Part shown: positions 1-53,824 of the stretch, piece by piece
How positions within the stretch are numbered: the first letter of the stretch is position 1
Layout of the letters: every line of letters starts with the position of its first letter
Assembly (NCBI GenBank): GCA_018262245.1
Contig: JAGTRV010000013.1
Location: forward strand, 1 to 53,824
Source of the DNA: Pseudomonadota bacterium
GTDB taxonomy: Bacteria; Pseudomonadota; Gammaproteobacteria; Burkholderiales; Rhodocyclaceae
Length of the DNA stretch: 53,824 bases
Reading direction: 5' to 3'
Made by a program: the position numbers and the translations under genes
The notes under the pieces: generated by a model
What the model was told of the DNA's origin: nothing
The model's database searches: none
What the model saw: the letters and a program-made list of their open reading frames with translations, nothing else

Positions 1-702
1 AATAGCCAGGGCCAGTGTACGTTCGGCGCATACCGGCAAAACCTTGAGCTGAAGCTGCAGGCATTCCTGAAGACTGCGGGCACCAATGCCGATCGGGTCG
101 AAATTCTGGATATGGCGCAGCGCAATTTCCAGCTCTTCGATTTCAATTTCGTATTCCGGCGGCAGGGTTTCCCACAACTCGACCAGCGGCGCCGAGAGAT
201 AGCCATCATCATCGAGTGCTTCGATCAGGAAACGCACCAGACTGCGGTCGCGCTCCGATAGCTGGGTCATGCCCAGTTGCCAGCCCAGATGGTCACGCAG
301 GCTGACGTTGGCCGCATGGATGTCGCGGGAATCGCTATCGTCGTCTTCATCGCGACCGGCGCCGGTAAAGGTCCCGGCATCGGAGGCCCAGCGGTCATCG
401 TCCACCTCCGACGGAGCCGATGGCACATCCTGCTCGCGTTCCTCGCGAGCATCCCGTTCTTCCCGCTCAACCTTTTGCTCGCGCTCACCTTCGTTGCTTT
501 GGGGCGCGTCGAACTGCTGGGCGGCTGAGAAATTCTCCCCGCCATGCTCGTCTTCGCGTTCCAGCATGGGATTTTCGAGCAGATAACGCTCGATTTCCTG
601 TTGCATCTCGACTGTCGACAACTGAAGTAGCTTGATCGACTGCTGGAGCTGAGGGGTCAGCGCCAGATGCTGGGATAGTTTTAGCTGGAGAGCGGGCTTC
701 AT
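1..702 (-). CDS. rpoN: RNA polymerase sigma-54 factor RpoN (3' part beyond window)
   Basis: Alternative sigma factor that recognises -24/-12 promoters and needs AAA+ activators. The 234 visible codons hold the N-terminal glutamine-rich region I (MKPALQLKLSQHLALTPQLQQ at the start, the activator-response segment), then the acidic, low-complexity region II (about residues 45-100), then the start of the core-binding region III. The ATG at 702 is fixed by the family-typical MKPxLQL start. The gene runs off the left edge, so the DNA-binding RpoN box is not seen. It follows lptB by 27 bp on the same strand, the usual lptB-rpoN order. Confidence 0.97.
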   Translation of the reverse strand, partial: MKPALQLKLSQHLALTPQLQQSIKLLQLSTVEMQQEIERYLLENPMLEREDEHGGENFSAAQQFDAPQSNEGEREQKVEREERDAREEREQDVPSAPSEVDDDRWASDAGTFTGAGRDEDDDSDSRDIHAANVSLRDHLGWQLGMTQLSERDRSLVRFLIEALDDDGYLSAPLVELWETLPPEYEIEIEELEIALRHIQNFDPIGIGARSLQECLQLQLKVLPVCAERTLALAI

Positions 703-729
703 CGGATAGTGTCGGGTGGGGTCTGTCGG

Positions 730-1464
730 TTAGAGCCTGAAATGCTCGCCGAGATAAACCTTCCGTACGCTTTCATTCTCCACGATTTCGGCCGGCCGTC
801 CAGCGGCCAATACATTTCCGGCGTTGATAATGTAGGCGTGGTCGCAGATACCAAGGGTTTCGCGGACATTGTGGTCAGTGATCAGGACACCAATGCCACG
901 CTCTTTCAGAAAGCGAATGATCTTCTGGATTTCGAGCACGGCAATCGGGTCGACCCCGGCAAAAGGCTCATCGAGCAGGATAAAACGTGGATTGGTGGCC
1001 AGGGCGCGGGCAATTTCAACCCGCCGACGCTCACCGCCGGATAATGCAGAGGCATTGACGTGGCGGACATGTCCAACGTGCAGTTCGTTGAGCAACCCTT
1101 CCAGCCGGTCATTTAATTCGGCCTCAGGCAGCTTGAGCAATTCGAGAACGGCACGGATGTTTTCCTCGACGTTCAGCTTGCGGAAAACAGAGGCTTCCTG
1201 CGGCAGGTAGGACAAACCGAGACGGGCCCGACTGTGCATCGGCAGATGGGTCAGTCGGTTGTCGTCGATGTAGACCTCGCCACCATCGGCAGCCACCAAA
1301 CCGACGATCATGTAGAAACAGGTGGTCTTGCCGGCGCCATTCGGGCCGAGAAGGCCGACAACCTCGCCGGATTTGACCTCGAAGGAAACATCTTCGACGA
1401 CCGTCCGCGTCTTGTAGCGTTTTTTCAGGTTGTTGGCCGAAAGTTTGGCGACTGGGCTATTCAT
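730..1464 (-). CDS. lptB: LPS export ABC transporter ATP-binding protein LptB
   Basis: Cytoplasmic ATPase of the LptB2FGC complex that extracts lipopolysaccharide from the inner membrane. It has 244 residues, the normal family length. Walker [10 protein letters not shown] is at 40-48, the signature LSGGE at 140-144 and Walker B ILLDEP at 161-166. Its start codon overlaps the recX stop by 4 bp, and rpoN follows. In most proteobacteria lptA sits directly upstream; here that place is taken by recX. Confidence 0.97.
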
Positions 1465-2018
1465 TGATCGACTCCGCGCATCACCCGGCGAATGGCATCA
1501 CCGGAAAAACCGCGATATTGCAGGAAACGCATCTGTTTGGCACGCTCTTCGGCAGATTCCGGCAGATGGCCGAATTTCTTTGCCCAAATGGCCCGGCAGC
1601 GATCCGTCTCGTCGCCGGCTTCCGGCAGGGCGGTGGCGATGTCATCATCACCGACGCCTTTTTGCCGAAGCTCCTGCTTCAGGCGGGCATTTCCGTAGCG
1701 ACCGGCTCGCGCCACGACACGCTGGGTGGCGTAGCGGTGATCGGAAAGCAGGCGTTCGGCCTGCAGGGTGTCAAGTACGCCGTCGAGTTCCTCCTCGAAC
1801 TCGGCGTGCGCCGCGAGCTTGGCCTTCAACTCGGCCCGGCAGTAATCACGCCGGGTCAGGAGTTGCAGGGCGCGCACGCGCAACTGCGTCGCGCCGGACT
1901 GCAGCCCGGCGCTTCCTCGCCCCGACTTTGAGCGGCGCTCGACAGCGCCAGAGTCGGGCTCTGTCTCGCGAAGCCCGTCATTAACGACGGGACTTCCGCT
2001 CGACGCCTGGTCAGGCAT
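1461..2018 (-). CDS. recX: Regulatory protein RecX
   Basis: Modulator of RecA filaments. The 185-residue protein has a roughly 45-residue poorly conserved N-terminal extension, then the RecX three-helix repeats ([16 protein letters not shown]; the LSDHRYA motif; the C-terminal [12 protein letters not shown] motif). It begins 8 bp inside the end of recA and overlaps lptB by 4 bp, so recA-recX-lptB are probably translationally coupled. The start at 2018 is the first in-frame start; an internal start nearer to residue 40 would also leave a complete RecX domain. Confidence 0.93.
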
Positions 2019-3042
2019 CCGCTGCCTTGGCCGCCTTGACCGGCTTGATCACGTTGGTGCTGGCAGCCTCGCGGATGCCGGCTTCGATTTCCTGGGCGAT
2101 TTCCGGATTGGCTTTCAGGAATTCACGGGCATTGTCCTTGCCCTGGCCGATCTTTTCGCCCTTGTAGGCATACCAGGCACCGGACTTGTCGACCAGTTTG
2201 TGGGCAACACCCATTTCGACGATTTCGCCCTGGCGGGAAATGCCCTCGCCGTAGAGGATGTCGAAAATGGCTTCGCGGAAGGGTGGGGCGACCTTGTTCT
2301 TGACGACCTTGACCTTGGTTTCGCTACCGATGACTTCGTCACCCTTCTTGATCGCGCCGATACGGCGGATGTCGAGGCGGACGGAGGCGTAGAACTTGAG
2401 CGCATTGCCACCGGTCGTGGTTTCCGGCGAGCCGAACATGACGCCGATCTTCATCCGGATCTGGTTGATGAAGATGACCAGCGTGTTGGTCTTCTTGATA
2501 TTGGCAGTCAGCTTGCGCAGGGCCTGCGACATCAGGCGGGCATGCAGGCCGACCATCTGGTCGCCCATTTCGCCTTCGATTTCGGCGCGCGGGGTAAGGG
2601 CGGCGACCGAGTCGACGACGATGATGTCGACTGAGCCGGAACGCACCAGCATGTCAGCAATTTCGAGGGCCTGTTCGCCGGTATCCGGCTGCGAGATCAG
2701 CAGGTCGCCGACATTGACGCCGAGCTTCTGGGCATATTGCGGATCGAGCGCGTGTTCGGCGTCGATGAAGGCGGCAACGCCACCGAGCTTCTGCATTTCG
2801 GCCACGACCTGCAGACAGAGCGTGGTCTTGCCGGAGGATTCCGGACCATAGATTTCAACGACACGGCCGCGTGGCAGACCGCCAACGCCCAGCGCGATGT
2901 CCAGACCGAGCGAACCGGTCGACACGACCTGAATGCCTTCGTCGATTTCGGCATCGCCCATCTTCATGATGGAGCCTTTGCCGAATTGCTTTTCGATCTG
3001 TTGCAGTGCTGCGGCGAGCGCTTTTGCCTTGTTGTCGTCCAT
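2011..3042 (-). CDS. recA: Recombinase RecA
   Basis: DNA-dependent ATPase that forms filaments on single-stranded DNA, performs strand exchange and triggers LexA self-cleavage. It has 343 residues from the ATG at 3042 ([13 protein letters not shown] start) and Walker A GPESSGKT at 66-73. The reading frame stays open a further 600 bp upstream, but the family N-terminus and the GAGGTAAC ribosome site 5 to 12 bases before the ATG fix this start. A consensus-like LexA box lies about 130 bp upstream. It is followed by recX with an 8-bp overlap. Confidence 0.98.
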
Positions 3043-3168
3043 GGTGTTACCTCGAAAATTTGAGCGGATTATGGCACAGGGGCCGAAGATGGAATAGAAA
3101 TTGCAGGAATCGTTTTGTTTCGCCGGGCGACGAACGCGGTATATTTCTCGCCGAGCCGAATTCAGAAT

Positions 3169-3188
3169 TACTGTGTATAAATACAGTA
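3169..3188. promoter_or_regulatory. LexA-binding site (SOS box) between recA and a small exported protein
   Basis: TACTGTGTATAAATACAGTA has the perfect CTGT-N8-ACAG core and matches the enterobacterial SOS consensus outside the core as well. It lies about 127 bp upstream of the recA start and about 36 bp upstream of the divergent small ORF starting at 3224, so one operator could control both. The sequence match is direct; function as a LexA operator is inferred from its position at recA. Confidence 0.9.
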
Positions 3189-3223
3189 CATTGTTCCACC
3201 TTTTCTTGGCAAGAAAATTCTTC

Positions 3224-3415
3224 ATGCTGATCAGATGCTTATCCATTTTTGCCCTGTTTTTTGCGTCTGCCGTGGCAATTGCTGAACCGGCCCCCTGGTA
3301 TTGGTGGGTCAGCCAGCTGGACGGCACACGGGTCTGCAACCAGACCTCGCTTGGTAGCGGCTGGACCTGGGAGCCGACGCCTTTCAAGGACGCCCGCTGC
3401 CGCGTTCGGCTCTGA
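3224..3415 (+). CDS. Small exported Trp-rich protein, unknown function
   Basis: A 63-residue protein: an N-terminal signal peptide ([20 protein letters not shown], cleavage expected before EPAP) followed by about 43 mature residues with four Trp and two Cys (VCNQ and DARC), which could form one disulfide in the periplasm. I do not recognise the family. The stop codon is 2 bp before the GTG of the pseudouridine synthase gene, so the two are probably co-transcribed. Its start is only about 36 bp from the LexA box it shares with recA. No strong ribosome site is visible. Confidence 0.7.
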
Positions 3416-3417
3416 GC

Positions 3418-4074
3418 GTGGCGATCGCTTATTTGCCGCCACCGGCCGGTATTTCGCCGGTCATTTTTGCCGATGAGTGGCTGATTGTTGCCGACAAGCC
3501 TGCCGAGCTTCTGTCCGTGCCCGGTCGGGGTGCGGGCATGGACGATTGCCTGGTGACACGCGTCCAGAACGAATACCCGGATGCGCTCAGCGTCCATCGA
3601 CTGGATATGTCCACCTCCGGCCTGCTGGTCCTGGCCCGCGGCAAGGAAATACACCGGCAGCTGTCACGTCTGTTTCAGGACAGGCAGGTCAGCAAGCGGT
3701 ATATCGCTGTCGTCGATGGGCTGCTGGCCGAGGAGGTCGGCGAGATTGATCTGCCTCTGATCTGTGACTGGCCGAACCGCCCCCGGCAAATGGTGGATTT
3801 CACGATCGGCAAACCCTCGCTGACGCGCTTTCGCGTCAACGGCCACGACACGGTCGCCAATACGACACGCCTTGAACTGGAACCGATCACTGGCCGCTCG
3901 CACCAATTACGTGTTCATATGGCCTCGCTCGGCCACCCAATCCTGGGCGACGACCTCTATGGCGGCGAGGCCCATGGCAAGGCCGGGCGTCTGTTGTTGC
4001 ACGCCATGGATCTGGCCTTTGTCCACCCGGCAACCGGCAGCCCCGTGCAATTTCACAGTGACGCGCCGTTTTGA
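3418..4074 (+). CDS. rluA: RluA-family pseudouridine synthase
   Basis: Isomerises uridine to pseudouridine in RNA. It has 218 residues, the length of E. coli RluA (23S rRNA position 746 and tRNA position 32), which lacks an S4 domain. The catalytic motif HRLDMSTSG is at 60-68 with Asp63 as nucleophile; downstream are the GRSHQLRVH and [10 protein letters not shown] motifs typical of RluA. The start is a GTG just after the stop of the small exported protein. Assignment to RluA rather than another short RluA-family member rests on length and motifs only. Confidence 0.88.
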
Positions 4075-4098
4075 CGCTGTGAAAACACACAATAACCT

Positions 4099-4104
4099 TA
4101 TAAT
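4099..4104 (+). promoter_or_regulatory. Candidate -10 element for the symporter gene
   Basis: A perfect TATAAT hexamer in the 71-bp gap between the pseudouridine synthase and the symporter gene. No good -35 is seen at the standard spacing; a TTGACG lies 22 bp upstream, which is too far. Confidence 0.35.
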
Positions 4105-4145
4105 CCTCGCGTTTTCAACCTCTTACCATCATTGATCGCACGATC

Positions 4146-5693
4146 ATGCTGATCTGGTTCGTCGTTCTCTACCTGCTCATTTCCATCGGTATCGGGCTGT
4201 TCGCCGCGACCCGCGTCCATAGTGCCAAGGATTTCGCGGTCGCTGGCCGCCATCTGCCGCTGCCGGTCGTTACGGCGACCGTGTTTGCCACCTGGTTTGG
4301 TGCCGAAGCGGTGTTCGGCGTGTCCGCCACCTTCGTCAAGGATGGCCTGCGCGGCGTCGTCGCCGATCCGTTCGGTTCCTCGATGTGCCTGATCATTGCC
4401 GGCGTCTTTTTCTCGCGCAAGCTGTACAAGCTCAACATCCTGACGCTCGGCGACTATTTCCGGATGCGCTACAACCGGACAGTCGAAGTGCTGACCACGC
4501 TGTGCATCGTGGCCAGCTATCTCGGCTGGGTATCGGCCCAGATCAAGGCCCTCGGACTCGTCTTCAATGTCGTCACCAATGACGGCATCAGCCAGACAGC
4601 CGGCATGATCCTCGGCGCCGCCATCGTCCTCACCTACACCACCTTCGGCGGCATGCTCTCGGTCGCCATCCTCGATTTCGTTCAGATGGGCGTCATCATG
4701 GGTGGCATGCTGTTCATTGCCTGGATCATTTCCGGCCCGGCCGGCGGCATCGAAACGGTGATCCAGCATGCCTCGAGCGCCGGCAAGCTCGACTTTTTCC
4801 CGCCGCCCGACCCATGGCAGTGGCTGACCTTCCTCGGCGCCTGGATCACCATGATGCTCGGTTCAATTCCGCAGCAGGACGTCTTCCAGCGAATCACCTC
4901 AGCCAAGAGCCAGAAAATTGCGCTGTGGGGCTCCTTCCTCGGTGCCTCGATCTACTTCTGCTTCACTTTCGTGCCGATGTTCATCGCCTACTCGGCCACG
5001 CTGATCGACCCCGATCTGTTCAAGGGCCTGCTCGAGACCGACTCGCAACTGGTCCTGCCAACACTGGTTCTGCAACACACGCCCGTCTTCGCCCAGGCCA
5101 TTTTTTTTGGCGCCGTGCTGTCGGCGATCATGAGTTGTTCCTCGGCTACCTTGCTCGCTCCGTCGGTCGCCTTCTCGGAAAACATCGTCCGCGGCTTGTT
5201 CCCGCACATGGGTGATCACGAATTTCTGCGCGTCATGCGCGCTTCCATCGTGGTTTTTGCCGGCATCGTGCTCGGCTTCGCGCTGTATTCCAACGCCAGC
5301 ATTTTCAAGATGGTGGAAAACGCCTACAAGATCACGCTGGCCGGCGCATTCGTGCCACTTTTCTTTGGCGCTTTCTGGAAACGGGCGACCACGCAAGGAG
5401 CGTTGGCGGCAATCCTCGGCGGCCTGTCATCGTGGATATTGGTCGAAGTGCTGGTTAGCGTAAGCGGCGAGGCTGCTGGTCGCAGCGATTATGCTTATGC
5501 GCTGGCCAATGCCGGGCAGCTGGTACCGCCACAACTGATCGGACTTGGCGTCAGCATTCTCGGTATGGTTGCCGGCTCACTGTTGCCACAATGGGTCGGC
5601 CATCCACTGCCGCAACAGGACATTCACGAAGCACTGCGCCATCGCGCTGCAGCTGAAACTCACCACGCAACGGAACACCAGCATCATCGCTAA
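4146..5693 (+). CDS. Sodium:solute symporter family protein
   Basis: Inner-membrane secondary transporter of the SSS family (PutP/PanF type), which couples substrate uptake to sodium. It has 515 residues with about 13 hydrophobic segments, starting with an N-terminal helix directly after the ATG. Family features include the AGRHLPLP and GAEAVFG segments near residues 34-60 and the SSATLLAPS stretch near residue 335. The hydrophilic C-terminus ends in a His-rich tail. The substrate cannot be read from the sequence. Confidence 0.88.
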   Translation: MLIWFVVLYLLISIGIGLFAATRVHSAKDFAVAGRHLPLPVVTATVFATWFGAEAVFGVSATFVKDGLRGVVADPFGSSMCLIIAGVFFSRKLYKLNILTLGDYFRMRYNRTVEVLTTLCIVASYLGWVSAQIKALGLVFNVVTNDGISQTAGMILGAAIVLTYTTFGGMLSVAILDFVQMGVIMGGMLFIAWIISGPAGGIETVIQHASSAGKLDFFPPPDPWQWLTFLGAWITMMLGSIPQQDVFQRITSAKSQKIALWGSFLGASIYFCFTFVPMFIAYSATLIDPDLFKGLLETDSQLVLPTLVLQHTPVFAQAIFFGAVLSAIMSCSSATLLAPSVAFSENIVRGLFPHMGDHEFLRVMRASIVVFAGIVLGFALYSNASIFKMVENAYKITLAGAFVPLFFGAFWKRATTQGALAAILGGLSSWILVEVLVSVSGEAAGRSDYAYALANAGQLVPPQLIGLGVSILGMVAGSLLPQWVGHPLPQQDIHEALRHRAAAETHHATEHQHHR

Positions 5694-5697
5694 TCGC

Positions 5698-5718
5698 CGC
5701 CGGGCAGGTGACCCGGCG
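5698..5718 (+). terminator. GC-rich inverted repeat after the symporter gene
   Basis: CGCCGGG and CCCGGCG arms (7 bp, perfect) enclose a 7-base loop, just after the symporter stop. There is no T-run, so it is at best a weak or factor-assisted terminator. Confidence 0.3.
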
Positions 5719-5831
5719 TCGAATTCCACTGACAATGTAACGGAGCAAAGTGCGGCAAGACCAGCCGGTGCAATCATTGTTACCAAACATAAGGGCTGAC
5801 GGACTGGCGGATAGCCCCTAAAATCAGCTTC

Positions 5832-6887
5832 ATGCCCCATCACGGTCGTGGCCCCATCCTGCTTTCCCGCTATTTGGCTCTCGCCTGGTTCGGGCTGGTT
5901 GTCTATGGCAGCCTGCATCCTTTCTCGGGCTGGCGCGATACCGGAGTTTCTCCGATCGCCTTTCTCGAAGGCGGCTGGCCACGTTACTGGACCGTTTTTG
6001 ATCTGGTGGCCAACGTCGCCGTCTATCTGCCGCTGGGCTTCTTCCTGACCCTGGCGCTCAGCGGCGTTCCTGGCCGATTCACCGCGCTGCTGCTGGCCAC
6101 GCTGCTTGCCGGTGGGGTCAGCTTCAGCCTGGAAACCCTGCAGACCTGGCTGCCTTCCCGCGTGCCCTCCAACCTGGACCTCGCCTGCAACACGCTTGGC
6201 GGCCTGCTTGGTGCCCTGTGGGCCCAGTCAGTCGGACCACGGATCTTTGCCCGGATCGCCGCCCTTGAACACAAGCTGATCGCGCCCATTCCACACGCCG
6301 AACTCGGCCTGACGCTGCTCGGGCTGTGGCTGCTCGTGCCCTTGTCGCCGGAAACCCTGCTCTTCGGCGCCGGGGATTTGCGCCAGATGCTCGGGCTGAC
6401 CGGCACCATGCCTTTCGCTGCCGAGAGTTTCGTCCTGATCGAAGCCTGCATCACGGCCTTCAATGCCGTCGCCGTCGGCCTGATTGTCCGTATGCTGTGC
6501 GCCCGCCTGCTGGTCGCCTATCTGATCGTGCCGCTGTTCATGCTTCTCTGTCTGACCGTGGCCACCTTGGCGGCCGCCATTCTGATCAGCCCGGCCGATG
6601 CGCTGGCCTGGCTAACCCCGGGCGTGCGACTGGGGCTGATGGTCGGCATCGCCATCCTTGCCGGGGCGCTGGCGCTGCCCGCCACCCCACGCCTGATGAT
6701 TGCCGCACTAGCCTTGATGGCCGGCACGGTCCTCGTCAACCTGGCCCCACCCAACCCCTACTCGGCAGCGGCGCTGGCCACCTGGCGACAGGGGCATTTC
6801 CTCAACTTCAATGGTCTGACCCGTCTGGTTGCCACACTATGGCCCTTCCTGACCCTGCCATTCCTGCTCCTGACGTCACGCCGCTAG
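5832..6887 (+). CDS. VanZ-like family membrane protein
   Basis: A 351-residue polytopic protein with an N-terminal VanZ-like domain (about residues 10-135; GSLHPFSGW near 25 and the LETLQTWLPSRVPSNLDLACN block near 100-120 are family hallmarks), then six to seven further predicted membrane segments of unknown role. VanZ itself confers low-level teicoplanin resistance, but most members have no known function. The last 49 bp overlap the predicted start of the P-type ATPase in another frame, suggesting co-expression. Confidence 0.85.
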   Translation: MPHHGRGPILLSRYLALAWFGLVVYGSLHPFSGWRDTGVSPIAFLEGGWPRYWTVFDLVANVAVYLPLGFFLTLALSGVPGRFTALLLATLLAGGVSFSLETLQTWLPSRVPSNLDLACNTLGGLLGALWAQSVGPRIFARIAALEHKLIAPIPHAELGLTLLGLWLLVPLSPETLLFGAGDLRQMLGLTGTMPFAAESFVLIEACITAFNAVAVGLIVRMLCARLLVAYLIVPLFMLLCLTVATLAAAILISPADALAWLTPGVRLGLMVGIAILAGALALPATPRLMIAALALMAGTVLVNLAPPNPYSAAALATWRQGHFLNFNGLTRLVATLWPFLTLPFLLLTSRR

Positions 6888-9535
6888 CCTGGCATGCCCA
6901 GACCGGCGAGCAGGTCGCGCAGGCACTGGCGGTTAACTGCCTGAGCGGCCTGAGCGAGGCCGACGTCGCTGAACGTCTGAGCCGCCACGGCCCGAATCTG
7001 ATGACCGAAAAGCCGGGCAAGCCAGCCTGGCGGCGCTTTCTCGAACAATTGATGCAGCCGCTGGTGCTGGTCCTGATCGGCGCCGGCATGATCACCGCTG
7101 CGCTTGGCGAATGGACCGACAGCAGCGTGATTTTCGGCGTCGTGCTGGCCAACGCCATCATCGGCTACTGGCAGGAGGCCAAGGCGGAGGGGGCCCTGGC
7201 CGCGCTGGCGCGCAGCGTGGTCACGCCGGTCACCGTTCGGCGCGGCGGCCATCGGCGGCAACTTGACGCCAGCCAGCTGGTTCCCGGTGATGTCGTAATC
7301 CTCGCCGCCGGCGACCGCATCCCGGCTGACCTACGCCTCTTCCATCAGCGTGAGCTGCATACCGATGACTCGATGCTGACCGGTGAATCCCTGCCGGTCA
7401 GCAAGCACACCGACACCATGGCAACCGATACGCTGCTCGCCGAACGCAGCAACATGGCCTATGCCGGTACCACGGTAGTCGCCGGGCAGGGAGCCGGGCT
7501 GGTCATCGCCACCGGCGATGCCACGGAAACCGGGCGTATCGCCGGCCTGATCGCCGCCGCCCCCGATCTGGCAACACCACTGACCCGCAAGATGGCGACC
7601 TTTTCCAACTGGTTGCTGTGGGCCATCGGCGGACTGGCGCTGCTCACGGTCTGCGTCGGGCTGGCCCGCGGCGGCTCGGCTTTCGACATGTTCATCGCAG
7701 CGGTGGCACTGGCCGTCGGCGCCATTCCGGAAGGCCTGCCGGCCGCCGTCACGGTCACGCTGGCCATCGGCGTCGCCCGCATGGCCAGGCGCCGGGCCAT
7801 CATCCGCCACTTGCCGGCGGTCGAGACGCTGGGCAGCACGACGGTCATCTGTTCCGACAAGACCGGGACACTGACTGAAAACGCAATGACCGTCCGCGTC
7901 CTGTGGTGCGGCGGGGAAGGCTATGCGCTCGGCGGTCATGGCTATAACCCGGAAGGTGAGATCAGCCATGACGAAATGCCCGCCGTCATCGACGGCGCCG
8001 TACGTGAATGCCTGGTTGCCGGCGCGCTGTGCAACGATGCCAGCCTGAGCCGCGAAGGCCAGCACTGGAAGATTACCGGCGACCCGACCGAAGCCGCGCT
8101 GCTGGTCGCGGCCCGCAAGGGGGGGCTGGACGAGCACACCTTGCTGGCGATTTTCCCGCGTCATGACGTATTGCCTTTCGATGCCAGCCAGCAGTTCATG
8201 GCAACGGTACATGGCGGCGATGGCGAGGGGGTTGTTTACGTCAAGGGCGCCCTGGAACGGCTGCTGCCACTCTGCGTCGATCAACTGTCGGCCAGTGGCC
8301 AGCCGGTTCCGATCGACCATAGACTCATCGAGAAGGCGGCAAGCGCCTATGCGGTGCAGGGTATGCGCGTGCTGCTACTGGCGCGGCGGAATATGCGTTT
8401 TGGTCAAAGTGCCGGGTTGAGCACGGAATCCATCGAAAAGCTGACGCTGATCGGCCTGGTCGGCATGATCGATCCACCCCGCAAGGCGGCGATCTCAGCC
8501 ATTCGCAACTGCCATTCGGCCGGCATCCGGGTCAAGATGATCACCGGCGACCACGCGGCCACGGCACTGGCAATTGCCCGGCAGATCGGCCTGAACGCCG
8601 AGCACGCACTGACTGGCAGGGAACTGAGCCGCCTCGACGACAGCGCGCTGGCCGAAGCTGCACACACCGTCGACGTCTTCGCCCGTGTCGAGCCGGAACA
8701 AAAGCTGCGCCTCGTTCGCGCCCTGCAGACCCGTGGCGAAGTGGTCGCGATGACCGGCGACGGCGTCAATGATGCCCCGGCCCTGAAGCAGGCCGACATC
8801 GGCATTGCCATGGGGCTGGCCGGCACCGAAGTCGCCAAGGAGGCAGCCGACATGGTGCTGACCGACGACAACTTCGCCAGCATCGAGGCGGCAGTCGAGG
8901 AGGGCAGGGGCGTCTGGGACAACCTGATCAAGTTCATCACCTGGACGCTACCGACCAACTTCGGCGAAGGCTTGGTCATCGTCGCCGCCATCCTGTTTGG
9001 CGCCACGCTGCCGATCACCCCACTGCAGATTTTGTGGATCAACATGACCACCGCCGTACTGCTCGGCCTGCCGCTTGCCTTCGAGCCGATCGAGCGCGGC
9101 ATCATGCACCGGCAACCCCGCCGACTCGATATGCCGGTCCTCGACGCCCACCTGATCCGCCGCATCGTGCTCGTTTCGCTGCTGCTGCTGGCCGGCGCCT
9201 TCGGCCTCTTCCTGCTCGAACTCAAGCAAGGCCATACGCTGGCCGAAGCGCGTACCGTCGCCGTCAACGTTTTCGTCATGGTTGAAATGACCTACCTGTT
9301 CAACTGCCGCTCGCTCACTCGCGGATTCTGGAGCCAAGGCCTGTTTTCGAATCCATGGATCTGGGCCGGCGTCGGTACGATGCTCTGCCTGCAAATGGCG
9401 CTGACCTACCTGCCGGTAATGAACCAGCTATTCCAGACGGCACCGATCGGTCCGACAGAATGGCTGGAAATTGTCGCCGTGGCCTTCTCATGTTCGCTGG
9501 TGATCGGGATCGAGAAGCAACTAAGCGCACACTGA
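6839..9535 (+). CDS. Cation-transporting P-type ATPase (type II, Ca2+-ATPase-like)
   Basis: An 898-residue ion pump with all P-type hallmarks: N-terminal cation-ATPase domain, the TGES actuator loop, the PEGLP motif in membrane helix 4 typical of type II pumps, the phosphorylation site DKTGTLT, and the hinge motif TGDGVNDAPAL. The C-terminal membrane region is complete. The PEGLP motif and overall order favour a Ca2+ or Mn2+ type pump (PacL/PMR1 group) rather than a heavy-metal pump, since no CPC motif or metal-binding domain is seen. The frame is open far upstream inside the VanZ gene; the ATG at 6839 fits the usual N-terminus (about 20 residues before WHAQTGEQV). Confidence 0.92.
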   Translation: MALPDPAIPAPDVTPLAWHAQTGEQVAQALAVNCLSGLSEADVAERLSRHGPNLMTEKPGKPAWRRFLEQLMQPLVLVLIGAGMITAALGEWTDSSVIFGVVLANAIIGYWQEAKAEGALAALARSVVTPVTVRRGGHRRQLDASQLVPGDVVILAAGDRIPADLRLFHQRELHTDDSMLTGESLPVSKHTDTMATDTLLAERSNMAYAGTTVVAGQGAGLVIATGDATETGRIAGLIAAAPDLATPLTRKMATFSNWLLWAIGGLALLTVCVGLARGGSAFDMFIAAVALAVGAIPEGLPAAVTVTLAIGVARMARRRAIIRHLPAVETLGSTTVICSDKTGTLTENAMTVRVLWCGGEGYALGGHGYNPEGEISHDEMPAVIDGAVRECLVAGALCNDASLSREGQHWKITGDPTEAALLVAARKGGLDEHTLLAIFPRHDVLPFDASQQFMATVHGGDGEGVVYVKGALERLLPLCVDQLSASGQPVPIDHRLIEKAASAYAVQGMRVLLLARRNMRFGQSAGLSTESIEKLTLIGLVGMIDPPRKAAISAIRNCHSAGIRVKMITGDHAATALAIARQIGLNAEHALTGRELSRLDDSALAEAAHTVDVFARVEPEQKLRLVRALQTRGEVVAMTGDGVNDAPALKQADIGIAMGLAGTEVAKEAADMVLTDDNFASIEAAVEEGRGVWDNLIKFITWTLPTNFGEGLVIVAAILFGATLPITPLQILWINMTTAVLLGLPLAFEPIERGIMHRQPRRLDMPVLDAHLIRRIVLVSLLLLAGAFGLFLLELKQGHTLAEARTVAVNVFVMVEMTYLFNCRSLTRGFWSQGLFSNPWIWAGVGTMLCLQMALTYLPVMNQLFQTAPIGPTEWLEIVAVAFSCSLVIGIEKQLSAH

Positions 9536-9625
9536 ACCCTGCCAAACAGTCTGCCTTGCCGCCCCCCCAAACAACCGCCAATATTCGAAATATCCCCAGC
9601 GCACTCCACGTGAAAGCGCCTCGCC

Positions 9626-9631
9626 TATAAT
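9626..9631 (+). promoter_or_regulatory. Candidate -10 element upstream of the ferredoxin gene
   Basis: A perfect TATAAT 25 bp before the start codon of the ferredoxin gene; the -35 region is poor. An AGGAGA ribosome site follows at 9644-9649. The short distance fits a 20-base leader for the ferredoxin-hydrolase-ABC ATPase run. Confidence 0.5.
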
Positions 9632-9655
9632 GCGACTCTGCACAGGAGACCCCGC

Positions 9656-9964
9656 ATGAGCTATTTCAAACACCACGTTTTCGTCTGCACCAACCAGCGC
9701 GAAGGCGGCGACCAATGCTGCAACAACGTCGGCGGTTCCGACATGTTTGCCTACGCCAAGGACCGCATCGGCGCGCTGAAACTGAACGGTGCCGGCGCTG
9801 TCCGTATCAACAAAGCCGGCTGTCTCGGCCGCTGTGACAACGGGCCGGTCATGGTCGTGTACCCGGAAGAAACCTGGTATTCCTTCATCGACAAGGAAGA
9901 CGTCGAGGAAATCATCCAGGAACACCTGATCGGCGGCAAAGTCGTCGACCGCCTGAAGATCTGA
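9656..9964 (+). CDS. (2Fe-2S) ferredoxin domain protein, thioredoxin-like fold
   Basis: A 102-residue soluble protein of the Shethna-type thioredoxin-like ferredoxins. Cys11, Cys21/Cys22, Cys56 and Cys60 (CLGRC followed by DNGPVMVVYP) supply the cluster ligands. The role is electron transfer with an unknown partner. It is preceded by an AGGAGA ribosome site and a TATAAT element, and is followed 3 bp later by an alpha/beta hydrolase gene. Confidence 0.88.
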   Translation: MSYFKHHVFVCTNQREGGDQCCNNVGGSDMFAYAKDRIGALKLNGAGAVRINKAGCLGRCDNGPVMVVYPEETWYSFIDKEDVEEIIQEHLIGGKVVDRLKI

Positions 9965-9967
9965 ACC

Positions 9968-10593
9968 ATGCGCGTCGTTGAAGAGAAAATTTTCGTCGAT
10001 GGCCCGGTCGGCAAGATCGAAGTCATCATGGAGCGCCCGGATGCCCCGAAAGGCATCGCGCTGATCGCCCACCCGCACCCGATCGGTGGCGGCGCCAATA
10101 CCAACAAGGTTGCCTACACGCTGGCCCGCACCTTCGTCGCGCTCGGCTATGCCGCTTTCCGCCCGAATTTCCGGGGCGTGGGCGGCACTGAAGGCGTGCA
10201 TGACGAAGGCAACGGCGAAGTCGATGACCTGCTGGCCGTGCTCGAAGACGCCAAGTGCCGCTGCGGCAACCTGCCCGTCGCGCTGGCCGGATTCTCCTTT
10301 GGCGCCTTCTGCCAGACCCGCGTCGCCAAGCGGCTGGCCGAAGCCAGTCACCCGGCCCAGCGCCTGGTGCTGGTTGGTACGGCTGCCGGTTTCGTCGAAG
10401 GCACCCGCAGCTACGACACCGAAGCCGTGCCGCACGACACCATCGTCATCCACGGCTCGGCCGACGAAACCGTGCCGCTGGCCAACGTGCTGGACTGGGC
10501 GCAGCCGAACGACCTGCCGGTCGTCGTCGTGCCCGGTGCCGACCACTTCTTCCACCGTCGCCTGCACCTGATCCGCGACATCGTGACCCGCGC

Positions 10594-10606
<13 letters not shown>
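9968..10606 (+). CDS. Alpha/beta hydrolase
   Basis: A 212-residue cytoplasmic serine hydrolase. The nucleophile elbow GFSFG has Ser110; the likely acid is in HGSADE near 163 and the catalytic His in GADHFFH near 194. The [13 protein letters not shown] block near 35-47 and [10 protein letters not shown] near 67-76 are typical of the small 'YsgA/OsmC-like' hydrolases of betaproteobacteria. The substrate is unknown. It lies between the ferredoxin and ABC ATPase genes and overlaps the latter by 13 bp. Confidence 0.85.
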
Positions 10607-11511
<905 letters not shown>

Positions 11512-11517
11512 GGTCTT

Positions 11518-12285
11518 TCAGCCAATCAGTCCGTCGACCGCTGCGGCAAAGTCATCGTAAACAGCGGCCGGGCGAATGTCCGGATGCGCATCGTCGCCAG
11601 CCCGATATTTCCCGGTCCTCACCAGAATGCCTGGGATACCCGCCGCCTGCGCACCGCCGATATCGTCGGCCAGATCGTCACCGATCAGCACCGCCTCAGC
11701 GGGAGCCACACCGAGTTCAGCCAGCGCTGCATCGAAGAAGCAGGGCGCCGGCTTGCCGGTAATCTCGGCCTTGATCCCAGCCGAATACTCCAGCCCGGCG
11801 ACGAAGGCCCCCATGTCCAGCGACAGGCCGTCCGGCTCCATGAAATAGCGATTACGCGCCATGGCCATCAGCGGCAGCCCCTGCATCAGGAGCCGGAAGG
11901 CATGGTTCAGGATCGGGTAGGTGGTGTGCGTTCCCATGTCGCCCAGCACGACGATATCCGGATCGGCGTCGCTGTCACCCATTTCACTGGCGATATCCGG
12001 GTGAACCAGCCATAGCGGGTGCAAACCCCGGCTACGCACCAGCGTTCGGGCAGCCAGGGCAGCCGTCTGGATTTCGTTGGCGGCCAGCGTGAAACCCATG
12101 CGCTGCAACTTGGCAAACAGGATGGTGCTGGGCGTCCGCGTCGTATTGGTCAGGAAACGCAGGGACAAACCCGAAGCACGCAGGCGGTCCAACGCTCGCA
12201 CCGCCCCCGGCAATGCTTCATCCCCGGTATGCAGCACGCCGGCCAGATCGATCAATACGGCCTTTGGTGAGATTATTGGCGCCAT
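11518..12285 (-). CDS. HAD-superfamily hydrolase, subfamily IIA (LHPP/HDHD2-like)
   Basis: A 255-residue phosphatase of the NagD-like subfamily with a C2 cap. Motif I reads DLAGVLH at 13-19, so the nucleophilic Asp is present but the second Asp of the usual DxD is Ala, as in the related human LHPP/HDHD2 group where it is Ser. Motif II is FLTNTTRT near 44, motif III the GKPAP Lys near 180, motif IV GDDLADDIGGA near 202. The substrate is unknown. It has a GGGAG ribosome site and is convergent with the NodI-like gene, with a 6-bp gap. Confidence 0.88.
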   Translation of the reverse strand: MAPIISPKAVLIDLAGVLHTGDEALPGAVRALDRLRASGLSLRFLTNTTRTPSTILFAKLQRMGFTLAANEIQTAALAARTLVRSRGLHPLWLVHPDIASEMGDSDADPDIVVLGDMGTHTTYPILNHAFRLLMQGLPLMAMARNRYFMEPDGLSLDMGAFVAGLEYSAGIKAEITGKPAPCFFDAALAELGVAPAEAVLIGDDLADDIGGAQAAGIPGILVRTGKYRAGDDAHPDIRPAAVYDDFAAAVDGLIG

Positions 12286-12394
12286 TTCCGCTCCCTTGAA
12301 GAACCTCGACAGAGATTCGATTACCGTTCGTCACTAAAGTTTAGGCGATGGCGATCCAGCCTTGGCGGAGTCCTGATCGAACCCAAGTTGCGCC

Positions 12395-13096
12395 TCAGCG
12401 AATGACCAGATGTTCCTGTTCGCACCGCACCGGCATGGCAAAGTCGAAAAGATCGGCCTGGGCCGCGAGATCAAGATCGGCCCGAGGAAGATTCGGCCAG
12501 CTACCGGCCATGAAGCGCCGCCCGAAGTCCGACACCCGTATCCGCTGCGCGAACGCTTCCGGCGCGGTTGGATCGCCGCGTAACAGAGATTCGATGTAGT
12601 CGGCACAGGCGACGTCTTCGTCGCCATCCCGATCGACCCATTCACCTGTGATGACGAAACAAACTTCGTCCGCCCCCGCCGTCCGAATCGCCTCGGCCGT
12701 GGCTCGCGCACAAACGAAGCTGGCGGCATAAAGCCGCTGCGCCTGGCGAAAACGCTGCAGGCCGCGCACACCGGCCGCCGTACTCATCACGATATTCTTC
12801 CCGGTCAGATCGACCTGCATCAGATGGGAAGGCGAATTGCCAAAGTCGAATCCCGGCGCCGGATCGCCCCCACCAATGGCACCTATCGAGACCGGGTCCG
12901 GAATTCCGCCCTGCAAGGCTAGCGCCTGGGACAGGCCTTCGACCGGATAGATTGCCCGCGCGCCCTTGGCGAGCGCCACCGCCGCGGTGGTAAATGAGCG
13001 CAGGACATCGATCACGACGACGGTGTCGGTGGCTGGCGGCTGATTCTGCAGACGGTTCAGGAAGAGGCGAGAAAATTTCATGGCAATAATTGTCAC
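12395..13096 (-). CDS. 2-phosphosulfolactate phosphatase family protein (ComB-like)
   Basis: A 233-residue member of the ComB family; characterised members dephosphorylate 2-phosphosulfolactate in coenzyme M biosynthesis. Visible motifs are VVVIDVLRSFTTA near residue 26, IGAIGGGDPAPGFDFGNSP near 72-90 and STAAGVRGLQ near 105. The GTG start at 13096 overlaps the stop of the radical SAM gene by 4 bp; an ATG five codons later (13081) is also possible. No comA or comC partner is in the window, so the true substrate in this organism is open. Confidence 0.85.
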   Translation of the reverse strand: MTIIAMKFSRLFLNRLQNQPPATDTVVVIDVLRSFTTAAVALAKGARAIYPVEGLSQALALQGGIPDPVSIGAIGGGDPAPGFDFGNSPSHLMQVDLTGKNIVMSTAAGVRGLQRFRQAQRLYAASFVCARATAEAIRTAGADEVCFVITGEWVDRDGDEDVACADYIESLLRGDPTAPEAFAQRIRVSDFGRRFMAGSWPNLPRADLDLAAQADLFDFAMPVRCEQEHLVIR

Positions 13097-14664
13097 TCAC
13101 CGGCGCTGACATGGCGATCCTGGCGTTGTGCCAGGGCCCTTGCCATGCGAGGCATCGGTTTCTCACGATCCTTCAACAGCCCCTGCAGGCAGGCCGGATT
13201 GGCCCGGGCGCCGCTGGACCGGTAGTCGGCCAGCAGCGTTTGACGGATGCTTTCCTTTTCCCGGCCGCTGACGCCGGTCAGGTAATCGAACAGATGGTCG
13301 ACCAGCTTTTCCGGCGTCAGGCGGCTGGTCTGGCTGGTGCTTTGCCATAGCCAGTCAGCGAAGGCGAGGAAGGCAGCGAAAGGCGAGGGGCCGCCAAGGA
13401 GTACGGACAGGGTCTGGGGAAAGCGGCCGGAGTTGGCGAGCAGGTCCCAGTAGCGGGCCAGACGGGTGAAACGCTGCATGGTCAGGGCATCGACGACAGC
13501 TGTTTGCTTGACGGTATAGGGCGGTTCGGCATCGTAGACCATGCCGTGGACCGCGCTGTGGCGGGCGATTGGCGTGCCGCGCAGGCGTTTGAGGACACCG
13601 AGCTGGATTTCGTGCGGCCCCAGAGCGTATAGCCGGTCAAAGCCGGCGGCGAAACTGCTCAGCGTTTCACCAGGCAGGCCGAAGATCAGGTCGGTGTGCA
13701 GATGGGCATGGCTGTGATTGACCAGCCAGGCGAGGTTTTCACAGGTCTTGTCGTTGTCCTGACGGCGCGAGATGGCTTGCTGCACATCGGGATTGAAGGT
13801 CTGGATGCCGACTTCGAACTGCAGCACGCCGGGCGGGAAGCGGGCGATCATTGCCTTCAGGCGCTCCGGCAGGTGATCCGGGATGACCTCGAAATGCAGG
13901 AAGAGGTCTGGCGTCAAGCGGTCGAGGAAGAACTGCAAGATGGTCAGCGAGCTGTCGATCTTGAGATTGAAAGTGCGGTCGACAAACTTGAAGTTGCGCG
14001 CCCCGCGCTGGTAAAGGCCGTCCAGCGCGGCAAGGAAGGGCGCTTGCTCGAACGCCCAGGCGGTCTTGTCGAGTGAACTGAGGCAGAACTCGCATTTGAA
14101 CGGGCAACCGCGTGAGGCTTCGACGTAGAGCAGGCGATGAGCCAGATCGTCGGCGCTGAATTCGGCGTAGGGCAGGTCGATCTCGGCCAGCGTCGGCTGC
14201 TCGCCAACAATCACCTTCATCAGCGGTTTTGGCCCATGGAGCAGGGCGCGGCACAGCTTGGGGAAACTGACGTCGCCCCAGCCGGTAATCAGATGGTCCG
14301 CCAGCCGGACGATTTCCTGATCGTCCCACTCGTAACTGACCTCTGGCCCGCCAAGAACGATCTTCAACCCCGGGCGCGCTGCCTTGAGTCGGCGGACGAC
14401 CTCGGTGGTCGGCACGACATTCCAGATATAGACACCGAAGCCGATGATTTGCGGCACTCCATCGACCGGCTCGCCCAGTTCAGCCAGCAACGCGTCGACG
14501 ATCTCCTGAACCGGCCGGGCAATCGTGAACTCACGCAACACCGTGCTCGCGCGGAGATCGGCCCCGCCGTGCCGCTCCATGTTGGCCAGCAGATAGCGCA
14601 GGCCGAGTGAGGCATGGATGTACTTGGCGTTGAGGGTGCAGAGAATGATAGCGGGTCGCGACAT
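13093..14664 (-). CDS. B12-binding-domain radical SAM protein (DUF4080 type)
   Basis: A 523-residue enzyme with an N-terminal cobalamin-binding Rossmann domain (about 1-140; GGPEVSYEWD near 107), then a radical SAM core with the cluster motif CPFKCEFC near 186-193, and a C-terminal region of the DUF4080 type. Such proteins use SAM and a 4Fe-4S cluster; class B members methylate unactivated carbons or phosphorus, but the function of this subgroup is unknown. It is translationally coupled to the ComB-like gene through a GTGA overlap. Confidence 0.9.
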   Translation of the reverse strand: MSRPAIILCTLNAKYIHASLGLRYLLANMERHGGADLRASTVLREFTIARPVQEIVDALLAELGEPVDGVPQIIGFGVYIWNVVPTTEVVRRLKAARPGLKIVLGGPEVSYEWDDQEIVRLADHLITGWGDVSFPKLCRALLHGPKPLMKVIVGEQPTLAEIDLPYAEFSADDLAHRLLYVEASRGCPFKCEFCLSSLDKTAWAFEQAPFLAALDGLYQRGARNFKFVDRTFNLKIDSSLTILQFFLDRLTPDLFLHFEVIPDHLPERLKAMIARFPPGVLQFEVGIQTFNPDVQQAISRRQDNDKTCENLAWLVNHSHAHLHTDLIFGLPGETLSSFAAGFDRLYALGPHEIQLGVLKRLRGTPIARHSAVHGMVYDAEPPYTVKQTAVVDALTMQRFTRLARYWDLLANSGRFPQTLSVLLGGPSPFAAFLAFADWLWQSTSQTSRLTPEKLVDHLFDYLTGVSGREKESIRQTLLADYRSSGARANPACLQGLLKDREKPMPRMARALAQRQDRHVSAGE

Positions 14665-14807
14665 GTCACTATTTTGACAGTTTCCTGGCCTTTGGCCGCA
14701 GGCTGAATCGCGATCCGGCGATTGCTAAGGCAACCTGAATTACAGGCCAGTAATCAAATCGTGCAACCGCTCTCGAAGTCCTAAACGTTCGGGATAACCA
14801 ATCCAAG

Positions 14808-14825
14808 TATTGACAAAGATCAATA
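14808..14825 (+). promoter_or_regulatory. FNR/Anr/Dnr-type site upstream of the octaheme cytochrome gene
   Basis: TATTGAC-AAAG-ATCAATA is a nearly perfect dyad and matches TTGAT-N4-ATCAA in nine of ten core bases. Its centre is at 14816.5. A TAATCT -10 at 14845-14850 would place the transcription start near 14857, so the site sits at about -41, the class II activator position. This predicts induction under oxygen limitation; the regulator itself is not in the window. Confidence 0.75.
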
Positions 14826-14844
14826 TTCGAAAATAAGGAAAAGC

Positions 14845-14850
14845 TAATCT
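14845..14850 (+). promoter_or_regulatory. Candidate -10 element of the octaheme cytochrome operon
   Basis: TAATCT, about 20 bp downstream of the FNR-type dyad and in an AT-rich stretch. There is no -35 match, as expected for a class II FNR-dependent promoter where the activator overlaps the -35 region. Confidence 0.5.
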
Positions 14851-14860
14851 TTTAGGCAGA

Positions 14861-14888
14861 ACTGTAGCGCCGGCGGGGCCGCCACAGT
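14861..14888 (+). other. GC-rich hairpin in the leader of the octaheme cytochrome mRNA
   Basis: ACTGT and ACAGT arms enclose a GGCG/CGCC inner stem with a GGGC loop, immediately after the predicted transcription start and about 30 bp before the ribosome site. It could stabilise the mRNA 5' end or be incidental. The arm spacing excludes a LexA site. Confidence 0.35.
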
Positions 14889-14920
14889 CCGGAGCCATTT
14901 GGCTCGTAACAGGGGGAATC

Positions 14921-16537
14921 ATGAGAATGATCAAGCACGCACTGGTCATGATCGCCGCCTTGGCGTTCATGGCACCGGCCTATACGGCCAATTCGTCGGA
15001 AAGTCCGCAACCCAATCCCAAACTGCTGAAATCGACTGCAGACCACAGCAAATTCAAGGAGCTCCAGAAAGAATTCGCTTCCGGACCTGAAGTCACCAAG
15101 GTCTGCCTGAGCTGTCATACCGAAGCGGCCAAACAGGTTCACCTGACCCAGCACTGGAAATGGGAATTCCGTAATCCCGACACCAACCAGCTGCTCGGCA
15201 AGAAGCACATTGTCAACAACTTCTGCACCTCGGTCACTTCGAACTACAAGGCCTGCGCCAGTTGCCACATCGGCTACAACACCGACGGGCCGCAATTCGA
15301 CATGGCGTCGGAAAACAATGTCGACTGCCTGGTCTGTCACGACCAGACCGGCAAGTACAAGAAACCGTCCGGTTTTGCCGGCAACCCGGTGACCAAGGAC
15401 ACCGAATTCCCGCCCGGCTCCGGCAAGATCATTCGCGGCATCAACCTGAGCGAAATCTCGCAGAAGGTTGGCAAGACCCGCCGCCAGACCTGCGGCGCCT
15501 GCCACTTCTATGGCGGCGGCGGCGACGGCGTCAAGCACGGCGATCTCGACAGCTCGCTGGACAATCCCGAGAAATCGCTCGATGTACACATGGGCACCGA
15601 TGGCCAGAATTTCACCTGTGCCACCTGCCACAAGACCGATGGCCATCAGGTGCCGGGCAGCCGCTACGCACCGACCGCCCAGGACAAGGAAGGCGCCCAC
15701 ATGCGCGGCAAGGCTGACAGCACCAACCCGGCCACCTGCCAGGCCTGCCATGGCCAGACGCCACACAAGAAGGAAGCCAAGCTCAACGACCACACCGACA
15801 AGCTGGCCTGCCAGACTTGCCACATCCCGGCCTTCGCCCGCGGCGACGTGCCGACCAAGATGTCCTGGGACTGGTCGACCGCTGGCAAGCGCGGCAAGGA
15901 CGGTAAGCCGCTGGTCGTCAAGAACGATGAAGGCCACGATATCTATCTCGGCATCAAGGGCGATTTCGTTTATGAAGAAAACGTCAAGCCGGAATACGTC
16001 TGGTTCAACGGCAAGGTCAAATACACGCTGGCCGACGAAAAGATCGACAAGGCCAACCAGCCGATCTACATCAATAAGTTCGAAGGCAGTGCCACTGACG
16101 GCAAATCGATGATCTGGCCGATCAAGCTGTTCCGCGGCAAGCAGCCGTTCGACGCCGAGAACAAGACGCTAACCATCAATCACCTGGCCGGCGCCGACGA
16201 TACTGCCTACTGGACCAACCTGAACTGGGACAAGGCCATCGCTGCCGGCATGGCCGCCGCAGGCAAGCCGTTCTCCGGCAAGTACGACTTCATCGAGACC
16301 ATCGGCATGTGGCCGATCACCCACATGGTTGCGCCAAAGGACAAGGCGCTGGGCTGCGCCGACTGCCACAGCAGCAACGGTCGACTCGAAAAGGTCGACG
16401 GCATCTACATCCCGGGCCGCGGACGTGACCACCTGGCGCTGCTCGACACCGCCGGCTGGACACTCGCTGCACTCTCGCTACTTGGCGTCATCGGCCACGG
16501 CATCGGTCGCATCGTCGCTGCCAAGCGCAAGCAATAA
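14921..16537 (+). CDS. Octaheme c-type cytochrome, tetrathionate reductase (OTR) family, membrane-anchored
   Basis: A 538-residue exported multiheme cytochrome. A signal peptide (cleavage near residue 22) is followed by exactly eight CxxCH motifs at about 62, 112, 136, 191, 233, 273, 297 and 479. The wide gap between hemes 7 and 8 and the overall length match the Shewanella octaheme tetrathionate reductase family, which reduces tetrathionate and also nitrite and hydroxylamine in vitro. A hydrophobic segment at about 508-530 followed by KRKQ suggests a C-terminal inner-membrane anchor. An AGGGGG ribosome site precedes the ATG; a second ATG lies two codons on. It is the first gene of a four-gene operon with cytochrome b561, porin and a small periplasmic protein. 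The physiological electron acceptor cannot be told from sequence. Confidence 0.9.
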   Translation: MRMIKHALVMIAALAFMAPAYTANSSESPQPNPKLLKSTADHSKFKELQKEFASGPEVTKVCLSCHTEAAKQVHLTQHWKWEFRNPDTNQLLGKKHIVNNFCTSVTSNYKACASCHIGYNTDGPQFDMASENNVDCLVCHDQTGKYKKPSGFAGNPVTKDTEFPPGSGKIIRGINLSEISQKVGKTRRQTCGACHFYGGGGDGVKHGDLDSSLDNPEKSLDVHMGTDGQNFTCATCHKTDGHQVPGSRYAPTAQDKEGAHMRGKADSTNPATCQACHGQTPHKKEAKLNDHTDKLACQTCHIPAFARGDVPTKMSWDWSTAGKRGKDGKPLVVKNDEGHDIYLGIKGDFVYEENVKPEYVWFNGKVKYTLADEKIDKANQPIYINKFEGSATDGKSMIWPIKLFRGKQPFDAENKTLTINHLAGADDTAYWTNLNWDKAIAAGMAAAGKPFSGKYDFIETIGMWPITHMVAPKDKALGCADCHSSNGRLEKVDGIYIPGRGRDHLALLDTAGWTLAALSLLGVIGHGIGRIVAAKRKQ

Positions 16538-16548
16538 AGGGGAAGAAC

Positions 16549-17172
16549 ATGGCACGCGTATACGTCTTCAAACGCTTTGAACGCTTCTGGCACTGGGCTC
16601 AGGCCCTGCTGATCATCACCATGCTGGTCAGCGGCTTCGAAGTCCACGGCACCTACAAACTGCTCAGCTGGCACAAGGCGGCTGAACTGCACACCACGGC
16701 CGCCTGGGCCCTGATGGGGCTGTGGGTCTTCGCCATCTTCTGGCACTTCACGACCGGCGAATGGCGGCAGTACATCCCGACGACGAACAAGATGATCGAC
16801 GTCGCGCTGTTCTACGCCTTCGGCATCTTCAGGGGCGAGCATCACCCCTACCTGAAGACCAAGAACCACAAGCACAACCCGCTGCAACGGGTCGCCTATC
16901 TCGGCGTCAAGCTGTTCATCAACCCGCTGATCTGGTGCACCGGGCTGTTCTATCTGTTCTACAACCAGCTCGGCGCCATCGGCCTGGGCGGGGTGTCGCT
17001 CGGCCTGATCGCCCTGGCCCATACCTTCGGTGCCTTCCTGATGCTGCTCTTTCTGATTGCTCACGTCTATCTGGGTACCGCCGGCCATACGCCGACCGCC
17101 CACTTCACCGCCATGATCACCGGCTGGGACGACGATGTGCACGAAGAACCGCAAGGCGCCCAGGCGCAATGA
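16549..17172 (+). CDS. Cytochrome b561-type membrane protein (quinol-oxidising partner)
   Basis: A 207-residue inner-membrane protein with four to five hydrophobic helices and His residues suitable for two b hemes (FWHWAQ near 15, HTTAAW near 48, FWHF near 64, AHTFGAF near 155, AHVYLG near 171). It belongs to the Ni/Fe-hydrogenase/formate dehydrogenase gamma-like cytochrome b group. It begins 11 bp after the octaheme gene and very likely passes electrons from the quinol pool to that cytochrome. The C-terminus is short and hydrophilic. Confidence 0.87.
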   Translation: MARVYVFKRFERFWHWAQALLIITMLVSGFEVHGTYKLLSWHKAAELHTTAAWALMGLWVFAIFWHFTTGEWRQYIPTTNKMIDVALFYAFGIFRGEHHPYLKTKNHKHNPLQRVAYLGVKLFINPLIWCTGLFYLFYNQLGAIGLGGVSLGLIALAHTFGAFLMLLFLIAHVYLGTAGHTPTAHFTAMITGWDDDVHEEPQGAQAQ

Positions 17173-17200
17173 ACAGACGAAACACGAGGGGAAAATAATC

Positions 17201-18922
17201 ATGAGTCACAGAAACATCACGCGAAACCTGCTGGCCAGCCTGATCGCCGGCCTGTTCATCCCGCTCGGCGCCCAGGCTGCCGATGCCGAGTTGATGAAAA
17301 AAATCGAGGCGATGGCCAAGGAAATCGAGTCGTTGAGAGCCCAGGTCCAGGCCAATCAGGAAGCCAACAAGCAGGCTATCGCCGATGTCCGGGAAGTGAA
17401 GGAAAAGGTCCAGAAGAACGAGGACAAGGCGCTCGACAAATGGCTGACGATAGGCGGCGACTACCAGTTCCGCGTCGATAGCCTGAGAGGCGAGACCAAG
17501 CCATTTACCGATGTTCAGGGCACCTTCCAGGCTGCTCAGTATTCCGCGATGACGACCGGTACGCCGGCCCTGAGCACGCTGATGACCTTCTCGCAGAACA
17601 TGTCGGCCGTGCAGACCTACCAGCAGGCACGCGCCTTCATGGGCAATGCGACCAACCAGGCCATCATGGGCGGCCTGAATAACTTTGCTGCGTCGGTTCC
17701 GGCCTACAAGCCGGAGAACGCCAGCCTCTATACCAACCGCTTCGGTCTGGACCTGAATGCAAAAGCGACGCAGGACGTTACCGTCACCGCCCGTCTGCTG
17801 ATGTACAAGACCTTCGGCGCCAACGACGACAGCGCCATCACCAATGGCGGCGCGACGCCGTTCTTCTCCGATCGCGTCGGCGTCTTCGACGGCACGCTCG
17901 GCCACATCCCATCGAGCAGCTACCTGAACGTCGATCGGGTCTATGCCACGTGGAGCAACATCGCCGATCAGGACATCTGGTTCTCCGTCGGTCGCCGGCC
18001 GTCCACGCACGGCGCCCCGAGCAACCTGCGCAACAACACGCCACGTCCCGGCACCGGCGGAACGCCGGCCCTGCTGGTCGATTACGCCTTCGACGGCATG
18101 ACCATCGGCTGGGCGCCGGATATCGATGCGCTGCCCGGCGCCTACGGCAAGATCTGCTACGGCCGTGGCTACGAGGCGGGATTCAGCAAGGCGTTGACCA
18201 ATTCGCTGGAAGATACCGACATGGTCGGCCTCTCCATCGTGCCGATCGACACCGATGCGCTGCGCGTCTGGGCCCAGTACAACCGGGGCATGAATATCTT
18301 CGACGCACCGAAGATGGCCAACACCTACTTCGGCACCACCATGCCCAAGACCAACCTGGGCGACATCGACTGGTACGGCCTGGGCGCCATGGGCACCATC
18401 AAGCGCGTCGGCCCCGGCGAACTGAACTGGTTCGCCGACGCCGGCCTGAGCGTCACCCACCCGAACGAAAACGTCTCGTCGCAGTTCGGCTTCCAGGGCC
18501 TGATGACCGGCGCCTTCTTCAACCCGGAAGCACCGTCCAGCAAGACCGGCAGCGCCATTTACCTCGGCCTGCGCTACGACCTGCCGTCGAAGACCAAGCT
18601 CGGTCTGGAATACAACCACGGCTCGAAGAACTGGATCACCTTCGCCCCGGCCTCCGGCGACTCCTGGACCTCCAAGGTCGGCACCCGCGGCAACGTGTAT
18701 GAGGTTTACGCCATACAGGAACTGGACAGCAAGCCGATTTCATCGCGCTTCGCCAAATCCTTCTTCCGCCTTGGCTTCCAATACTATGATTTCAAATATA
18801 CGGGTAGCAACAACTGGGTCGGCGCCCCGGTCCGCATGTCTGACGTGAATGGCCAGATGATGACCATGGCACCGCTATCCAAGGCCTACAACGCCTATGC
18901 AACCTTCGAAGTGAAATTCTGA
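17201..18922 (+). CDS. Outer-membrane porin, DUF3373-like, linked to multiheme cytochrome
   Basis: A 573-residue protein: signal peptide (cleavage after GAQA, about residue 26), a coiled-coil segment at about 28-75 rich in Glu/Lys, then a long beta-rich barrel region ending in ...FEVKF with the C-terminal Phe needed for BAM assembly. This matches the DUF3373-type porins found next to multiheme cytochromes in metal- and sulfur-respiring bacteria; I judge this from architecture and recall, not from a search. The start at 17201 has a GAGGGG ribosome site; the frame is open upstream into the b561 gene. Likely roles are substrate entry for the periplasmic cytochrome or a structural coiled-coil spacer to the cell wall. 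Confidence 0.78.
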   Translation: MSHRNITRNLLASLIAGLFIPLGAQAADAELMKKIEAMAKEIESLRAQVQANQEANKQAIADVREVKEKVQKNEDKALDKWLTIGGDYQFRVDSLRGETKPFTDVQGTFQAAQYSAMTTGTPALSTLMTFSQNMSAVQTYQQARAFMGNATNQAIMGGLNNFAASVPAYKPENASLYTNRFGLDLNAKATQDVTVTARLLMYKTFGANDDSAITNGGATPFFSDRVGVFDGTLGHIPSSSYLNVDRVYATWSNIADQDIWFSVGRRPSTHGAPSNLRNNTPRPGTGGTPALLVDYAFDGMTIGWAPDIDALPGAYGKICYGRGYEAGFSKALTNSLEDTDMVGLSIVPIDTDALRVWAQYNRGMNIFDAPKMANTYFGTTMPKTNLGDIDWYGLGAMGTIKRVGPGELNWFADAGLSVTHPNENVSSQFGFQGLMTGAFFNPEAPSSKTGSAIYLGLRYDLPSKTKLGLEYNHGSKNWITFAPASGDSWTSKVGTRGNVYEVYAIQELDSKPISSRFAKSFFRLGFQYYDFKYTGSNNWVGAPVRMSDVNGQMMTMAPLSKAYNAYATFEVKF

Positions 18923-18948
18923 CCACACCCAATTTAAAGGAGTAACTC

Positions 18949-19266
18949 ATGCGTAAAAGCCTTATCCAACTGATCGTTTCCATCGCACTCGCCGTCGGGG
19001 CACTGACCGTTGCCCCGATCGCTTCCGCCGACGACGTGAAGATGGTTGGTGTCGTCACCAAGATCAAGCTGGCCACCGATGGCAAGTCGGCCCAGGCCAC
19101 TCTGAAGGACGGCAAGAGCGGCGAGTCCGTCACCATCAACATCACCGATGACGAAACCCTGGACAAGTTCAAGGACAAACGTATCCAGGAAGGCGATGAA
19201 ATCCGCGCCAAGTACGACAACGCCGGCAACAAGAGCAAGTCTTTCAAGAAGACGGCTGGCTGCTGA
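18949..19266 (+). CDS. Small periplasmic protein of the octaheme operon
   Basis: A 105-residue protein with a signal peptide (cleavage after IASA, about residue 27) and a mature domain of about 78 residues rich in Lys and Asp, with alternating beta-like strands (VGVVTKIKL, ATLKDG, VTINITDDE) that suggest a small beta-barrel or OB-like fold. The only mature-region Cys is the last residue. A GGAG ribosome site precedes it. It is the last gene before a strong terminator. I do not recognise a characterised family. Confidence 0.75.
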   Translation: MRKSLIQLIVSIALAVGALTVAPIASADDVKMVGVVTKIKLATDGKSAQATLKDGKSGESVTINITDDETLDKFKDKRIQEGDEIRAKYDNAGNKSKSFKKTAGC

Positions 19267-19287
19267 TTCCCCCTGACAGTCAGCCTC

Positions 19288-19324
19288 AGTGGCGGAGAGG
19301 AAACTCTCCGCCACTTCTTTTTTG
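19288..19324 (+). terminator. Rho-independent terminator of the octaheme cytochrome operon
   Basis: A perfect 12-bp stem (AGTGGCGGAGAG paired with CTCTCCGCCACT) closed by a GAAA tetraloop and followed by a TCTTTTTTT run. It lies 22 bp after the stop of the small periplasmic protein gene. Confidence 0.92.
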
Positions 19325-19387
19325 GTCAGCATCAATTTAATTCTCTGACCAAAGTAATATATTGGCATCTTTCTTTACGCATCCGAA

Positions 19388-20296
19388 ATGCTCGAAATGA
19401 CCCAGCCACAGGCCTCCTCAGCCACCGAAGCAGCGCAGACTCAACCGGATGAGATGGAAAAACGGATGAAGATCGAGATCCGCGAGATCGGTATTCCACC
19501 GCGGCCAACCATCCTCAGCCAGATTGAGCAGGAGACCGCCAAGGAAGAACCGGATTTCATCAATCTGGCCAAGCTGCTCAGCCAGGATGTCGGTCTCTCG
19601 GCCAGCCTGATCAAGGTCGCCAACTCCCCCTATTTTTCCTTCGGCAAGAAAGTACCGACCGTCCAGGAAGCCATGCTCGTCCTCGGTCTCAAGCTTGTCG
19701 TCCAGACCGTGGCCGGGCTCGCGCTGCAGCAAGTCTTCAAGCACCTCCCCAACATGGAACGCTTCTGGGACAGTTCGGCGACCAATGCCCAGATATCCGG
19801 CTGGCTGGCTCGCCAACTCGGCAAGAAATGGGCTATCCGCCTGGAGGATGCCTACACTTTTGCCCTGTTCCGGGACTGTGGCATTCCCGTTCTGTTGAGC
19901 CCGTTTCCGGAATACCAGGCGATCCTGGCCCAAGCCAACAATGAGCGGGAGCGCTCCTTCACCGATGTTGAAGATCAGGCGATAGGCCTCAACCATGCAA
20001 ACGTTGGCGCCGATCTGGCTGAAAACTGGCTGCTACCGGAAGAAACCTGCCTGGCGATTCGTCATCACCACGACGCCAGTATCTTTGCCGATGGATCTGC
20101 GCTCATCCCCGAACGCACCAAGGTGCTGATCGCCATCGCCCACCTGGCCGAATATTTGATGCAACAGGAAGCCGGACGTGGCCAGAGCAGCGAGTGGGAA
20201 AAACTGGGCCCGGCCTGCCTGACCTGCCTCGACATCGGAAGCGATCAACTCCAGACGCTCTGCGACGAATTCCACATCTCCCGCCAGGACAATTAA
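19388..20296 (+). CDS. HDOD domain protein
   Basis: A 302-residue cytoplasmic signalling protein with a single HDOD domain (about 40-240), preceded by an acidic 35-residue leader. Typical features are IPPRPTILSQI near 35, the ANSPYFSFG block near 78 and a degenerate HD-like site (FRDCGIP, NHANVGADLA, RHHHD). HDOD proteins act as output or scaffold modules in two-component and c-di-GMP signalling and are not known to be catalytic. It stands alone after the octaheme terminator. Confidence 0.88.
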   Translation: MLEMTQPQASSATEAAQTQPDEMEKRMKIEIREIGIPPRPTILSQIEQETAKEEPDFINLAKLLSQDVGLSASLIKVANSPYFSFGKKVPTVQEAMLVLGLKLVVQTVAGLALQQVFKHLPNMERFWDSSATNAQISGWLARQLGKKWAIRLEDAYTFALFRDCGIPVLLSPFPEYQAILAQANNERERSFTDVEDQAIGLNHANVGADLAENWLLPEETCLAIRHHHDASIFADGSALIPERTKVLIAIAHLAEYLMQQEAGRGQSSEWEKLGPACLTCLDIGSDQLQTLCDEFHISRQDN

Positions 20297-20376
20297 GACC
20301 GCCGCGCAGACGGCAGCGCGGCCAACACAAGCAGGCGCTAGAATGCTGCCTCACCCCTGCATTCTGTCCGCACCCA

Positions 20377-21147
20377 ATGCTGCTTCAATTCTCGATCACC
20401 GGCTGGCTGCCCGTCTGGCAACGCAATTTCCTGGTCTGGCGCAAGCTGGCCCTGCCGTCCATTCTCGGCAATCTGGCTGACCCGCTGATCTACATGCTCG
20501 GCCTCGGCTACGGCCTGGGCGCCATGCTGCCGAGCATCGAAGGCCAGCCCTACGTCGCCTTCCTGGCGGCCGGTACCGTTTGCGCCTCGACCATGAACGC
20601 CGCCACCTTCGAGGCCCTCTACTCGGCCTTTTCACGCATGCATGTCCAGAAAACCTGGGAAGCCATCCTCAACACGCCGCTCGGGCTGGGCGATGTCGTC
20701 GCCGGTGAATTGTTCTGGGCGGCGACCAAATCGCTCTTCTCCGGCGCCGCCATTCTGGTCGTCATCACCGGCATGGGCCTGACCAACGGCCCGCTGATGC
20801 TGTGGGCGCTGCCGGCCATCGTGCTGACCGGCCTGGCCTTTGCCGCGCTCGGCCTGATCTGGAACGCGCTGGCACCGAGCTACGATTTCTTCATGTACTA
20901 CTTCACGCTGTTCATCACGCCGATGACACTGATTTCCGGTGTCTTCTTCCCGACTAACCAGCTGCCCGGCTGGCTGGCCTTCATCGGCCAGTGGCTGCCG
21001 CTGGCCCAGGGTGTCGCACTGGTCCGCCCGCTACTGGCCGGGCAGGTGCCGGCCAACGCCCTGATCCACATCATGGCACTGCTCGGCACCGCCGCCGTAG
21101 CCTTCACCATCGCGCTGCACCTGACCCGCCGCCGCCTGCTCAAGTAG
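20377..21147 (+). CDS. ABC-2 type transporter permease, NodJ-like
   Basis: A 256-residue inner-membrane permease with six hydrophobic segments; the opening WLPVWQRNFLVWRK, the ADPLIYMLGLGYGLG block and the FPTNQLPGWL motif near the end are typical of NodJ-type permeases. It should pair with a NodI-type ATPase, and the only one here is at 10594-11511. The start at 20377 has no strong ribosome site. cutA follows after 9 bp and dsbD after that, so the three are probably one transcript. Confidence 0.88.
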   Translation: MLLQFSITGWLPVWQRNFLVWRKLALPSILGNLADPLIYMLGLGYGLGAMLPSIEGQPYVAFLAAGTVCASTMNAATFEALYSAFSRMHVQKTWEAILNTPLGLGDVVAGELFWAATKSLFSGAAILVVITGMGLTNGPLMLWALPAIVLTGLAFAALGLIWNALAPSYDFFMYYFTLFITPMTLISGVFFPTNQLPGWLAFIGQWLPLAQGVALVRPLLAGQVPANALIHIMALLGTAAVAFTIALHLTRRRLLK

Positions 21148-21156
21148 AATTCGCTA

Positions 21157-21474
21157 ATGGACACCTTGCTCATCATCACCAACTGCCCCGATGAAGAAAC
21201 CGCCAACGCCATCGCCTTGGCGCTGGTCGAGGCGAAGCTGGCTGCCTGCGTCAATATCCTGCCGCGCGTCCAGTCGATCTTTCGCTGGCAAGGCGTCGTT
21301 GAATCGGCAGCGGAAATTCCTCTGTTCATCAAGGCGACCAGTGCCAATTACCCGGCCCTCGAAGCGAAGATTCGCCAACTCCACCCTTATGAAGTACCGG
21401 AAATCATCGCCCTGCCGGTTACCCACGGCTTGCCCGCCTATTTGAACTGGGTGACGGCTGAAACGATCCAATGA
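21157..21474 (+). CDS. cutA: Divalent-cation tolerance protein CutA
   Basis: A 105-residue protein with the complete CutA1 fold: TNCPDEETA near 9, LAACVNILP near 28, the SIFRWQG strand near 39, and the HPYEVPEIIALPV block near 76, all strongly conserved. CutA forms a very stable trimer; despite its name the role in copper tolerance is uncertain. Its stop overlaps the dsbD start by 4 bp, an arrangement (cutA-dsbD) that is common in proteobacteria. Confidence 0.95.
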   Translation: MDTLLIITNCPDEETANAIALALVEAKLAACVNILPRVQSIFRWQGVVESAAEIPLFIKATSANYPALEAKIRQLHPYEVPEIIALPVTHGLPAYLNWVTAETIQ

Positions 21475-23258
21475 CCATGCGCCTCCTTTTTCTCGTCTTT
21501 GCCTTTTTCATCTCGCTGGCCCACGCCGACGAGTTCCTCGATCCGGCCGTCGCCTTCAAGCCGTCAGTGCGCGCCCTTGATGGCCAGACCATCGAGGTCA
21601 GCTACGAAATCGCCAAGGGCTATTACCTTTACCGTGACAAATTCCGGGTTCGCGTCGAGGGTGAATCCGTCACGCTCGGTACGCCAAGCTTCCCCAAAGG
21701 CAAAGAGCACAACGACGAGAATTTCGGCAAGGTCGAGGTCTATTACAAGACGGTCGCCATCCGCGTGCCGGTCGAACGCGCCCCGAAGGAAGTCCCCTTG
21801 GGGGGCATGTCCTCCGGCCCCTTGCCGCTGAAGCTCAATGTGACGGCACAGGGCTGCGCCGATGCCGGTGTCTGCTACCCGCCGCAAACCCAGCCGCTCA
21901 GCGTCGAACTGCCTGATCCGGCCAGTGCGCCCGCTTTGGCCCCCGCGGCCACCGAGGGCGACGAAAGCGGCCAGATCGCCTCGACGCTGAAACACGCCGG
22001 CTTCTGGGCCAATCTCGCTTTCTTCTTCCTGGCCGGGCTGGGCCTGTCGCTGACCCCCTGCGTCTTCCCGATGATTCCCATCCTGTCCGGCATCATCGCC
22101 GGGCAGGGCCACAAGAACTCGCATGCCCGTGGTTTTGCGCTGTCGCTGGCCTACGTGCTGGGCATGGCCGTGACTTATGCCGCCGCGGGTGTCGCCGCCG
22201 GCATGACCGGTACGCTGATCTCCAGCGCCCTGCAGAATTCGTGGGTACTCGGCAGCTTCGCGCTGGTCTTCGTCGTGCTGTCATTCTCGATGTTCGGCTT
22301 CTATGAACTGCAGTTGCCGACCTCGCTACAGAGCAAACTGTCCGAGGAGTCCGGCCACCTGCAGGGCGGACGCGGCATTGGCGTGTTCCTGATGGGCGCA
22401 CTGTCGGCGCTGATCGTCGGGCCCTGTGTCGCCGCACCGTTGGCCGGCGCGCTGCTCTACATCGGCCAGACCGGCGACGCCGTACTCGGCGGTACGGCGC
22501 TGTTCGTCATGGCACTCGGCATGGGTGCCCCGCTGATCGCCGTCGGTATTGCCGGTGGTTCTCTGCTCCCCAAGACCGGCGCCTGGATGGAAGGCGTCAA
22601 GAAAGCTTTCGGCGTATTGCTGCTGGCCACCGCCGTCTGGCTGGTTTCGCCTGTCATGCCGCCCGTGGTGTCGATGCTGGCCTGGTCGATGCTGCTGATC
22701 ATCCCGGCCATCTACCTGCATGCCCTCGACCCGCTGCCGCCGCACGCCAAGGGCTGGTCGCGTTTCTGGAAAGGCATCGGTATCGTCATGCTGCTGACCG
22801 GCGCCGCGCTGCTGATCGGCGCCCTGTCCGGCAGCCGCAACCCGCTGCAGCCGCTGGCCGGCCTGCGCGGCCAGGCCATGGCAGCCGAAGAGAAGCGCCT
22901 GCCGTTCGAGCGCGTCGCCTCACTGCAGGCGCTGGAAGAAAAACTGAAGGCCGCCGGCCAACCGGTCATGCTCGATTTCTACGCCGACTGGTGTGTGTCG
23001 TGCAAGGAGATGGAGCAGCTCACCTTCACCGACCCCGCTGTGCAGGCCAAACTCGCCGGCTTCAAGCTGCTGCAGGCCGACGTCACGGCCAACAGCGAAG
23101 ACGACAAGGCGCTGCTCGCCCGTTTCGGCCTGTTCGGGCCGCCGGGCATCATCTTTTTCGATGCCAATGGGCAGGAAACCAGGAAAGTACGCATTGTCGG
23201 CTTCCAGGATGCCGCCCAGTTCCTGAAATCGGTGCAGCAGGCAGCCAGCGCCGGCTAA
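21471..23258 (+). CDS. dsbD: Thiol:disulfide interchange protein DsbD
   Basis: A 595-residue inner-membrane reductase that carries electrons from cytoplasmic thioredoxin to periplasmic DsbC/DsbG and cytochrome c maturation factors. The signal peptide is followed by the alpha domain with the Cys pair in GCADAGVCYPP; then a membrane beta domain with Cys in LTPCVFPM and GPCVAAPLAG; then a periplasmic thioredoxin-like gamma domain with DWCVSCKEM near 505. All six catalytic Cys are present. It fits the demand for reduced heme-binding Cys created by the nearby octaheme cytochrome. The stop overlaps the convergent PAP2 gene by 4 bp. Confidence 0.96.
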   Translation: MTMRLLFLVFAFFISLAHADEFLDPAVAFKPSVRALDGQTIEVSYEIAKGYYLYRDKFRVRVEGESVTLGTPSFPKGKEHNDENFGKVEVYYKTVAIRVPVERAPKEVPLGGMSSGPLPLKLNVTAQGCADAGVCYPPQTQPLSVELPDPASAPALAPAATEGDESGQIASTLKHAGFWANLAFFFLAGLGLSLTPCVFPMIPILSGIIAGQGHKNSHARGFALSLAYVLGMAVTYAAAGVAAGMTGTLISSALQNSWVLGSFALVFVVLSFSMFGFYELQLPTSLQSKLSEESGHLQGGRGIGVFLMGALSALIVGPCVAAPLAGALLYIGQTGDAVLGGTALFVMALGMGAPLIAVGIAGGSLLPKTGAWMEGVKKAFGVLLLATAVWLVSPVMPPVVSMLAWSMLLIIPAIYLHALDPLPPHAKGWSRFWKGIGIVMLLTGAALLIGALSGSRNPLQPLAGLRGQAMAAEEKRLPFERVASLQALEEKLKAAGQPVMLDFYADWCVSCKEMEQLTFTDPAVQAKLAGFKLLQADVTANSEDDKALLARFGLFGPPGIIFFDANGQETRKVRIVGFQDAAQFLKSVQQAASAG

Positions 23259-23968
23259 AGCTCCCGCGACGGCGCACTGCGAATCGCGTGGCGCAGGCTG
23301 ACAATGCCGAATACGGCGCCGACCACCGAACCAGCCAGCACATCGAGCGCCACATGCTGACGCGTCGCCACCGTTGACCACAGAATCGCCAGGCAATGCA
23401 GCCAGATCAGCCAGCGTGCCACCTGCGGTACGCCGATCGCCCTGATCAGCCGATCAAGCCAGATGGCGGCAAATACCGCCGCGGCGACATGCAGGGAAGG
23501 GCAGGCGTTGCCACTGGCATCGACATCCTTGATCATCGCCATTTGCGGATAAAGGCGCCAGTCGATGCCGGCCGGTGGCACCCCGGTCGGAAACAGCCAG
23601 AAAATGCCAAGGCAAAACAGGCACATCGCCGCCATCCACAAACCGAACATGATCAGTGGCCGGAATTCCTTGAGCAAAGCCGCTGGCAACGAAACGTAAA
23701 TCCACAGCGAAGCGTAAACCGGGAAAGCCTGCGCCGTCACCGGAATCCACCGGTCAAGCATGGTCAGAGGCATGACCGTCGGTGGAAACAGCGGACTACG
23801 CAATACCCCGAAATAGGCCCAGAAAAAGAGCATCATGAAGGCGGCCGTACCGACGGCCTTGAGCGGCATCAGATAGACCATGCGGGACGCGATCTGGCGT
23901 GTCCAGTGCGTTCTGGAGAGTGGGCGCATCGATAATTCGAACAGCCTGGAGGAATGAATGAGCAGCAT
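23255..23968 (-). CDS. PAP2-family phosphatase, membrane protein
   Basis: A 237-residue protein with about six hydrophobic helices and the phosphatase motifs ACPSLHVA near residue 157 (PSGH variant) and a downstream STVATRQHVALDVLAG near 196-211 with the catalytic His and Asp; motif C1 (KxxxxxxRP) is not obvious, as in the inositolphosphotransferase branch. It probably acts on a lipid phosphate or pyrophosphate at the outer face of the inner membrane. It is divergent from the aryl-polyene ACP gene and shares a 102-bp intergenic region with it, so a role in that pathway is possible but unproven. Confidence 0.8.
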   Translation of the reverse strand: MLLIHSSRLFELSMRPLSRTHWTRQIASRMVYLMPLKAVGTAAFMMLFFWAYFGVLRSPLFPPTVMPLTMLDRWIPVTAQAFPVYASLWIYVSLPAALLKEFRPLIMFGLWMAAMCLFCLGIFWLFPTGVPPAGIDWRLYPQMAMIKDVDASGNACPSLHVAAAVFAAIWLDRLIRAIGVPQVARWLIWLHCLAILWSTVATRQHVALDVLAGSVVGAVFGIVSLRHAIRSAPSREL

Positions 23969-24055
23969 GGTAGCAAATCACTTCGCCATGACCGAAATTT
24001 GCCATGAATGGACAAGACGTTTCGGGCAAATCTTTGGAAAACATGGGCTTTCAGC

Positions 24056-24061
24056 TAAAAT
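24056..24061 (+). promoter_or_regulatory. Candidate -10 element of aryl-polyene block A
   Basis: TAAAAT with TTGGAA 16 bp upstream, in the gap between the PAP2 gene and the first ACP gene. It is only 9 bp before the ATG, so it would give a nearly leaderless mRNA. A TAAAAT also precedes block B (39055-39060). Confidence 0.3.
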
Positions 24062-24070
24062 TGGCAAGCT

Positions 24071-24310
24071 ATGGATTCGATTGGCCTGATTCGCGATTTT
24101 CTCAAGGACCGCCTTGGTGTCGAGCCGGAAAACGTTGTTTCCGGTGCGGTGCTGGCCGACCTGGGCGTCGACTCGCTAATGATGCTTGAACTGATGTTCG
24201 AATTCGAAGATCGTTTTGGCATCAAGCTTTCCAGTGACCTGAAAACCCCCCGGACGGTTGGCGAGATGGTCACGCTGATGGACGGGTTGTATTCCCAGTC
24301 GAAGAGTTAA
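24071..24310 (+). CDS. Acyl carrier protein, aryl-polyene type (ACP1)
   Basis: A 79-residue carrier protein. The phosphopantetheine site is Ser35 in LGVDSLMMLEL, followed by the FEFEDRFGI helix typical of ACPs. First gene of block A, 3 bp before the ketosynthase gene. By analogy with known aryl-polyene systems it carries the aryl starter or the growing polyene. The ATG at 24071 is the only sensible start (MDSIGLIRDFL). Confidence 0.92.
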   Translation: MDSIGLIRDFLKDRLGVEPENVVSGAVLADLGVDSLMMLELMFEFEDRFGIKLSSDLKTPRTVGEMVTLMDGLYSQSKS

Positions 24311-24313
24311 GGC

Positions 24314-25564
24314 ATGAGCCAGCGGCGGGTTGCGATCACTGGCCTCGGGCTGGTCAGTCCTTATGGCGGTAACACCGACGATTTCTTTACGCGCCTGTGC
24401 GCCGGCCAGTCGGCGGTCGGCCATCTGCTGACCGACGATGTGCCACGCCCGCTCTCCATCCCCTTTGTCAGCTGTTCTGGCTTCGATCCCGATGTCGCGC
24501 TCGGCAAGCCGCTGGCCAGCATGATGGACCGCTTCGCCCAGCTTGGCATGGCGGCGGCCTTTGAGGCCTGGGACAACGCCGGCCTGGCGCGCCAGGCGGA
24601 CGGCGAATCCCGCGACGACTGGGGTGTCGCCTGGGGGACGGCGCTGGGCGGCACACTGGCTTACGAAAAAGGCTACCGCGAGCTGTGGCAGCAAGGCCGT
24701 GAACGCCTGTCGCCACTGACGGTCATACTCGGCATGAACAATGCGGCAAATGCCCACATGTCGATCCAGCTCGGGCTGGGTGGCGTCAGCATGAGCCATA
24801 CCGTGGCCTGTGCCTCATCGGCCATCGCCATCGGCGAAGCTTTCCGTCGCGTCCGTAGCGGCGAGGCGACGATCATGCTCACCGGCGGCTCCGACGTGCC
24901 GCAGGCCTACGGCGTTGCCCGCGCCTGGGAAGCCTTGCGCGTCATGGCGCCTGGCGACGCCGAGACTTCTGCTGTCGCCTGCCGGCCGTTCTCGGTCGAC
25001 CGGCGCGGCCTGGTGCTGGGCGAGGGCGGCGCTGCCTTGGTGCTCGAAGACTGGGAGCACGCCATTGCTCGCGGCGCCCGGATTCATGGTGAGATTGTGG
25101 GCTATGGCACCAGTTGCGACCACAGTCATCTGGTTCGTCCGGAAGCGGCTGGCCAGGTGCGCGCCCTGCAACTGACGCTGGCCGATGCCGGTCTGAACCC
25201 CGGCGAAATCGACTACGTGAATGCCCACGGCACCGCGACGACCGAGGGCGACCCGGTTGAAATCACCGCGCTGAAGACAGTTTTCGGTAATCATGCCGAG
25301 CGTCTGGCAGTCAGTGCAACCAAGTCGATGCACGGCCATTCGCTGGGCGCTGCTGCCGCCATCGAAGCCATTGCGACCGTGCTTGCGCTGCGTGAGCAGA
25401 CTGTTCCACCCACCGCCCATCTGGCGCAACTGGATCCGGCGTGCACTGGCGTCGACCACGTCACCACTGCCCGGACCGGCCAGCCGCTGCGGGCAGCATT
25501 ATCCAACTCCTTCGCCTTTGGCGGCAGCAACGCGGTGCTCGCGTTCCGTGCCGTCGTCCAGTAA
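24314..25564 (+). CDS. Beta-ketoacyl-ACP synthase (KS1, FabF-like)
   Basis: A 416-residue condensing enzyme that extends the ACP-bound chain with malonyl units. The catalytic triad is complete: Cys166 in VACASSA, His305 in NAHGTATTEGD and His342 in HGHSLGAAA; the C-terminal FAFGGSNAVL motif is present. In aryl-polyene pathways one KS pairs with a chain-length factor; which of the two KS here does so is not visible. It lies between the two ACP genes. Confidence 0.93.
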   Translation: MSQRRVAITGLGLVSPYGGNTDDFFTRLCAGQSAVGHLLTDDVPRPLSIPFVSCSGFDPDVALGKPLASMMDRFAQLGMAAAFEAWDNAGLARQADGESRDDWGVAWGTALGGTLAYEKGYRELWQQGRERLSPLTVILGMNNAANAHMSIQLGLGGVSMSHTVACASSAIAIGEAFRRVRSGEATIMLTGGSDVPQAYGVARAWEALRVMAPGDAETSAVACRPFSVDRRGLVLGEGGAALVLEDWEHAIARGARIHGEIVGYGTSCDHSHLVRPEAAGQVRALQLTLADAGLNPGEIDYVNAHGTATTEGDPVEITALKTVFGNHAERLAVSATKSMHGHSLGAAAAIEAIATVLALREQTVPPTAHLAQLDPACTGVDHVTTARTGQPLRAALSNSFAFGGSNAVLAFRAVVQ

Positions 25565-25582
25565 AACCACGGAAGCACCACC

Positions 25583-25867
25583 ATGTCTGAAGCCTTTACC
25601 CCGGAAGCTGTCGAAGCCCTGTTGCCGGAAGTCGCTGCACTGATCATTTCGGCGCTCAATCTCGACATGGCACCGGGTGAAATCGAGGCTGACGCGCCCC
25701 TGTTCGGAGATGGCCTCGGCCTCGATTCGATCGACGTGCTCGAAATCGCGCTGGTCATTTCCAAGCAGTATGGCTTCCAGTTGAAGTCCGACAACGAGGA
25801 CAACATCCGTATCTTTTCCTCGCTGCGCGCCCTGACTGCTCACATCGCTAGCCAGCGAACCAAATGA
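25583..25867 (+). CDS. Phosphopantetheine-binding carrier protein (ACP2)
   Basis: A 94-residue carrier protein with the attachment site Ser49 in GLGLDSIDVLE and a longer N-terminus than ACP1. Two distinct ACPs are usual in aryl-polyene clusters. The last 4 bp overlap the next gene. Confidence 0.92.
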   Translation: MSEAFTPEAVEALLPEVAALIISALNLDMAPGEIEADAPLFGDGLGLDSIDVLEIALVISKQYGFQLKSDNEDNIRIFSSLRALTAHIASQRTK

Positions 25868-26529
25868 CCATCACCACGGGCCAGTTGTTGCGCGGCCTGG
25901 CCGTGGTCGTCTTTCTCGTGCTGTGGGCCGTGCTGGCCCATTTCGGCAGCGCTGGCGAGAGCTCGGCCGATCTCTCCGTGCTGCTTGGCGTCGCCCCCAT
26001 TGTTACCGCCCTCGGCCTGATGCTCTGGCGCACCACCCATCCTGTCTTGATCGGCAGCGGCATCGTGCTCATGCTCGGCGGACTGACCTGGCTATGGCCG
26101 ACGATGCGTCAGAACATCCCGCTACTTTTCTTCATCCAGCACCTGGGCACCAATCTGGCGCTCGGCACGCTGTTTGGTCGCAGCCTGCTGGGTAGCGGCG
26201 AAGCCTTGATCACCCAACTGGCCAAAGCCGTGCATCACGGTGAAATTTCCGAGCACAAACGGCGTTACACGCGCAAGGCTACGTTAGCCTGGACGCTGTT
26301 TTTCCTCGGCAACGCGCTGATCTCCACCATCCTCTGGTTGCTGGCGTCGCAATCCGCCTGGTCAGTCTTCGCCAACCTGCTGTCGATGCCGTTGCTGGCA
26401 GCCATGTTTATCGCCGAGCACTTCTGGCGGGTAGTCGCTTTGCCGCCGGAAGAGCGGCCAAGCATTGCCCAAGTGGCCCGCGCCTATCGCATGCACGGCA
26501 AGCAGACACCGCCGGCCAAGCCGTCATGA
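25864..26529 (+). CDS. Membrane protein of aryl-polyene cluster (COG4648-like)
   Basis: A 221-residue protein with about six hydrophobic segments and a short basic C-terminus. It resembles the conserved membrane protein found between the ACP and ligase genes of aryl-polyene clusters; its function is unknown. It overlaps both neighbours by 4 bp, which supports a shared pathway. Confidence 0.8.
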   Translation: MTITTGQLLRGLAVVVFLVLWAVLAHFGSAGESSADLSVLLGVAPIVTALGLMLWRTTHPVLIGSGIVLMLGGLTWLWPTMRQNIPLLFFIQHLGTNLALGTLFGRSLLGSGEALITQLAKAVHHGEISEHKRRYTRKATLAWTLFFLGNALISTILWLLASQSAWSVFANLLSMPLLAAMFIAEHFWRVVALPPEERPSIAQVARAYRMHGKQTPPAKPS

Positions 26530-27902
26530 CCAGCGCGCCGCTGCTCGCCCACAAAGATCCCGAGGCAGTCTTCGCCTGGCGCCCGGACGGCCCGGTCAGC
26601 GTTGGCGAATATCTGGCCGATGCTGCGGCGCTGGCCGGTCAACTGCCAGCCACCGGCTACCTGCTCAACCTGTGCCACGACCGTTACCGCTTCGCGGTTG
26701 GCTTTGCCGCCGGCCTGCTGCGCGGCATGACCAGCCTGCAACCCTCATCGCAATCGGCCGAGACTCTGCGCCGCCTGCAGGCCGATTATCCGGGCCTCGT
26801 CTGCCTGTGCGACGGGGATACAGAAACGCTGGATCTGCCCTGCCTCGACTTTCCCGACCTGGCCGTTCCCCGGGGGGAATTCCTGCAGGGTGCAGGCAAC
26901 CGGAAAAACGAGCCAAAAACGGAATTTTCTGCCCCGCAGATTCCGGCCGACCACGTTGCCGCCATCCTGTTTACCTCCGGTTCAACCGGCCTGCCGCAAG
27001 CCCAGCCCAAGACCTGGAAAAAGTTAGTACAGAACGGCCGGGCCGAGGCCATCGCGCTTGGCCTTGACCGCCAGCCGCACGCCATCGTCGGCACCGTGCC
27101 GGTCCAGCACAGCTACGGTTTTGAATCGACCTTCCTGCTCGCCCTGCACGGTGGCGGGGCTTTCTGGGCCGGCAAACCCTTCTTCCCGCAGGACATCGCC
27201 ACGGCGCTCGACGCCGTGCCGCAGCCGCGCCTGCTGGTCACCACGCCTTTCCATTTGTCGACCCTGCTCGCCGCCGGCCTCGACCTGCCACCGGTCGACC
27301 TGCTGCTCTCGGCCACCGCACCACTGTCGACGACACTGGCCGCCGAAGCCGAAGCCCGCACCGGCGCTCCCTTGCTGGAAATCTATGGCTCGACCGAATC
27401 CGGCCAGCTGGCCAGTCGACGCACCACCGACGGTCCGGTCTGGACGCTGCTGCCTGGCGTCCGCCTGGAAACGGAGGACGACAGGACCATTGCCTGCGGT
27501 AACCATGTCGAAGGACGTGTCGCGCTTTCCGATCTGATCGAACTGCTGCCCGAGCACCGCTTCCTGCTGCATGGGCGCCACGCCGACCTGATCAACATCG
27601 CCGGCAAACGCACCTCGCTGGCCTATCTGAACCACCAGCTCGGCGCCGTGCCCGGTGTCATCGATGGCACCTTCTTCCTGCCCGACGAGGCAGGTCCGGA
27701 TGGCATTACCCGCCTCACGGCCTTCGTCGTGGCCCCAGGGCTGAGCGCGCGGCAAGTCACCGTCGCCCTGCGCGAACGGATCGACGCCATTTTCCTGCCG
27801 CGACCGCTGGTGCTGGTCGACGAACTGCCGCGCAACAGCACCGGCAAGCTGCCGCGCGGCGAACTGCAGGCGCTGTATGCCGAAAAGGTCAGCCATGGCT
27901 GA
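26526..27902 (+). CDS. AMP-dependent ligase for the aryl starter unit
   Basis: A 458-residue adenylating enzyme of the acyl-CoA synthetase class. The P-loop FTSGSTGLPQ is at about 149-158, YGSTESGQ at about 286-292, the hinge region GRHADLINIAGKR near 350-362 and the C-terminal catalytic Lys in NSTGKLPRG near 440. It is shorter than typical 500+ residue ligases, as in the aryl-polyene ligases that activate 4-hydroxybenzoate and load it on an ACP. The likely substrate is hydroxybenzoate from the chorismatase at 49310-50314. Confidence 0.88.
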   Translation: MTSAPLLAHKDPEAVFAWRPDGPVSVGEYLADAAALAGQLPATGYLLNLCHDRYRFAVGFAAGLLRGMTSLQPSSQSAETLRRLQADYPGLVCLCDGDTETLDLPCLDFPDLAVPRGEFLQGAGNRKNEPKTEFSAPQIPADHVAAILFTSGSTGLPQAQPKTWKKLVQNGRAEAIALGLDRQPHAIVGTVPVQHSYGFESTFLLALHGGGAFWAGKPFFPQDIATALDAVPQPRLLVTTPFHLSTLLAAGLDLPPVDLLLSATAPLSTTLAAEAEARTGAPLLEIYGSTESGQLASRRTTDGPVWTLLPGVRLETEDDRTIACGNHVEGRVALSDLIELLPEHRFLLHGRHADLINIAGKRTSLAYLNHQLGAVPGVIDGTFFLPDEAGPDGITRLTAFVVAPGLSARQVTVALRERIDAIFLPRPLVLVDELPRNSTGKLPRGELQALYAEKVSHG

Positions 27903-28194
27903 TTTTCACTGGATCGTCCCGGACAACCACCCGGCCTTCGCCGGCCATTTCCCCGGCAAACCCATCGTGCCGGGCGTCGTGTTACTCGACCGGGCCATTC
28001 TGTTCGCCGAACAACTGCTCGGCCAGCCCAATCTGGCCTGGCAGGTCGGCAATGCCAAATTCTTCAGTCCGGTCGGCCCGGGCGAAAACCTGATTTTCGC
28101 ACTGGAAGCGAAGGCCAGCGGCAGCATCGCCTTCACCGTTCGCGCCGCCGATCGCGATGTGGCCTCGGGCAGCCTGAAACCGCCAACGCCATGA
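27895..28194 (+). CDS. Hotdog-fold dehydratase (ApeI/FabZ-like)
   Basis: A 99-residue single hotdog domain. The active-site motif NHPAFAGHFPGKPIVPGV (11-28) has the catalytic His18; the length and motif match the small ApeI-like dehydratases that remove water from 3-hydroxyacyl-ACP during polyene synthesis. The start at 27895 overlaps the ligase gene by 8 bp; a GTG-like start six codons earlier is less likely. Confidence 0.88.
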   Translation: MADFHWIVPDNHPAFAGHFPGKPIVPGVVLLDRAILFAEQLLGQPNLAWQVGNAKFFSPVGPGENLIFALEAKASGSIAFTVRAADRDVASGSLKPPTP

Positions 28195-29096
28195 GCGAGA
28201 AAAGCGAGTCCGACTGGTTACGTCAGCAGGAGCGCAGCAATCTGGTCATCCTGAAGCTGATGGTGTGGATTTCGCTGACCTTCGGCCGGGCCATCGGGCG
28301 CATCGTGCTCTACGGGATCGCCGCCTATTTCGTGCTGTTCTCACCCAAGGCCCGCCGTTTCAGCCGCGACTACCTGCACCTGGCGCTGAATCGCTGGGCC
28401 GAATGGGCGGACGGCTTTCGCCATGTGTTCAGCTTCGCGAGCACGATCCACGACCGCATCTACCTGCTCAATGATCGTTTCGACCTGTTCGATATTGAGG
28501 TGATCGGCGCCGAAGCAATCAATGAAGCCGCCCGCAGCCATCCTGGCGCCTTGCTGATCGGCGCTCATCTCGGTAGTTTCGAGGTATTGCGCGCCGTCGG
28601 CCGCGGCAGGGAAGGGCTGAAGGTGGCGATGGTGATGTATGAGGAAAACGCCCGCAAGATCAACGCCACGCTGGAAGCGATCAACCCGGCGGCCAGCCAG
28701 GACATCATCCCGCTTGGCCGCATGGACTCGATGTTGCAGGCGCGCGACCGACTGGACGAGGGCTACGTCGTCGGCATGCTGGCTGATCGCGGGCTCGGCG
28801 GCGACCCAACGGTCGACTGCGAGTTTCTCGGCAAACCGGCCCCGTTTCCACTCGGCCCTTTCCGCATGGCCGCCATGCTGCGCCGACCCGTTTTCTTCAT
28901 GACCGGCCTCTACCTTGGCGGCAACCGCTACCAGCTGCACTTCGAGCCTCTGGCCGATTTTTCGCAGACCCCGCGTGAAGAGCGCGAGGCGGCAATCCGC
29001 AGCGCCATGCAGCACTACGCCGACCGGCTGACCCATTTTTGCCATCTGGCGCCGTACAACTGGTTTAATTTCTTCGATTTCTGGCAGAAAAAATGA
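28191..29096 (+). CDS. LpxL/HtrB-like acyltransferase
   Basis: A 301-residue inner-membrane acyltransferase with an N-terminal membrane helix (about 24-48) and the catalytic motif H-x4-E (HLGSFE, about 126-131). In aryl-polyene clusters this class is thought to attach the polyene or a fatty acid to the lipid anchor. In several known clusters it is fused to a glycosyltransferase; here that glycosyltransferase is a separate gene at 46916-47674. It overlaps both neighbours by 4 bp. Confidence 0.87.
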   Translation: MSEKSESDWLRQQERSNLVILKLMVWISLTFGRAIGRIVLYGIAAYFVLFSPKARRFSRDYLHLALNRWAEWADGFRHVFSFASTIHDRIYLLNDRFDLFDIEVIGAEAINEAARSHPGALLIGAHLGSFEVLRAVGRGREGLKVAMVMYEENARKINATLEAINPAASQDIIPLGRMDSMLQARDRLDEGYVVGMLADRGLGGDPTVDCEFLGKPAPFPLGPFRMAAMLRRPVFFMTGLYLGGNRYQLHFEPLADFSQTPREEREAAIRSAMQHYADRLTHFCHLAPYNWFNFFDFWQKK

Positions 29097-29662
29097 TCAA
29101 ACGACTACTTGGCGGTCTGTTTATATGCGCCCTCGCCTTGCCGGCCAGCGCCGCATTCGATGTTGGCCAGCTGATGAGCGACCTGGCCAAACACAAGGGT
29201 GGCAAGGCTAAATTCGTAGAGAAAAAATACATTTCGCTACTCGACAAGCCCGTCGTCTCGACCGGCGAAATGACCTACACCGCGCCCGACCGTCTGGAAA
29301 AACGGACGCTGACGCCCAAAGTCGAAACCCTGCTGCTCGACAAGGACATCCTGTCCATCGAACGCGAGAAGCAGAAACTGAGCATCAACCTGGCCAATCA
29401 GCCGGAGGCACTGGCCTTCGTGGACAGCATCCGCGGCACTCTCGCCGGCAACCGGGCGGCGCTGGAAAAAAATTATGCGCTCTATCTGTCTGGCAACTCG
29501 GACAAGTGGGTGCTGACGCTGCTGCCCAGCGAGCAAAAAATCGCCGCCATGGTCCAGCGCATCACGGTCAGCGGCAGCAAGAATCAAGTCCGCAATATCG
29601 AATATCTGCAGGCCGACGGTGACCGCTCAGTGCTGAGCATCGATCCGATCGAAACCCAATGA
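29093..29662 (+). CDS. LolA-like outer-membrane lipoprotein carrier
   Basis: A 189-residue periplasmic protein with a signal peptide (cleavage after ASAA, about residue 20) and a LolA/LolB-like fold of repeated beta strands (AKFVEKKYIS, GEMTYTAPDRLEKR). Probably shuttles the hydrophobic pigment across the periplasm. It overlaps the acyltransferase and exporter genes by 4 bp each. Confidence 0.87.
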   Translation: MIKRLLGGLFICALALPASAAFDVGQLMSDLAKHKGGKAKFVEKKYISLLDKPVVSTGEMTYTAPDRLEKRTLTPKVETLLLDKDILSIEREKQKLSINLANQPEALAFVDSIRGTLAGNRAALEKNYALYLSGNSDKWVLTLLPSEQKIAAMVQRITVSGSKNQVRNIEYLQADGDRSVLSIDPIETQ

Positions 29663-32010
29663 CCCGACCGGCCGGCCGTGCTCTGCTGATCTGGCTGTTG
29701 GCCATGCTGGCCGGGGGGCTGGTCGTCTGGAACAGCCATTTCTCGGCCGACATGTCCTTCTTCCTGCCAGCCAAGCCAAGTGCTGAACAGCAGGTACTGG
29801 TCGACCAGCTCAAGGAAGGGGTCGTTTCCCGCCTGCTGATGGTTGCTATCGAAGGCGGCGATGCAGGGCAACGGGCGACTGCCTCGCGCGACCTGCGCGG
29901 TCGACTGCAAAAACTGCCCGATTTCGCTTCGGTGCAGAACGGCGAGACCGCCAGCCTGGATGCCGACCGCGATTTTCTGTTCCACCACCGCTACCTGCTC
30001 AGCCCGGCCGTCAAGCCGGAGCGTTTCACGGTAGACGGCCTCCACGACGCTGTGGCCAACAGCATCGACCTGCTCGCCTCACCGGCTGGCATGATGCTGA
30101 AGCCCTTCTTGGCGCGCGACCCGACCGGCGAACTGGTCGAGATGCTGTCCGGCCTCAACGCCGGCGCCCAACCGAATGTCAGTGATGGCGTCTGGGCCTC
30201 GCGCGATGGCGAACGCGCCATGCTGCTGATCCAGACGACCGCCCTCGGCTCCGATACTGACGGTCAGGAAAAGGCCATCGACCTGATCCGCAGCCAGTTC
30301 TCGGCAGGCACGCCCGGTGGCGAACTGAAGGTGCAGCTCTCCGGCCCCGGCCTGTTCGCGGTCAAATCGCGGGAAACCATCAAGGCGGAAGTCAGCCGGC
30401 TATCCACGATCAGCACATTGGCCATCATCGCAGTGCTCTTCTTCGTCTATCGCTCGGCTCGCCTGATGACGCTCGGCCTGTTGCCGGTCGTCAGCGGCGC
30501 ACTGGCCGGCATCGTCGCGGTCAGCCTGGCTTATGGCACGGTCTTCGGCATCACCGTCGGCTTCGGCTCGGCGTTGATCGGTGAGGCAGTCGATTACTCG
30601 ATCTACTATTTCGTCCAGTCCAGCCGGCTCGGCGTCGATCAATGGCGTGAACGCTTCTGGCCAACCATCCGGCTCGGCGTACTGGCCTCGATTTTTGGTT
30701 TCGCCGCGCTGCTTTTTTCCGGCTTCCCCGGCCTTTCACAGCTCGGACTCTATTCGCTGAGCGGCGTTCTCACTGCCGCGCTGGTCACCCGTTTCATCCT
30801 GCCGCCGCTGGCCGGACAAAATTTTGCCATGCGTGACCTCAGTCATCTCGGCCCGGTGCTCAAGCGCAGCATCACCATGCTGCAAGCGCTGCGCTGGCCA
30901 GTACTCCTCCTGACCCTGGTTGCGACGGCCTTTCTCGCCGCCAACCACGATCACCTGTGGCACCCGAACCTGTCGGCGCTAAGTACGGTCAGCGCCGAAG
31001 ATGGCGCCGTCGACCAGGCCCTGCGCGCCGACATTGCCGCCCCGGATTCCCGCTACATGGCAGTCATCACTACTGAAAACCGCGAAGCCGCGCTGCAGGC
31101 AGCCGAACGCGCCGGGCATCAACTCGACGGCCTGATCGCCCAAGGCATTATCGGTGGCTACGACAGCCCGGCTCGCTTCCTGCCCAGCCAGGCCATGCAG
31201 ACCAGTCGCCGCGCCAGCCTGCCGACAAGCGACGAACTGCAATCCCGCCTGCAAGCGGCACTGACCGATTCGCCACTGGCTGCCAACAAGCTGGGGGGCT
31301 TCATTGAAGACGTGGCCAAAGCCAGGGAGCAAGGCAGCCTGAGCCGCGAAACGCTGAATGGCACCAGCCTGGCCTTGGTGGTCGATTCGCTGCTGCTCCA
31401 ACGCCCGAACGGCTGGAGCGTACTGCTACCGCTGCGCCCGCCCGGTGGCGACAAGGGGATCGATATCGCCATCGAACCGGTACGTGCCGCGCTGGCCGGC
31501 AGCGGCGCCTTGTTCATCGACATGAAAAACGAGTTCGACACGCTGTACAACGACTACCTGCACGAGGCGACACTGCTCTCGCTGGCCGGTTTCGCCGCTA
31601 TCGTCGTGCTGCTGGCGGTCACGCTGCGCTCCCCCCGGCGGCTGGCCACCGTGCTGTTGCCGCTGCTGATTGCCGTCGTGCTGGTCATCGCCGGCCTGCA
31701 TCTGGCTGGCGAGCGACTACACCTGCTGCACCTGATCGGTATGCTGCTGATCGTCGCCGTCGGCTCCAACTATGCACTGTTCTTCGACCGGGCCGCCAAC
31801 GGGGAAGGGCTGGACAGCCCGACGCTGGTCTCGATGACCGTCGCCAACCTGACCACGGCCATCGGCTTCGGCACCCTGGCCTTGTCCAACGTGCCGGTAC
31901 TGCACGCCGTCGGCGCCACGGTCGGGCCGGGTGCGGTACTCGCCTTGCTGCTCTCGGCCTGCTTTGTCGGGAAAAAACAGCCAGGCGTTTCACGTGGAAC
32001 CGAGGCATGA
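29659..32010 (+). CDS. MMPL/RND-family exporter
   Basis: A 783-residue inner-membrane exporter with two repeats of one plus five membrane helices and two periplasmic domains. In the first repeat the conserved GxxxDY proton-relay segment is GEAVDYSIYY with Asp312. In the second repeat the equivalent position is Asn704 (GSNYALFF), with an Asp five residues further on. It presumably lifts the pigment or its lipid conjugate out of the inner membrane and hands it to the LolA-like protein. Confidence 0.88.
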   Translation: MTRPAGRALLIWLLAMLAGGLVVWNSHFSADMSFFLPAKPSAEQQVLVDQLKEGVVSRLLMVAIEGGDAGQRATASRDLRGRLQKLPDFASVQNGETASLDADRDFLFHHRYLLSPAVKPERFTVDGLHDAVANSIDLLASPAGMMLKPFLARDPTGELVEMLSGLNAGAQPNVSDGVWASRDGERAMLLIQTTALGSDTDGQEKAIDLIRSQFSAGTPGGELKVQLSGPGLFAVKSRETIKAEVSRLSTISTLAIIAVLFFVYRSARLMTLGLLPVVSGALAGIVAVSLAYGTVFGITVGFGSALIGEAVDYSIYYFVQSSRLGVDQWRERFWPTIRLGVLASIFGFAALLFSGFPGLSQLGLYSLSGVLTAALVTRFILPPLAGQNFAMRDLSHLGPVLKRSITMLQALRWPVLLLTLVATAFLAANHDHLWHPNLSALSTVSAEDGAVDQALRADIAAPDSRYMAVITTENREAALQAAERAGHQLDGLIAQGIIGGYDSPARFLPSQAMQTSRRASLPTSDELQSRLQAALTDSPLAANKLGGFIEDVAKAREQGSLSRETLNGTSLALVVDSLLLQRPNGWSVLLPLRPPGGDKGIDIAIEPVRAALAGSGALFIDMKNEFDTLYNDYLHEATLLSLAGFAAIVVLLAVTLRSPRRLATVLLPLLIAVVLVIAGLHLAGERLHLLHLIGMLLIVAVGSNYALFFDRAANGEGLDSPTLVSMTVANLTTAIGFGTLALSNVPVLHAVGATVGPGAVLALLLSACFVGKKQPGVSRGTEA

Positions 32011-32642
32011 GCCTGCGCAGCGTGACCCGACAAAGCGGTGCCGACACGCTGCTCGTCCTGCTCCCCGGCGCCTACATGACGCCCGAGCACTACGCCGAAC
32101 ACTTCTTCCCGGTCATTGAACAACGGGGCGTACGGCTCGATCTGCTCGCCGTTGATCTCGGCCTCGATGCGGTGTCCGCTGGCGAAGCCATACCGGCCAT
32201 CATCGAGCAAATCCTCCGTCCGGCCCGCCAGACCTACCGACGCGTCTGGCTCGGCGGCATTTCGCTCGGCGGCCTGCTGGCGCTCAGCCTGAACGCCGAC
32301 CACCCCGGTGAAATCGACGGCCTGTGCCTGATCGCCCCCTATCCGGGCAGCCGGCTGACGACCAACGCCATCGCCCGGGCCGGCGGCCTCGACGCCTGGC
32401 AACCGACGCCGGCCGAACAGGGCGACCCCGAATTCCGCCTGTACCACTGGCTCAAGGCACCGCCGGCCGACCTGCCTGTCTTTGTCGGCCACGGCAGCGA
32501 AGACCGTTTCGCCGCTGGCATGCAAGCCATCGCCGAACGCTTCCCGGTTGCCGCCCGTGACCTCGTGGCCGGCGAACACGACTGGCCGGCCTGGCGCCGT
32601 TTGTGGGAACATTTCCTCGATCGCGGCCACTTTACTGCCTGA
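32007..32642 (+). CDS. Alpha/beta hydrolase in aryl-polyene block A
   Basis: A 211-residue serine hydrolase with nucleophile Ser86 in GGISLGG, acid Asp in HGSEDRF near 166 and His in GEHDWPAW near 191. Known aryl-polyene loci carry a thioesterase gene; no hotdog thioesterase is seen here, so this protein could take that role. Start overlaps the exporter stop by 4 bp. Confidence 0.8.
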   Translation: MSLRSVTRQSGADTLLVLLPGAYMTPEHYAEHFFPVIEQRGVRLDLLAVDLGLDAVSAGEAIPAIIEQILRPARQTYRRVWLGGISLGGLLALSLNADHPGEIDGLCLIAPYPGSRLTTNAIARAGGLDAWQPTPAEQGDPEFRLYHWLKAPPADLPVFVGHGSEDRFAAGMQAIAERFPVAARDLVAGEHDWPAWRRLWEHFLDRGHFTA

Positions 32643-32644
32643 CC

Positions 32645-33445
32645 ATGCCGACACCCTGGAAGCCGACTCCTGCCATTCAAGCCACCCTGGCCATCCACGC
32701 CGGGGCTGCCGTCGGCTGCCTGATCGCGCCGGCCGTCTGGCCGTGGGCACTCGGCGCACTGGTCATCAACCACGCGGTGATCACCACGGCTGGCCTGCTG
32801 CCGCGCTCTACGCTGCTCGGTCCCAATCTCACCCGCCTGCCGGCCGCCGCCATCGCTCATCGCGAAGTAGCGATCACCATCGACGACGGCCCCGATCCGG
32901 AAGTCACGCCGCAGGTGCTCGACCTGCTCGACGCCGCCGGCGCCAAGGCCACCTTTTTCTGCATCGGCTGGCGGGCCCGCGAAAATCCGGCGCTGTGTCG
33001 CGAAATCGTCGCCCGCGGCCATCAGGTCGAAAACCACGGCGACAGCCATTCCAAGGTCTTCGCCTTTTTCGGCCCGCGCCGCATGAAAGCCGACGTCGCC
33101 GCCGGGCAGGCCACGCTGGCCGGCATCACCGGCCAGACACCACGCTACTTCCGCGCCACGGCCGGCCTGCGCAATCCCTTCCTCGACCCGGTGCTACACC
33201 AGCTCGGGATAAAGCTCGCCGCCTGGACGCGCCGCCCCTACGACACCCGCTGCGGCGACCCGGATACGGTGTTCGAACGCCTGACCCGCGACCTCGGCCC
33301 CGGCGACATCCTGCTCATGCACGATGGCCATGCCGCCCGCACAGCGGACGGCCAGCCGGTTATCCTTGCCGTCTTGCCGCGCCTGCTTGCCACGCTGCGC
33401 GAAAGACAACTCAACCCCGTCACGCTGAACGACGCCACCTCATGA
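32645..33445 (+). CDS. Polysaccharide deacetylase (NodB/ArnD-like), membrane-anchored
   Basis: A 266-residue protein with one or two N-terminal membrane helices (about 12-55), then a NodB homology domain: catalytic base motif TIDDGPD (78-84) and metal ligands His131 and His135 in NHGDSH. It would remove an N-acyl group from a sugar, possibly on a lipid carrier, as ArnD does in lipid A modification. Two bases separate it from the hydrolase gene and it overlaps the methyltransferase by 4 bp. Confidence 0.88.
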   Translation: MPTPWKPTPAIQATLAIHAGAAVGCLIAPAVWPWALGALVINHAVITTAGLLPRSTLLGPNLTRLPAAAIAHREVAITIDDGPDPEVTPQVLDLLDAAGAKATFFCIGWRARENPALCREIVARGHQVENHGDSHSKVFAFFGPRRMKADVAAGQATLAGITGQTPRYFRATAGLRNPFLDPVLHQLGIKLAAWTRRPYDTRCGDPDTVFERLTRDLGPGDILLMHDGHAARTADGQPVILAVLPRLLATLRERQLNPVTLNDATS

Positions 33446-34164
33446 CCAAGCGTTTCCTCAGAACCCTGCTCGACGATGCCAGTCGCCCCTTCATCGGCGG
33501 CGGTCATTTCGCCTACCACTACGCGCGCGGCAAGCTGTCCTCCGACAGCATCTTCCGCGAAATCCTCAAGCGCGGCCTGTTCCCTACCGAAGGCCGTTAC
33601 CTCGACCTCGGCTGCGGCCAAGGCAGCCTGTTCGCCTGGCTGCTCGCCGCCCGCAAGCAGTACGATGCCGGCAACTGGCCGAAGGACTGGCCGGCGGCGC
33701 CGAAAGCGCTGCGCCTGCGCGGCATCGAACTGATGCAGAAGGACGTCGATCGCGCCGCCCGCGCTTTCGGCGCCGATCATCCGGTCGTCCGCATAGAACA
33801 AGGCGACATGACCACGGCCGATTTCGGCCAGGCCGACGTGATCACCATCCTCGACGCCCTGCATTACTTCGATCATGCCCACCAGAAGGACGTGCTGAAG
33901 CGTATCCGCGCCGCACTGCCGCCCGGCGGCCTGTTCCTCACCCGCGTCGGCGACGCCTCGGCCGGGCTGCCGTACCACCTGTGCAACTGGGTCGACCACG
34001 CCGTCACCTTCGCCCGGGGCCACCGCCTGCCGCGCCTCTATTGCCGGCCGCTGGCCGAATGGATCGCGCTGCTGCAAAGCCTGGGCTTCACGGTGGAAAC
34101 CGACCCGATGAACGACATCAAGCCCTTCGCCAACGTCATGCTGGTCTGCCGCGTACCTGCCTGA
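33442..34164 (+). CDS. SAM-dependent methyltransferase
   Basis: A 240-residue class I methyltransferase. The SAM motif LDLGCGQGS is at 54-62, an acidic loop IEQGDMTTADF near 118 and the motif IV-like ILDALHYFDH near 135. Aryl-polyenes are often O- or C-methylated on the ring, so the aryl head is a reasonable target, but this is inference. The ATG overlaps the deacetylase stop. Confidence 0.85.
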   Translation: MTKRFLRTLLDDASRPFIGGGHFAYHYARGKLSSDSIFREILKRGLFPTEGRYLDLGCGQGSLFAWLLAARKQYDAGNWPKDWPAAPKALRLRGIELMQKDVDRAARAFGADHPVVRIEQGDMTTADFGQADVITILDALHYFDHAHQKDVLKRIRAALPPGGLFLTRVGDASAGLPYHLCNWVDHAVTFARGHRLPRLYCRPLAEWIALLQSLGFTVETDPMNDIKPFANVMLVCRVPA

Positions 34165-34168
34165 TCCA

Positions 34169-35296
34169 ATGCGCCGTATCGTCGTTCCCGCCCTGTTGAC
34201 GGCCGTCCTGCCGCTGCCCCCCGACATGGCCCGCCGGGCCGACGGCAAGACCGCCACCGCCTGGCCGACCTCGCTCGGCGAGGCCGAAGTCCGCAAGCGC
34301 ATCACGCGCCTGATGCCGGCCTCCGCCAAGGACAAGGCCGGCTGGGCCGAAGACCTGCACACCGCCTTCAAGACGCTGGAGGTACCCCACGCGACACAGA
34401 CCTACTGCGCGGCAATGGCCATCATTGAGCAGGAATCCAGTTTCCAGGCCGACCCGGTGGTGCCCGGCCTGCCCAACATCGTGCGCCGCGAGCTGGAAAC
34501 ACGGGCCGGGCGCTACGGCGTGCCGTCACTGATCGTCACCGCCGCGCTGAGCAAGAACTCACCAAGCGGCAAGAGCTACAACGATCGCATCGACGCGCTG
34601 AAGACCGAAACCCAGCTCAACGACCTGTTCGAGGACATGATCGGCGAACTGCCTTTCGGCCGCCAGCTGTTCGCCGACTACAACCCGGTGCGCACCGGCG
34701 GCCCGATGCAGGTCAGCGTCGAATTCGCCAGCCAGCATGTCAAGGAACGCAGCTACCCGTACCCGATCGCCAAAAAGCTGCGCAACGAGGTATTCACCCG
34801 GCGCGGCGGCGTCTATTTCGGCAGCGCCATCCTGCTTGACTACGAAGTGCCCTACGACGCCATCGTCTATCGCTTCGCCGATTTCAATGCCGGCCGCTAC
34901 AGCAGCCGCAACGCCGCCTTCCAGCTGGCACTCGGCAAGGTCAGCGGCAAAGCGCTGATCCCGGACGGCGACTTGCTGCGCTACGAAAACGGCCAGCCGG
35001 CCGCTGTCCCGAGTAGCGTCGAAGAAGCCGCCATCGGCCTGGCCGCCAAGCTCGACATGAGCCGCCCGCAAATCCGCCGCGACCTGCTGCTGGAAAAAAC
35101 CGCCGCCTTCAGCCGTAGCCCGTTGTTCAACCGCCTCTTCGAACTTGCCGAAAAGCAGGGCAAACCCATGCCCCGCCAGGCCATCCCCCAGATCGACTTG
35201 AAGAGCCCGAAAATCACCCGCAAGCTGACGACCGAATGGTTCGCCCGGCGGGTCGAAGGACGCTACAAGGCCTGTTTGGCGCGTGGCGTCTGGTAG
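34169..35296 (+). CDS. DUF1615-type protein, last gene of block A
   Basis: A 375-residue protein with a short N-terminal hydrophobic or signal-like segment. The rest is mostly helical with motifs such as IEQESSFQADP near 89-99, FADYNPVRTGGPMQVS near 167-182 and FADFNAGRYSSRNAAFQ near 233-249, which resemble a lytic-transglycosylase-like fold with Glu90 in the catalytic position. I assign DUF1615 by recall. It begins only 4 bp after the methyltransferase, so it belongs to the operon although its role in pigment export or envelope remodelling is unknown. Confidence 0.75.
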   Translation: MRRIVVPALLTAVLPLPPDMARRADGKTATAWPTSLGEAEVRKRITRLMPASAKDKAGWAEDLHTAFKTLEVPHATQTYCAAMAIIEQESSFQADPVVPGLPNIVRRELETRAGRYGVPSLIVTAALSKNSPSGKSYNDRIDALKTETQLNDLFEDMIGELPFGRQLFADYNPVRTGGPMQVSVEFASQHVKERSYPYPIAKKLRNEVFTRRGGVYFGSAILLDYEVPYDAIVYRFADFNAGRYSSRNAAFQLALGKVSGKALIPDGDLLRYENGQPAAVPSSVEEAAIGLAAKLDMSRPQIRRDLLLEKTAAFSRSPLFNRLFELAEKQGKPMPRQAIPQIDLKSPKITRKLTTEWFARRVEGRYKACLARGVW

Positions 35297-35311
35297 ACCG
35301 CCGCTCCCGCT

Positions 35312-36637
35312 TCAAAAATAAACCTGGGCCAGCCCGTAGGCCACGATGGTTGAGGTAATCACGCCGATCCAGCCGGGAATCATGAAGCTGTGGTTGAGCA
35401 GGTACTTGCCGATGCGCGTCGTGCCGCTGCGGTCCATGTTGATTGCCGCCAGATCGCTTGGGTAGAAGGCAAAGAAGAAGTAGGCGTAGCAGGAGGGCAT
35501 CAGGCCAAGCAGGAGCTGAGGACTCAAGCCGAGGGCGAGGCCGAAGGGCAGCATGATGGTCAGCGTCGCCGCCTGGCTCTTGACGAAGGCCGACACCGCG
35601 AACATGGCCAGCGCAAAAGTCCATGGTGCGTACTCGACCATGTGCTTGATGTTATCGACCAGGAAGGCCTCGTTGGCCTTGACGAAGGTGTCGCTCATCC
35701 AGGCGATCCCGAAGATCGACACGACAGCGATCATGCCGGCAGTGAATACTTCCGACCTGGCAATAGCCGCCGCCTTGACGTCGGCCGCGAACAGGATGAA
35801 AGCGCCAAAGGCCAGCATGACCAGTTGAACCACCGTCGTCATCGGGATTGGCTTGCCCTTGGCCAGCGGCAAGACGGCCGGGTAAAGCGCGAGCGCCACG
35901 ATGGTCAGGATGCCGGTGAAGAACAGCACCACCGACAGACGGGCCGATTTGGGCAGCGTCTTGTCTAGCGTCGTCACCGACATTTCGACCGAGGCGCGGA
36001 AATCAGGGTCCTTCATGCGCTCCTGAAATTCCGGATCCTTGTCCAGATCGAGACCACGATTCATGCTCCAGAAGGCCGCGGCCAGCACGCCGATGATGCC
36101 AGCCGGCAAGGTCACCATCAGGATTTGCGCCAGCGTCACCGGCGCATCGGTCTTCGCCGTCATGGCCAGAAAGGTCGTCACGGCCGCCGCCACCGGGCTG
36201 GCCGTGATGCCCATCTGCGACGCCACGCTGGAAATCGCCATCGGCCGTTCCGGGCGGATTTTGGTCTTCAGCGCGACATCGGCAATCACCGGCAGCAGCG
36301 AATAAACGGCGTGGCCGGTGCCGACGCACACCGTCAGCAAGAACGTGGACAGCGGCGCGAGAATGGTGATCTGCTGCGGATGCTTGCGCATCAGACGCTC
36401 TGCCTGCTGGACCAGCCAGTCCAGTCCGCCAGCCACCTGCAAGGTCGCCGAGGCGGTCACCACGGCGAGAATGATCAGCATCACCGTAATCGGCGGCTCC
36501 GATGGTGCAACCCGGAAGCCGAAGCTCAGCACCGCGACGCCCAGCCCGCCAATCAGACCCAAGGCCACCCCGCCACGACGGATACCGATCAGGATCGCCG
36601 TCAATACCAGCGCAAACTGAATCCAGAAATCAAACAT
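35312..36637 (-). CDS. Anaerobic C4-dicarboxylate transporter, DcuA/DcuB family
   Basis: A 441-residue inner-membrane protein with about twelve hydrophobic segments. Dcu proteins exchange fumarate, succinate, malate or aspartate under anaerobic conditions. The start at 36637 (MFDFWIQ) is supported by an AAGGGG ribosome site; six extra codons upstream are open. It converges on block A with a 15-bp gap and interrupts the pigment locus. Confidence 0.88.
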   Translation of the reverse strand: MFDFWIQFALVLTAILIGIRRGGVALGLIGGLGVAVLSFGFRVAPSEPPITVMLIILAVVTASATLQVAGGLDWLVQQAERLMRKHPQQITILAPLSTFLLTVCVGTGHAVYSLLPVIADVALKTKIRPERPMAISSVASQMGITASPVAAAVTTFLAMTAKTDAPVTLAQILMVTLPAGIIGVLAAAFWSMNRGLDLDKDPEFQERMKDPDFRASVEMSVTTLDKTLPKSARLSVVLFFTGILTIVALALYPAVLPLAKGKPIPMTTVVQLVMLAFGAFILFAADVKAAAIARSEVFTAGMIAVVSIFGIAWMSDTFVKANEAFLVDNIKHMVEYAPWTFALAMFAVSAFVKSQAATLTIMLPFGLALGLSPQLLLGLMPSCYAYFFFAFYPSDLAAINMDRSGTTRIGKYLLNHSFMIPGWIGVITSTIVAYGLAQVYF

Positions 36638-36663
36638 GATGTTCCCCTTAAGCAAACGCTTAT

Positions 36664-36680
36664 ATGTTGCAGCGCAACAT
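36664..36680. promoter_or_regulatory. Perfect inverted repeat upstream of the Dcu-type gene
   Basis: ATGTTGC-AGC-GCAACAT has 7-bp perfect arms and a 3-base spacer and lies 27 bp before the start codon. The symmetry and position suggest an operator for a dimeric regulator. Confidence 0.5.
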
Positions 36681-36748
36681 TTTCAAGCCACTATGCCACA
36701 GGGGAAAAGGCCGCAACAGGCAGGCCGGGGGGAAAATCTGCAGGTCGG

Positions 36749-36762
36749 TTGACCTGGATCAG
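36749..36762. promoter_or_regulatory. Possible FNR-type site upstream of the Dcu-type gene
   Basis: TTGAC-CTGG-ATCAG matches the FNR/Anr consensus TTGAT-N4-ATCAA in eight of ten core bases. It lies 112 bp before the start codon. No convincing -10 is seen at the right distance, so this is tentative. Confidence 0.35.
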
Positions 36763-36881
36763 GCAAAGCAGGCGATCCAGAGGCCAAGCGGGGAATAGCG
36801 CGAAAACTGCAGGATTTTTCAGGCACGCCACAATCCATTCGCCAAATCATTGATGGCGATATCGCGTGAATAGTTTCAAAC

Positions 36882-37733
36882 CTACTTGAACTTGACCCCC
36901 ACACTCGGCATGCCGGGTAGACCTTCGTAGCTGACCTGGATATGCATGCCCGGCCTGGGCGGCATCAAGGGGGTGAAGGACCCGAGACTGAGCAGGTCGC
37001 CGGCCTTGAGTTTGCCGCCGTCGCGGGCAATGTCGCGGGCCAGCCAGATCACGGCATTCAGCGGGTGATCGAGGATGGCAGTCCCCGGCCCGCGGGCGAG
37101 TTCCTTGTTGCCGTCGGCCGCATCACGAACGACGACCGACATGCTGGCCAGCGCCTCGAGGTGGGCTGCCGTGGGTGTCACCGGCTGGCCAAGAACGCCG
37201 AGGCGGGTACCGGCATTGATGGCGGTCAGGGTGGCCCCGTTGATGGTCTCCTTGGGGTCGAGCAGCAGGTCGGGCAGTTCGATGAACGGAATGATCCTGC
37301 TGATGTGTTGCAGCACCTCAGCCGGCGTCTGCGCCTGATTGATGCCTTCATCCTTGACCTCGACCACGAGGTCCGCTTCGAACACCGGCCGGGTACCGAA
37401 TTTGGCCGGCAGTTCGACACCGTCACTGACCAGCATTTTCTCGAACAGGGTGCCGCGTACCGGGGCGTCGGTGCCGAAGCGTTTCTGCACGGCAGTGTTG
37501 GTCAGACCGGCCTTGTAGCCGACGACCCGGCCCTGGGTCCTGGCGAATTCACCGATCAGCAGTTGCCGCCCGCAGGCAGCGTCGGCCATGCTCATGTCCT
37601 TGTCCAGGCCGCTGGCCGGAGTCATCTCCTGCCATTGGCGGGCAATACCCGACATGGTTTCGGGCGAGGGACAGGCGGCATGGGCGCTGCCGATGACCAC
37701 CGAGATCAGGGAAAAACAGAGAGCATGGCGCAT
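36882..37733 (-). CDS. Hydratase of the 2-keto-4-pentenoate hydratase/FAH family with a signal peptide
   Basis: A 283-residue protein. The core (about 25-283) resembles the 2-oxopent-4-enoate hydratase/oxaloacetate decarboxylase family, with VGYKAGLTN near 72, FEADLVVEVKDE near 122-133 and a GDLLSLGSFTP block near 250. It is preceded by a clear signal peptide (MRHALCFSLISVVIGSAHA), so it is probably periplasmic. The ATG at 37733 is chosen because an AGGAGA ribosome site and the signal peptide both start there, although the frame is open further upstream. Confidence 0.82.
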   Translation of the reverse strand: MRHALCFSLISVVIGSAHAACPSPETMSGIARQWQEMTPASGLDKDMSMADAACGRQLLIGEFARTQGRVVGYKAGLTNTAVQKRFGTDAPVRGTLFEKMLVSDGVELPAKFGTRPVFEADLVVEVKDEGINQAQTPAEVLQHISRIIPFIELPDLLLDPKETINGATLTAINAGTRLGVLGQPVTPTAAHLEALASMSVVVRDAADGNKELARGPGTAILDHPLNAVIWLARDIARDGGKLKAGDLLSLGSFTPLMPPRPGMHIQVSYEGLPGMPSVGVKFK

Positions 37734-37818
37734 GGGGAATCTCCTGTGCGATGGCCGGGGCAGGGTACCGACCGTAGCTTCATCATAATCGACTGTTGTA
37801 GCTATCGCCGGCAAGCCT

Positions 37819-38952
37819 TCAGCGCATCAGCCGCCCGGCGCTGCCGACGATGGTCACCTCGACAAAATGTGATCCCAGATGACTGCCTTTGCCGTAATCA
37901 ACGACAAAGCCGCCGCTATCGTAATTGCGCAGCCCACCAAGGGCGGCGACCAGTTTTTCCCTGGTCGGCTGCGGACCGGCCTGCCGTAGTGCCTCCGCCA
38001 TGACCTTGGCTGCGATGTAGCCTTCAAGCGAAGTGTAGGTCGTTCCGCTTTTCGGCGCCGCATCGGCCGGCAAGGCCAGAAACTCCCGAGCAACAGGCGT
38101 TATGCCGTTCCATGGATAAGGCATGACCTGGGCAATCGCGACGCCAGCAGCCGACTGGCCCAATTCGGCCTGCAAGGCCTTGTAACCGACGACCGACAAA
38201 GCAAAGAACTGCGACTGCTTGCCGGCCTGGCGCATCTCGCGCACAAAAGCGGCGGTCGGCTTGTAAGTGCTGATCATCACGACCCCCTGTGGATCGACCG
38301 CACCGATTGCGCGCACCGCTTCGTGAACATCGTTCTTCGTCTTGTCGAACGACCCAACGGCAACCGTCTTCAGGTTGCGCTTGGCCAACGCCTTTTCCAC
38401 GCCAGCCAGGCCGGACCGCCCGAAGGCGTCATCCTGATAGAAAACCGCAATCCGGTTGATGCCCAGCGTGGTCAGCTGATCGATGATTTTCTCCGTTTCA
38501 TCGCCATAACTGGCGCGCAGCCAGAAAGTCGTCGGCGACTTCTGTGCCCGCAGTTCGTCCGAACCGGAATAGGGCGCCAGCGACGGAATACCGCGTTCGT
38601 TGATCAGCGGCATCAAAGCGCCGTAATTGGCTGATCCGAACATGCCGATGAAAGCAAAAACGTCTTCCTGATCGAGCAGCTTTTTCGCGTTCTCGACACT
38701 GCGCTCGACCACATAGCCGTCATCCAGCGTCACCAACTCGATACGTCGACCGTGGATGCCGCCCCGCGCATTCAGCACCTTGAAATAAGCCAGCATGCCG
38801 TCCCGGTATTCGGTACCCAGCTCTGCCAGCGCACCGCTTAGCGGCAATGACTGGCCTAGGCGAAGTGACGTGGACTGAGCCTGAGTCGCACCGCTGAAAA
38901 GCATTGCCAGCAAAAACAGGGGGGTAAGAATGTATTTCAGTAACTTGGGCAT
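37819..38952 (-). CDS. ABC transporter substrate-binding protein (Leu/Ile/Val type)
   Basis: A 377-residue periplasmic binding protein of the Peripla_BP_6 group with a signal peptide (cleavage after ATQA, about residue 25). Typical sequences are GQSLPLSGALAELG near 33, FAFIGMFGSANYGAL near 100 and the C-terminal YIAAKVMAEALRQAG block. The start has an AGGAGA ribosome site. No ABC ATPase or permease of this class lies nearby, so it works with distant partners or as a sensor. It is divergent from block B. Confidence 0.88.
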   Translation of the reverse strand: MPKLLKYILTPLFLLAMLFSGATQAQSTSLRLGQSLPLSGALAELGTEYRDGMLAYFKVLNARGGIHGRRIELVTLDDGYVVERSVENAKKLLDQEDVFAFIGMFGSANYGALMPLINERGIPSLAPYSGSDELRAQKSPTTFWLRASYGDETEKIIDQLTTLGINRIAVFYQDDAFGRSGLAGVEKALAKRNLKTVAVGSFDKTKNDVHEAVRAIGAVDPQGVVMISTYKPTAAFVREMRQAGKQSQFFALSVVGYKALQAELGQSAAGVAIAQVMPYPWNGITPVAREFLALPADAAPKSGTTYTSLEGYIAAKVMAEALRQAGPQPTREKLVAALGGLRNYDSGGFVVDYGKGSHLGSHFVEVTIVGSAGRLMR

Positions 38953-39054
38953 GCTGTCTCCTGATGATTATTGAATATGCCCGGCAGTCTGGACCTTAAC
39001 CAGCCGGAATATTGTCGTTTGGATGACAGTCGGCGGCATTTCCGGGGCCTCTGT

Positions 39055-39060
39055 TAAAAT
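39055..39060 (+). promoter_or_regulatory. Candidate -10 element of aryl-polyene block B
   Basis: TAAAAT in the 110-bp divergent gap between the binding-protein and ketosynthase genes. A start near 39067 would lie inside the frame from the ATG at 39063 and therefore favours translation from the GTG at 39087. Confidence 0.3.
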
Positions 39061-39086
39061 CTATGCTTCCCGTATCGGACCTGACC

Positions 39087-40277
39087 GTGAACCCGCTGCT
39101 TCTTTCCGCTTACACCGTCACTACCAGCCTCGGCCGGGGGCTTGAAGCCACGCGCGAAGCACTGCGCAATGGGCGAAGCGGGCTGGTCCCGTGTGCTTTC
39201 GAAACGGTACAGCTCGCCACCTGGATCGGCGAAGTCGCTGCGGTCGACGACGAAAAACTGCCGGCAGCGCTGGCCGATTACGATTGCCGCAACAATCGGC
39301 TGACGCAGATGGGGCTGGAAACGGACGGTTTCGCCGACCGCGTCCGCGAGGCCATCGCCCGTTACGGCAAGACCCGGGTTGGCATCTTCCTCGGTACCAG
39401 CACGGCCGGCATCCTGCAGACCGAACTGGCCTATCGCCGCCGCGACCCGGAAACCGGCGCGCTGCCAGACGATTTCCATTACCGTACGACGCACAACTCC
39501 TTTTCGCTGGCCGAATTCACACGCGAATATTTCGGGCTGGAAGGCATGGCAATGGCCATTTCAACGGCCTGTTCGTCGAGCGCCAAGGTCTTTGCCGCCG
39601 CCGCCCGCCAACTGGAACTCGGCACCATTGATGCCGCCATCGTCGGCGGCGTCGATACGCTGTGTTTGACCACCCTGTACGGCTTTGCCTCGCTGCAACT
39701 AACCTCAGCCCAGCCTTGCCGCCCCTACGATGCGGCCCGCAACGGTATTTCGGTTGGCGAGGGCGCCGCTTTCGCGCTGCTTGAACGCTGCGACCAACCC
39801 GCCGCCGGTTCGGTGCTGCTGCTCGGCACCGGCGAATCGAGCGACGCTTATCACATGTCCTCGCCGCACCCGGAAGGGCTGGGCGCCAAGATGGCCATGG
39901 AAGCGGCGCTACGCTCGGCCGGGCTGACCACGAACGACATCGACTACATCAACCTGCATGGCACCTCGACGCCAGCCAACGATGCGGCCGAGGGCAAAGC
40001 GGTCAGCACACTGTTCGGCAATACGGTGCCATGCAGTTCGACCAAGGGTGCCACTGGTCACACGCTCGGTGCGGCCGGTGCCGTCGAGGCGATCATCTGC
40101 GCTCTGGCGCTGACGGACGGCTTCCTGCCCGGCAGTCCGGGTACCGAACATCTCGATCCGGCCATTCCGGTCGATTACCTGCTGCAATCCCGCACCGGCC
40201 AGCCACACCGCGCCCTGACCAATTCCTTTGGTTTTGGCGGCAGCAATTGCAGCCTGATTCTGGGAGTCGCGAAATGA
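39087..40277 (+). CDS. Beta-ketoacyl-ACP synthase (KS2, aryl-polyene type)
   Basis: A condensing enzyme of 396 residues from the GTG at 39087 (MNPLLLSAYTVTT), or 404 residues from the ATG at 39063. The triad is intact: Cys in ISTACSSSA (170 in the longer numbering), His in NLHGTSTPAND (299) and His in GATGHTLGAAG (333). It resembles the second KS of aryl-polyene clusters. The downstream CLF-like gene overlaps by 4 bp, so this KS is the more likely CLF partner. Confidence 0.9.
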   Translation: MNPLLLSAYTVTTSLGRGLEATREALRNGRSGLVPCAFETVQLATWIGEVAAVDDEKLPAALADYDCRNNRLTQMGLETDGFADRVREAIARYGKTRVGIFLGTSTAGILQTELAYRRRDPETGALPDDFHYRTTHNSFSLAEFTREYFGLEGMAMAISTACSSSAKVFAAAARQLELGTIDAAIVGGVDTLCLTTLYGFASLQLTSAQPCRPYDAARNGISVGEGAAFALLERCDQPAAGSVLLLGTGESSDAYHMSSPHPEGLGAKMAMEAALRSAGLTTNDIDYINLHGTSTPANDAAEGKAVSTLFGNTVPCSSTKGATGHTLGAAGAVEAIICALALTDGFLPGSPGTEHLDPAIPVDYLLQSRTGQPHRALTNSFGFGGSNCSLILGVAK

Positions 40278-41077
40278 GCGCCAAGCCGCTGACCGCCTGG
40301 ATCGAAGGCATCGGTTTCCTCGCCCCCGGCCTGCCGGACTGGCCGACTGCGCGTGCCGTTTTACGTGGTGAAACCGCGTTGACTGAGGCCCCTTCCATCC
40401 TGCCGGCACCGAGCATCCTGCCACCGGCCGAACGTCGTCGGGCCAGCCGCGTCGTCAAACTGACACTGGCCCTTGGTCTCGAAGCCGCTGCCCACGCCGG
40501 AGCCGATGTCGCCACGCTGGCCACCGTCTTTTCCGCCTCGGGCGCCGACGGCCACAACTGCCACGCGCTGTGCGAGCAATTGGCCACCGACGACCGCCAG
40601 ATTTCGCCGACCCGTTTTCATAATTCGGTCCATAACGCGGCTGCCGGCTACTGGGGTATTGCCACCGGGGCGATGGCACCTTGCCAAGTCCTCTGCGCCT
40701 ACGACGGCAGCTTCGGGGCTGGCCTGATCGACGCGCTGGGGCAGGTCGTTCTCGACCGCCAACCGACACTTTTGATCGCCTACGACAGCGAATACCCGGA
40801 ACCGCTGTTCGCCAAACGCCCGGTGCCGGATGTCGCCGGGGTGGCTCTGCTGCTGACCCCGGAACGCAGCCAGCGCTCGCTGGCCAGCATTACCGTCACG
40901 CCAAGTACCGAACCGGCCGATGCGCTGGCCGACACCGGACTGGAAGCCCTGCGCGTCGCGATCCCGGCCCTGCGCGTTCTGCCGCTGTTACAAAAACTGG
41001 CGCGTCAGGAGGCTGGCAATGTGTATCTCGATTACCTGCCACCGATGCAGTTAAAGATCGAAATCGGATCGTGCTAG
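40274..41077 (+). CDS. Chain-length-factor-like ketosynthase homologue
   Basis: A 267-residue, truncated ketosynthase-like protein matching the N-terminal 'beta-ketoacyl synthase-like' group. The condensing Cys is absent: the equivalent region reads HNSVHNAAAGYWGI. It is about two thirds of a full KS. By analogy with type II systems it forms a heterodimer with a KS and sets the number of extensions. It overlaps the KS2 gene by 4 bp and the dehydratase gene by 7 bp. Confidence 0.87.
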   Translation: MSAKPLTAWIEGIGFLAPGLPDWPTARAVLRGETALTEAPSILPAPSILPPAERRRASRVVKLTLALGLEAAAHAGADVATLATVFSASGADGHNCHALCEQLATDDRQISPTRFHNSVHNAAAGYWGIATGAMAPCQVLCAYDGSFGAGLIDALGQVVLDRQPTLLIAYDSEYPEPLFAKRPVPDVAGVALLLTPERSQRSLASITVTPSTEPADALADTGLEALRVAIPALRVLPLLQKLARQEAGNVYLDYLPPMQLKIEIGSC

Positions 41078-41517
41078 ACCGCACCTGGATCGCCGCCCAC
41101 ATCCCGCATCAGGGCAGCATGTGTCTGCTCGATTCGGTCAATGATTGGTCAGAAAACAGCATCGCCTGCCGGGCGACCAACCATACCGACCCAACCAATC
41201 CGCTCCGTGCCGAAGGACGGCTGGGTGCCGCCAACGGCATCGAATACGCCGCCCAGGCCATGGCTATCCACGGTGCCCTGTTGGCCAACGCAGACGACCA
41301 GCCACGCCAGGGCTACCTGACCAGCGTACGCAGTGTCAGTCTGCATGTCGCCCGCCTTGATGACCTGCCGGGCGAACTTAGCGTGCAGGCCGAACGCCTG
41401 TCCGGTGACGCCAACCACATCCTCTACCAGTTTTCGCTCGGCCACCAAGGCCACTGCCTGCTCGAAGGCCGTGCCGCCGTCGTGCTCGATGCCAGTATCC
41501 TGAAGGAAAATCCATGA
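41071..41517 (+). CDS. 3-hydroxyacyl-ACP dehydratase (ApeP-like hotdog)
   Basis: A 148-residue hotdog protein with a GTG start at 41071. The active-site strand AAHIPHQGSMCLLDSV (8-23) contains His13 in the PHxxxM motif of this family. It is the second dehydratase of the locus; aryl-polyene systems usually have two that form a heterodimer. It overlaps fabG by 4 bp. Confidence 0.88.
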   Translation: MLDRTWIAAHIPHQGSMCLLDSVNDWSENSIACRATNHTDPTNPLRAEGRLGAANGIEYAAQAMAIHGALLANADDQPRQGYLTSVRSVSLHVARLDDLPGELSVQAERLSGDANHILYQFSLGHQGHCLLEGRAAVVLDASILKENP

Positions 41518-42233
41518 AACGCGCGCTCGTCACCGGCGGCAGTGGCGGCATCGGTGCCGCGATCTGCAAGCGCCTTGCCGCCGATGGCCATCACGTCATC
41601 GTCCATGCCAACCGCAGTCGTGAAAAGGCCGAGGCCGTAGTCGCCGAGATCGTTGCCGCCGGCGGCAGTGCCGAAGCGCTAGCGTTCGATGTCACCGAGC
41701 GCGCTGCAACCGCCGCTGCGCTGGAAGGCCTGCTCGAAGCCGGCCCGATCCAGATTCTGGTCAACAACGCCGGCATCCACGCCGATGCGGTGTTCCCCGG
41801 CATGAGCGCCGAGCAGTGGCATTCCGTACTCGACGTCTCGCTGAATGGCTTTTTCAACGTCACCCAACCGCTGACCATGCCGATGATCCGCACCCGCTGG
41901 GGCCGCATCGTCAATATTTCATCGATCGCCGGCATCACCGGCAACCGCGGCCAGGTCAATTACTCGGCCGCCAAGGGCGCCCTGCACGCCGCCAGCAAGT
42001 CGCTGGCGCTAGAACTGGCCAGCCGCGGCATTACGGTCAATGCCGTGGCCCCGGGCATCATCGCCACCGACATGATCGAAGGCGCCTTCGACGCAGAGAC
42101 CATCAAGCATCTGGTACCGATGAAACGGGCCGGCAAGCCGGAAGAAGTGGCCGATCTGGTGGCGTTCCTTGCCTCCGATAGTGCTGCCTACATCTCCGGG
42201 CAGGTCATTTCGATCAACGGCGGGATGATTTAA
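41514..42233 (+). CDS. 3-oxoacyl-ACP reductase (FabG/ApeQ-like)
   Basis: A 239-residue short-chain dehydrogenase. The NADPH-binding TGGSGGIG is at 7-14, NNAG near 83, the catalytic Tyr150 and Lys154 in YSAAK, and the C-terminal VISINGGMI is typical of FabG. It reduces the 3-keto group in each polyene extension cycle. Last gene of block B; no clear terminator follows. Confidence 0.93.
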   Translation: MKRALVTGGSGGIGAAICKRLAADGHHVIVHANRSREKAEAVVAEIVAAGGSAEALAFDVTERAATAAALEGLLEAGPIQILVNNAGIHADAVFPGMSAEQWHSVLDVSLNGFFNVTQPLTMPMIRTRWGRIVNISSIAGITGNRGQVNYSAAKGALHAASKSLALELASRGITVNAVAPGIIATDMIEGAFDAETIKHLVPMKRAGKPEEVADLVAFLASDSAAYISGQVISINGGMI

Positions 42234-42364
42234 CTGAAAAGATTGCTGGCAAACCCCTCAAAACTACAATTTCAACATTTCCCTGCGTTACAACTCAAAT
42301 TCCTTGGTATATTCCATAGGAATTTGATACAGCGATATAAGACCATTACTGGCAAGGGGGAAGC

Positions 42365-42691
42365 TTGAGTCTAGCAATCAGATTGGTGTCTCTATTGATG
42401 CTAGTTCATATCTCTGTGGAGGTTGTTGCAGACACCTATCGATGTTCTGTGGCAGGAAAGACCGTCATATCCGATATCCCTTGTGCTTCCGGGGCGAGTA
42501 AAGTCGATCAGAGTTCCGACCACGTCAGTCGAAGTCAGAAACTTCAGGCCGAATTGGTTAATCAGCGAAATAATACCCAGCTAACTGAACTCGAATACAA
42601 GGCGGCGCGAGATCGAAATATTCGCGGAGGCATTTTGATTCTCCCTGGCGAACCGACGAGTCAGCCAACCTCAACCCGACGCAGCCGCTAA
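42365..42691 (+). CDS. Small exported protein, DUF4124-like
   Basis: A 108-residue protein. The TTG start at 42365, with an AAGGGGG ribosome site, gives a complete signal peptide (cleavage after EVVA, about residue 22); an ATG at 42398 would truncate it. The mature part starts with DTYRCSVAGKTVISDIPC, close to the K-x-Y-x-C...S-D-x-P-C pattern of DUF4124. The rest is polar. The region is visibly richer in A and T than the flanking pigment genes. Confidence 0.65.
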   Translation: MSLAIRLVSLLMLVHISVEVVADTYRCSVAGKTVISDIPCASGASKVDQSSDHVSRSQKLQAELVNQRNNTQLTELEYKAARDRNIRGGILILPGEPTSQPTSTRRSR

Positions 42692-42712
42692 CTTGCGGCT
42701 AGGTATATTTTC

Positions 42713-43396
42713 ATGTCGATTACACTTTATGACATTCTGGAAGTCAGTAAGCTCGCCAGTCCTGAAGCTATTTCCGAGAATTACAAAAGGCTATATGCCA
42801 ATTATTCAGGAGAAAGCGCCAAAGGAAACGAAGATGCGACCAATCGATTGATCGCCCTGCGCGAGGCCTACAACACGCTAAGCAATCCGGAAAAGAGGAA
42901 GACCTACGACCAACGTCTGACAGCCACCGAAATCGAAGTGGCTTACGAGGAAATTCCGTCACCCTTTTCGTTCTTCAAGGTGCTTATCGTTATCTCCGTC
43001 CTTGCCGTATGCAGTGTTGTTTACTCAAAACACAAGGCGTCAGAAGAGCAAGCACGACTGCAACGAGAAGAAACGGCTGCAGCCGTACGGTTTGCTGAAA
43101 TTGAAGCCGAAAAGGCTAGGGAAGAAAAACTGGCGGAAGAAAAAGCTGAATATCAGCGGCGCCGTCACGAAGCCTATGAACGCGCCAATCTCGAACGCGA
43201 GCGTAGCTACGGGGCCCAAGTTTCCCGCGACATTCAAAGAGCAGAGGCACAAGCTCGCTGGGAAAAAGAACAGCAAGCACGACAACAAGAAAAAGAAGAA
43301 CGACAGAAGCAATTTGACGCCGAGCGCCAATTGGCCAGAGAAAAGGCCTACCTCCGGAGAGTCGAGGCAGAAAATGCCCGGTACCCACGCTATTGA
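42713..43396 (+). CDS. J-like domain membrane protein lacking the HPD motif
   Basis: A 227-residue protein. Residues 3-70 follow the J-domain helix pattern (LYDILEVS; NYKRLYANY; LREAYNTLSNPEKRKTYDQ), but the HPD needed to stimulate DnaK is replaced by YSGE near 31-34. A membrane helix follows (about 86-104), then a long charged coiled coil of Glu, Lys, Arg and Gln to the end. The base composition and codon use look unlike the GC-rich neighbours. It starts 21 bp after the preceding gene. Its partner is unknown. Confidence 0.75.
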   Translation: MSITLYDILEVSKLASPEAISENYKRLYANYSGESAKGNEDATNRLIALREAYNTLSNPEKRKTYDQRLTATEIEVAYEEIPSPFSFFKVLIVISVLAVCSVVYSKHKASEEQARLQREETAAAVRFAEIEAEKAREEKLAEEKAEYQRRRHEAYERANLERERSYGAQVSRDIQRAEAQARWEKEQQARQQEKEERQKQFDAERQLAREKAYLRRVEAENARYPRY

Positions 43397-43405
43397 TCAG
43401 TCGTC

Positions 43406-43422
43406 GGCAGCTAATAGCTGCC
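43406..43422. repeat. Short perfect inverted repeat after the J-like gene
   Basis: GGCAGCT-AAT-AGCTGCC, 7-bp arms with a 3-base loop, 9 bp after the stop codon. There is no T-run, so termination is doubtful. Confidence 0.35.
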
Positions 43423-43529
43423 ACGATGCAAGCATTCTGATGGTTAGGCAGTGATTTGGCGGATTAAAAATAATTCACCTTGCACTCCCGCCGAATGGTC
43501 GGATTTAGTCCTTCCCAGGAGGATCCGCC

Positions 43530-43685
43530 ATGCCGAATTTCCATCCCCGTGTTTCCGCGAAAGCGTCGTCTGAAGCAAAGAGATCGACGCCGCTCGCCTT
43601 TGTCCAGAATCCGCTAGCAGCCCGGCAATCGTTCCAGATGCCGCTCTCCGGCGACGTCATGCAGGACATCAATCCGTGCTCATAG
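43530..43685 (+). CDS. Orphan short ORF with strong ribosome site
   Basis: A 51-codon ORF starting MPNFHPRVSAK with an AGGAGGA Shine-Dalgarno 6 bases before the ATG. No family is recognised. The frame closes at TAG 43683-43685. It overlaps the start of the next ORF, which could mean translational coupling or a broken longer gene. Confidence 0.35.
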   Translation: MPNFHPRVSAKASSEAKRSTPLAFVQNPLAARQSFQMPLSGDVMQDINPCS

Positions 43686-43909
43686 ACCTTAGGTTCGCTG
43701 ACCAAGCAGCTCGGGCTGGTCAGCGAACCGAAGGCAATGCGCTGGCAGTACTGATCAAGCACGTCAAGGAAGACGAACTCGCGCCGGCGGAACGCGACGC
43801 CATCACCAGGTTGCGCTTCCAGCTTGAGGAAATCGACAAGATCAAGGCCGGGCACCGGATGGCGAAAAAGGTCAGCAAACACTGCCTGACAGCCACCCGG
43901 CAGGGCTAG
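43676..43909 (+). CDS. Hypothetical 77-residue protein (possible gene remnant)
   Basis: A GTG-started ORF, 10 bp overlapping the previous short ORF. The middle part (VLIKHVKEDELAPAERD; LRFQLEEIDKIKAGH) looks like genuine alpha-helical coding sequence, but the N-terminus is atypical. It could be the 3' part of a gene disrupted by a frameshift. No known domain is recognised. Confidence 0.35.
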   Translation: MLIDLRFADQAARAGQRTEGNALAVLIKHVKEDELAPAERDAITRLRFQLEEIDKIKAGHRMAKKVSKHCLTATRQG

Positions 43910-43942
43910 AATGAGCTGCCAATTGATTGGAGGAGGAAAGCC

Positions 43943-44194
43943 ATGAAGCCAGCTAAAGACAGCCTGAGCCTGCATGACGCCGCGCAACATCTGGCCAGCG
44001 AGCCGGATTTCCAGCACGAGATAGAAGTCGCATTGGCCCATGCGATCGAACATGGCGAGTTGCATGCCAACGTTAAGCGCTGGGCGACCGAACAGTGGGA
44101 AGGCAAGCAGTTGCCGGGCAACATCAACCGCCTGGAGACCTTCATCGAGCGTTCTGCGCTTGACGCTTGGCTGCAGCGCCGCCAACCGGCCTGA
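43943..44194 (+). CDS. Small hypothetical protein, possibly DNA-binding
   Basis: An 83-residue protein with a strong GGAGGAGG ribosome site. It is helical and polar; SLSLHDAAQHL near the start and TFIERSALDAWLQRRQ at the end resemble the pattern of small excisionase or AlpA-like helix-turn-helix proteins, but this is only a resemblance. It converges on the thioredoxin gene with a 1-bp gap. Confidence 0.55.
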   Translation: MKPAKDSLSLHDAAQHLASEPDFQHEIEVALAHAIEHGELHANVKRWATEQWEGKQLPGNINRLETFIERSALDAWLQRRQPA

Positions 44195-44195
44195 C

Positions 44196-44525
44196 TCAGC
44201 AGGCGGTCAGCCCGGCGAGCACTTCGCTTATTTCCTTTTCACCGGTCGGCCGAACGACACGGCCGACTTCCTGGCCATCCTGCAAAACAATCAAGGTCGG
44301 CCACAGCTTGACGCGGAAGCTGCGCCCAAGTCGCCGGCCCGGGCCATCCTCGATTTTCAGGTGGGGTAGATCGGGATGGCGGCGCAAGGCGGCCTCGATC
44401 AAGGCTTGTGCCCCCTGGCAATGGCCACACCAGCCGGTGCCGAATTCGATCAGCAAGGCCCCGGGCAGGGCATCGATTTCTGCTCTTTCCGGAGCGTCGA
44501 CCGCATAAATCGGGGTGTAGGCCAT
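44196..44525 (-). CDS. Thioredoxin-family protein
   Basis: A 109-residue cytoplasmic thioredoxin with active site WCGHC (Cys33, Cys36) and cis-Pro76 (LWPTL). No signal peptide is present. It follows the antiporter gene by 10 bp on the same strand and is probably the last gene of the transcript that starts at the halogenase-like gene. Confidence 0.9.
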   Translation of the reverse strand: MAYTPIYAVDAPERAEIDALPGALLIEFGTGWCGHCQGAQALIEAALRRHPDLPHLKIEDGPGRRLGRSFRVKLWPTLIVLQDGQEVGRVVRPTGEKEISEVLAGLTAC

Positions 44526-44535
44526 GACTATCTCC

Positions 44536-45735
44536 TCAGGCCGAACGCTGGATCAGCGATTTCAGCCGCGCCAGCTTGGGTGCGACAATTGGCACCGTCA
44601 GCATGGTGCTGGCCACCGCCATCAGCAGCAAGGCCGTGAAGGTTTCACTGGTGATGATTTTCTTGTCGAGCAGGATGTTGGCGAAAATGATCATGATCAG
44701 CGCCTTGGTCTGCAGCAGCCAGCCAATGATGCTCGCTTCGCCTGGCGCCCATTTGAGTATCCTGCCGGCGACGTGAACACCGATCAGCTTGCCGGCCACA
44801 GAAACAACGAGCAGCAGCGCGGCGGCGATGAAGACAGCGGCCCCCCCGACATCCCAGTTGGTGCGCAGGCCGGTGGACAGGAAGAAAACCGGCATGATGA
44901 CCAGCAACACGTGGTGACGTAGCAGATCCATTTTTTCCTGATCGAACCACACCGCCTCCATGCTCGCGCCGGCCAGGAAGGCCCCGACCATGAAATGCAG
45001 CCCGGCCCAGTCGGCGCCGAAGGAAACCACGGCCAGCCAGATCAGCGCAGCATACCAGCGGTCGCTCTCGCCAAGGCGCGACATCAGCTTGTGGAACAGC
45101 CAGGCGGCGATGGCAAAGGTGAGCAGGAAGGCACCTTGCCGGCCAATGCGTTCCCAGTCCATCAGGATCAATGCCAGCACACCCCAGATCGCAATATCGT
45201 CGAGGCTGGCGTAGCGCAGGATGCGCTGGCCGATGGGCTGACGCAGGACTTCGAGCTTTTCCATGAGCAGGATGAGGATGGGCAAGGCGGTCACCGCGCA
45301 GGCCATGCCGACGCCGACGACGAACTGCCAGGTCAGCGCCTTCGGCCCCATCCATCCGTCAAAACCGAGCATCAGTGCCGCCGCCGCACAGCCGAAAAGC
45401 AGCGGTGTGCCCAAGGCCAGGCCGGCCGTGATGCCGCTTTCCCGGCGATGTACCCAGGCCTTCTTGAGGTCGAGTTCAACGCCGGCAATCATCACGAACA
45501 ACATGACTGCCCACCAGGCAATGCCGTTGAGCGACTGGACGACCGTCGGGTTGAAGACAAACTGGTAGTACTCCGGGAAGACCCGGCCAAGAATGCCCGG
45601 CCCGAGCAGGATGCCGGTGATGATCTGGACCACCACCAGCGGCGCGAAATAGTCAGTCTTGCCGAGGCGCCAGATCAGGTAGGGCACCGTAAAGATGATC
45701 GTCATCGCGATCAGGAAAACTTCGGTCGTATTCAT
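44536..45735 (-). CDS. Cation:proton antiporter, CPA2/KefB-like
   Basis: A 399-residue inner-membrane protein with about twelve hydrophobic helices and the Na+/H+ exchanger fold (GILLGPGILG near 40, FVMIAGVELDLKKAW near 80, CAVTALPILI near 150). There is no C-terminal TrkA-N domain, unlike KefB/KefC. The ion is sodium or potassium, not determinable here. It overlaps the HPP/CBS gene by 4 bp. Confidence 0.87.
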   Translation of the reverse strand: MNTTEVFLIAMTIIFTVPYLIWRLGKTDYFAPLVVVQIITGILLGPGILGRVFPEYYQFVFNPTVVQSLNGIAWWAVMLFVMIAGVELDLKKAWVHRRESGITAGLALGTPLLFGCAAAALMLGFDGWMGPKALTWQFVVGVGMACAVTALPILILLMEKLEVLRQPIGQRILRYASLDDIAIWGVLALILMDWERIGRQGAFLLTFAIAAWLFHKLMSRLGESDRWYAALIWLAVVSFGADWAGLHFMVGAFLAGASMEAVWFDQEKMDLLRHHVLLVIMPVFFLSTGLRTNWDVGGAAVFIAAALLLVVSVAGKLIGVHVAGRILKWAPGEASIIGWLLQTKALIMIIFANILLDKKIITSETFTALLLMAVASTMLTVPIVAPKLARLKSLIQRSA

Positions 45736-46904
45736 TTGAGTTTTTCGAGAGAAAACCAGGTCTGGGCCGCCGCCGCCGCCTGCCGCTTGTAGATCGCTGC
45801 CAGCAGGTCGGTCTGGGTCAGCACCCCAGCCAGCCGCTGGCGCTGGTCGACGACCGGGATGATGCTTGGGTGTTCGTCAGCAAGCAGCGAGACGGCCACT
45901 TCACCGAGCGGCGTATCGGTCTGCACCTTCATGAAACGTTCGCTCATGATCTGGCCGACCACCTCGGGCTTGTCCGAGTAGATGGATGGCGTCTTTCGCA
46001 GCAGCCGGCGGATGTTGTCACCGATGCCCTGGACGCCATCCGGCTCGACATGGCGGAGAAAGTTTTCCAGCGTCAGCACGCCGATCACCCGTTGCCCGGC
46101 ATCGATCACCGGTACGCCGTGCAGGTGCCGGGTCTGCAGCAGGGCCCATGCCTCGTTCAACTCGGTGCCGAAATTCACGCTGATCACATCGGTCGTCATG
46201 ATGTCAGCGCAGACTCGCCGTTCATGGCGCCGGTGGGCATGGTTGGTGGCCAGATCATAGATTTGCACCAGATCTTCCTCGCTGATGTCGAGATAAGTAT
46301 CGAGTTTCTCCAGCGCGTATTGAATATCTTCGTGACGAATGCTGCGGCGCACCGGCCGGTCCTTTTTGGCGACCTGCGTGGGTGGCAGACATTGCGGATA
46401 ACGCCGGCCGGGAATCAGGTTATTGATGACCAGCACCGCCATCATCGCTGCCCCGACGTTGAGCAAGGCGGTCAGCAAGGAAGTTGAATGCTGCTGGGCG
46501 CTCAGCGCAAACACCACGGCCATGGCACCACCCGGCGGGTGGATGCAGCGCAGCCAGGCGGTCATCCAGATGGCCAGACCAAGCGCGACGCCGACTGCGA
46601 GGAAGGCCGGCGTGATCCATAGCCCGCAAAAATGCCCGATCAGTGCCGAGATGAACAAACCGCCAGCCAACGACCACGGCTGAGCCAGCGGGCTATGCGG
46701 CAGGGCGAAGAGAATGACTGAACTGGCCCCAAGCGGCGCCAGCAGATAGCTGATCCCTGGCCCGACCGGCAGCACTGTGAGTATGCCCTGCATCAGCAGA
46801 ATACCGAGCAGGCCAGCCAGCGCGCTTAGCCAGCGTTCTCGCGGTGAAAGCGGCGCCGCATCGGCAATCAGGTAGCGCAGCGCAAACTGGTGCAGGTTTT
46901 TCAT
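45732..46904 (-). CDS. HPP-family membrane protein with CBS domains
   Basis: A 390-residue protein: an N-terminal HPP domain of four to five membrane helices with the eponymous RCIHPPGGAMAV near 123-134, a linker, then a C-terminal CBS pair (DIMTTDVISVNFGT near 245; QIMSERFMKVQTD near 315). HPP proteins may transport nitrite; CBS pairs sense adenine nucleotides. The start at 46904 (MKNLHQF) lies 11 bp after the glycosyltransferase stop, although the frame is open further upstream. Confidence 0.87.
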   Translation of the reverse strand: MKNLHQFALRYLIADAAPLSPRERWLSALAGLLGILLMQGILTVLPVGPGISYLLAPLGASSVILFALPHSPLAQPWSLAGGLFISALIGHFCGLWITPAFLAVGVALGLAIWMTAWLRCIHPPGGAMAVVFALSAQQHSTSLLTALLNVGAAMMAVLVINNLIPGRRYPQCLPPTQVAKKDRPVRRSIRHEDIQYALEKLDTYLDISEEDLVQIYDLATNHAHRRHERRVCADIMTTDVISVNFGTELNEAWALLQTRHLHGVPVIDAGQRVIGVLTLENFLRHVEPDGVQGIGDNIRRLLRKTPSIYSDKPEVVGQIMSERFMKVQTDTPLGEVAVSLLADEHPSIIPVVDQRQRLAGVLTQTDLLAAIYKRQAAAAAQTWFSLEKLK

Positions 46905-46915
46905 GGTCTTGGCAC

Positions 46916-47674
46916 TCAGCCAAACAAGCGGCGCAGCAGCAGCCAGGGCAGACGCAGCACAAAACCAAGAAATAGCCGGGTATGCATCCAGGTCAGCAAG
47001 GTATTGTCGCGCAGGTAGCGGAAGTGCGAGACGCCGCCCTGATCGGCCCGGAAGTAGCGCACTGGCGCATCGATATTGACCGGTTTGACCCCTGCCCAGC
47101 ACAGCCTGACCACGGCTTCGGGGTCAAAATCGAAACGACGCATGAAACGATTGGCCCGCATGATTTTCATCAGCGGCTGGACGGGATAGACGCGAAAGCC
47201 ATAAAGCGAATCACCAATCCCCATCCACAAGGTTTCCAGATTGGCCCAGCCATTCGATACCTTGCGACCATTGACGCGCAGGGCCGGCGCATCGGCATCG
47301 AAGACCGGCTTGCCGAGCACCATGCTGGCAGGCTCTGCCTGAGAGGCGGCCATGAAAGCCGGGATCAGGTCGGCCGGGTGCTGGCCGTCGGAATCCATGG
47401 TCAGCACATGGCTGAAGCCAGCGGCGGCAGCGTTGGAGATGCCTTCGAGCACGGCCGCGCCCTTGCCCCGGTTTTCCGGTAGAACGATGACTTTCAGGCC
47501 GTCATTGGTCGCCGCCAGGGCCTGCAATTTTTCGGCGCTGCCATCGGTGCTGCCATCGACGACCACCCAGACCGGCGTCCATTGCGCCAAGGCGGCACGC
47601 ACGGTATCGAGTACCTTGGGGCCGGGGTTGTAGCTGGGAATCAGGACGAGATGGGTGTTTGAAGCGGCGGGCAT
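46916..47674 (-). CDS. Glycosyltransferase family 2 protein
   Basis: A 252-residue GT-A fold enzyme, dolichol-phosphate-mannose-synthase-like: LIPSYNPG near 11-18, VVDGSTDGSAE near 38-48, PENRGKGAAV near 65-74 and the metal-binding DSDGQH near 93-98. A hydrophobic C-terminus suggests membrane association. In related pigment clusters such an enzyme is fused or adjacent to the LpxL-like acyltransferase, so it likely glycosylates the pigment or its anchor. It follows the PlsC-like gene by 12 bp. Confidence 0.88.
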   Translation of the reverse strand: MPAASNTHLVLIPSYNPGPKVLDTVRAALAQWTPVWVVVDGSTDGSAEKLQALAATNDGLKVIVLPENRGKGAAVLEGISNAAAAGFSHVLTMDSDGQHPADLIPAFMAASQAEPASMVLGKPVFDADAPALRVNGRKVSNGWANLETLWMGIGDSLYGFRVYPVQPLMKIMRANRFMRRFDFDPEAVVRLCWAGVKPVNIDAPVRYFRADQGGVSHFRYLRDNTLLTWMHTRLFLGFVLRLPWLLLRRLFG

Positions 47675-47686
47675 GACGAAATGGGT

Positions 47687-48469
47687 TCAGGCAGCGCAGG
47701 CTGCAGTCGATGGGGATTCCCGGCCTAATTCCGAACGGAAGTAGGTTTCGAGTTCACTGGTAAAAACCTGGAGATTGGCCTGCGGCGGAAAGCTGCGGCC
47801 AAGGCGGATACGGCAACGCAGCGGCAGGGAAGGGCGGCGGAACAGCGGCCAGGCCTTGCCGAGATAGGGTGTCGAGAATTCAATCAACAGCGTCTGAACC
47901 GGCGACTTGCTCCGACTGGCAATCAGGCCAACACTTGGTGAGCAGGCATCGACCGGAAAATTCAGCGTACGCGAACCTTCCGGAAAAATGACCAGATGAG
48001 CACCTTGTTCCAGAGCTTCGCGTGAATTGAGGATCATCTCGAGCCCCACGTCATTACGGATATAGCGCGCCAGCCGGGCAGCAGCACCGAACAGCAGGTT
48101 ATCCATCAGCGAAGCCTTCATGACGCAGACCGCGTTGGGCAACCGGGAAACGATCATCACTGCATCGAGCAGGGAAGGATGGTTGGCCGCGACAATCAGC
48201 GGCCCTTTATCGCGCAGCAGGTCGATTTCTTTCAGGTCAAAGCGGCAGGCGCAGAACAGCGAAAGAAGGCGCAGATAAACGCGAAAGCCAAAGGAGATCA
48301 TGGCACGCCCCAGTGGCTGGCCCAGACGTCGGGGCAGCAGGGGATTCAGGATCAGCGCACAAGGCAGCCAGAGCAGGCAAACCAGTGCCAGCCCGCCCAA
48401 ACCGATGATCATGGCGACGTATTCGTAGGCCATCCACAACGGATTGCCTGCGCCGCTACGATCAGTCAT
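47687..48469 (-). CDS. PlsC-like lysophospholipid acyltransferase
   Basis: A 260-residue membrane acyltransferase with an N-terminal hydrophobic segment (about 18-45), the HX4D motif NHPSLLD (His97, Asp102) and FPEGSRT at 162-168. The start at 48469 overlaps the MipA/OmpV gene by 8 bp. It is the second acyltransferase of the pigment locus and may acylate the lipid anchor. Confidence 0.9.
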   Translation of the reverse strand: MTDRSGAGNPLWMAYEYVAMIIGLGGLALVCLLWLPCALILNPLLPRRLGQPLGRAMISFGFRVYLRLLSLFCACRFDLKEIDLLRDKGPLIVAANHPSLLDAVMIVSRLPNAVCVMKASLMDNLLFGAAARLARYIRNDVGLEMILNSREALEQGAHLVIFPEGSRTLNFPVDACSPSVGLIASRSKSPVQTLLIEFSTPYLGKAWPLFRRPSLPLRCRIRLGRSFPPQANLQVFTSELETYFRSELGRESPSTAACAA

Positions 48470-49310
48470 CGGCCTGCACGCGGGTCGAGGATTCCCCAAG
48501 TATCCAGGTGATGGCGATGCCCCCAGCGACATAATTTTTCTGACGAACCAGCGGGCTGTCCTCGAAAGTCGAACCGCTCAGATTGTCGTAGCGCACGAAT
48601 CCGCCGACCCAGTATTTCGGAAAACGCTTCGACAGGGCGACCAGATATTGCATGCCGGCATAGCCGGACTTCGCCTCATAGACCGGACGATCAGCCGTCG
48701 CATATTGCGGGGCGACCGAATAATAGTAGGCGTGCTGCCGCTTGTCGCCGAACAACGGGCCGGCCAGCATGCCGAGATTCCAGCCGCCCATGCCGGGAAT
48801 GTCCGTGATGTCCATGTTCAGCTTGGGATGGAAGACCCAGCCGATATCCTTGGGCGAACCCTCAACCGTGAAAGCGGCCCGCAAGGGCAGCAGCAGCTTG
48901 ACGAAACGGGCACGATTTTCTGAACGCCAGAAGGTAACGTCCATTTGCGGGCCAATCTCGAAGGTCGCCTCAAGATCCGGCATCCCGGCGCGGGCCCGGA
49001 TGTCGTCGCTACTACCAGGCGGCGAAAGCGCCATGCTCACCGTCAGGTCGAGGCGGTCCGAATCGAAGAAACTGCCGCGGATACCATGTCGGTCAGCCTT
49101 GAAAAAGTCACCGTGATAGGTGAAATGCGGGACCGGCATCAGGAAGTTATTGGTCTGGTCGGAACCGCGATAGGACGGAAAGCTGAAAGCCGCAACACCA
49201 GCCCCCAGCTCCCACAGCGGCTTGTCTTCAGCCGCCGGCGCACCGGAAACGACCAGCGTCATGCCGAGAGCAGACAGCGCACCGGTCCAGAACTTGTTCG
49301 ACTTGGCCAT
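48462..49310 (-). CDS. MipA/OmpV-family outer-membrane protein
   Basis: A 282-residue beta-barrel protein with a signal peptide (cleavage after GAPA, about residue 26). The mature start WELGAGVAAFSFPSYRGSDQ is the family signature. It ends in a polar extension rather than a terminal Phe. The ATG at 49310 overlaps the chorismatase stop by one base (TGATG). Possible role: outer-membrane end point for the pigment or MltA-interacting scaffold. Confidence 0.85.
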   Translation of the reverse strand: MAKSNKFWTGALSALGMTLVVSGAPAAEDKPLWELGAGVAAFSFPSYRGSDQTNNFLMPVPHFTYHGDFFKADRHGIRGSFFDSDRLDLTVSMALSPPGSSDDIRARAGMPDLEATFEIGPQMDVTFWRSENRARFVKLLLPLRAAFTVEGSPKDIGWVFHPKLNMDITDIPGMGGWNLGMLAGPLFGDKRQHAYYYSVAPQYATADRPVYEAKSGYAGMQYLVALSKRFPKYWVGGFVRYDNLSGSTFEDSPLVRQKNYVAGGIAITWILGESSTRVQADD

Positions 49311-50314
49311 CAACGATTCCCCAAGGTATGCGAGGCCATCGCCTCGATTTCGAGCAACAAATCCTGCCGGCAGATATCCGCCTGCACATAGACGATTTCC
49401 GCCTGGCCGATCAGTAATGCCAGTGTCTCCCGGATCGCCGGGAAGTCACCGGCCTGACGCACGTAAACGCGATACGACAACTCACCCAGCTCGAACGGTT
49501 GCGAACGACACTGCCGCTTGGATTCGGCCAGCACCGCCTCGATATTGGCCATCGCTTCCCGACACTGGCCGACCGCATCACCGGGGTGCACGGTCTGGTG
49601 ACCGACAATACTGGCCGTGCCGGAAATAAACAGTAACTCCTGATCCGGCAAGTAGGCGAGGGCTGCCCGCGAAAATGTCGGGCTCCGCGGACCGTAGTCC
49701 GCCGGGTAGTTGTACGCGCTGACCTGGCGAGGGTTTTCGACCGGCGCAGCCGGCGTCTCGCCGGCCATGAAGGCGATGCTCAACGGCCCGCCAACCAGCC
49801 CGATCGCACAAGCGGCCGGCACATTGCCGGTCGCGCCACGATGAAATTCGAGGAAGGCATCCTGGCGACCAATGTTGAACTGCCGATAGCGCTCCAGCCC
49901 CTGAGTATCCAGATTGATCTCGGCCAGGTAATTCCAGACCCGCCACAGATGCGGCACCTGCTCGGTATCCAGCAGACGGAATATACGGCGGTAGGCTTCT
50001 GCGCTGGCTGCCTGCAGCGATGAACAATCAGGCGAAGCCTTGAAATCGGCCTCGTCCAGTTCGATCACGCCAAACAGCAGCCCTCCCGCCTTGCGCCAGA
50101 CAATGCCTTCGCAATGCCCCGACATGACAGGCATGTCCACCCGCCATGTCTCATGAACGACCGCTGAAGTTGCCCCGAGCAAAGGGGCAAAAATGCGCTG
50201 CACCGGCCAGACCGGGATGGCGCCATTGGGCGGTTCGCCAACCAGGGCACCACCAAGTTCGCCGCCGGTTTCACGTGAAACCACGGACTGTGAAGAAAGG
50301 AACTGAAGCACCAC
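49310..50314 (-). CDS. Chorismatase, FkbO/Hyg5/XanB2-like (hydroxybenzoate-forming)
   Basis: A 334-residue enzyme with the two-domain chorismatase layout. The N-terminal part holds RVWNYLAEIN near 125-134 and ERYRQFNIGRQDAF at 141-154; the C-terminal RidA-like part holds NYPADYGPRSPTFSRA at 202-217, ISGTASIVGHQ at 230-240 and ADICRQDLLLEIE at 312-324. XanB2 of Xanthomonas converts chorismate to 3- and 4-hydroxybenzoate, the head group of xanthomonadin and a ubiquinone precursor. GTG start; one-base overlap with the halogenase-like gene stop (TAGTG). Confidence 0.9.
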   Translation of the reverse strand: MVLQFLSSQSVVSRETGGELGGALVGEPPNGAIPVWPVQRIFAPLLGATSAVVHETWRVDMPVMSGHCEGIVWRKAGGLLFGVIELDEADFKASPDCSSLQAASAEAYRRIFRLLDTEQVPHLWRVWNYLAEINLDTQGLERYRQFNIGRQDAFLEFHRGATGNVPAACAIGLVGGPLSIAFMAGETPAAPVENPRQVSAYNYPADYGPRSPTFSRAALAYLPDQELLFISGTASIVGHQTVHPGDAVGQCREAMANIEAVLAESKRQCRSQPFELGELSYRVYVRQAGDFPAIRETLALLIGQAEIVYVQADICRQDLLLEIEAMASHTLGNR

Positions 50315-51648
50315 TATGCGTTGTAAACGACGGCGTCGTCGACCTTGCGAATGTTGAACTTGCGGCGTTTCCAGCCCATGAAGGCCTTCTTTGGCTGCGT
50401 GATGTTGGCGATGTAATAGAGCATTTTGAAGGCGAAGATCGACGACCAGATCGGTGTCTTGCCGAAAATGTCACCGGCCAGCATCGAAAGCACAGCTTCC
50501 TTGGCTCGGAACAGGTTGCGCGGCCCCATGAAGAATTCGCGCATGATCGGGTTGGTCACGCGGTAGATGAACCATGAGAATTCCTTCGGTCCATGCTTCA
50601 TCAGCGCATCGAATTTCTTCAGCGCAGCCGGTGCCTTGGCCGGGGTTTTCAGGCAGGTATCGATGGCTTCGGCCGCGATCACCCCACTGTTCATGGCCAG
50701 CAGAACGCCCGAAGAGAACACCGGATCAATGAAGGCATAGGCATCGCCGAGCATCACGTAGTTGGTGCCGTGATTGCGCTCGGAGACATAGGAGAAGTTG
50801 CCGGTCGCCTCGATCTCGTTGATCAGCTTTGCATCCTTCAGACGCTCGGTCAGCTTTGGGCACTGGGCAAACCCATCGCGCAGGAACTGCTCGAGGCTGC
50901 GCTCGCCCTTGGTTTTCATGTAATACGGCCAGGTCACCATGCCGATACTGGTAATGTCGTTCTGCATCGGGATGAACCAGAACCAGCCATGTTCAAACCA
51001 GAAAATGGTGATGTTGCCTTCAGCCTGCCCCTCATGACGCTGGGCGCCAGTGAAGTGACCGTAGATCGCCGAACTGTTGTGCTTGGGATTACGGTGCTTG
51101 ATCTGGAAACGATTGGCCAGGAAAGTGTCGCGGCCTGAAGCATCGACGACGAAGCGGGCCTGCCATTCAATTTCCCGGCCATCGTCGGACACAGCACGGA
51201 TGGCGGCCGTGTTGTCAGGCAGGAAATCGACCGCCTTTGCTTTACAGCCCTCATGAACCTCAACACCCTTTTTCTCGGCGTTACGGATCAGGATAGTGTC
51301 GAATTGATCGCGCTTGACCTGGTAGGCGTAGGGCATGCTTTTGTCCCAGGCCTCGGCGAAGTTGAAGACCGATGACATGTCATGGTGCGGCGAAACAAAC
51401 TCGGCACCTGGCTTGAGCATGCCGATCGCCTTCACTTCCTCGGCGATACCCATCCGCTCGAACAGTGGCAGATTGGCCGGCAATAGCGATTCGCCGATGT
51501 GAAAACGCGGGTGGTGTGCCTTTTCCAGCATTACCACCTTGTAACCTTTTTCGGCCAACATCGGGGCAACCGTCGAACCGGCTGGCCCGCCGCCGATCAC
51601 CAGAACATCGCACTGCCGACGCTCTACACCCTGTGCTTGCTGTTCCAT
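50314..51648 (-). CDS. FAD-dependent halogenase-like protein
   Basis: A 444-residue flavoprotein of the tryptophan-halogenase/PHBH-like group. FAD-binding GGGPAG is at 19-24, FHIGESLLP at 49-57, a halogenase-type WFWFIP (WxWxIP pattern) at 222-227, GDAYAFIDPVFSSG at 301-314 and Lys79 in MLKPGAEF at the place of the catalytic Lys. The halogenase motifs suggest it may brominate or chlorinate the aryl head, as xanthomonadins are brominated; a reductase or hydroxylase role is not excluded. First gene of the tight block C. Confidence 0.85.
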   Translation of the reverse strand: MEQQAQGVERRQCDVLVIGGGPAGSTVAPMLAEKGYKVVMLEKAHHPRFHIGESLLPANLPLFERMGIAEEVKAIGMLKPGAEFVSPHHDMSSVFNFAEAWDKSMPYAYQVKRDQFDTILIRNAEKKGVEVHEGCKAKAVDFLPDNTAAIRAVSDDGREIEWQARFVVDASGRDTFLANRFQIKHRNPKHNSSAIYGHFTGAQRHEGQAEGNITIFWFEHGWFWFIPMQNDITSIGMVTWPYYMKTKGERSLEQFLRDGFAQCPKLTERLKDAKLINEIEATGNFSYVSERNHGTNYVMLGDAYAFIDPVFSSGVLLAMNSGVIAAEAIDTCLKTPAKAPAALKKFDALMKHGPKEFSWFIYRVTNPIMREFFMGPRNLFRAKEAVLSMLAGDIFGKTPIWSSIFAFKMLYYIANITQPKKAFMGWKRRKFNIRKVDDAVVYNA

Positions 51649-51692
51649 CGTTGCTACCCTTTACTCATTCTCTGTGGCGGCGATCAGTATTC

Positions 51693-52331
51693 TTATTTGC
51701 CCTTGTAGGTCATGTAGACGACGGTTTCGGAGTGACCGTCGATCTTGCTGACGCTTCCCTTGGTCCAATACACGTAATACGGACCAAAGCTCGACCACCA
51801 GTAACGCCAGTACGGGCCATCCAGACGCTGATTCTCGTTGGTCTGCGGATGGCCGACCGAGATGATGACCTGTTCCTTCGTCATCCCCTTCATCAACTGA
51901 CCCTTGGCAATCGCATTGCGCACGGCCGGGGAATACTTGGCCATTTTCACTTTCGGATCATCGAGCACGACCAACTTGTTCACCCATTGCTCGGTTGTTT
52001 CTTCGGCTCGACCATAATCGTGACCAAGGCGCATCGGCTTGCCATCCACCTCGACATAGGCACGGTAGCCATCAATTCTCAGCACCTTGATCGGTGTTCC
52101 TGCCGCAATGAATGGCAGCTGGGCCAGATTGGAATCACTGATCCAATCGCCGGAATAATGCAGGTTGCAGCACGCGTAACCACTACGAATACCGGTTTCC
52201 TTTTTGGCCTCGACCACCGGCTTGCCTTCCTCTGGCTTTGTATCGCTCCCTTTGCAGGCAGAAAGCAAGGCAATCACGCAGAAGACAGCGCCAAGCACTG
52301 AAAAGCGGCTAAAAACGAATTTTTCCTTCAT
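51693..52331 (-). CDS. Putative lipoprotein, unknown function
   Basis: A 212-residue protein with a lipobox LLSAC (Cys26). The N-terminal half (SGYACCNLHYSGDWISD near 50-66, IKVLRIDGYRAYVEVDGK) is beta-rich. The C-terminal part, KGMTKEQVIISVGHPQ near 148-163 followed by an aromatic PYWRYWWSSFGPYYVYW, resembles a SmpA/BamE-like fold. It is 39 bp downstream of the radical SAM gene and 44 bp upstream of the halogenase-like gene. Confidence 0.8.
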   Translation of the reverse strand: MKEKFVFSRFSVLGAVFCVIALLSACKGSDTKPEEGKPVVEAKKETGIRSGYACCNLHYSGDWISDSNLAQLPFIAAGTPIKVLRIDGYRAYVEVDGKPMRLGHDYGRAEETTEQWVNKLVVLDDPKVKMAKYSPAVRNAIAKGQLMKGMTKEQVIISVGHPQTNENQRLDGPYWRYWWSSFGPYYVYWTKGSVSKIDGHSETVVYMTYKGK

Positions 52332-52370
52332 GACCGGTTTTCCCTTTTGCCCGCAACGAAAGACCGGCGA

Positions 52371-53824
52371 TTATACCGCCGGCTGGGGTGCTGGCGGCGA
52401 GCAACAGGTGCTTCCTTCATAAACCAACGGGATAATGGCCTTCATCGCCTCGCGGCGCGACAGCTTTACCCGCGACATCGCAACAATATTATCGATCTGC
52501 AGATCGGTGGACAGTTGCGGCTTGAGTCCGACCGGCTGACGCGGGTGGAGCTTGAATTCTCGCTTGGCTTTTTCCAGCTGTTCCTTGTTCGAGCTGAAAT
52601 AGCGAGCCGCCGCAATGGTTTCCGGCAGGTGCTTGAGGACATGCCACAGGCTCCAGCGATGCGCCCACAGGCGCTTGGCGAAACGGTGACGATAGCCTTT
52701 GCTGTCATAGAAGCGCTTGACGTGCCAGTTGTACAGCGCGTCCATTTCCTCCCGCGACTTGAAGCCTTCGGGCAGGTAGACAAAGTTCAGACAGTTCATC
52801 AGCCGCCAGTCTTCAATCATCTCGCCGCCGATACCGGCCGCGCATTCATCCCAGATCGGCGCGCCGTGTAGCGGGCTGAACTTGGTCATATTCATTTCGT
52901 CGAGATCCAGCGACAGAATGAAGTCGCTGGTCACCTTGACGGTTTCCGGCGTTTCACCCGGCATGCCGAAGATGAACAAGCCCTTCGCACGCAGGCCGGC
53001 GGCGTGGATCTGGCGAACGGTATCGCGCACCGCATCGAGCGTGACTCCGGCCTTGTGGCGTTCCATCATGCCCGGATCAGCCGACTCGATGCCCATCGAC
53101 ACCATCAATGCCCCGGCCTGCTTCAATTTGGCCAGCATTTCATCCGAGGTATGGCCGGTGCGAATGGCGCAGTTCCACTGGATGCCCAGCGGCTTTTCGA
53201 TCAGTAAATCGCACAAGTCGAAAACCCGTTGCTTCTTGGCCGTGAACAGGTCGTCGTACATGTTGATGTGATAGACCCCGAAGTTGTCCCGCAGGTACTT
53301 CATGTGGTCGTAGGTGTATTGCGCCGAATTGGTCTTGTACAGACGTTCGAATACCGTCCGGTCACAGAAGGAACAGGTGTAAGGACAGCCGCGCGACGTG
53401 ATCATCGTTGCGCCAAAGCGCTTTTCATAAGCGAACAACGGCAGATGATAAGCATGCGGAAAACCGGCCAGCTTTTCGTAGGCTGGGAAAGGCAGTTCGT
53501 CGAGATCAAGAATACGATCGCGGCGCGGATTGACCACAATCCGGCCATTTTCATTGCGCCAGACCAGATTGCCAATTTCGTTCAGCGGCTTGCCATCAGC
53601 CAGATCGAGGAACGATCCTTCACCTTCGCCGATGACCAGATAGTCAATTTCCGGAAAGTGTTCGAGGATAGGCGCGCCGAGCGATGAAACATGGACGTTT
53701 CCGAAGACAATCCTGATCTCGGGGCGACGCTCGCGGATATAAGCGGCTATCTCGAAAGCATCCATGAACCCCGAGGTGGTCGCCGAAAAGCCGACCATTT
53801 CCGGATCAGTCGCCAGCACAATTT
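52371..53824 (-). CDS. B12-binding radical SAM protein (5' part beyond window)
   Basis: At least 482 residues are visible; the start is beyond the right edge. The remaining part of a cobalamin-binding domain (GFSATTSGFMDAFEIA; FGNVHVSSLG) is followed by a radical SAM core with CPYTCSFC (about residue 145 of the visible part) and a long C-terminal region ending STCCSPPAPQPAV. The class contains BchE-like cyclases and class B methylases. It is the first gene upstream of the lipoprotein and pigment block C on the same strand. Confidence 0.88.
   Translation of the reverse strand, partial: IVLATDPEMVGFSATTSGFMDAFEIAAYIRERRPEIRIVFGNVHVSSLGAPILEHFPEIDYLVIGEGEGSFLDLADGKPLNEIGNLVWRNENGRIVVNPRRDRILDLDELPFPAYEKLAGFPHAYHLPLFAYEKRFGATMITSRGCPYTCSFCDRTVFERLYKTNSAQYTYDHMKYLRDNFGVYHINMYDDLFTAKKQRVFDLCDLLIEKPLGIQWNCAIRTGHTSDEMLAKLKQAGALMVSMGIESADPGMMERHKAGVTLDAVRDTVRQIHAAGLRAKGLFIFGMPGETPETVKVTSDFILSLDLDEMNMTKFSPLHGAPIWDECAAGIGGEMIEDWRLMNCLNFVYLPEGFKSREEMDALYNWHVKRFYDSKGYRHRFAKRLWAHRWSLWHVLKHLPETIAAARYFSSNKEQLEKAKREFKLHPRQPVGLKPQLSTDLQIDNIVAMSRVKLSRREAMKAIIPLVYEGSTCCSPPAPQPAV

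Follow-up and report, generated by a model that had tools for sequence, protein, structure and literature searches.

The window, a 53,824-nucleotide stretch of DNA that is an entire contig ending at position 53824, very probably carries, as judged from its sequence, an aryl-polyene pathway of the arc or arcuflavin type, similar to that for xanthomonadin, in a bacterium of the Dechloromonas/Azonexus type. The genes and their order within each locus match one for one arcA-E, arcG-K and arcM-V of Azoarcus, which mutants have linked to a pigment. The original prediction of a xanthomonadin-like aryl-polyene locus is supported. The first impression of novelty had to be corrected: the pathway is of a published type and is present in most genus members examined, with a strong halogenase match in 49 of 60 genus genomes. 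A published pigment pathway already accounts for the locus, for its arrangement and for most of the extra enzymes; novelty is apparent only in the adjoining gene for a B12-binding radical SAM enzyme. Which genes are present, how they are ordered and conserved, some residues of the active sites and the dar genes were established directly; for all reactions and for the product we relied on characterised relatives.

Gene content of the three blocks

Block I and the gene that follows it:
24071..24310, +, acyl carrier protein 1 (PF00550; Ser35 kept in 19/19 matched regions)
24314..25564, +, ketosynthase 1, FabF-like (PF00109/PF02801; Cys-His-His kept in 20/20 regions)
25583..25867, +, acyl carrier protein 2, arcV-like (PF00550; Ser49 in 20/20 regions)
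25864..26529, +, membrane protein, arcU-like by position (no Pfam match; found in 20/20 regions)
26526..27902, +, AMP ligase, arcT-like, predicted to load hydroxybenzoate (PF00501; position as arcT)
27877..28194, +, dehydratase 1, arcS/ApeI-like, FabA-like (PF07977, 30.5 over 23; PF22818 ApeI-like, 24.9, under 28.5)
28191..29096, +, LpxL-like acyltransferase, arcR-like (PF03279)
29093..29662, +, LolA-like carrier, arcQ-like (PF19574)
29659..32010, +, MMPL exporter, arcP-like (PF03176)
32007..32642, +, alpha/beta hydrolase at the arcO position (PF12697)
32645..33445, +, CE4 polysaccharide deacetylase, arcN-like (PF01522)
33442..34164, +, SAM methyltransferase, arcM-like (PF08242/PF13489; scanned as 33340-34164)
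34169..35296, +, DUF1615 protein (PF07759; begins 4 bp past the methyltransferase)

Block II:
39063..40277, +, ketosynthase 2, arcK/ApeO-like, predicted elongation enzyme (NCBIfam NF006618, 549.7 over a cut-off of 407)
40274..41077, +, chain-length-factor-like (CLF-like) protein, arcJ/ApeC-like, N-terminal ketosynthase domain only (PF13723; scanned as ORF 40031-41077)
41071..41517, +, dehydratase 2, arcI-like by position (present in 20/20 regions)
41514..42233, +, ketoreductase, arcH-like (PF00106; FabG model, 379.8 over 273)

Block III:
44536..45735, -, cation/H+ exchanger at the arcG position (PF00999)
45732..46904, -, HPP/CBS membrane protein, coupled yet variable (PF04982, PF00571)
46916..47674, -, GT2 glycosyltransferase, arcE-like (PF00535)
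47687..48469, -, PlsC-like acyltransferase, arcD-like (PF01553; scanned as 47687-48532)
48462..49310, -, MipA/OmpV outer-membrane protein, arcC-like (PF06629)
49310..50314, -, FkbO/Hyg5-family chorismatase, arcB/XanB2-like, predicted hydroxybenzoate producer (PF21168, 132.5 over 27)
50314..51648, -, flavin halogenase-like enzyme, arcA-like (PF04820; matches PDB halogenases)
51693..52331, -, lipoprotein-like protein with a weak BamE-like C-terminus (BamE, 17.0 bits, under a cut-off of 23.2)
52371..53819, -, B12-binding radical SAM enzyme, truncated where the contig stops (PF04055, PF02310)

The features of arc and xanthomonadin-type loci were all found at the sequence level: a ketosynthase adjoining a CLF-like protein with an N-terminal ketosynthase domain, a chorismatase of the FkbO/Hyg5/XanB2 fold, a flavin halogenase gene, an AMP ligase, a ketoreductase, two dehydratases (the second by position only), LolA-like and MMPL proteins, acyltransferases and a glycosyltransferase. 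Every gene named in the original prediction is present, and Pfam gives family-level support for all but dehydratase 2. That protein had no Pfam match at 0.01 (scanned as 40681-41517) and no NCBIfam match at 0.001, and it is called a dehydratase by its arcI position. The prediction had missed the chorismatase (49310-50314, -) and the halogenase-like gene (50314-51648, -), both of which lie within the stretch it covered.

The catalytic triad of ketosynthase 2 is kept in 20/20 regions and its best solved structure is 6qsp_A; the CLF-like protein matches 7f28_A and 6qsp_B. The top PDB matches of the two proteins are paired chains, 6qsp_A/B and 7f28_B/A, the former being an aryl-polyene pair. Ketosynthase 1 scored 395.7 bits against NCBIfam fabF, under the cut-off of 493.75, and by analogy with ApeR it is likely the chain-initiating ketosynthase. 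The chorismatase was aligned to the FkbO structure 4bps and to 5ag3; its Cys315 and Glu322 are kept in 69/69 aligned sequences (of 71 loci), and it scored 225.3 against TIGR04444, under the subfamily cut-off of 325. The authors who described ArcB state that the product type is not predictable from sequence (PMC3949708). Lys79 of the halogenase is kept in 80/80 loci, the lipoprotein-like gene was matched in 29/80 loci, and the MipA gene is absent from 5/18 regions. The ORF at 36882-37814 gave no Pfam match in the family scan; the label FAH for it is a guess.

Layout and conservation

The original prediction regarded the locus as unusually split and expanded and its product as possibly an undescribed aryl-polyene variant. 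The window does have real gaps of ~4.9 kb between blocks I and II and ~4.7 kb between blocks II and III, and the radical SAM gene, the lipoprotein gene, ketosynthase 1 and acyl carrier protein 1 are absent from the published Azoarcus arc table. However, all 20 genus regions examined agree in the order and strands of blocks I and II, so the layout that was to set this locus apart is common in related genomes. The gap between them ranges from 0.6 to 8.9 kb across these 20 regions and is just 0.6-1.3 kb in eight of them (in G019 and G053 as measured from the deacetylase, the methyltransferase being unmatched there). The DUF1615 gene is a frequent neighbour that lies inside this gap in 16/20 regions. 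Block III comes after block II in 18 genus regions, and coordinates place it likewise in G047, a 19th; G023 has it ~180 kb away. The supposedly added deacetylase, methyltransferase, GT2 and PlsC-like genes are counterparts of arcN, arcM, arcE and arcD, respectively. With 20/20 relatives' regions alike and arc counterparts for the extra enzymes, neither the layout nor these enzymes are unusual. A 2014 report already describes this type of cluster from Dechloromonas aromatica RCB (PMC3949708), and an undescribed variant on these grounds is quite improbable.

Tight packing within the blocks, also part of the original prediction, was mostly confirmed. Ten of the 14 junctions from acyl carrier protein 1 to the methyltransferase and from ketosynthase 2 to the ketoreductase are overlaps of 4-7 bp. 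The description of uniformly short overlaps did not hold for the remainder, as three are gaps of 2-18 bp and one, with the start chosen here, is an overlap of 26 bp; block III has overlaps of 1-8 bp and gaps of 11-44 bp.

Block III also runs longer than first proposed, from the radical SAM gene at one end to the cation/H+ exchanger, presumably of KefB type, at the other. All nine genes (radical SAM, lipoprotein, halogenase, chorismatase, MipA, PlsC-like, GT2, HPP and exchanger) are on one strand with gaps of no more than 44 bp, so the exchanger and the HPP gene look coupled to block III rather than separating it from block II. Of 18 regions that show the gap between blocks II and III, three have the HPP gene inside it. 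The exchanger had been taken for an unrelated gene, yet it occupies the arcG position and was detected at E 1e-60 in all 49 genus genomes that match the halogenase strongly and in none of the 11 that do not, several of the latter being incomplete genomes and the Fisher tests on halogenase co-occurrence taking no account of genome relatedness. The RecA identities of these 11 genomes to the genome under study spread over 92-99% (one, G022, from a partial match), suggesting by this crude measure that they are not one distant group.

The predicted pathway and its product

By comparison with characterised relatives, the chorismatase would convert chorismate to 3-hydroxybenzoate, which the AMP ligase would put onto an acyl carrier protein. 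Ketosynthase 1 would probably initiate the chain and the ketosynthase 2-CLF pair would extend it with malonyl units, each cycle leaving a single double bond through the action of the ketoreductase and the two dehydratases. O-methylation of the ring would probably be the task of the methyltransferase, and the halogenase-like enzyme may act on the ring as a halogenase. Esterification would follow, most likely joining the polyene to a dialkylresorcinol from dar genes elsewhere in the genome. Delivery to the outer membrane would involve the MMPL, LolA-like and MipA proteins, and the acyltransferases, GT2 and deacetylase would probably serve envelope anchoring. The product is probably a yellow pigment of the membrane that resembles the arcuflavin already described.

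The dar genes were located by family models on another contig (C91) of the same genome: DarB subfamily 601.7 over 450, DarG family 174.6 over 70 and DarH 404.8 over 300. The stricter resorcinol_DarB model gave 490.9, under its cut-off of 550, and DarA, which had no NCBIfam match, was assigned by position only. With darB, darG and darH in the genome, our best prediction, held with reasonable confidence, is a polyene-dialkylresorcinol ester. It is rather unlikely that the pigment is xanthomonadin-like and lacks the dialkylresorcinol, with an acyl-glycolipid anchor as proposed for the E. coli aryl polyenes and with the dar genes making a separate compound. The genomes G034 and G007 do carry the GT2, PlsC-like, LpxL-like and deacetylase genes and gave no DarB match; in G007 the locus also lacks MipA. 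On the other hand, the halogenase gene is present in 34/34 genus genomes with DarB, dar and pigment genes lie within one locus in G082, and arcuflavin itself, the pigment of Azoarcus sp. BH72, is a xanthomonadin-dialkylresorcinol hybrid (PMC3949708). Of the 49 genus genomes that match the halogenase strongly, 34 gave a DarB match at E 1e-50, against 0/11 of those that do not; the 15 halogenase-bearing genomes with no DarB match indicate that the dialkylresorcinol part is not obligatory.

A flexirubin-type cluster was also considered, as the ketoreductase and the LolA-like protein match the flexirubin models FlxB (294.0 bits) and LolA2_flexi (58.9). Both scores are under their cut-offs (340 and 125, respectively) and the locus contains a chorismatase, which leave this assignment with hardly any probability. 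The polyene-dialkylresorcinol ester remains the preferred reading.

The radical SAM gene and comparison with known systems

The radical SAM gene is the one lead above routine. Its protein is 548-549 aa long in most relatives, and 84-1402 bp separate the gene from that of the halogenase in 44/44 genus genomes with both; in two other families it adjoins GT2 instead. Among 300 genomes drawn from the order, 34 have the halogenase and five the radical SAM gene at E 1e-120; all five also have the halogenase, only two of them being outside the genus. In these two, the radical SAM protein is 77-79% identical, against at most 72% for any other window protein with a match there covering over 60% of its length. 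HpnJ was ruled out (TIGR03471, 168.8 versus a cut-off of 577.6, with the N-terminally cut window protein), and a predicted structure (first row L097, 29 sequences) was too poor, with a mean pLDDT of 56.0. A literature search with partial coverage, taking in the arc rows of the Azoarcus table, the ape table of E. coli and listings of papers on aryl polyenes or xanthomonadin with radical SAM enzymes, gave no report of a radical SAM partner in such loci. We tentatively suggest, as a possibility short of even, that one lineage of arcuflavin-type loci acquired a B12-dependent radical SAM enzyme dedicated to tailoring the polyene, the resorcinol or its sugar/lipid anchor (e.g. C-methylation or ring remodelling), giving an undescribed pigment. 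Two questions can now be tested: the role of this enzyme, and why an intact-looking halogenase is kept though arcuflavin lacks bromine. Arcuflavin is described as not brominated although Azoarcus has arcA (PMC3949708).

As in Azoarcus, one locus has the order halogenase, XanB2-type chorismatase, MipA, acyltransferase, glycosyltransferase, Na+/H+ antiporter, ketoreductase, dehydratase, CLF-like protein and ketosynthase, the other has methyltransferase, deacetylase, arcO, exporter, LolA, acyltransferase, dehydratase, AMP ligase, arcU and acyl carrier protein, and the dar genes lie elsewhere in the genome (PMC3949708). Unlike in Azoarcus BH72, whose arc loci show no linkage to each other and gave a colourless mutant each, the loci here are ~5 kb apart and include acyl carrier protein 1, ketosynthase 1, the lipoprotein and the radical SAM gene, which are not among its Table 1 arc rows (PMC3949708). 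The yellow locus of Lysobacter enzymogenes and the xanthomonadin cluster of Xanthomonas share with this locus a type II ketosynthase with an adjoining CLF-like partner, a XanB2-type enzyme, two dehydratases, a ketoreductase and a LolA-like carrier; the halogenase is common to the Xanthomonas cluster and this locus, whereas L. enzymogenes has one 17-ORF cluster without it (PMC3691225). Xanthomonadins, unlike arcuflavin, are described without a dialkylresorcinol part. The apeA-R genes of E. coli likewise encode two acyl carrier proteins, a ketosynthase pair with a CLF and an initiating ketosynthase, two dehydratases, a ketoreductase, an acyl-ACP synthetase, a methyltransferase, a LolA-like protein and an RND-type transporter, but the ape system uses a 4-HBA starter, lists no chorismatase, halogenase, deacetylase or radical SAM gene in Table 1, and has its glycosyltransferase and acyltransferase fused in apeJ (PMC8253772).

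Gene content and layout of the pigment locus

The source genome comprises 3.78 Mb in 379 contigs (83.85% complete), and the window is the entire contig C29 (53,824 bases). ORFs were listed and their starts refined; 30 proteins of 24071-53819, which do not include ORF 43505-44185, were scanned against Pfam and 20 proteins against NCBIfam. The pigment genes form three blocks:

24071-34164 (block I), +, first half: ACP, KS, ACP, membrane protein, AMP ligase, dehydratase
24071-34164 (block I), +, second half: LpxL-like, LolA-like, MMPL, alpha/beta hydrolase, CE4 deacetylase, methyltransferase
39063-42233 (block II), +: KS, CLF-like (chain-length-factor-like), dehydratase (assigned by position), KR
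Block III, -, listed downwards starting at the contig end: B12-binding radical SAM (cut), lipoprotein-like, halogenase-like, chorismatase
Block III, -, continued: MipA, PlsC-like, GT2, HPP, cation/H+ exchanger
52371-53819, -: B12-binding radical SAM gene, truncated where the contig ends
51693-52331, -: lipoprotein-like gene, flanked by the radical SAM and halogenase genes

The chorismatase and halogenase-like genes were absent from the gene list of the original prediction. Its tight junctions within blocks were confirmed, a few small gaps excepted. It had also regarded the split layout as a peculiarity, which was not borne out by 20 long-contig genomes. These were hand-picked from 46 members of the genus, the own genome among them, that match CLF strongly. 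The genus includes named strains of Dechloromonas and Azonexus. Blocks I and II had identical order and strands in all 20. The block I methyltransferase had no match in G019 and G053, nor the hydrolase in G023; the first ACP was unmatched in G039, whose region begins within the locus. The gap between blocks I and II was 602 bp at its shortest and 8942 bp at its longest; in the window it is 4899 bp. Block III followed block II in 18 of 20 regions, at 1621 to 16058 bp, and lacked MipA in five of the 18 (G007, G009, G044, G019, G053). Match coordinates place block III in its usual position in G047; in G023 it is some 180 kb distant.

What fills the gap at 34165-39062 varies within the genus: a DcuA/B transporter in G002, a periplasmic binding protein in G039 and, in G038, where the gap is only 602 bp, no matched genes. 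Elsewhere in the window, translations read by eye place a multihaem cytochrome-like, a cytochrome b561-like and a large outer-membrane-type protein consecutively at 14921-18922 (+), possibly an electron-transfer module. ARAGORN called a 97-base tRNA-Pro (anticodon agg) at 7154-7250 (+), where ORFs overlap; the call may be spurious.

Of 167 confirmed relatives, the best 80 supplied the loci outside the genus, with flanks of at most 10 kb; many of the contigs are too short to reveal the layout. A methyltransferase or deacetylase lay directly beyond the second KS in L104 (Comamonadaceae), L114 (Hydrogenophaga), L109, L112 (Zoogloea) and L108 (Oryzisolibacter). Gene order differed in G082, G240, G092 and G218.

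Co-occurrence, dar genes and active-site residues

At E 0.001 the halogenase was matched in 56 of 60 genus genomes, 49 strongly (in G001 and G008 through fragments) and another seven weakly; the weak matches were entered as absent, giving 49 genomes with and 11 without. The cation/H+ exchanger (E 1e-60) occurred in 49/49 halogenase genomes and 0/11 others, chorismatase in 47/49 (a 47% match in G004 entered as absent) and CLF in 46/49 (weak matches of G004, G032 and G041 entered as absent). With a CLF match this weak, a divergent pigment locus is possible in G004. The counts are given without p-values because incomplete genomes were included and the genomes are related. Among the best 80 of 167 relatives, six loci (L109, L112, L113, L116, L125, L131) carry a distant cation/H+ exchanger (26-28% identity, opposite orientation) between KR and GT2, a slot that exchangers seem to have reached along different routes.

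When 12 genomes were searched with PF08541, the own genome gave a single KS III match, which lies on contig C91. It scored 601.7 with the StlD/DarB subfamily (cut-off 450) and 490.9 with the stricter resorcinol_DarB model, below its cut-off of 550. Its neighbour belongs to the DarG family (174.6 over 70), a DarH-type acyltransferase (404.8 over 300) is truncated by the contig end, and the preceding ORF was assigned as DarA by position alone. DarB (E 1e-50) was matched in 34 of 60 genus genomes, every one with the halogenase; 15 halogenase genomes had no match at this threshold.

The Cys-His-His residues of both KS proteins were kept in 20/20 genus regions, and the ACP serines in 19/19 and 20/20 matched regions (first and second ACP). 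In the halogenase-like protein, Lys79, WxWxIP and FxxPxxSxG (motif names and the significance of Lys79 are our assumption) were present in 17/17 aligned of 18 genus regions and in 80/80 loci of the best 80 of 167 relatives. The latter count is partly circular for WxWxIP, which two of the six retrieval peptide patterns span; Lys79 lies outside all six and aligns with a Lys of 3e1t. Chorismatase Cys315 aligns with Cys in 5ag3, which we take to be Hyg5, Ser in 5a3k and Ala in FkbO (4bps). The available part of PMC7170507 gives the Hyg5 subfamily three characteristic residues: two Gly and a Cys, to which Cys315 may correspond.

The B12-binding radical SAM gene

The radical SAM gene lay 84-1402 bp from the halogenase in 44/44 genus genomes with both. 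In several relatives housekeeping genes, which from their sequences we take to be mnmE-, yidC- and dnaA-like, follow beyond it, so that proximity within the genus, taken alone, could be an inherited neighbourhood. Outside the genus, the gene comes after GT2, both on one strand, in G082, whose locus also includes dar genes, and likewise adjoins GT2 in G240. With the own genus, this makes three families in which the gene lies within the pigment locus or next to it. An order-wide sample (300 genomes, at most five candidates scored per genome) had it in five, all with the halogenase, which occurred in 34; three of the five are within the genus, leaving two independent of it, and 29 halogenase genomes lacked the gene. 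It was matched in 47/80 halogenase loci (best 80 of 167 relatives) and, at E 1e-60, in 44/49 halogenase genomes of the genus. Against a pigment link stand the five remaining genomes (G001 fragmentary) and G012, which has the gene alone, without the locus. The enzyme may tailor the pigment or its anchor.

HpnJ was the best model for the protein, yet scored far below cut-off and was rejected; the nearest solved structures by sequence search were radical SAM enzymes of other pathways. The adjacent lipoprotein-like gene was matched in 29/80 loci (best 80 of 167 relatives), including Plasticicumulans L116, and its BamE-like C-terminus scores below cut-off.

Comparison with known pigment loci

The window locus is of an ordinary, already published kind, with the radical SAM gene as one modest lead. 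The E. coli ape table, as far as available, lists neither chorismatase nor halogenase, unlike block III here. The accessible portion of Schoner et al. 2014 (PMC3949708) describes two unlinked loci in Azoarcus sp. BH72, arcA-arcL and arcM-arcX, which include a halogenase, chorismatase, Na+/H+ antiporter, methyltransferase and deacetylase; arcK and arcT mutants were colourless. It proposes the pigment to be a dialkylresorcinol ester of a nonbrominated aryl-heptaene, and reports the same cluster type together with dar genes in Dechloromonas aromatica RCB.
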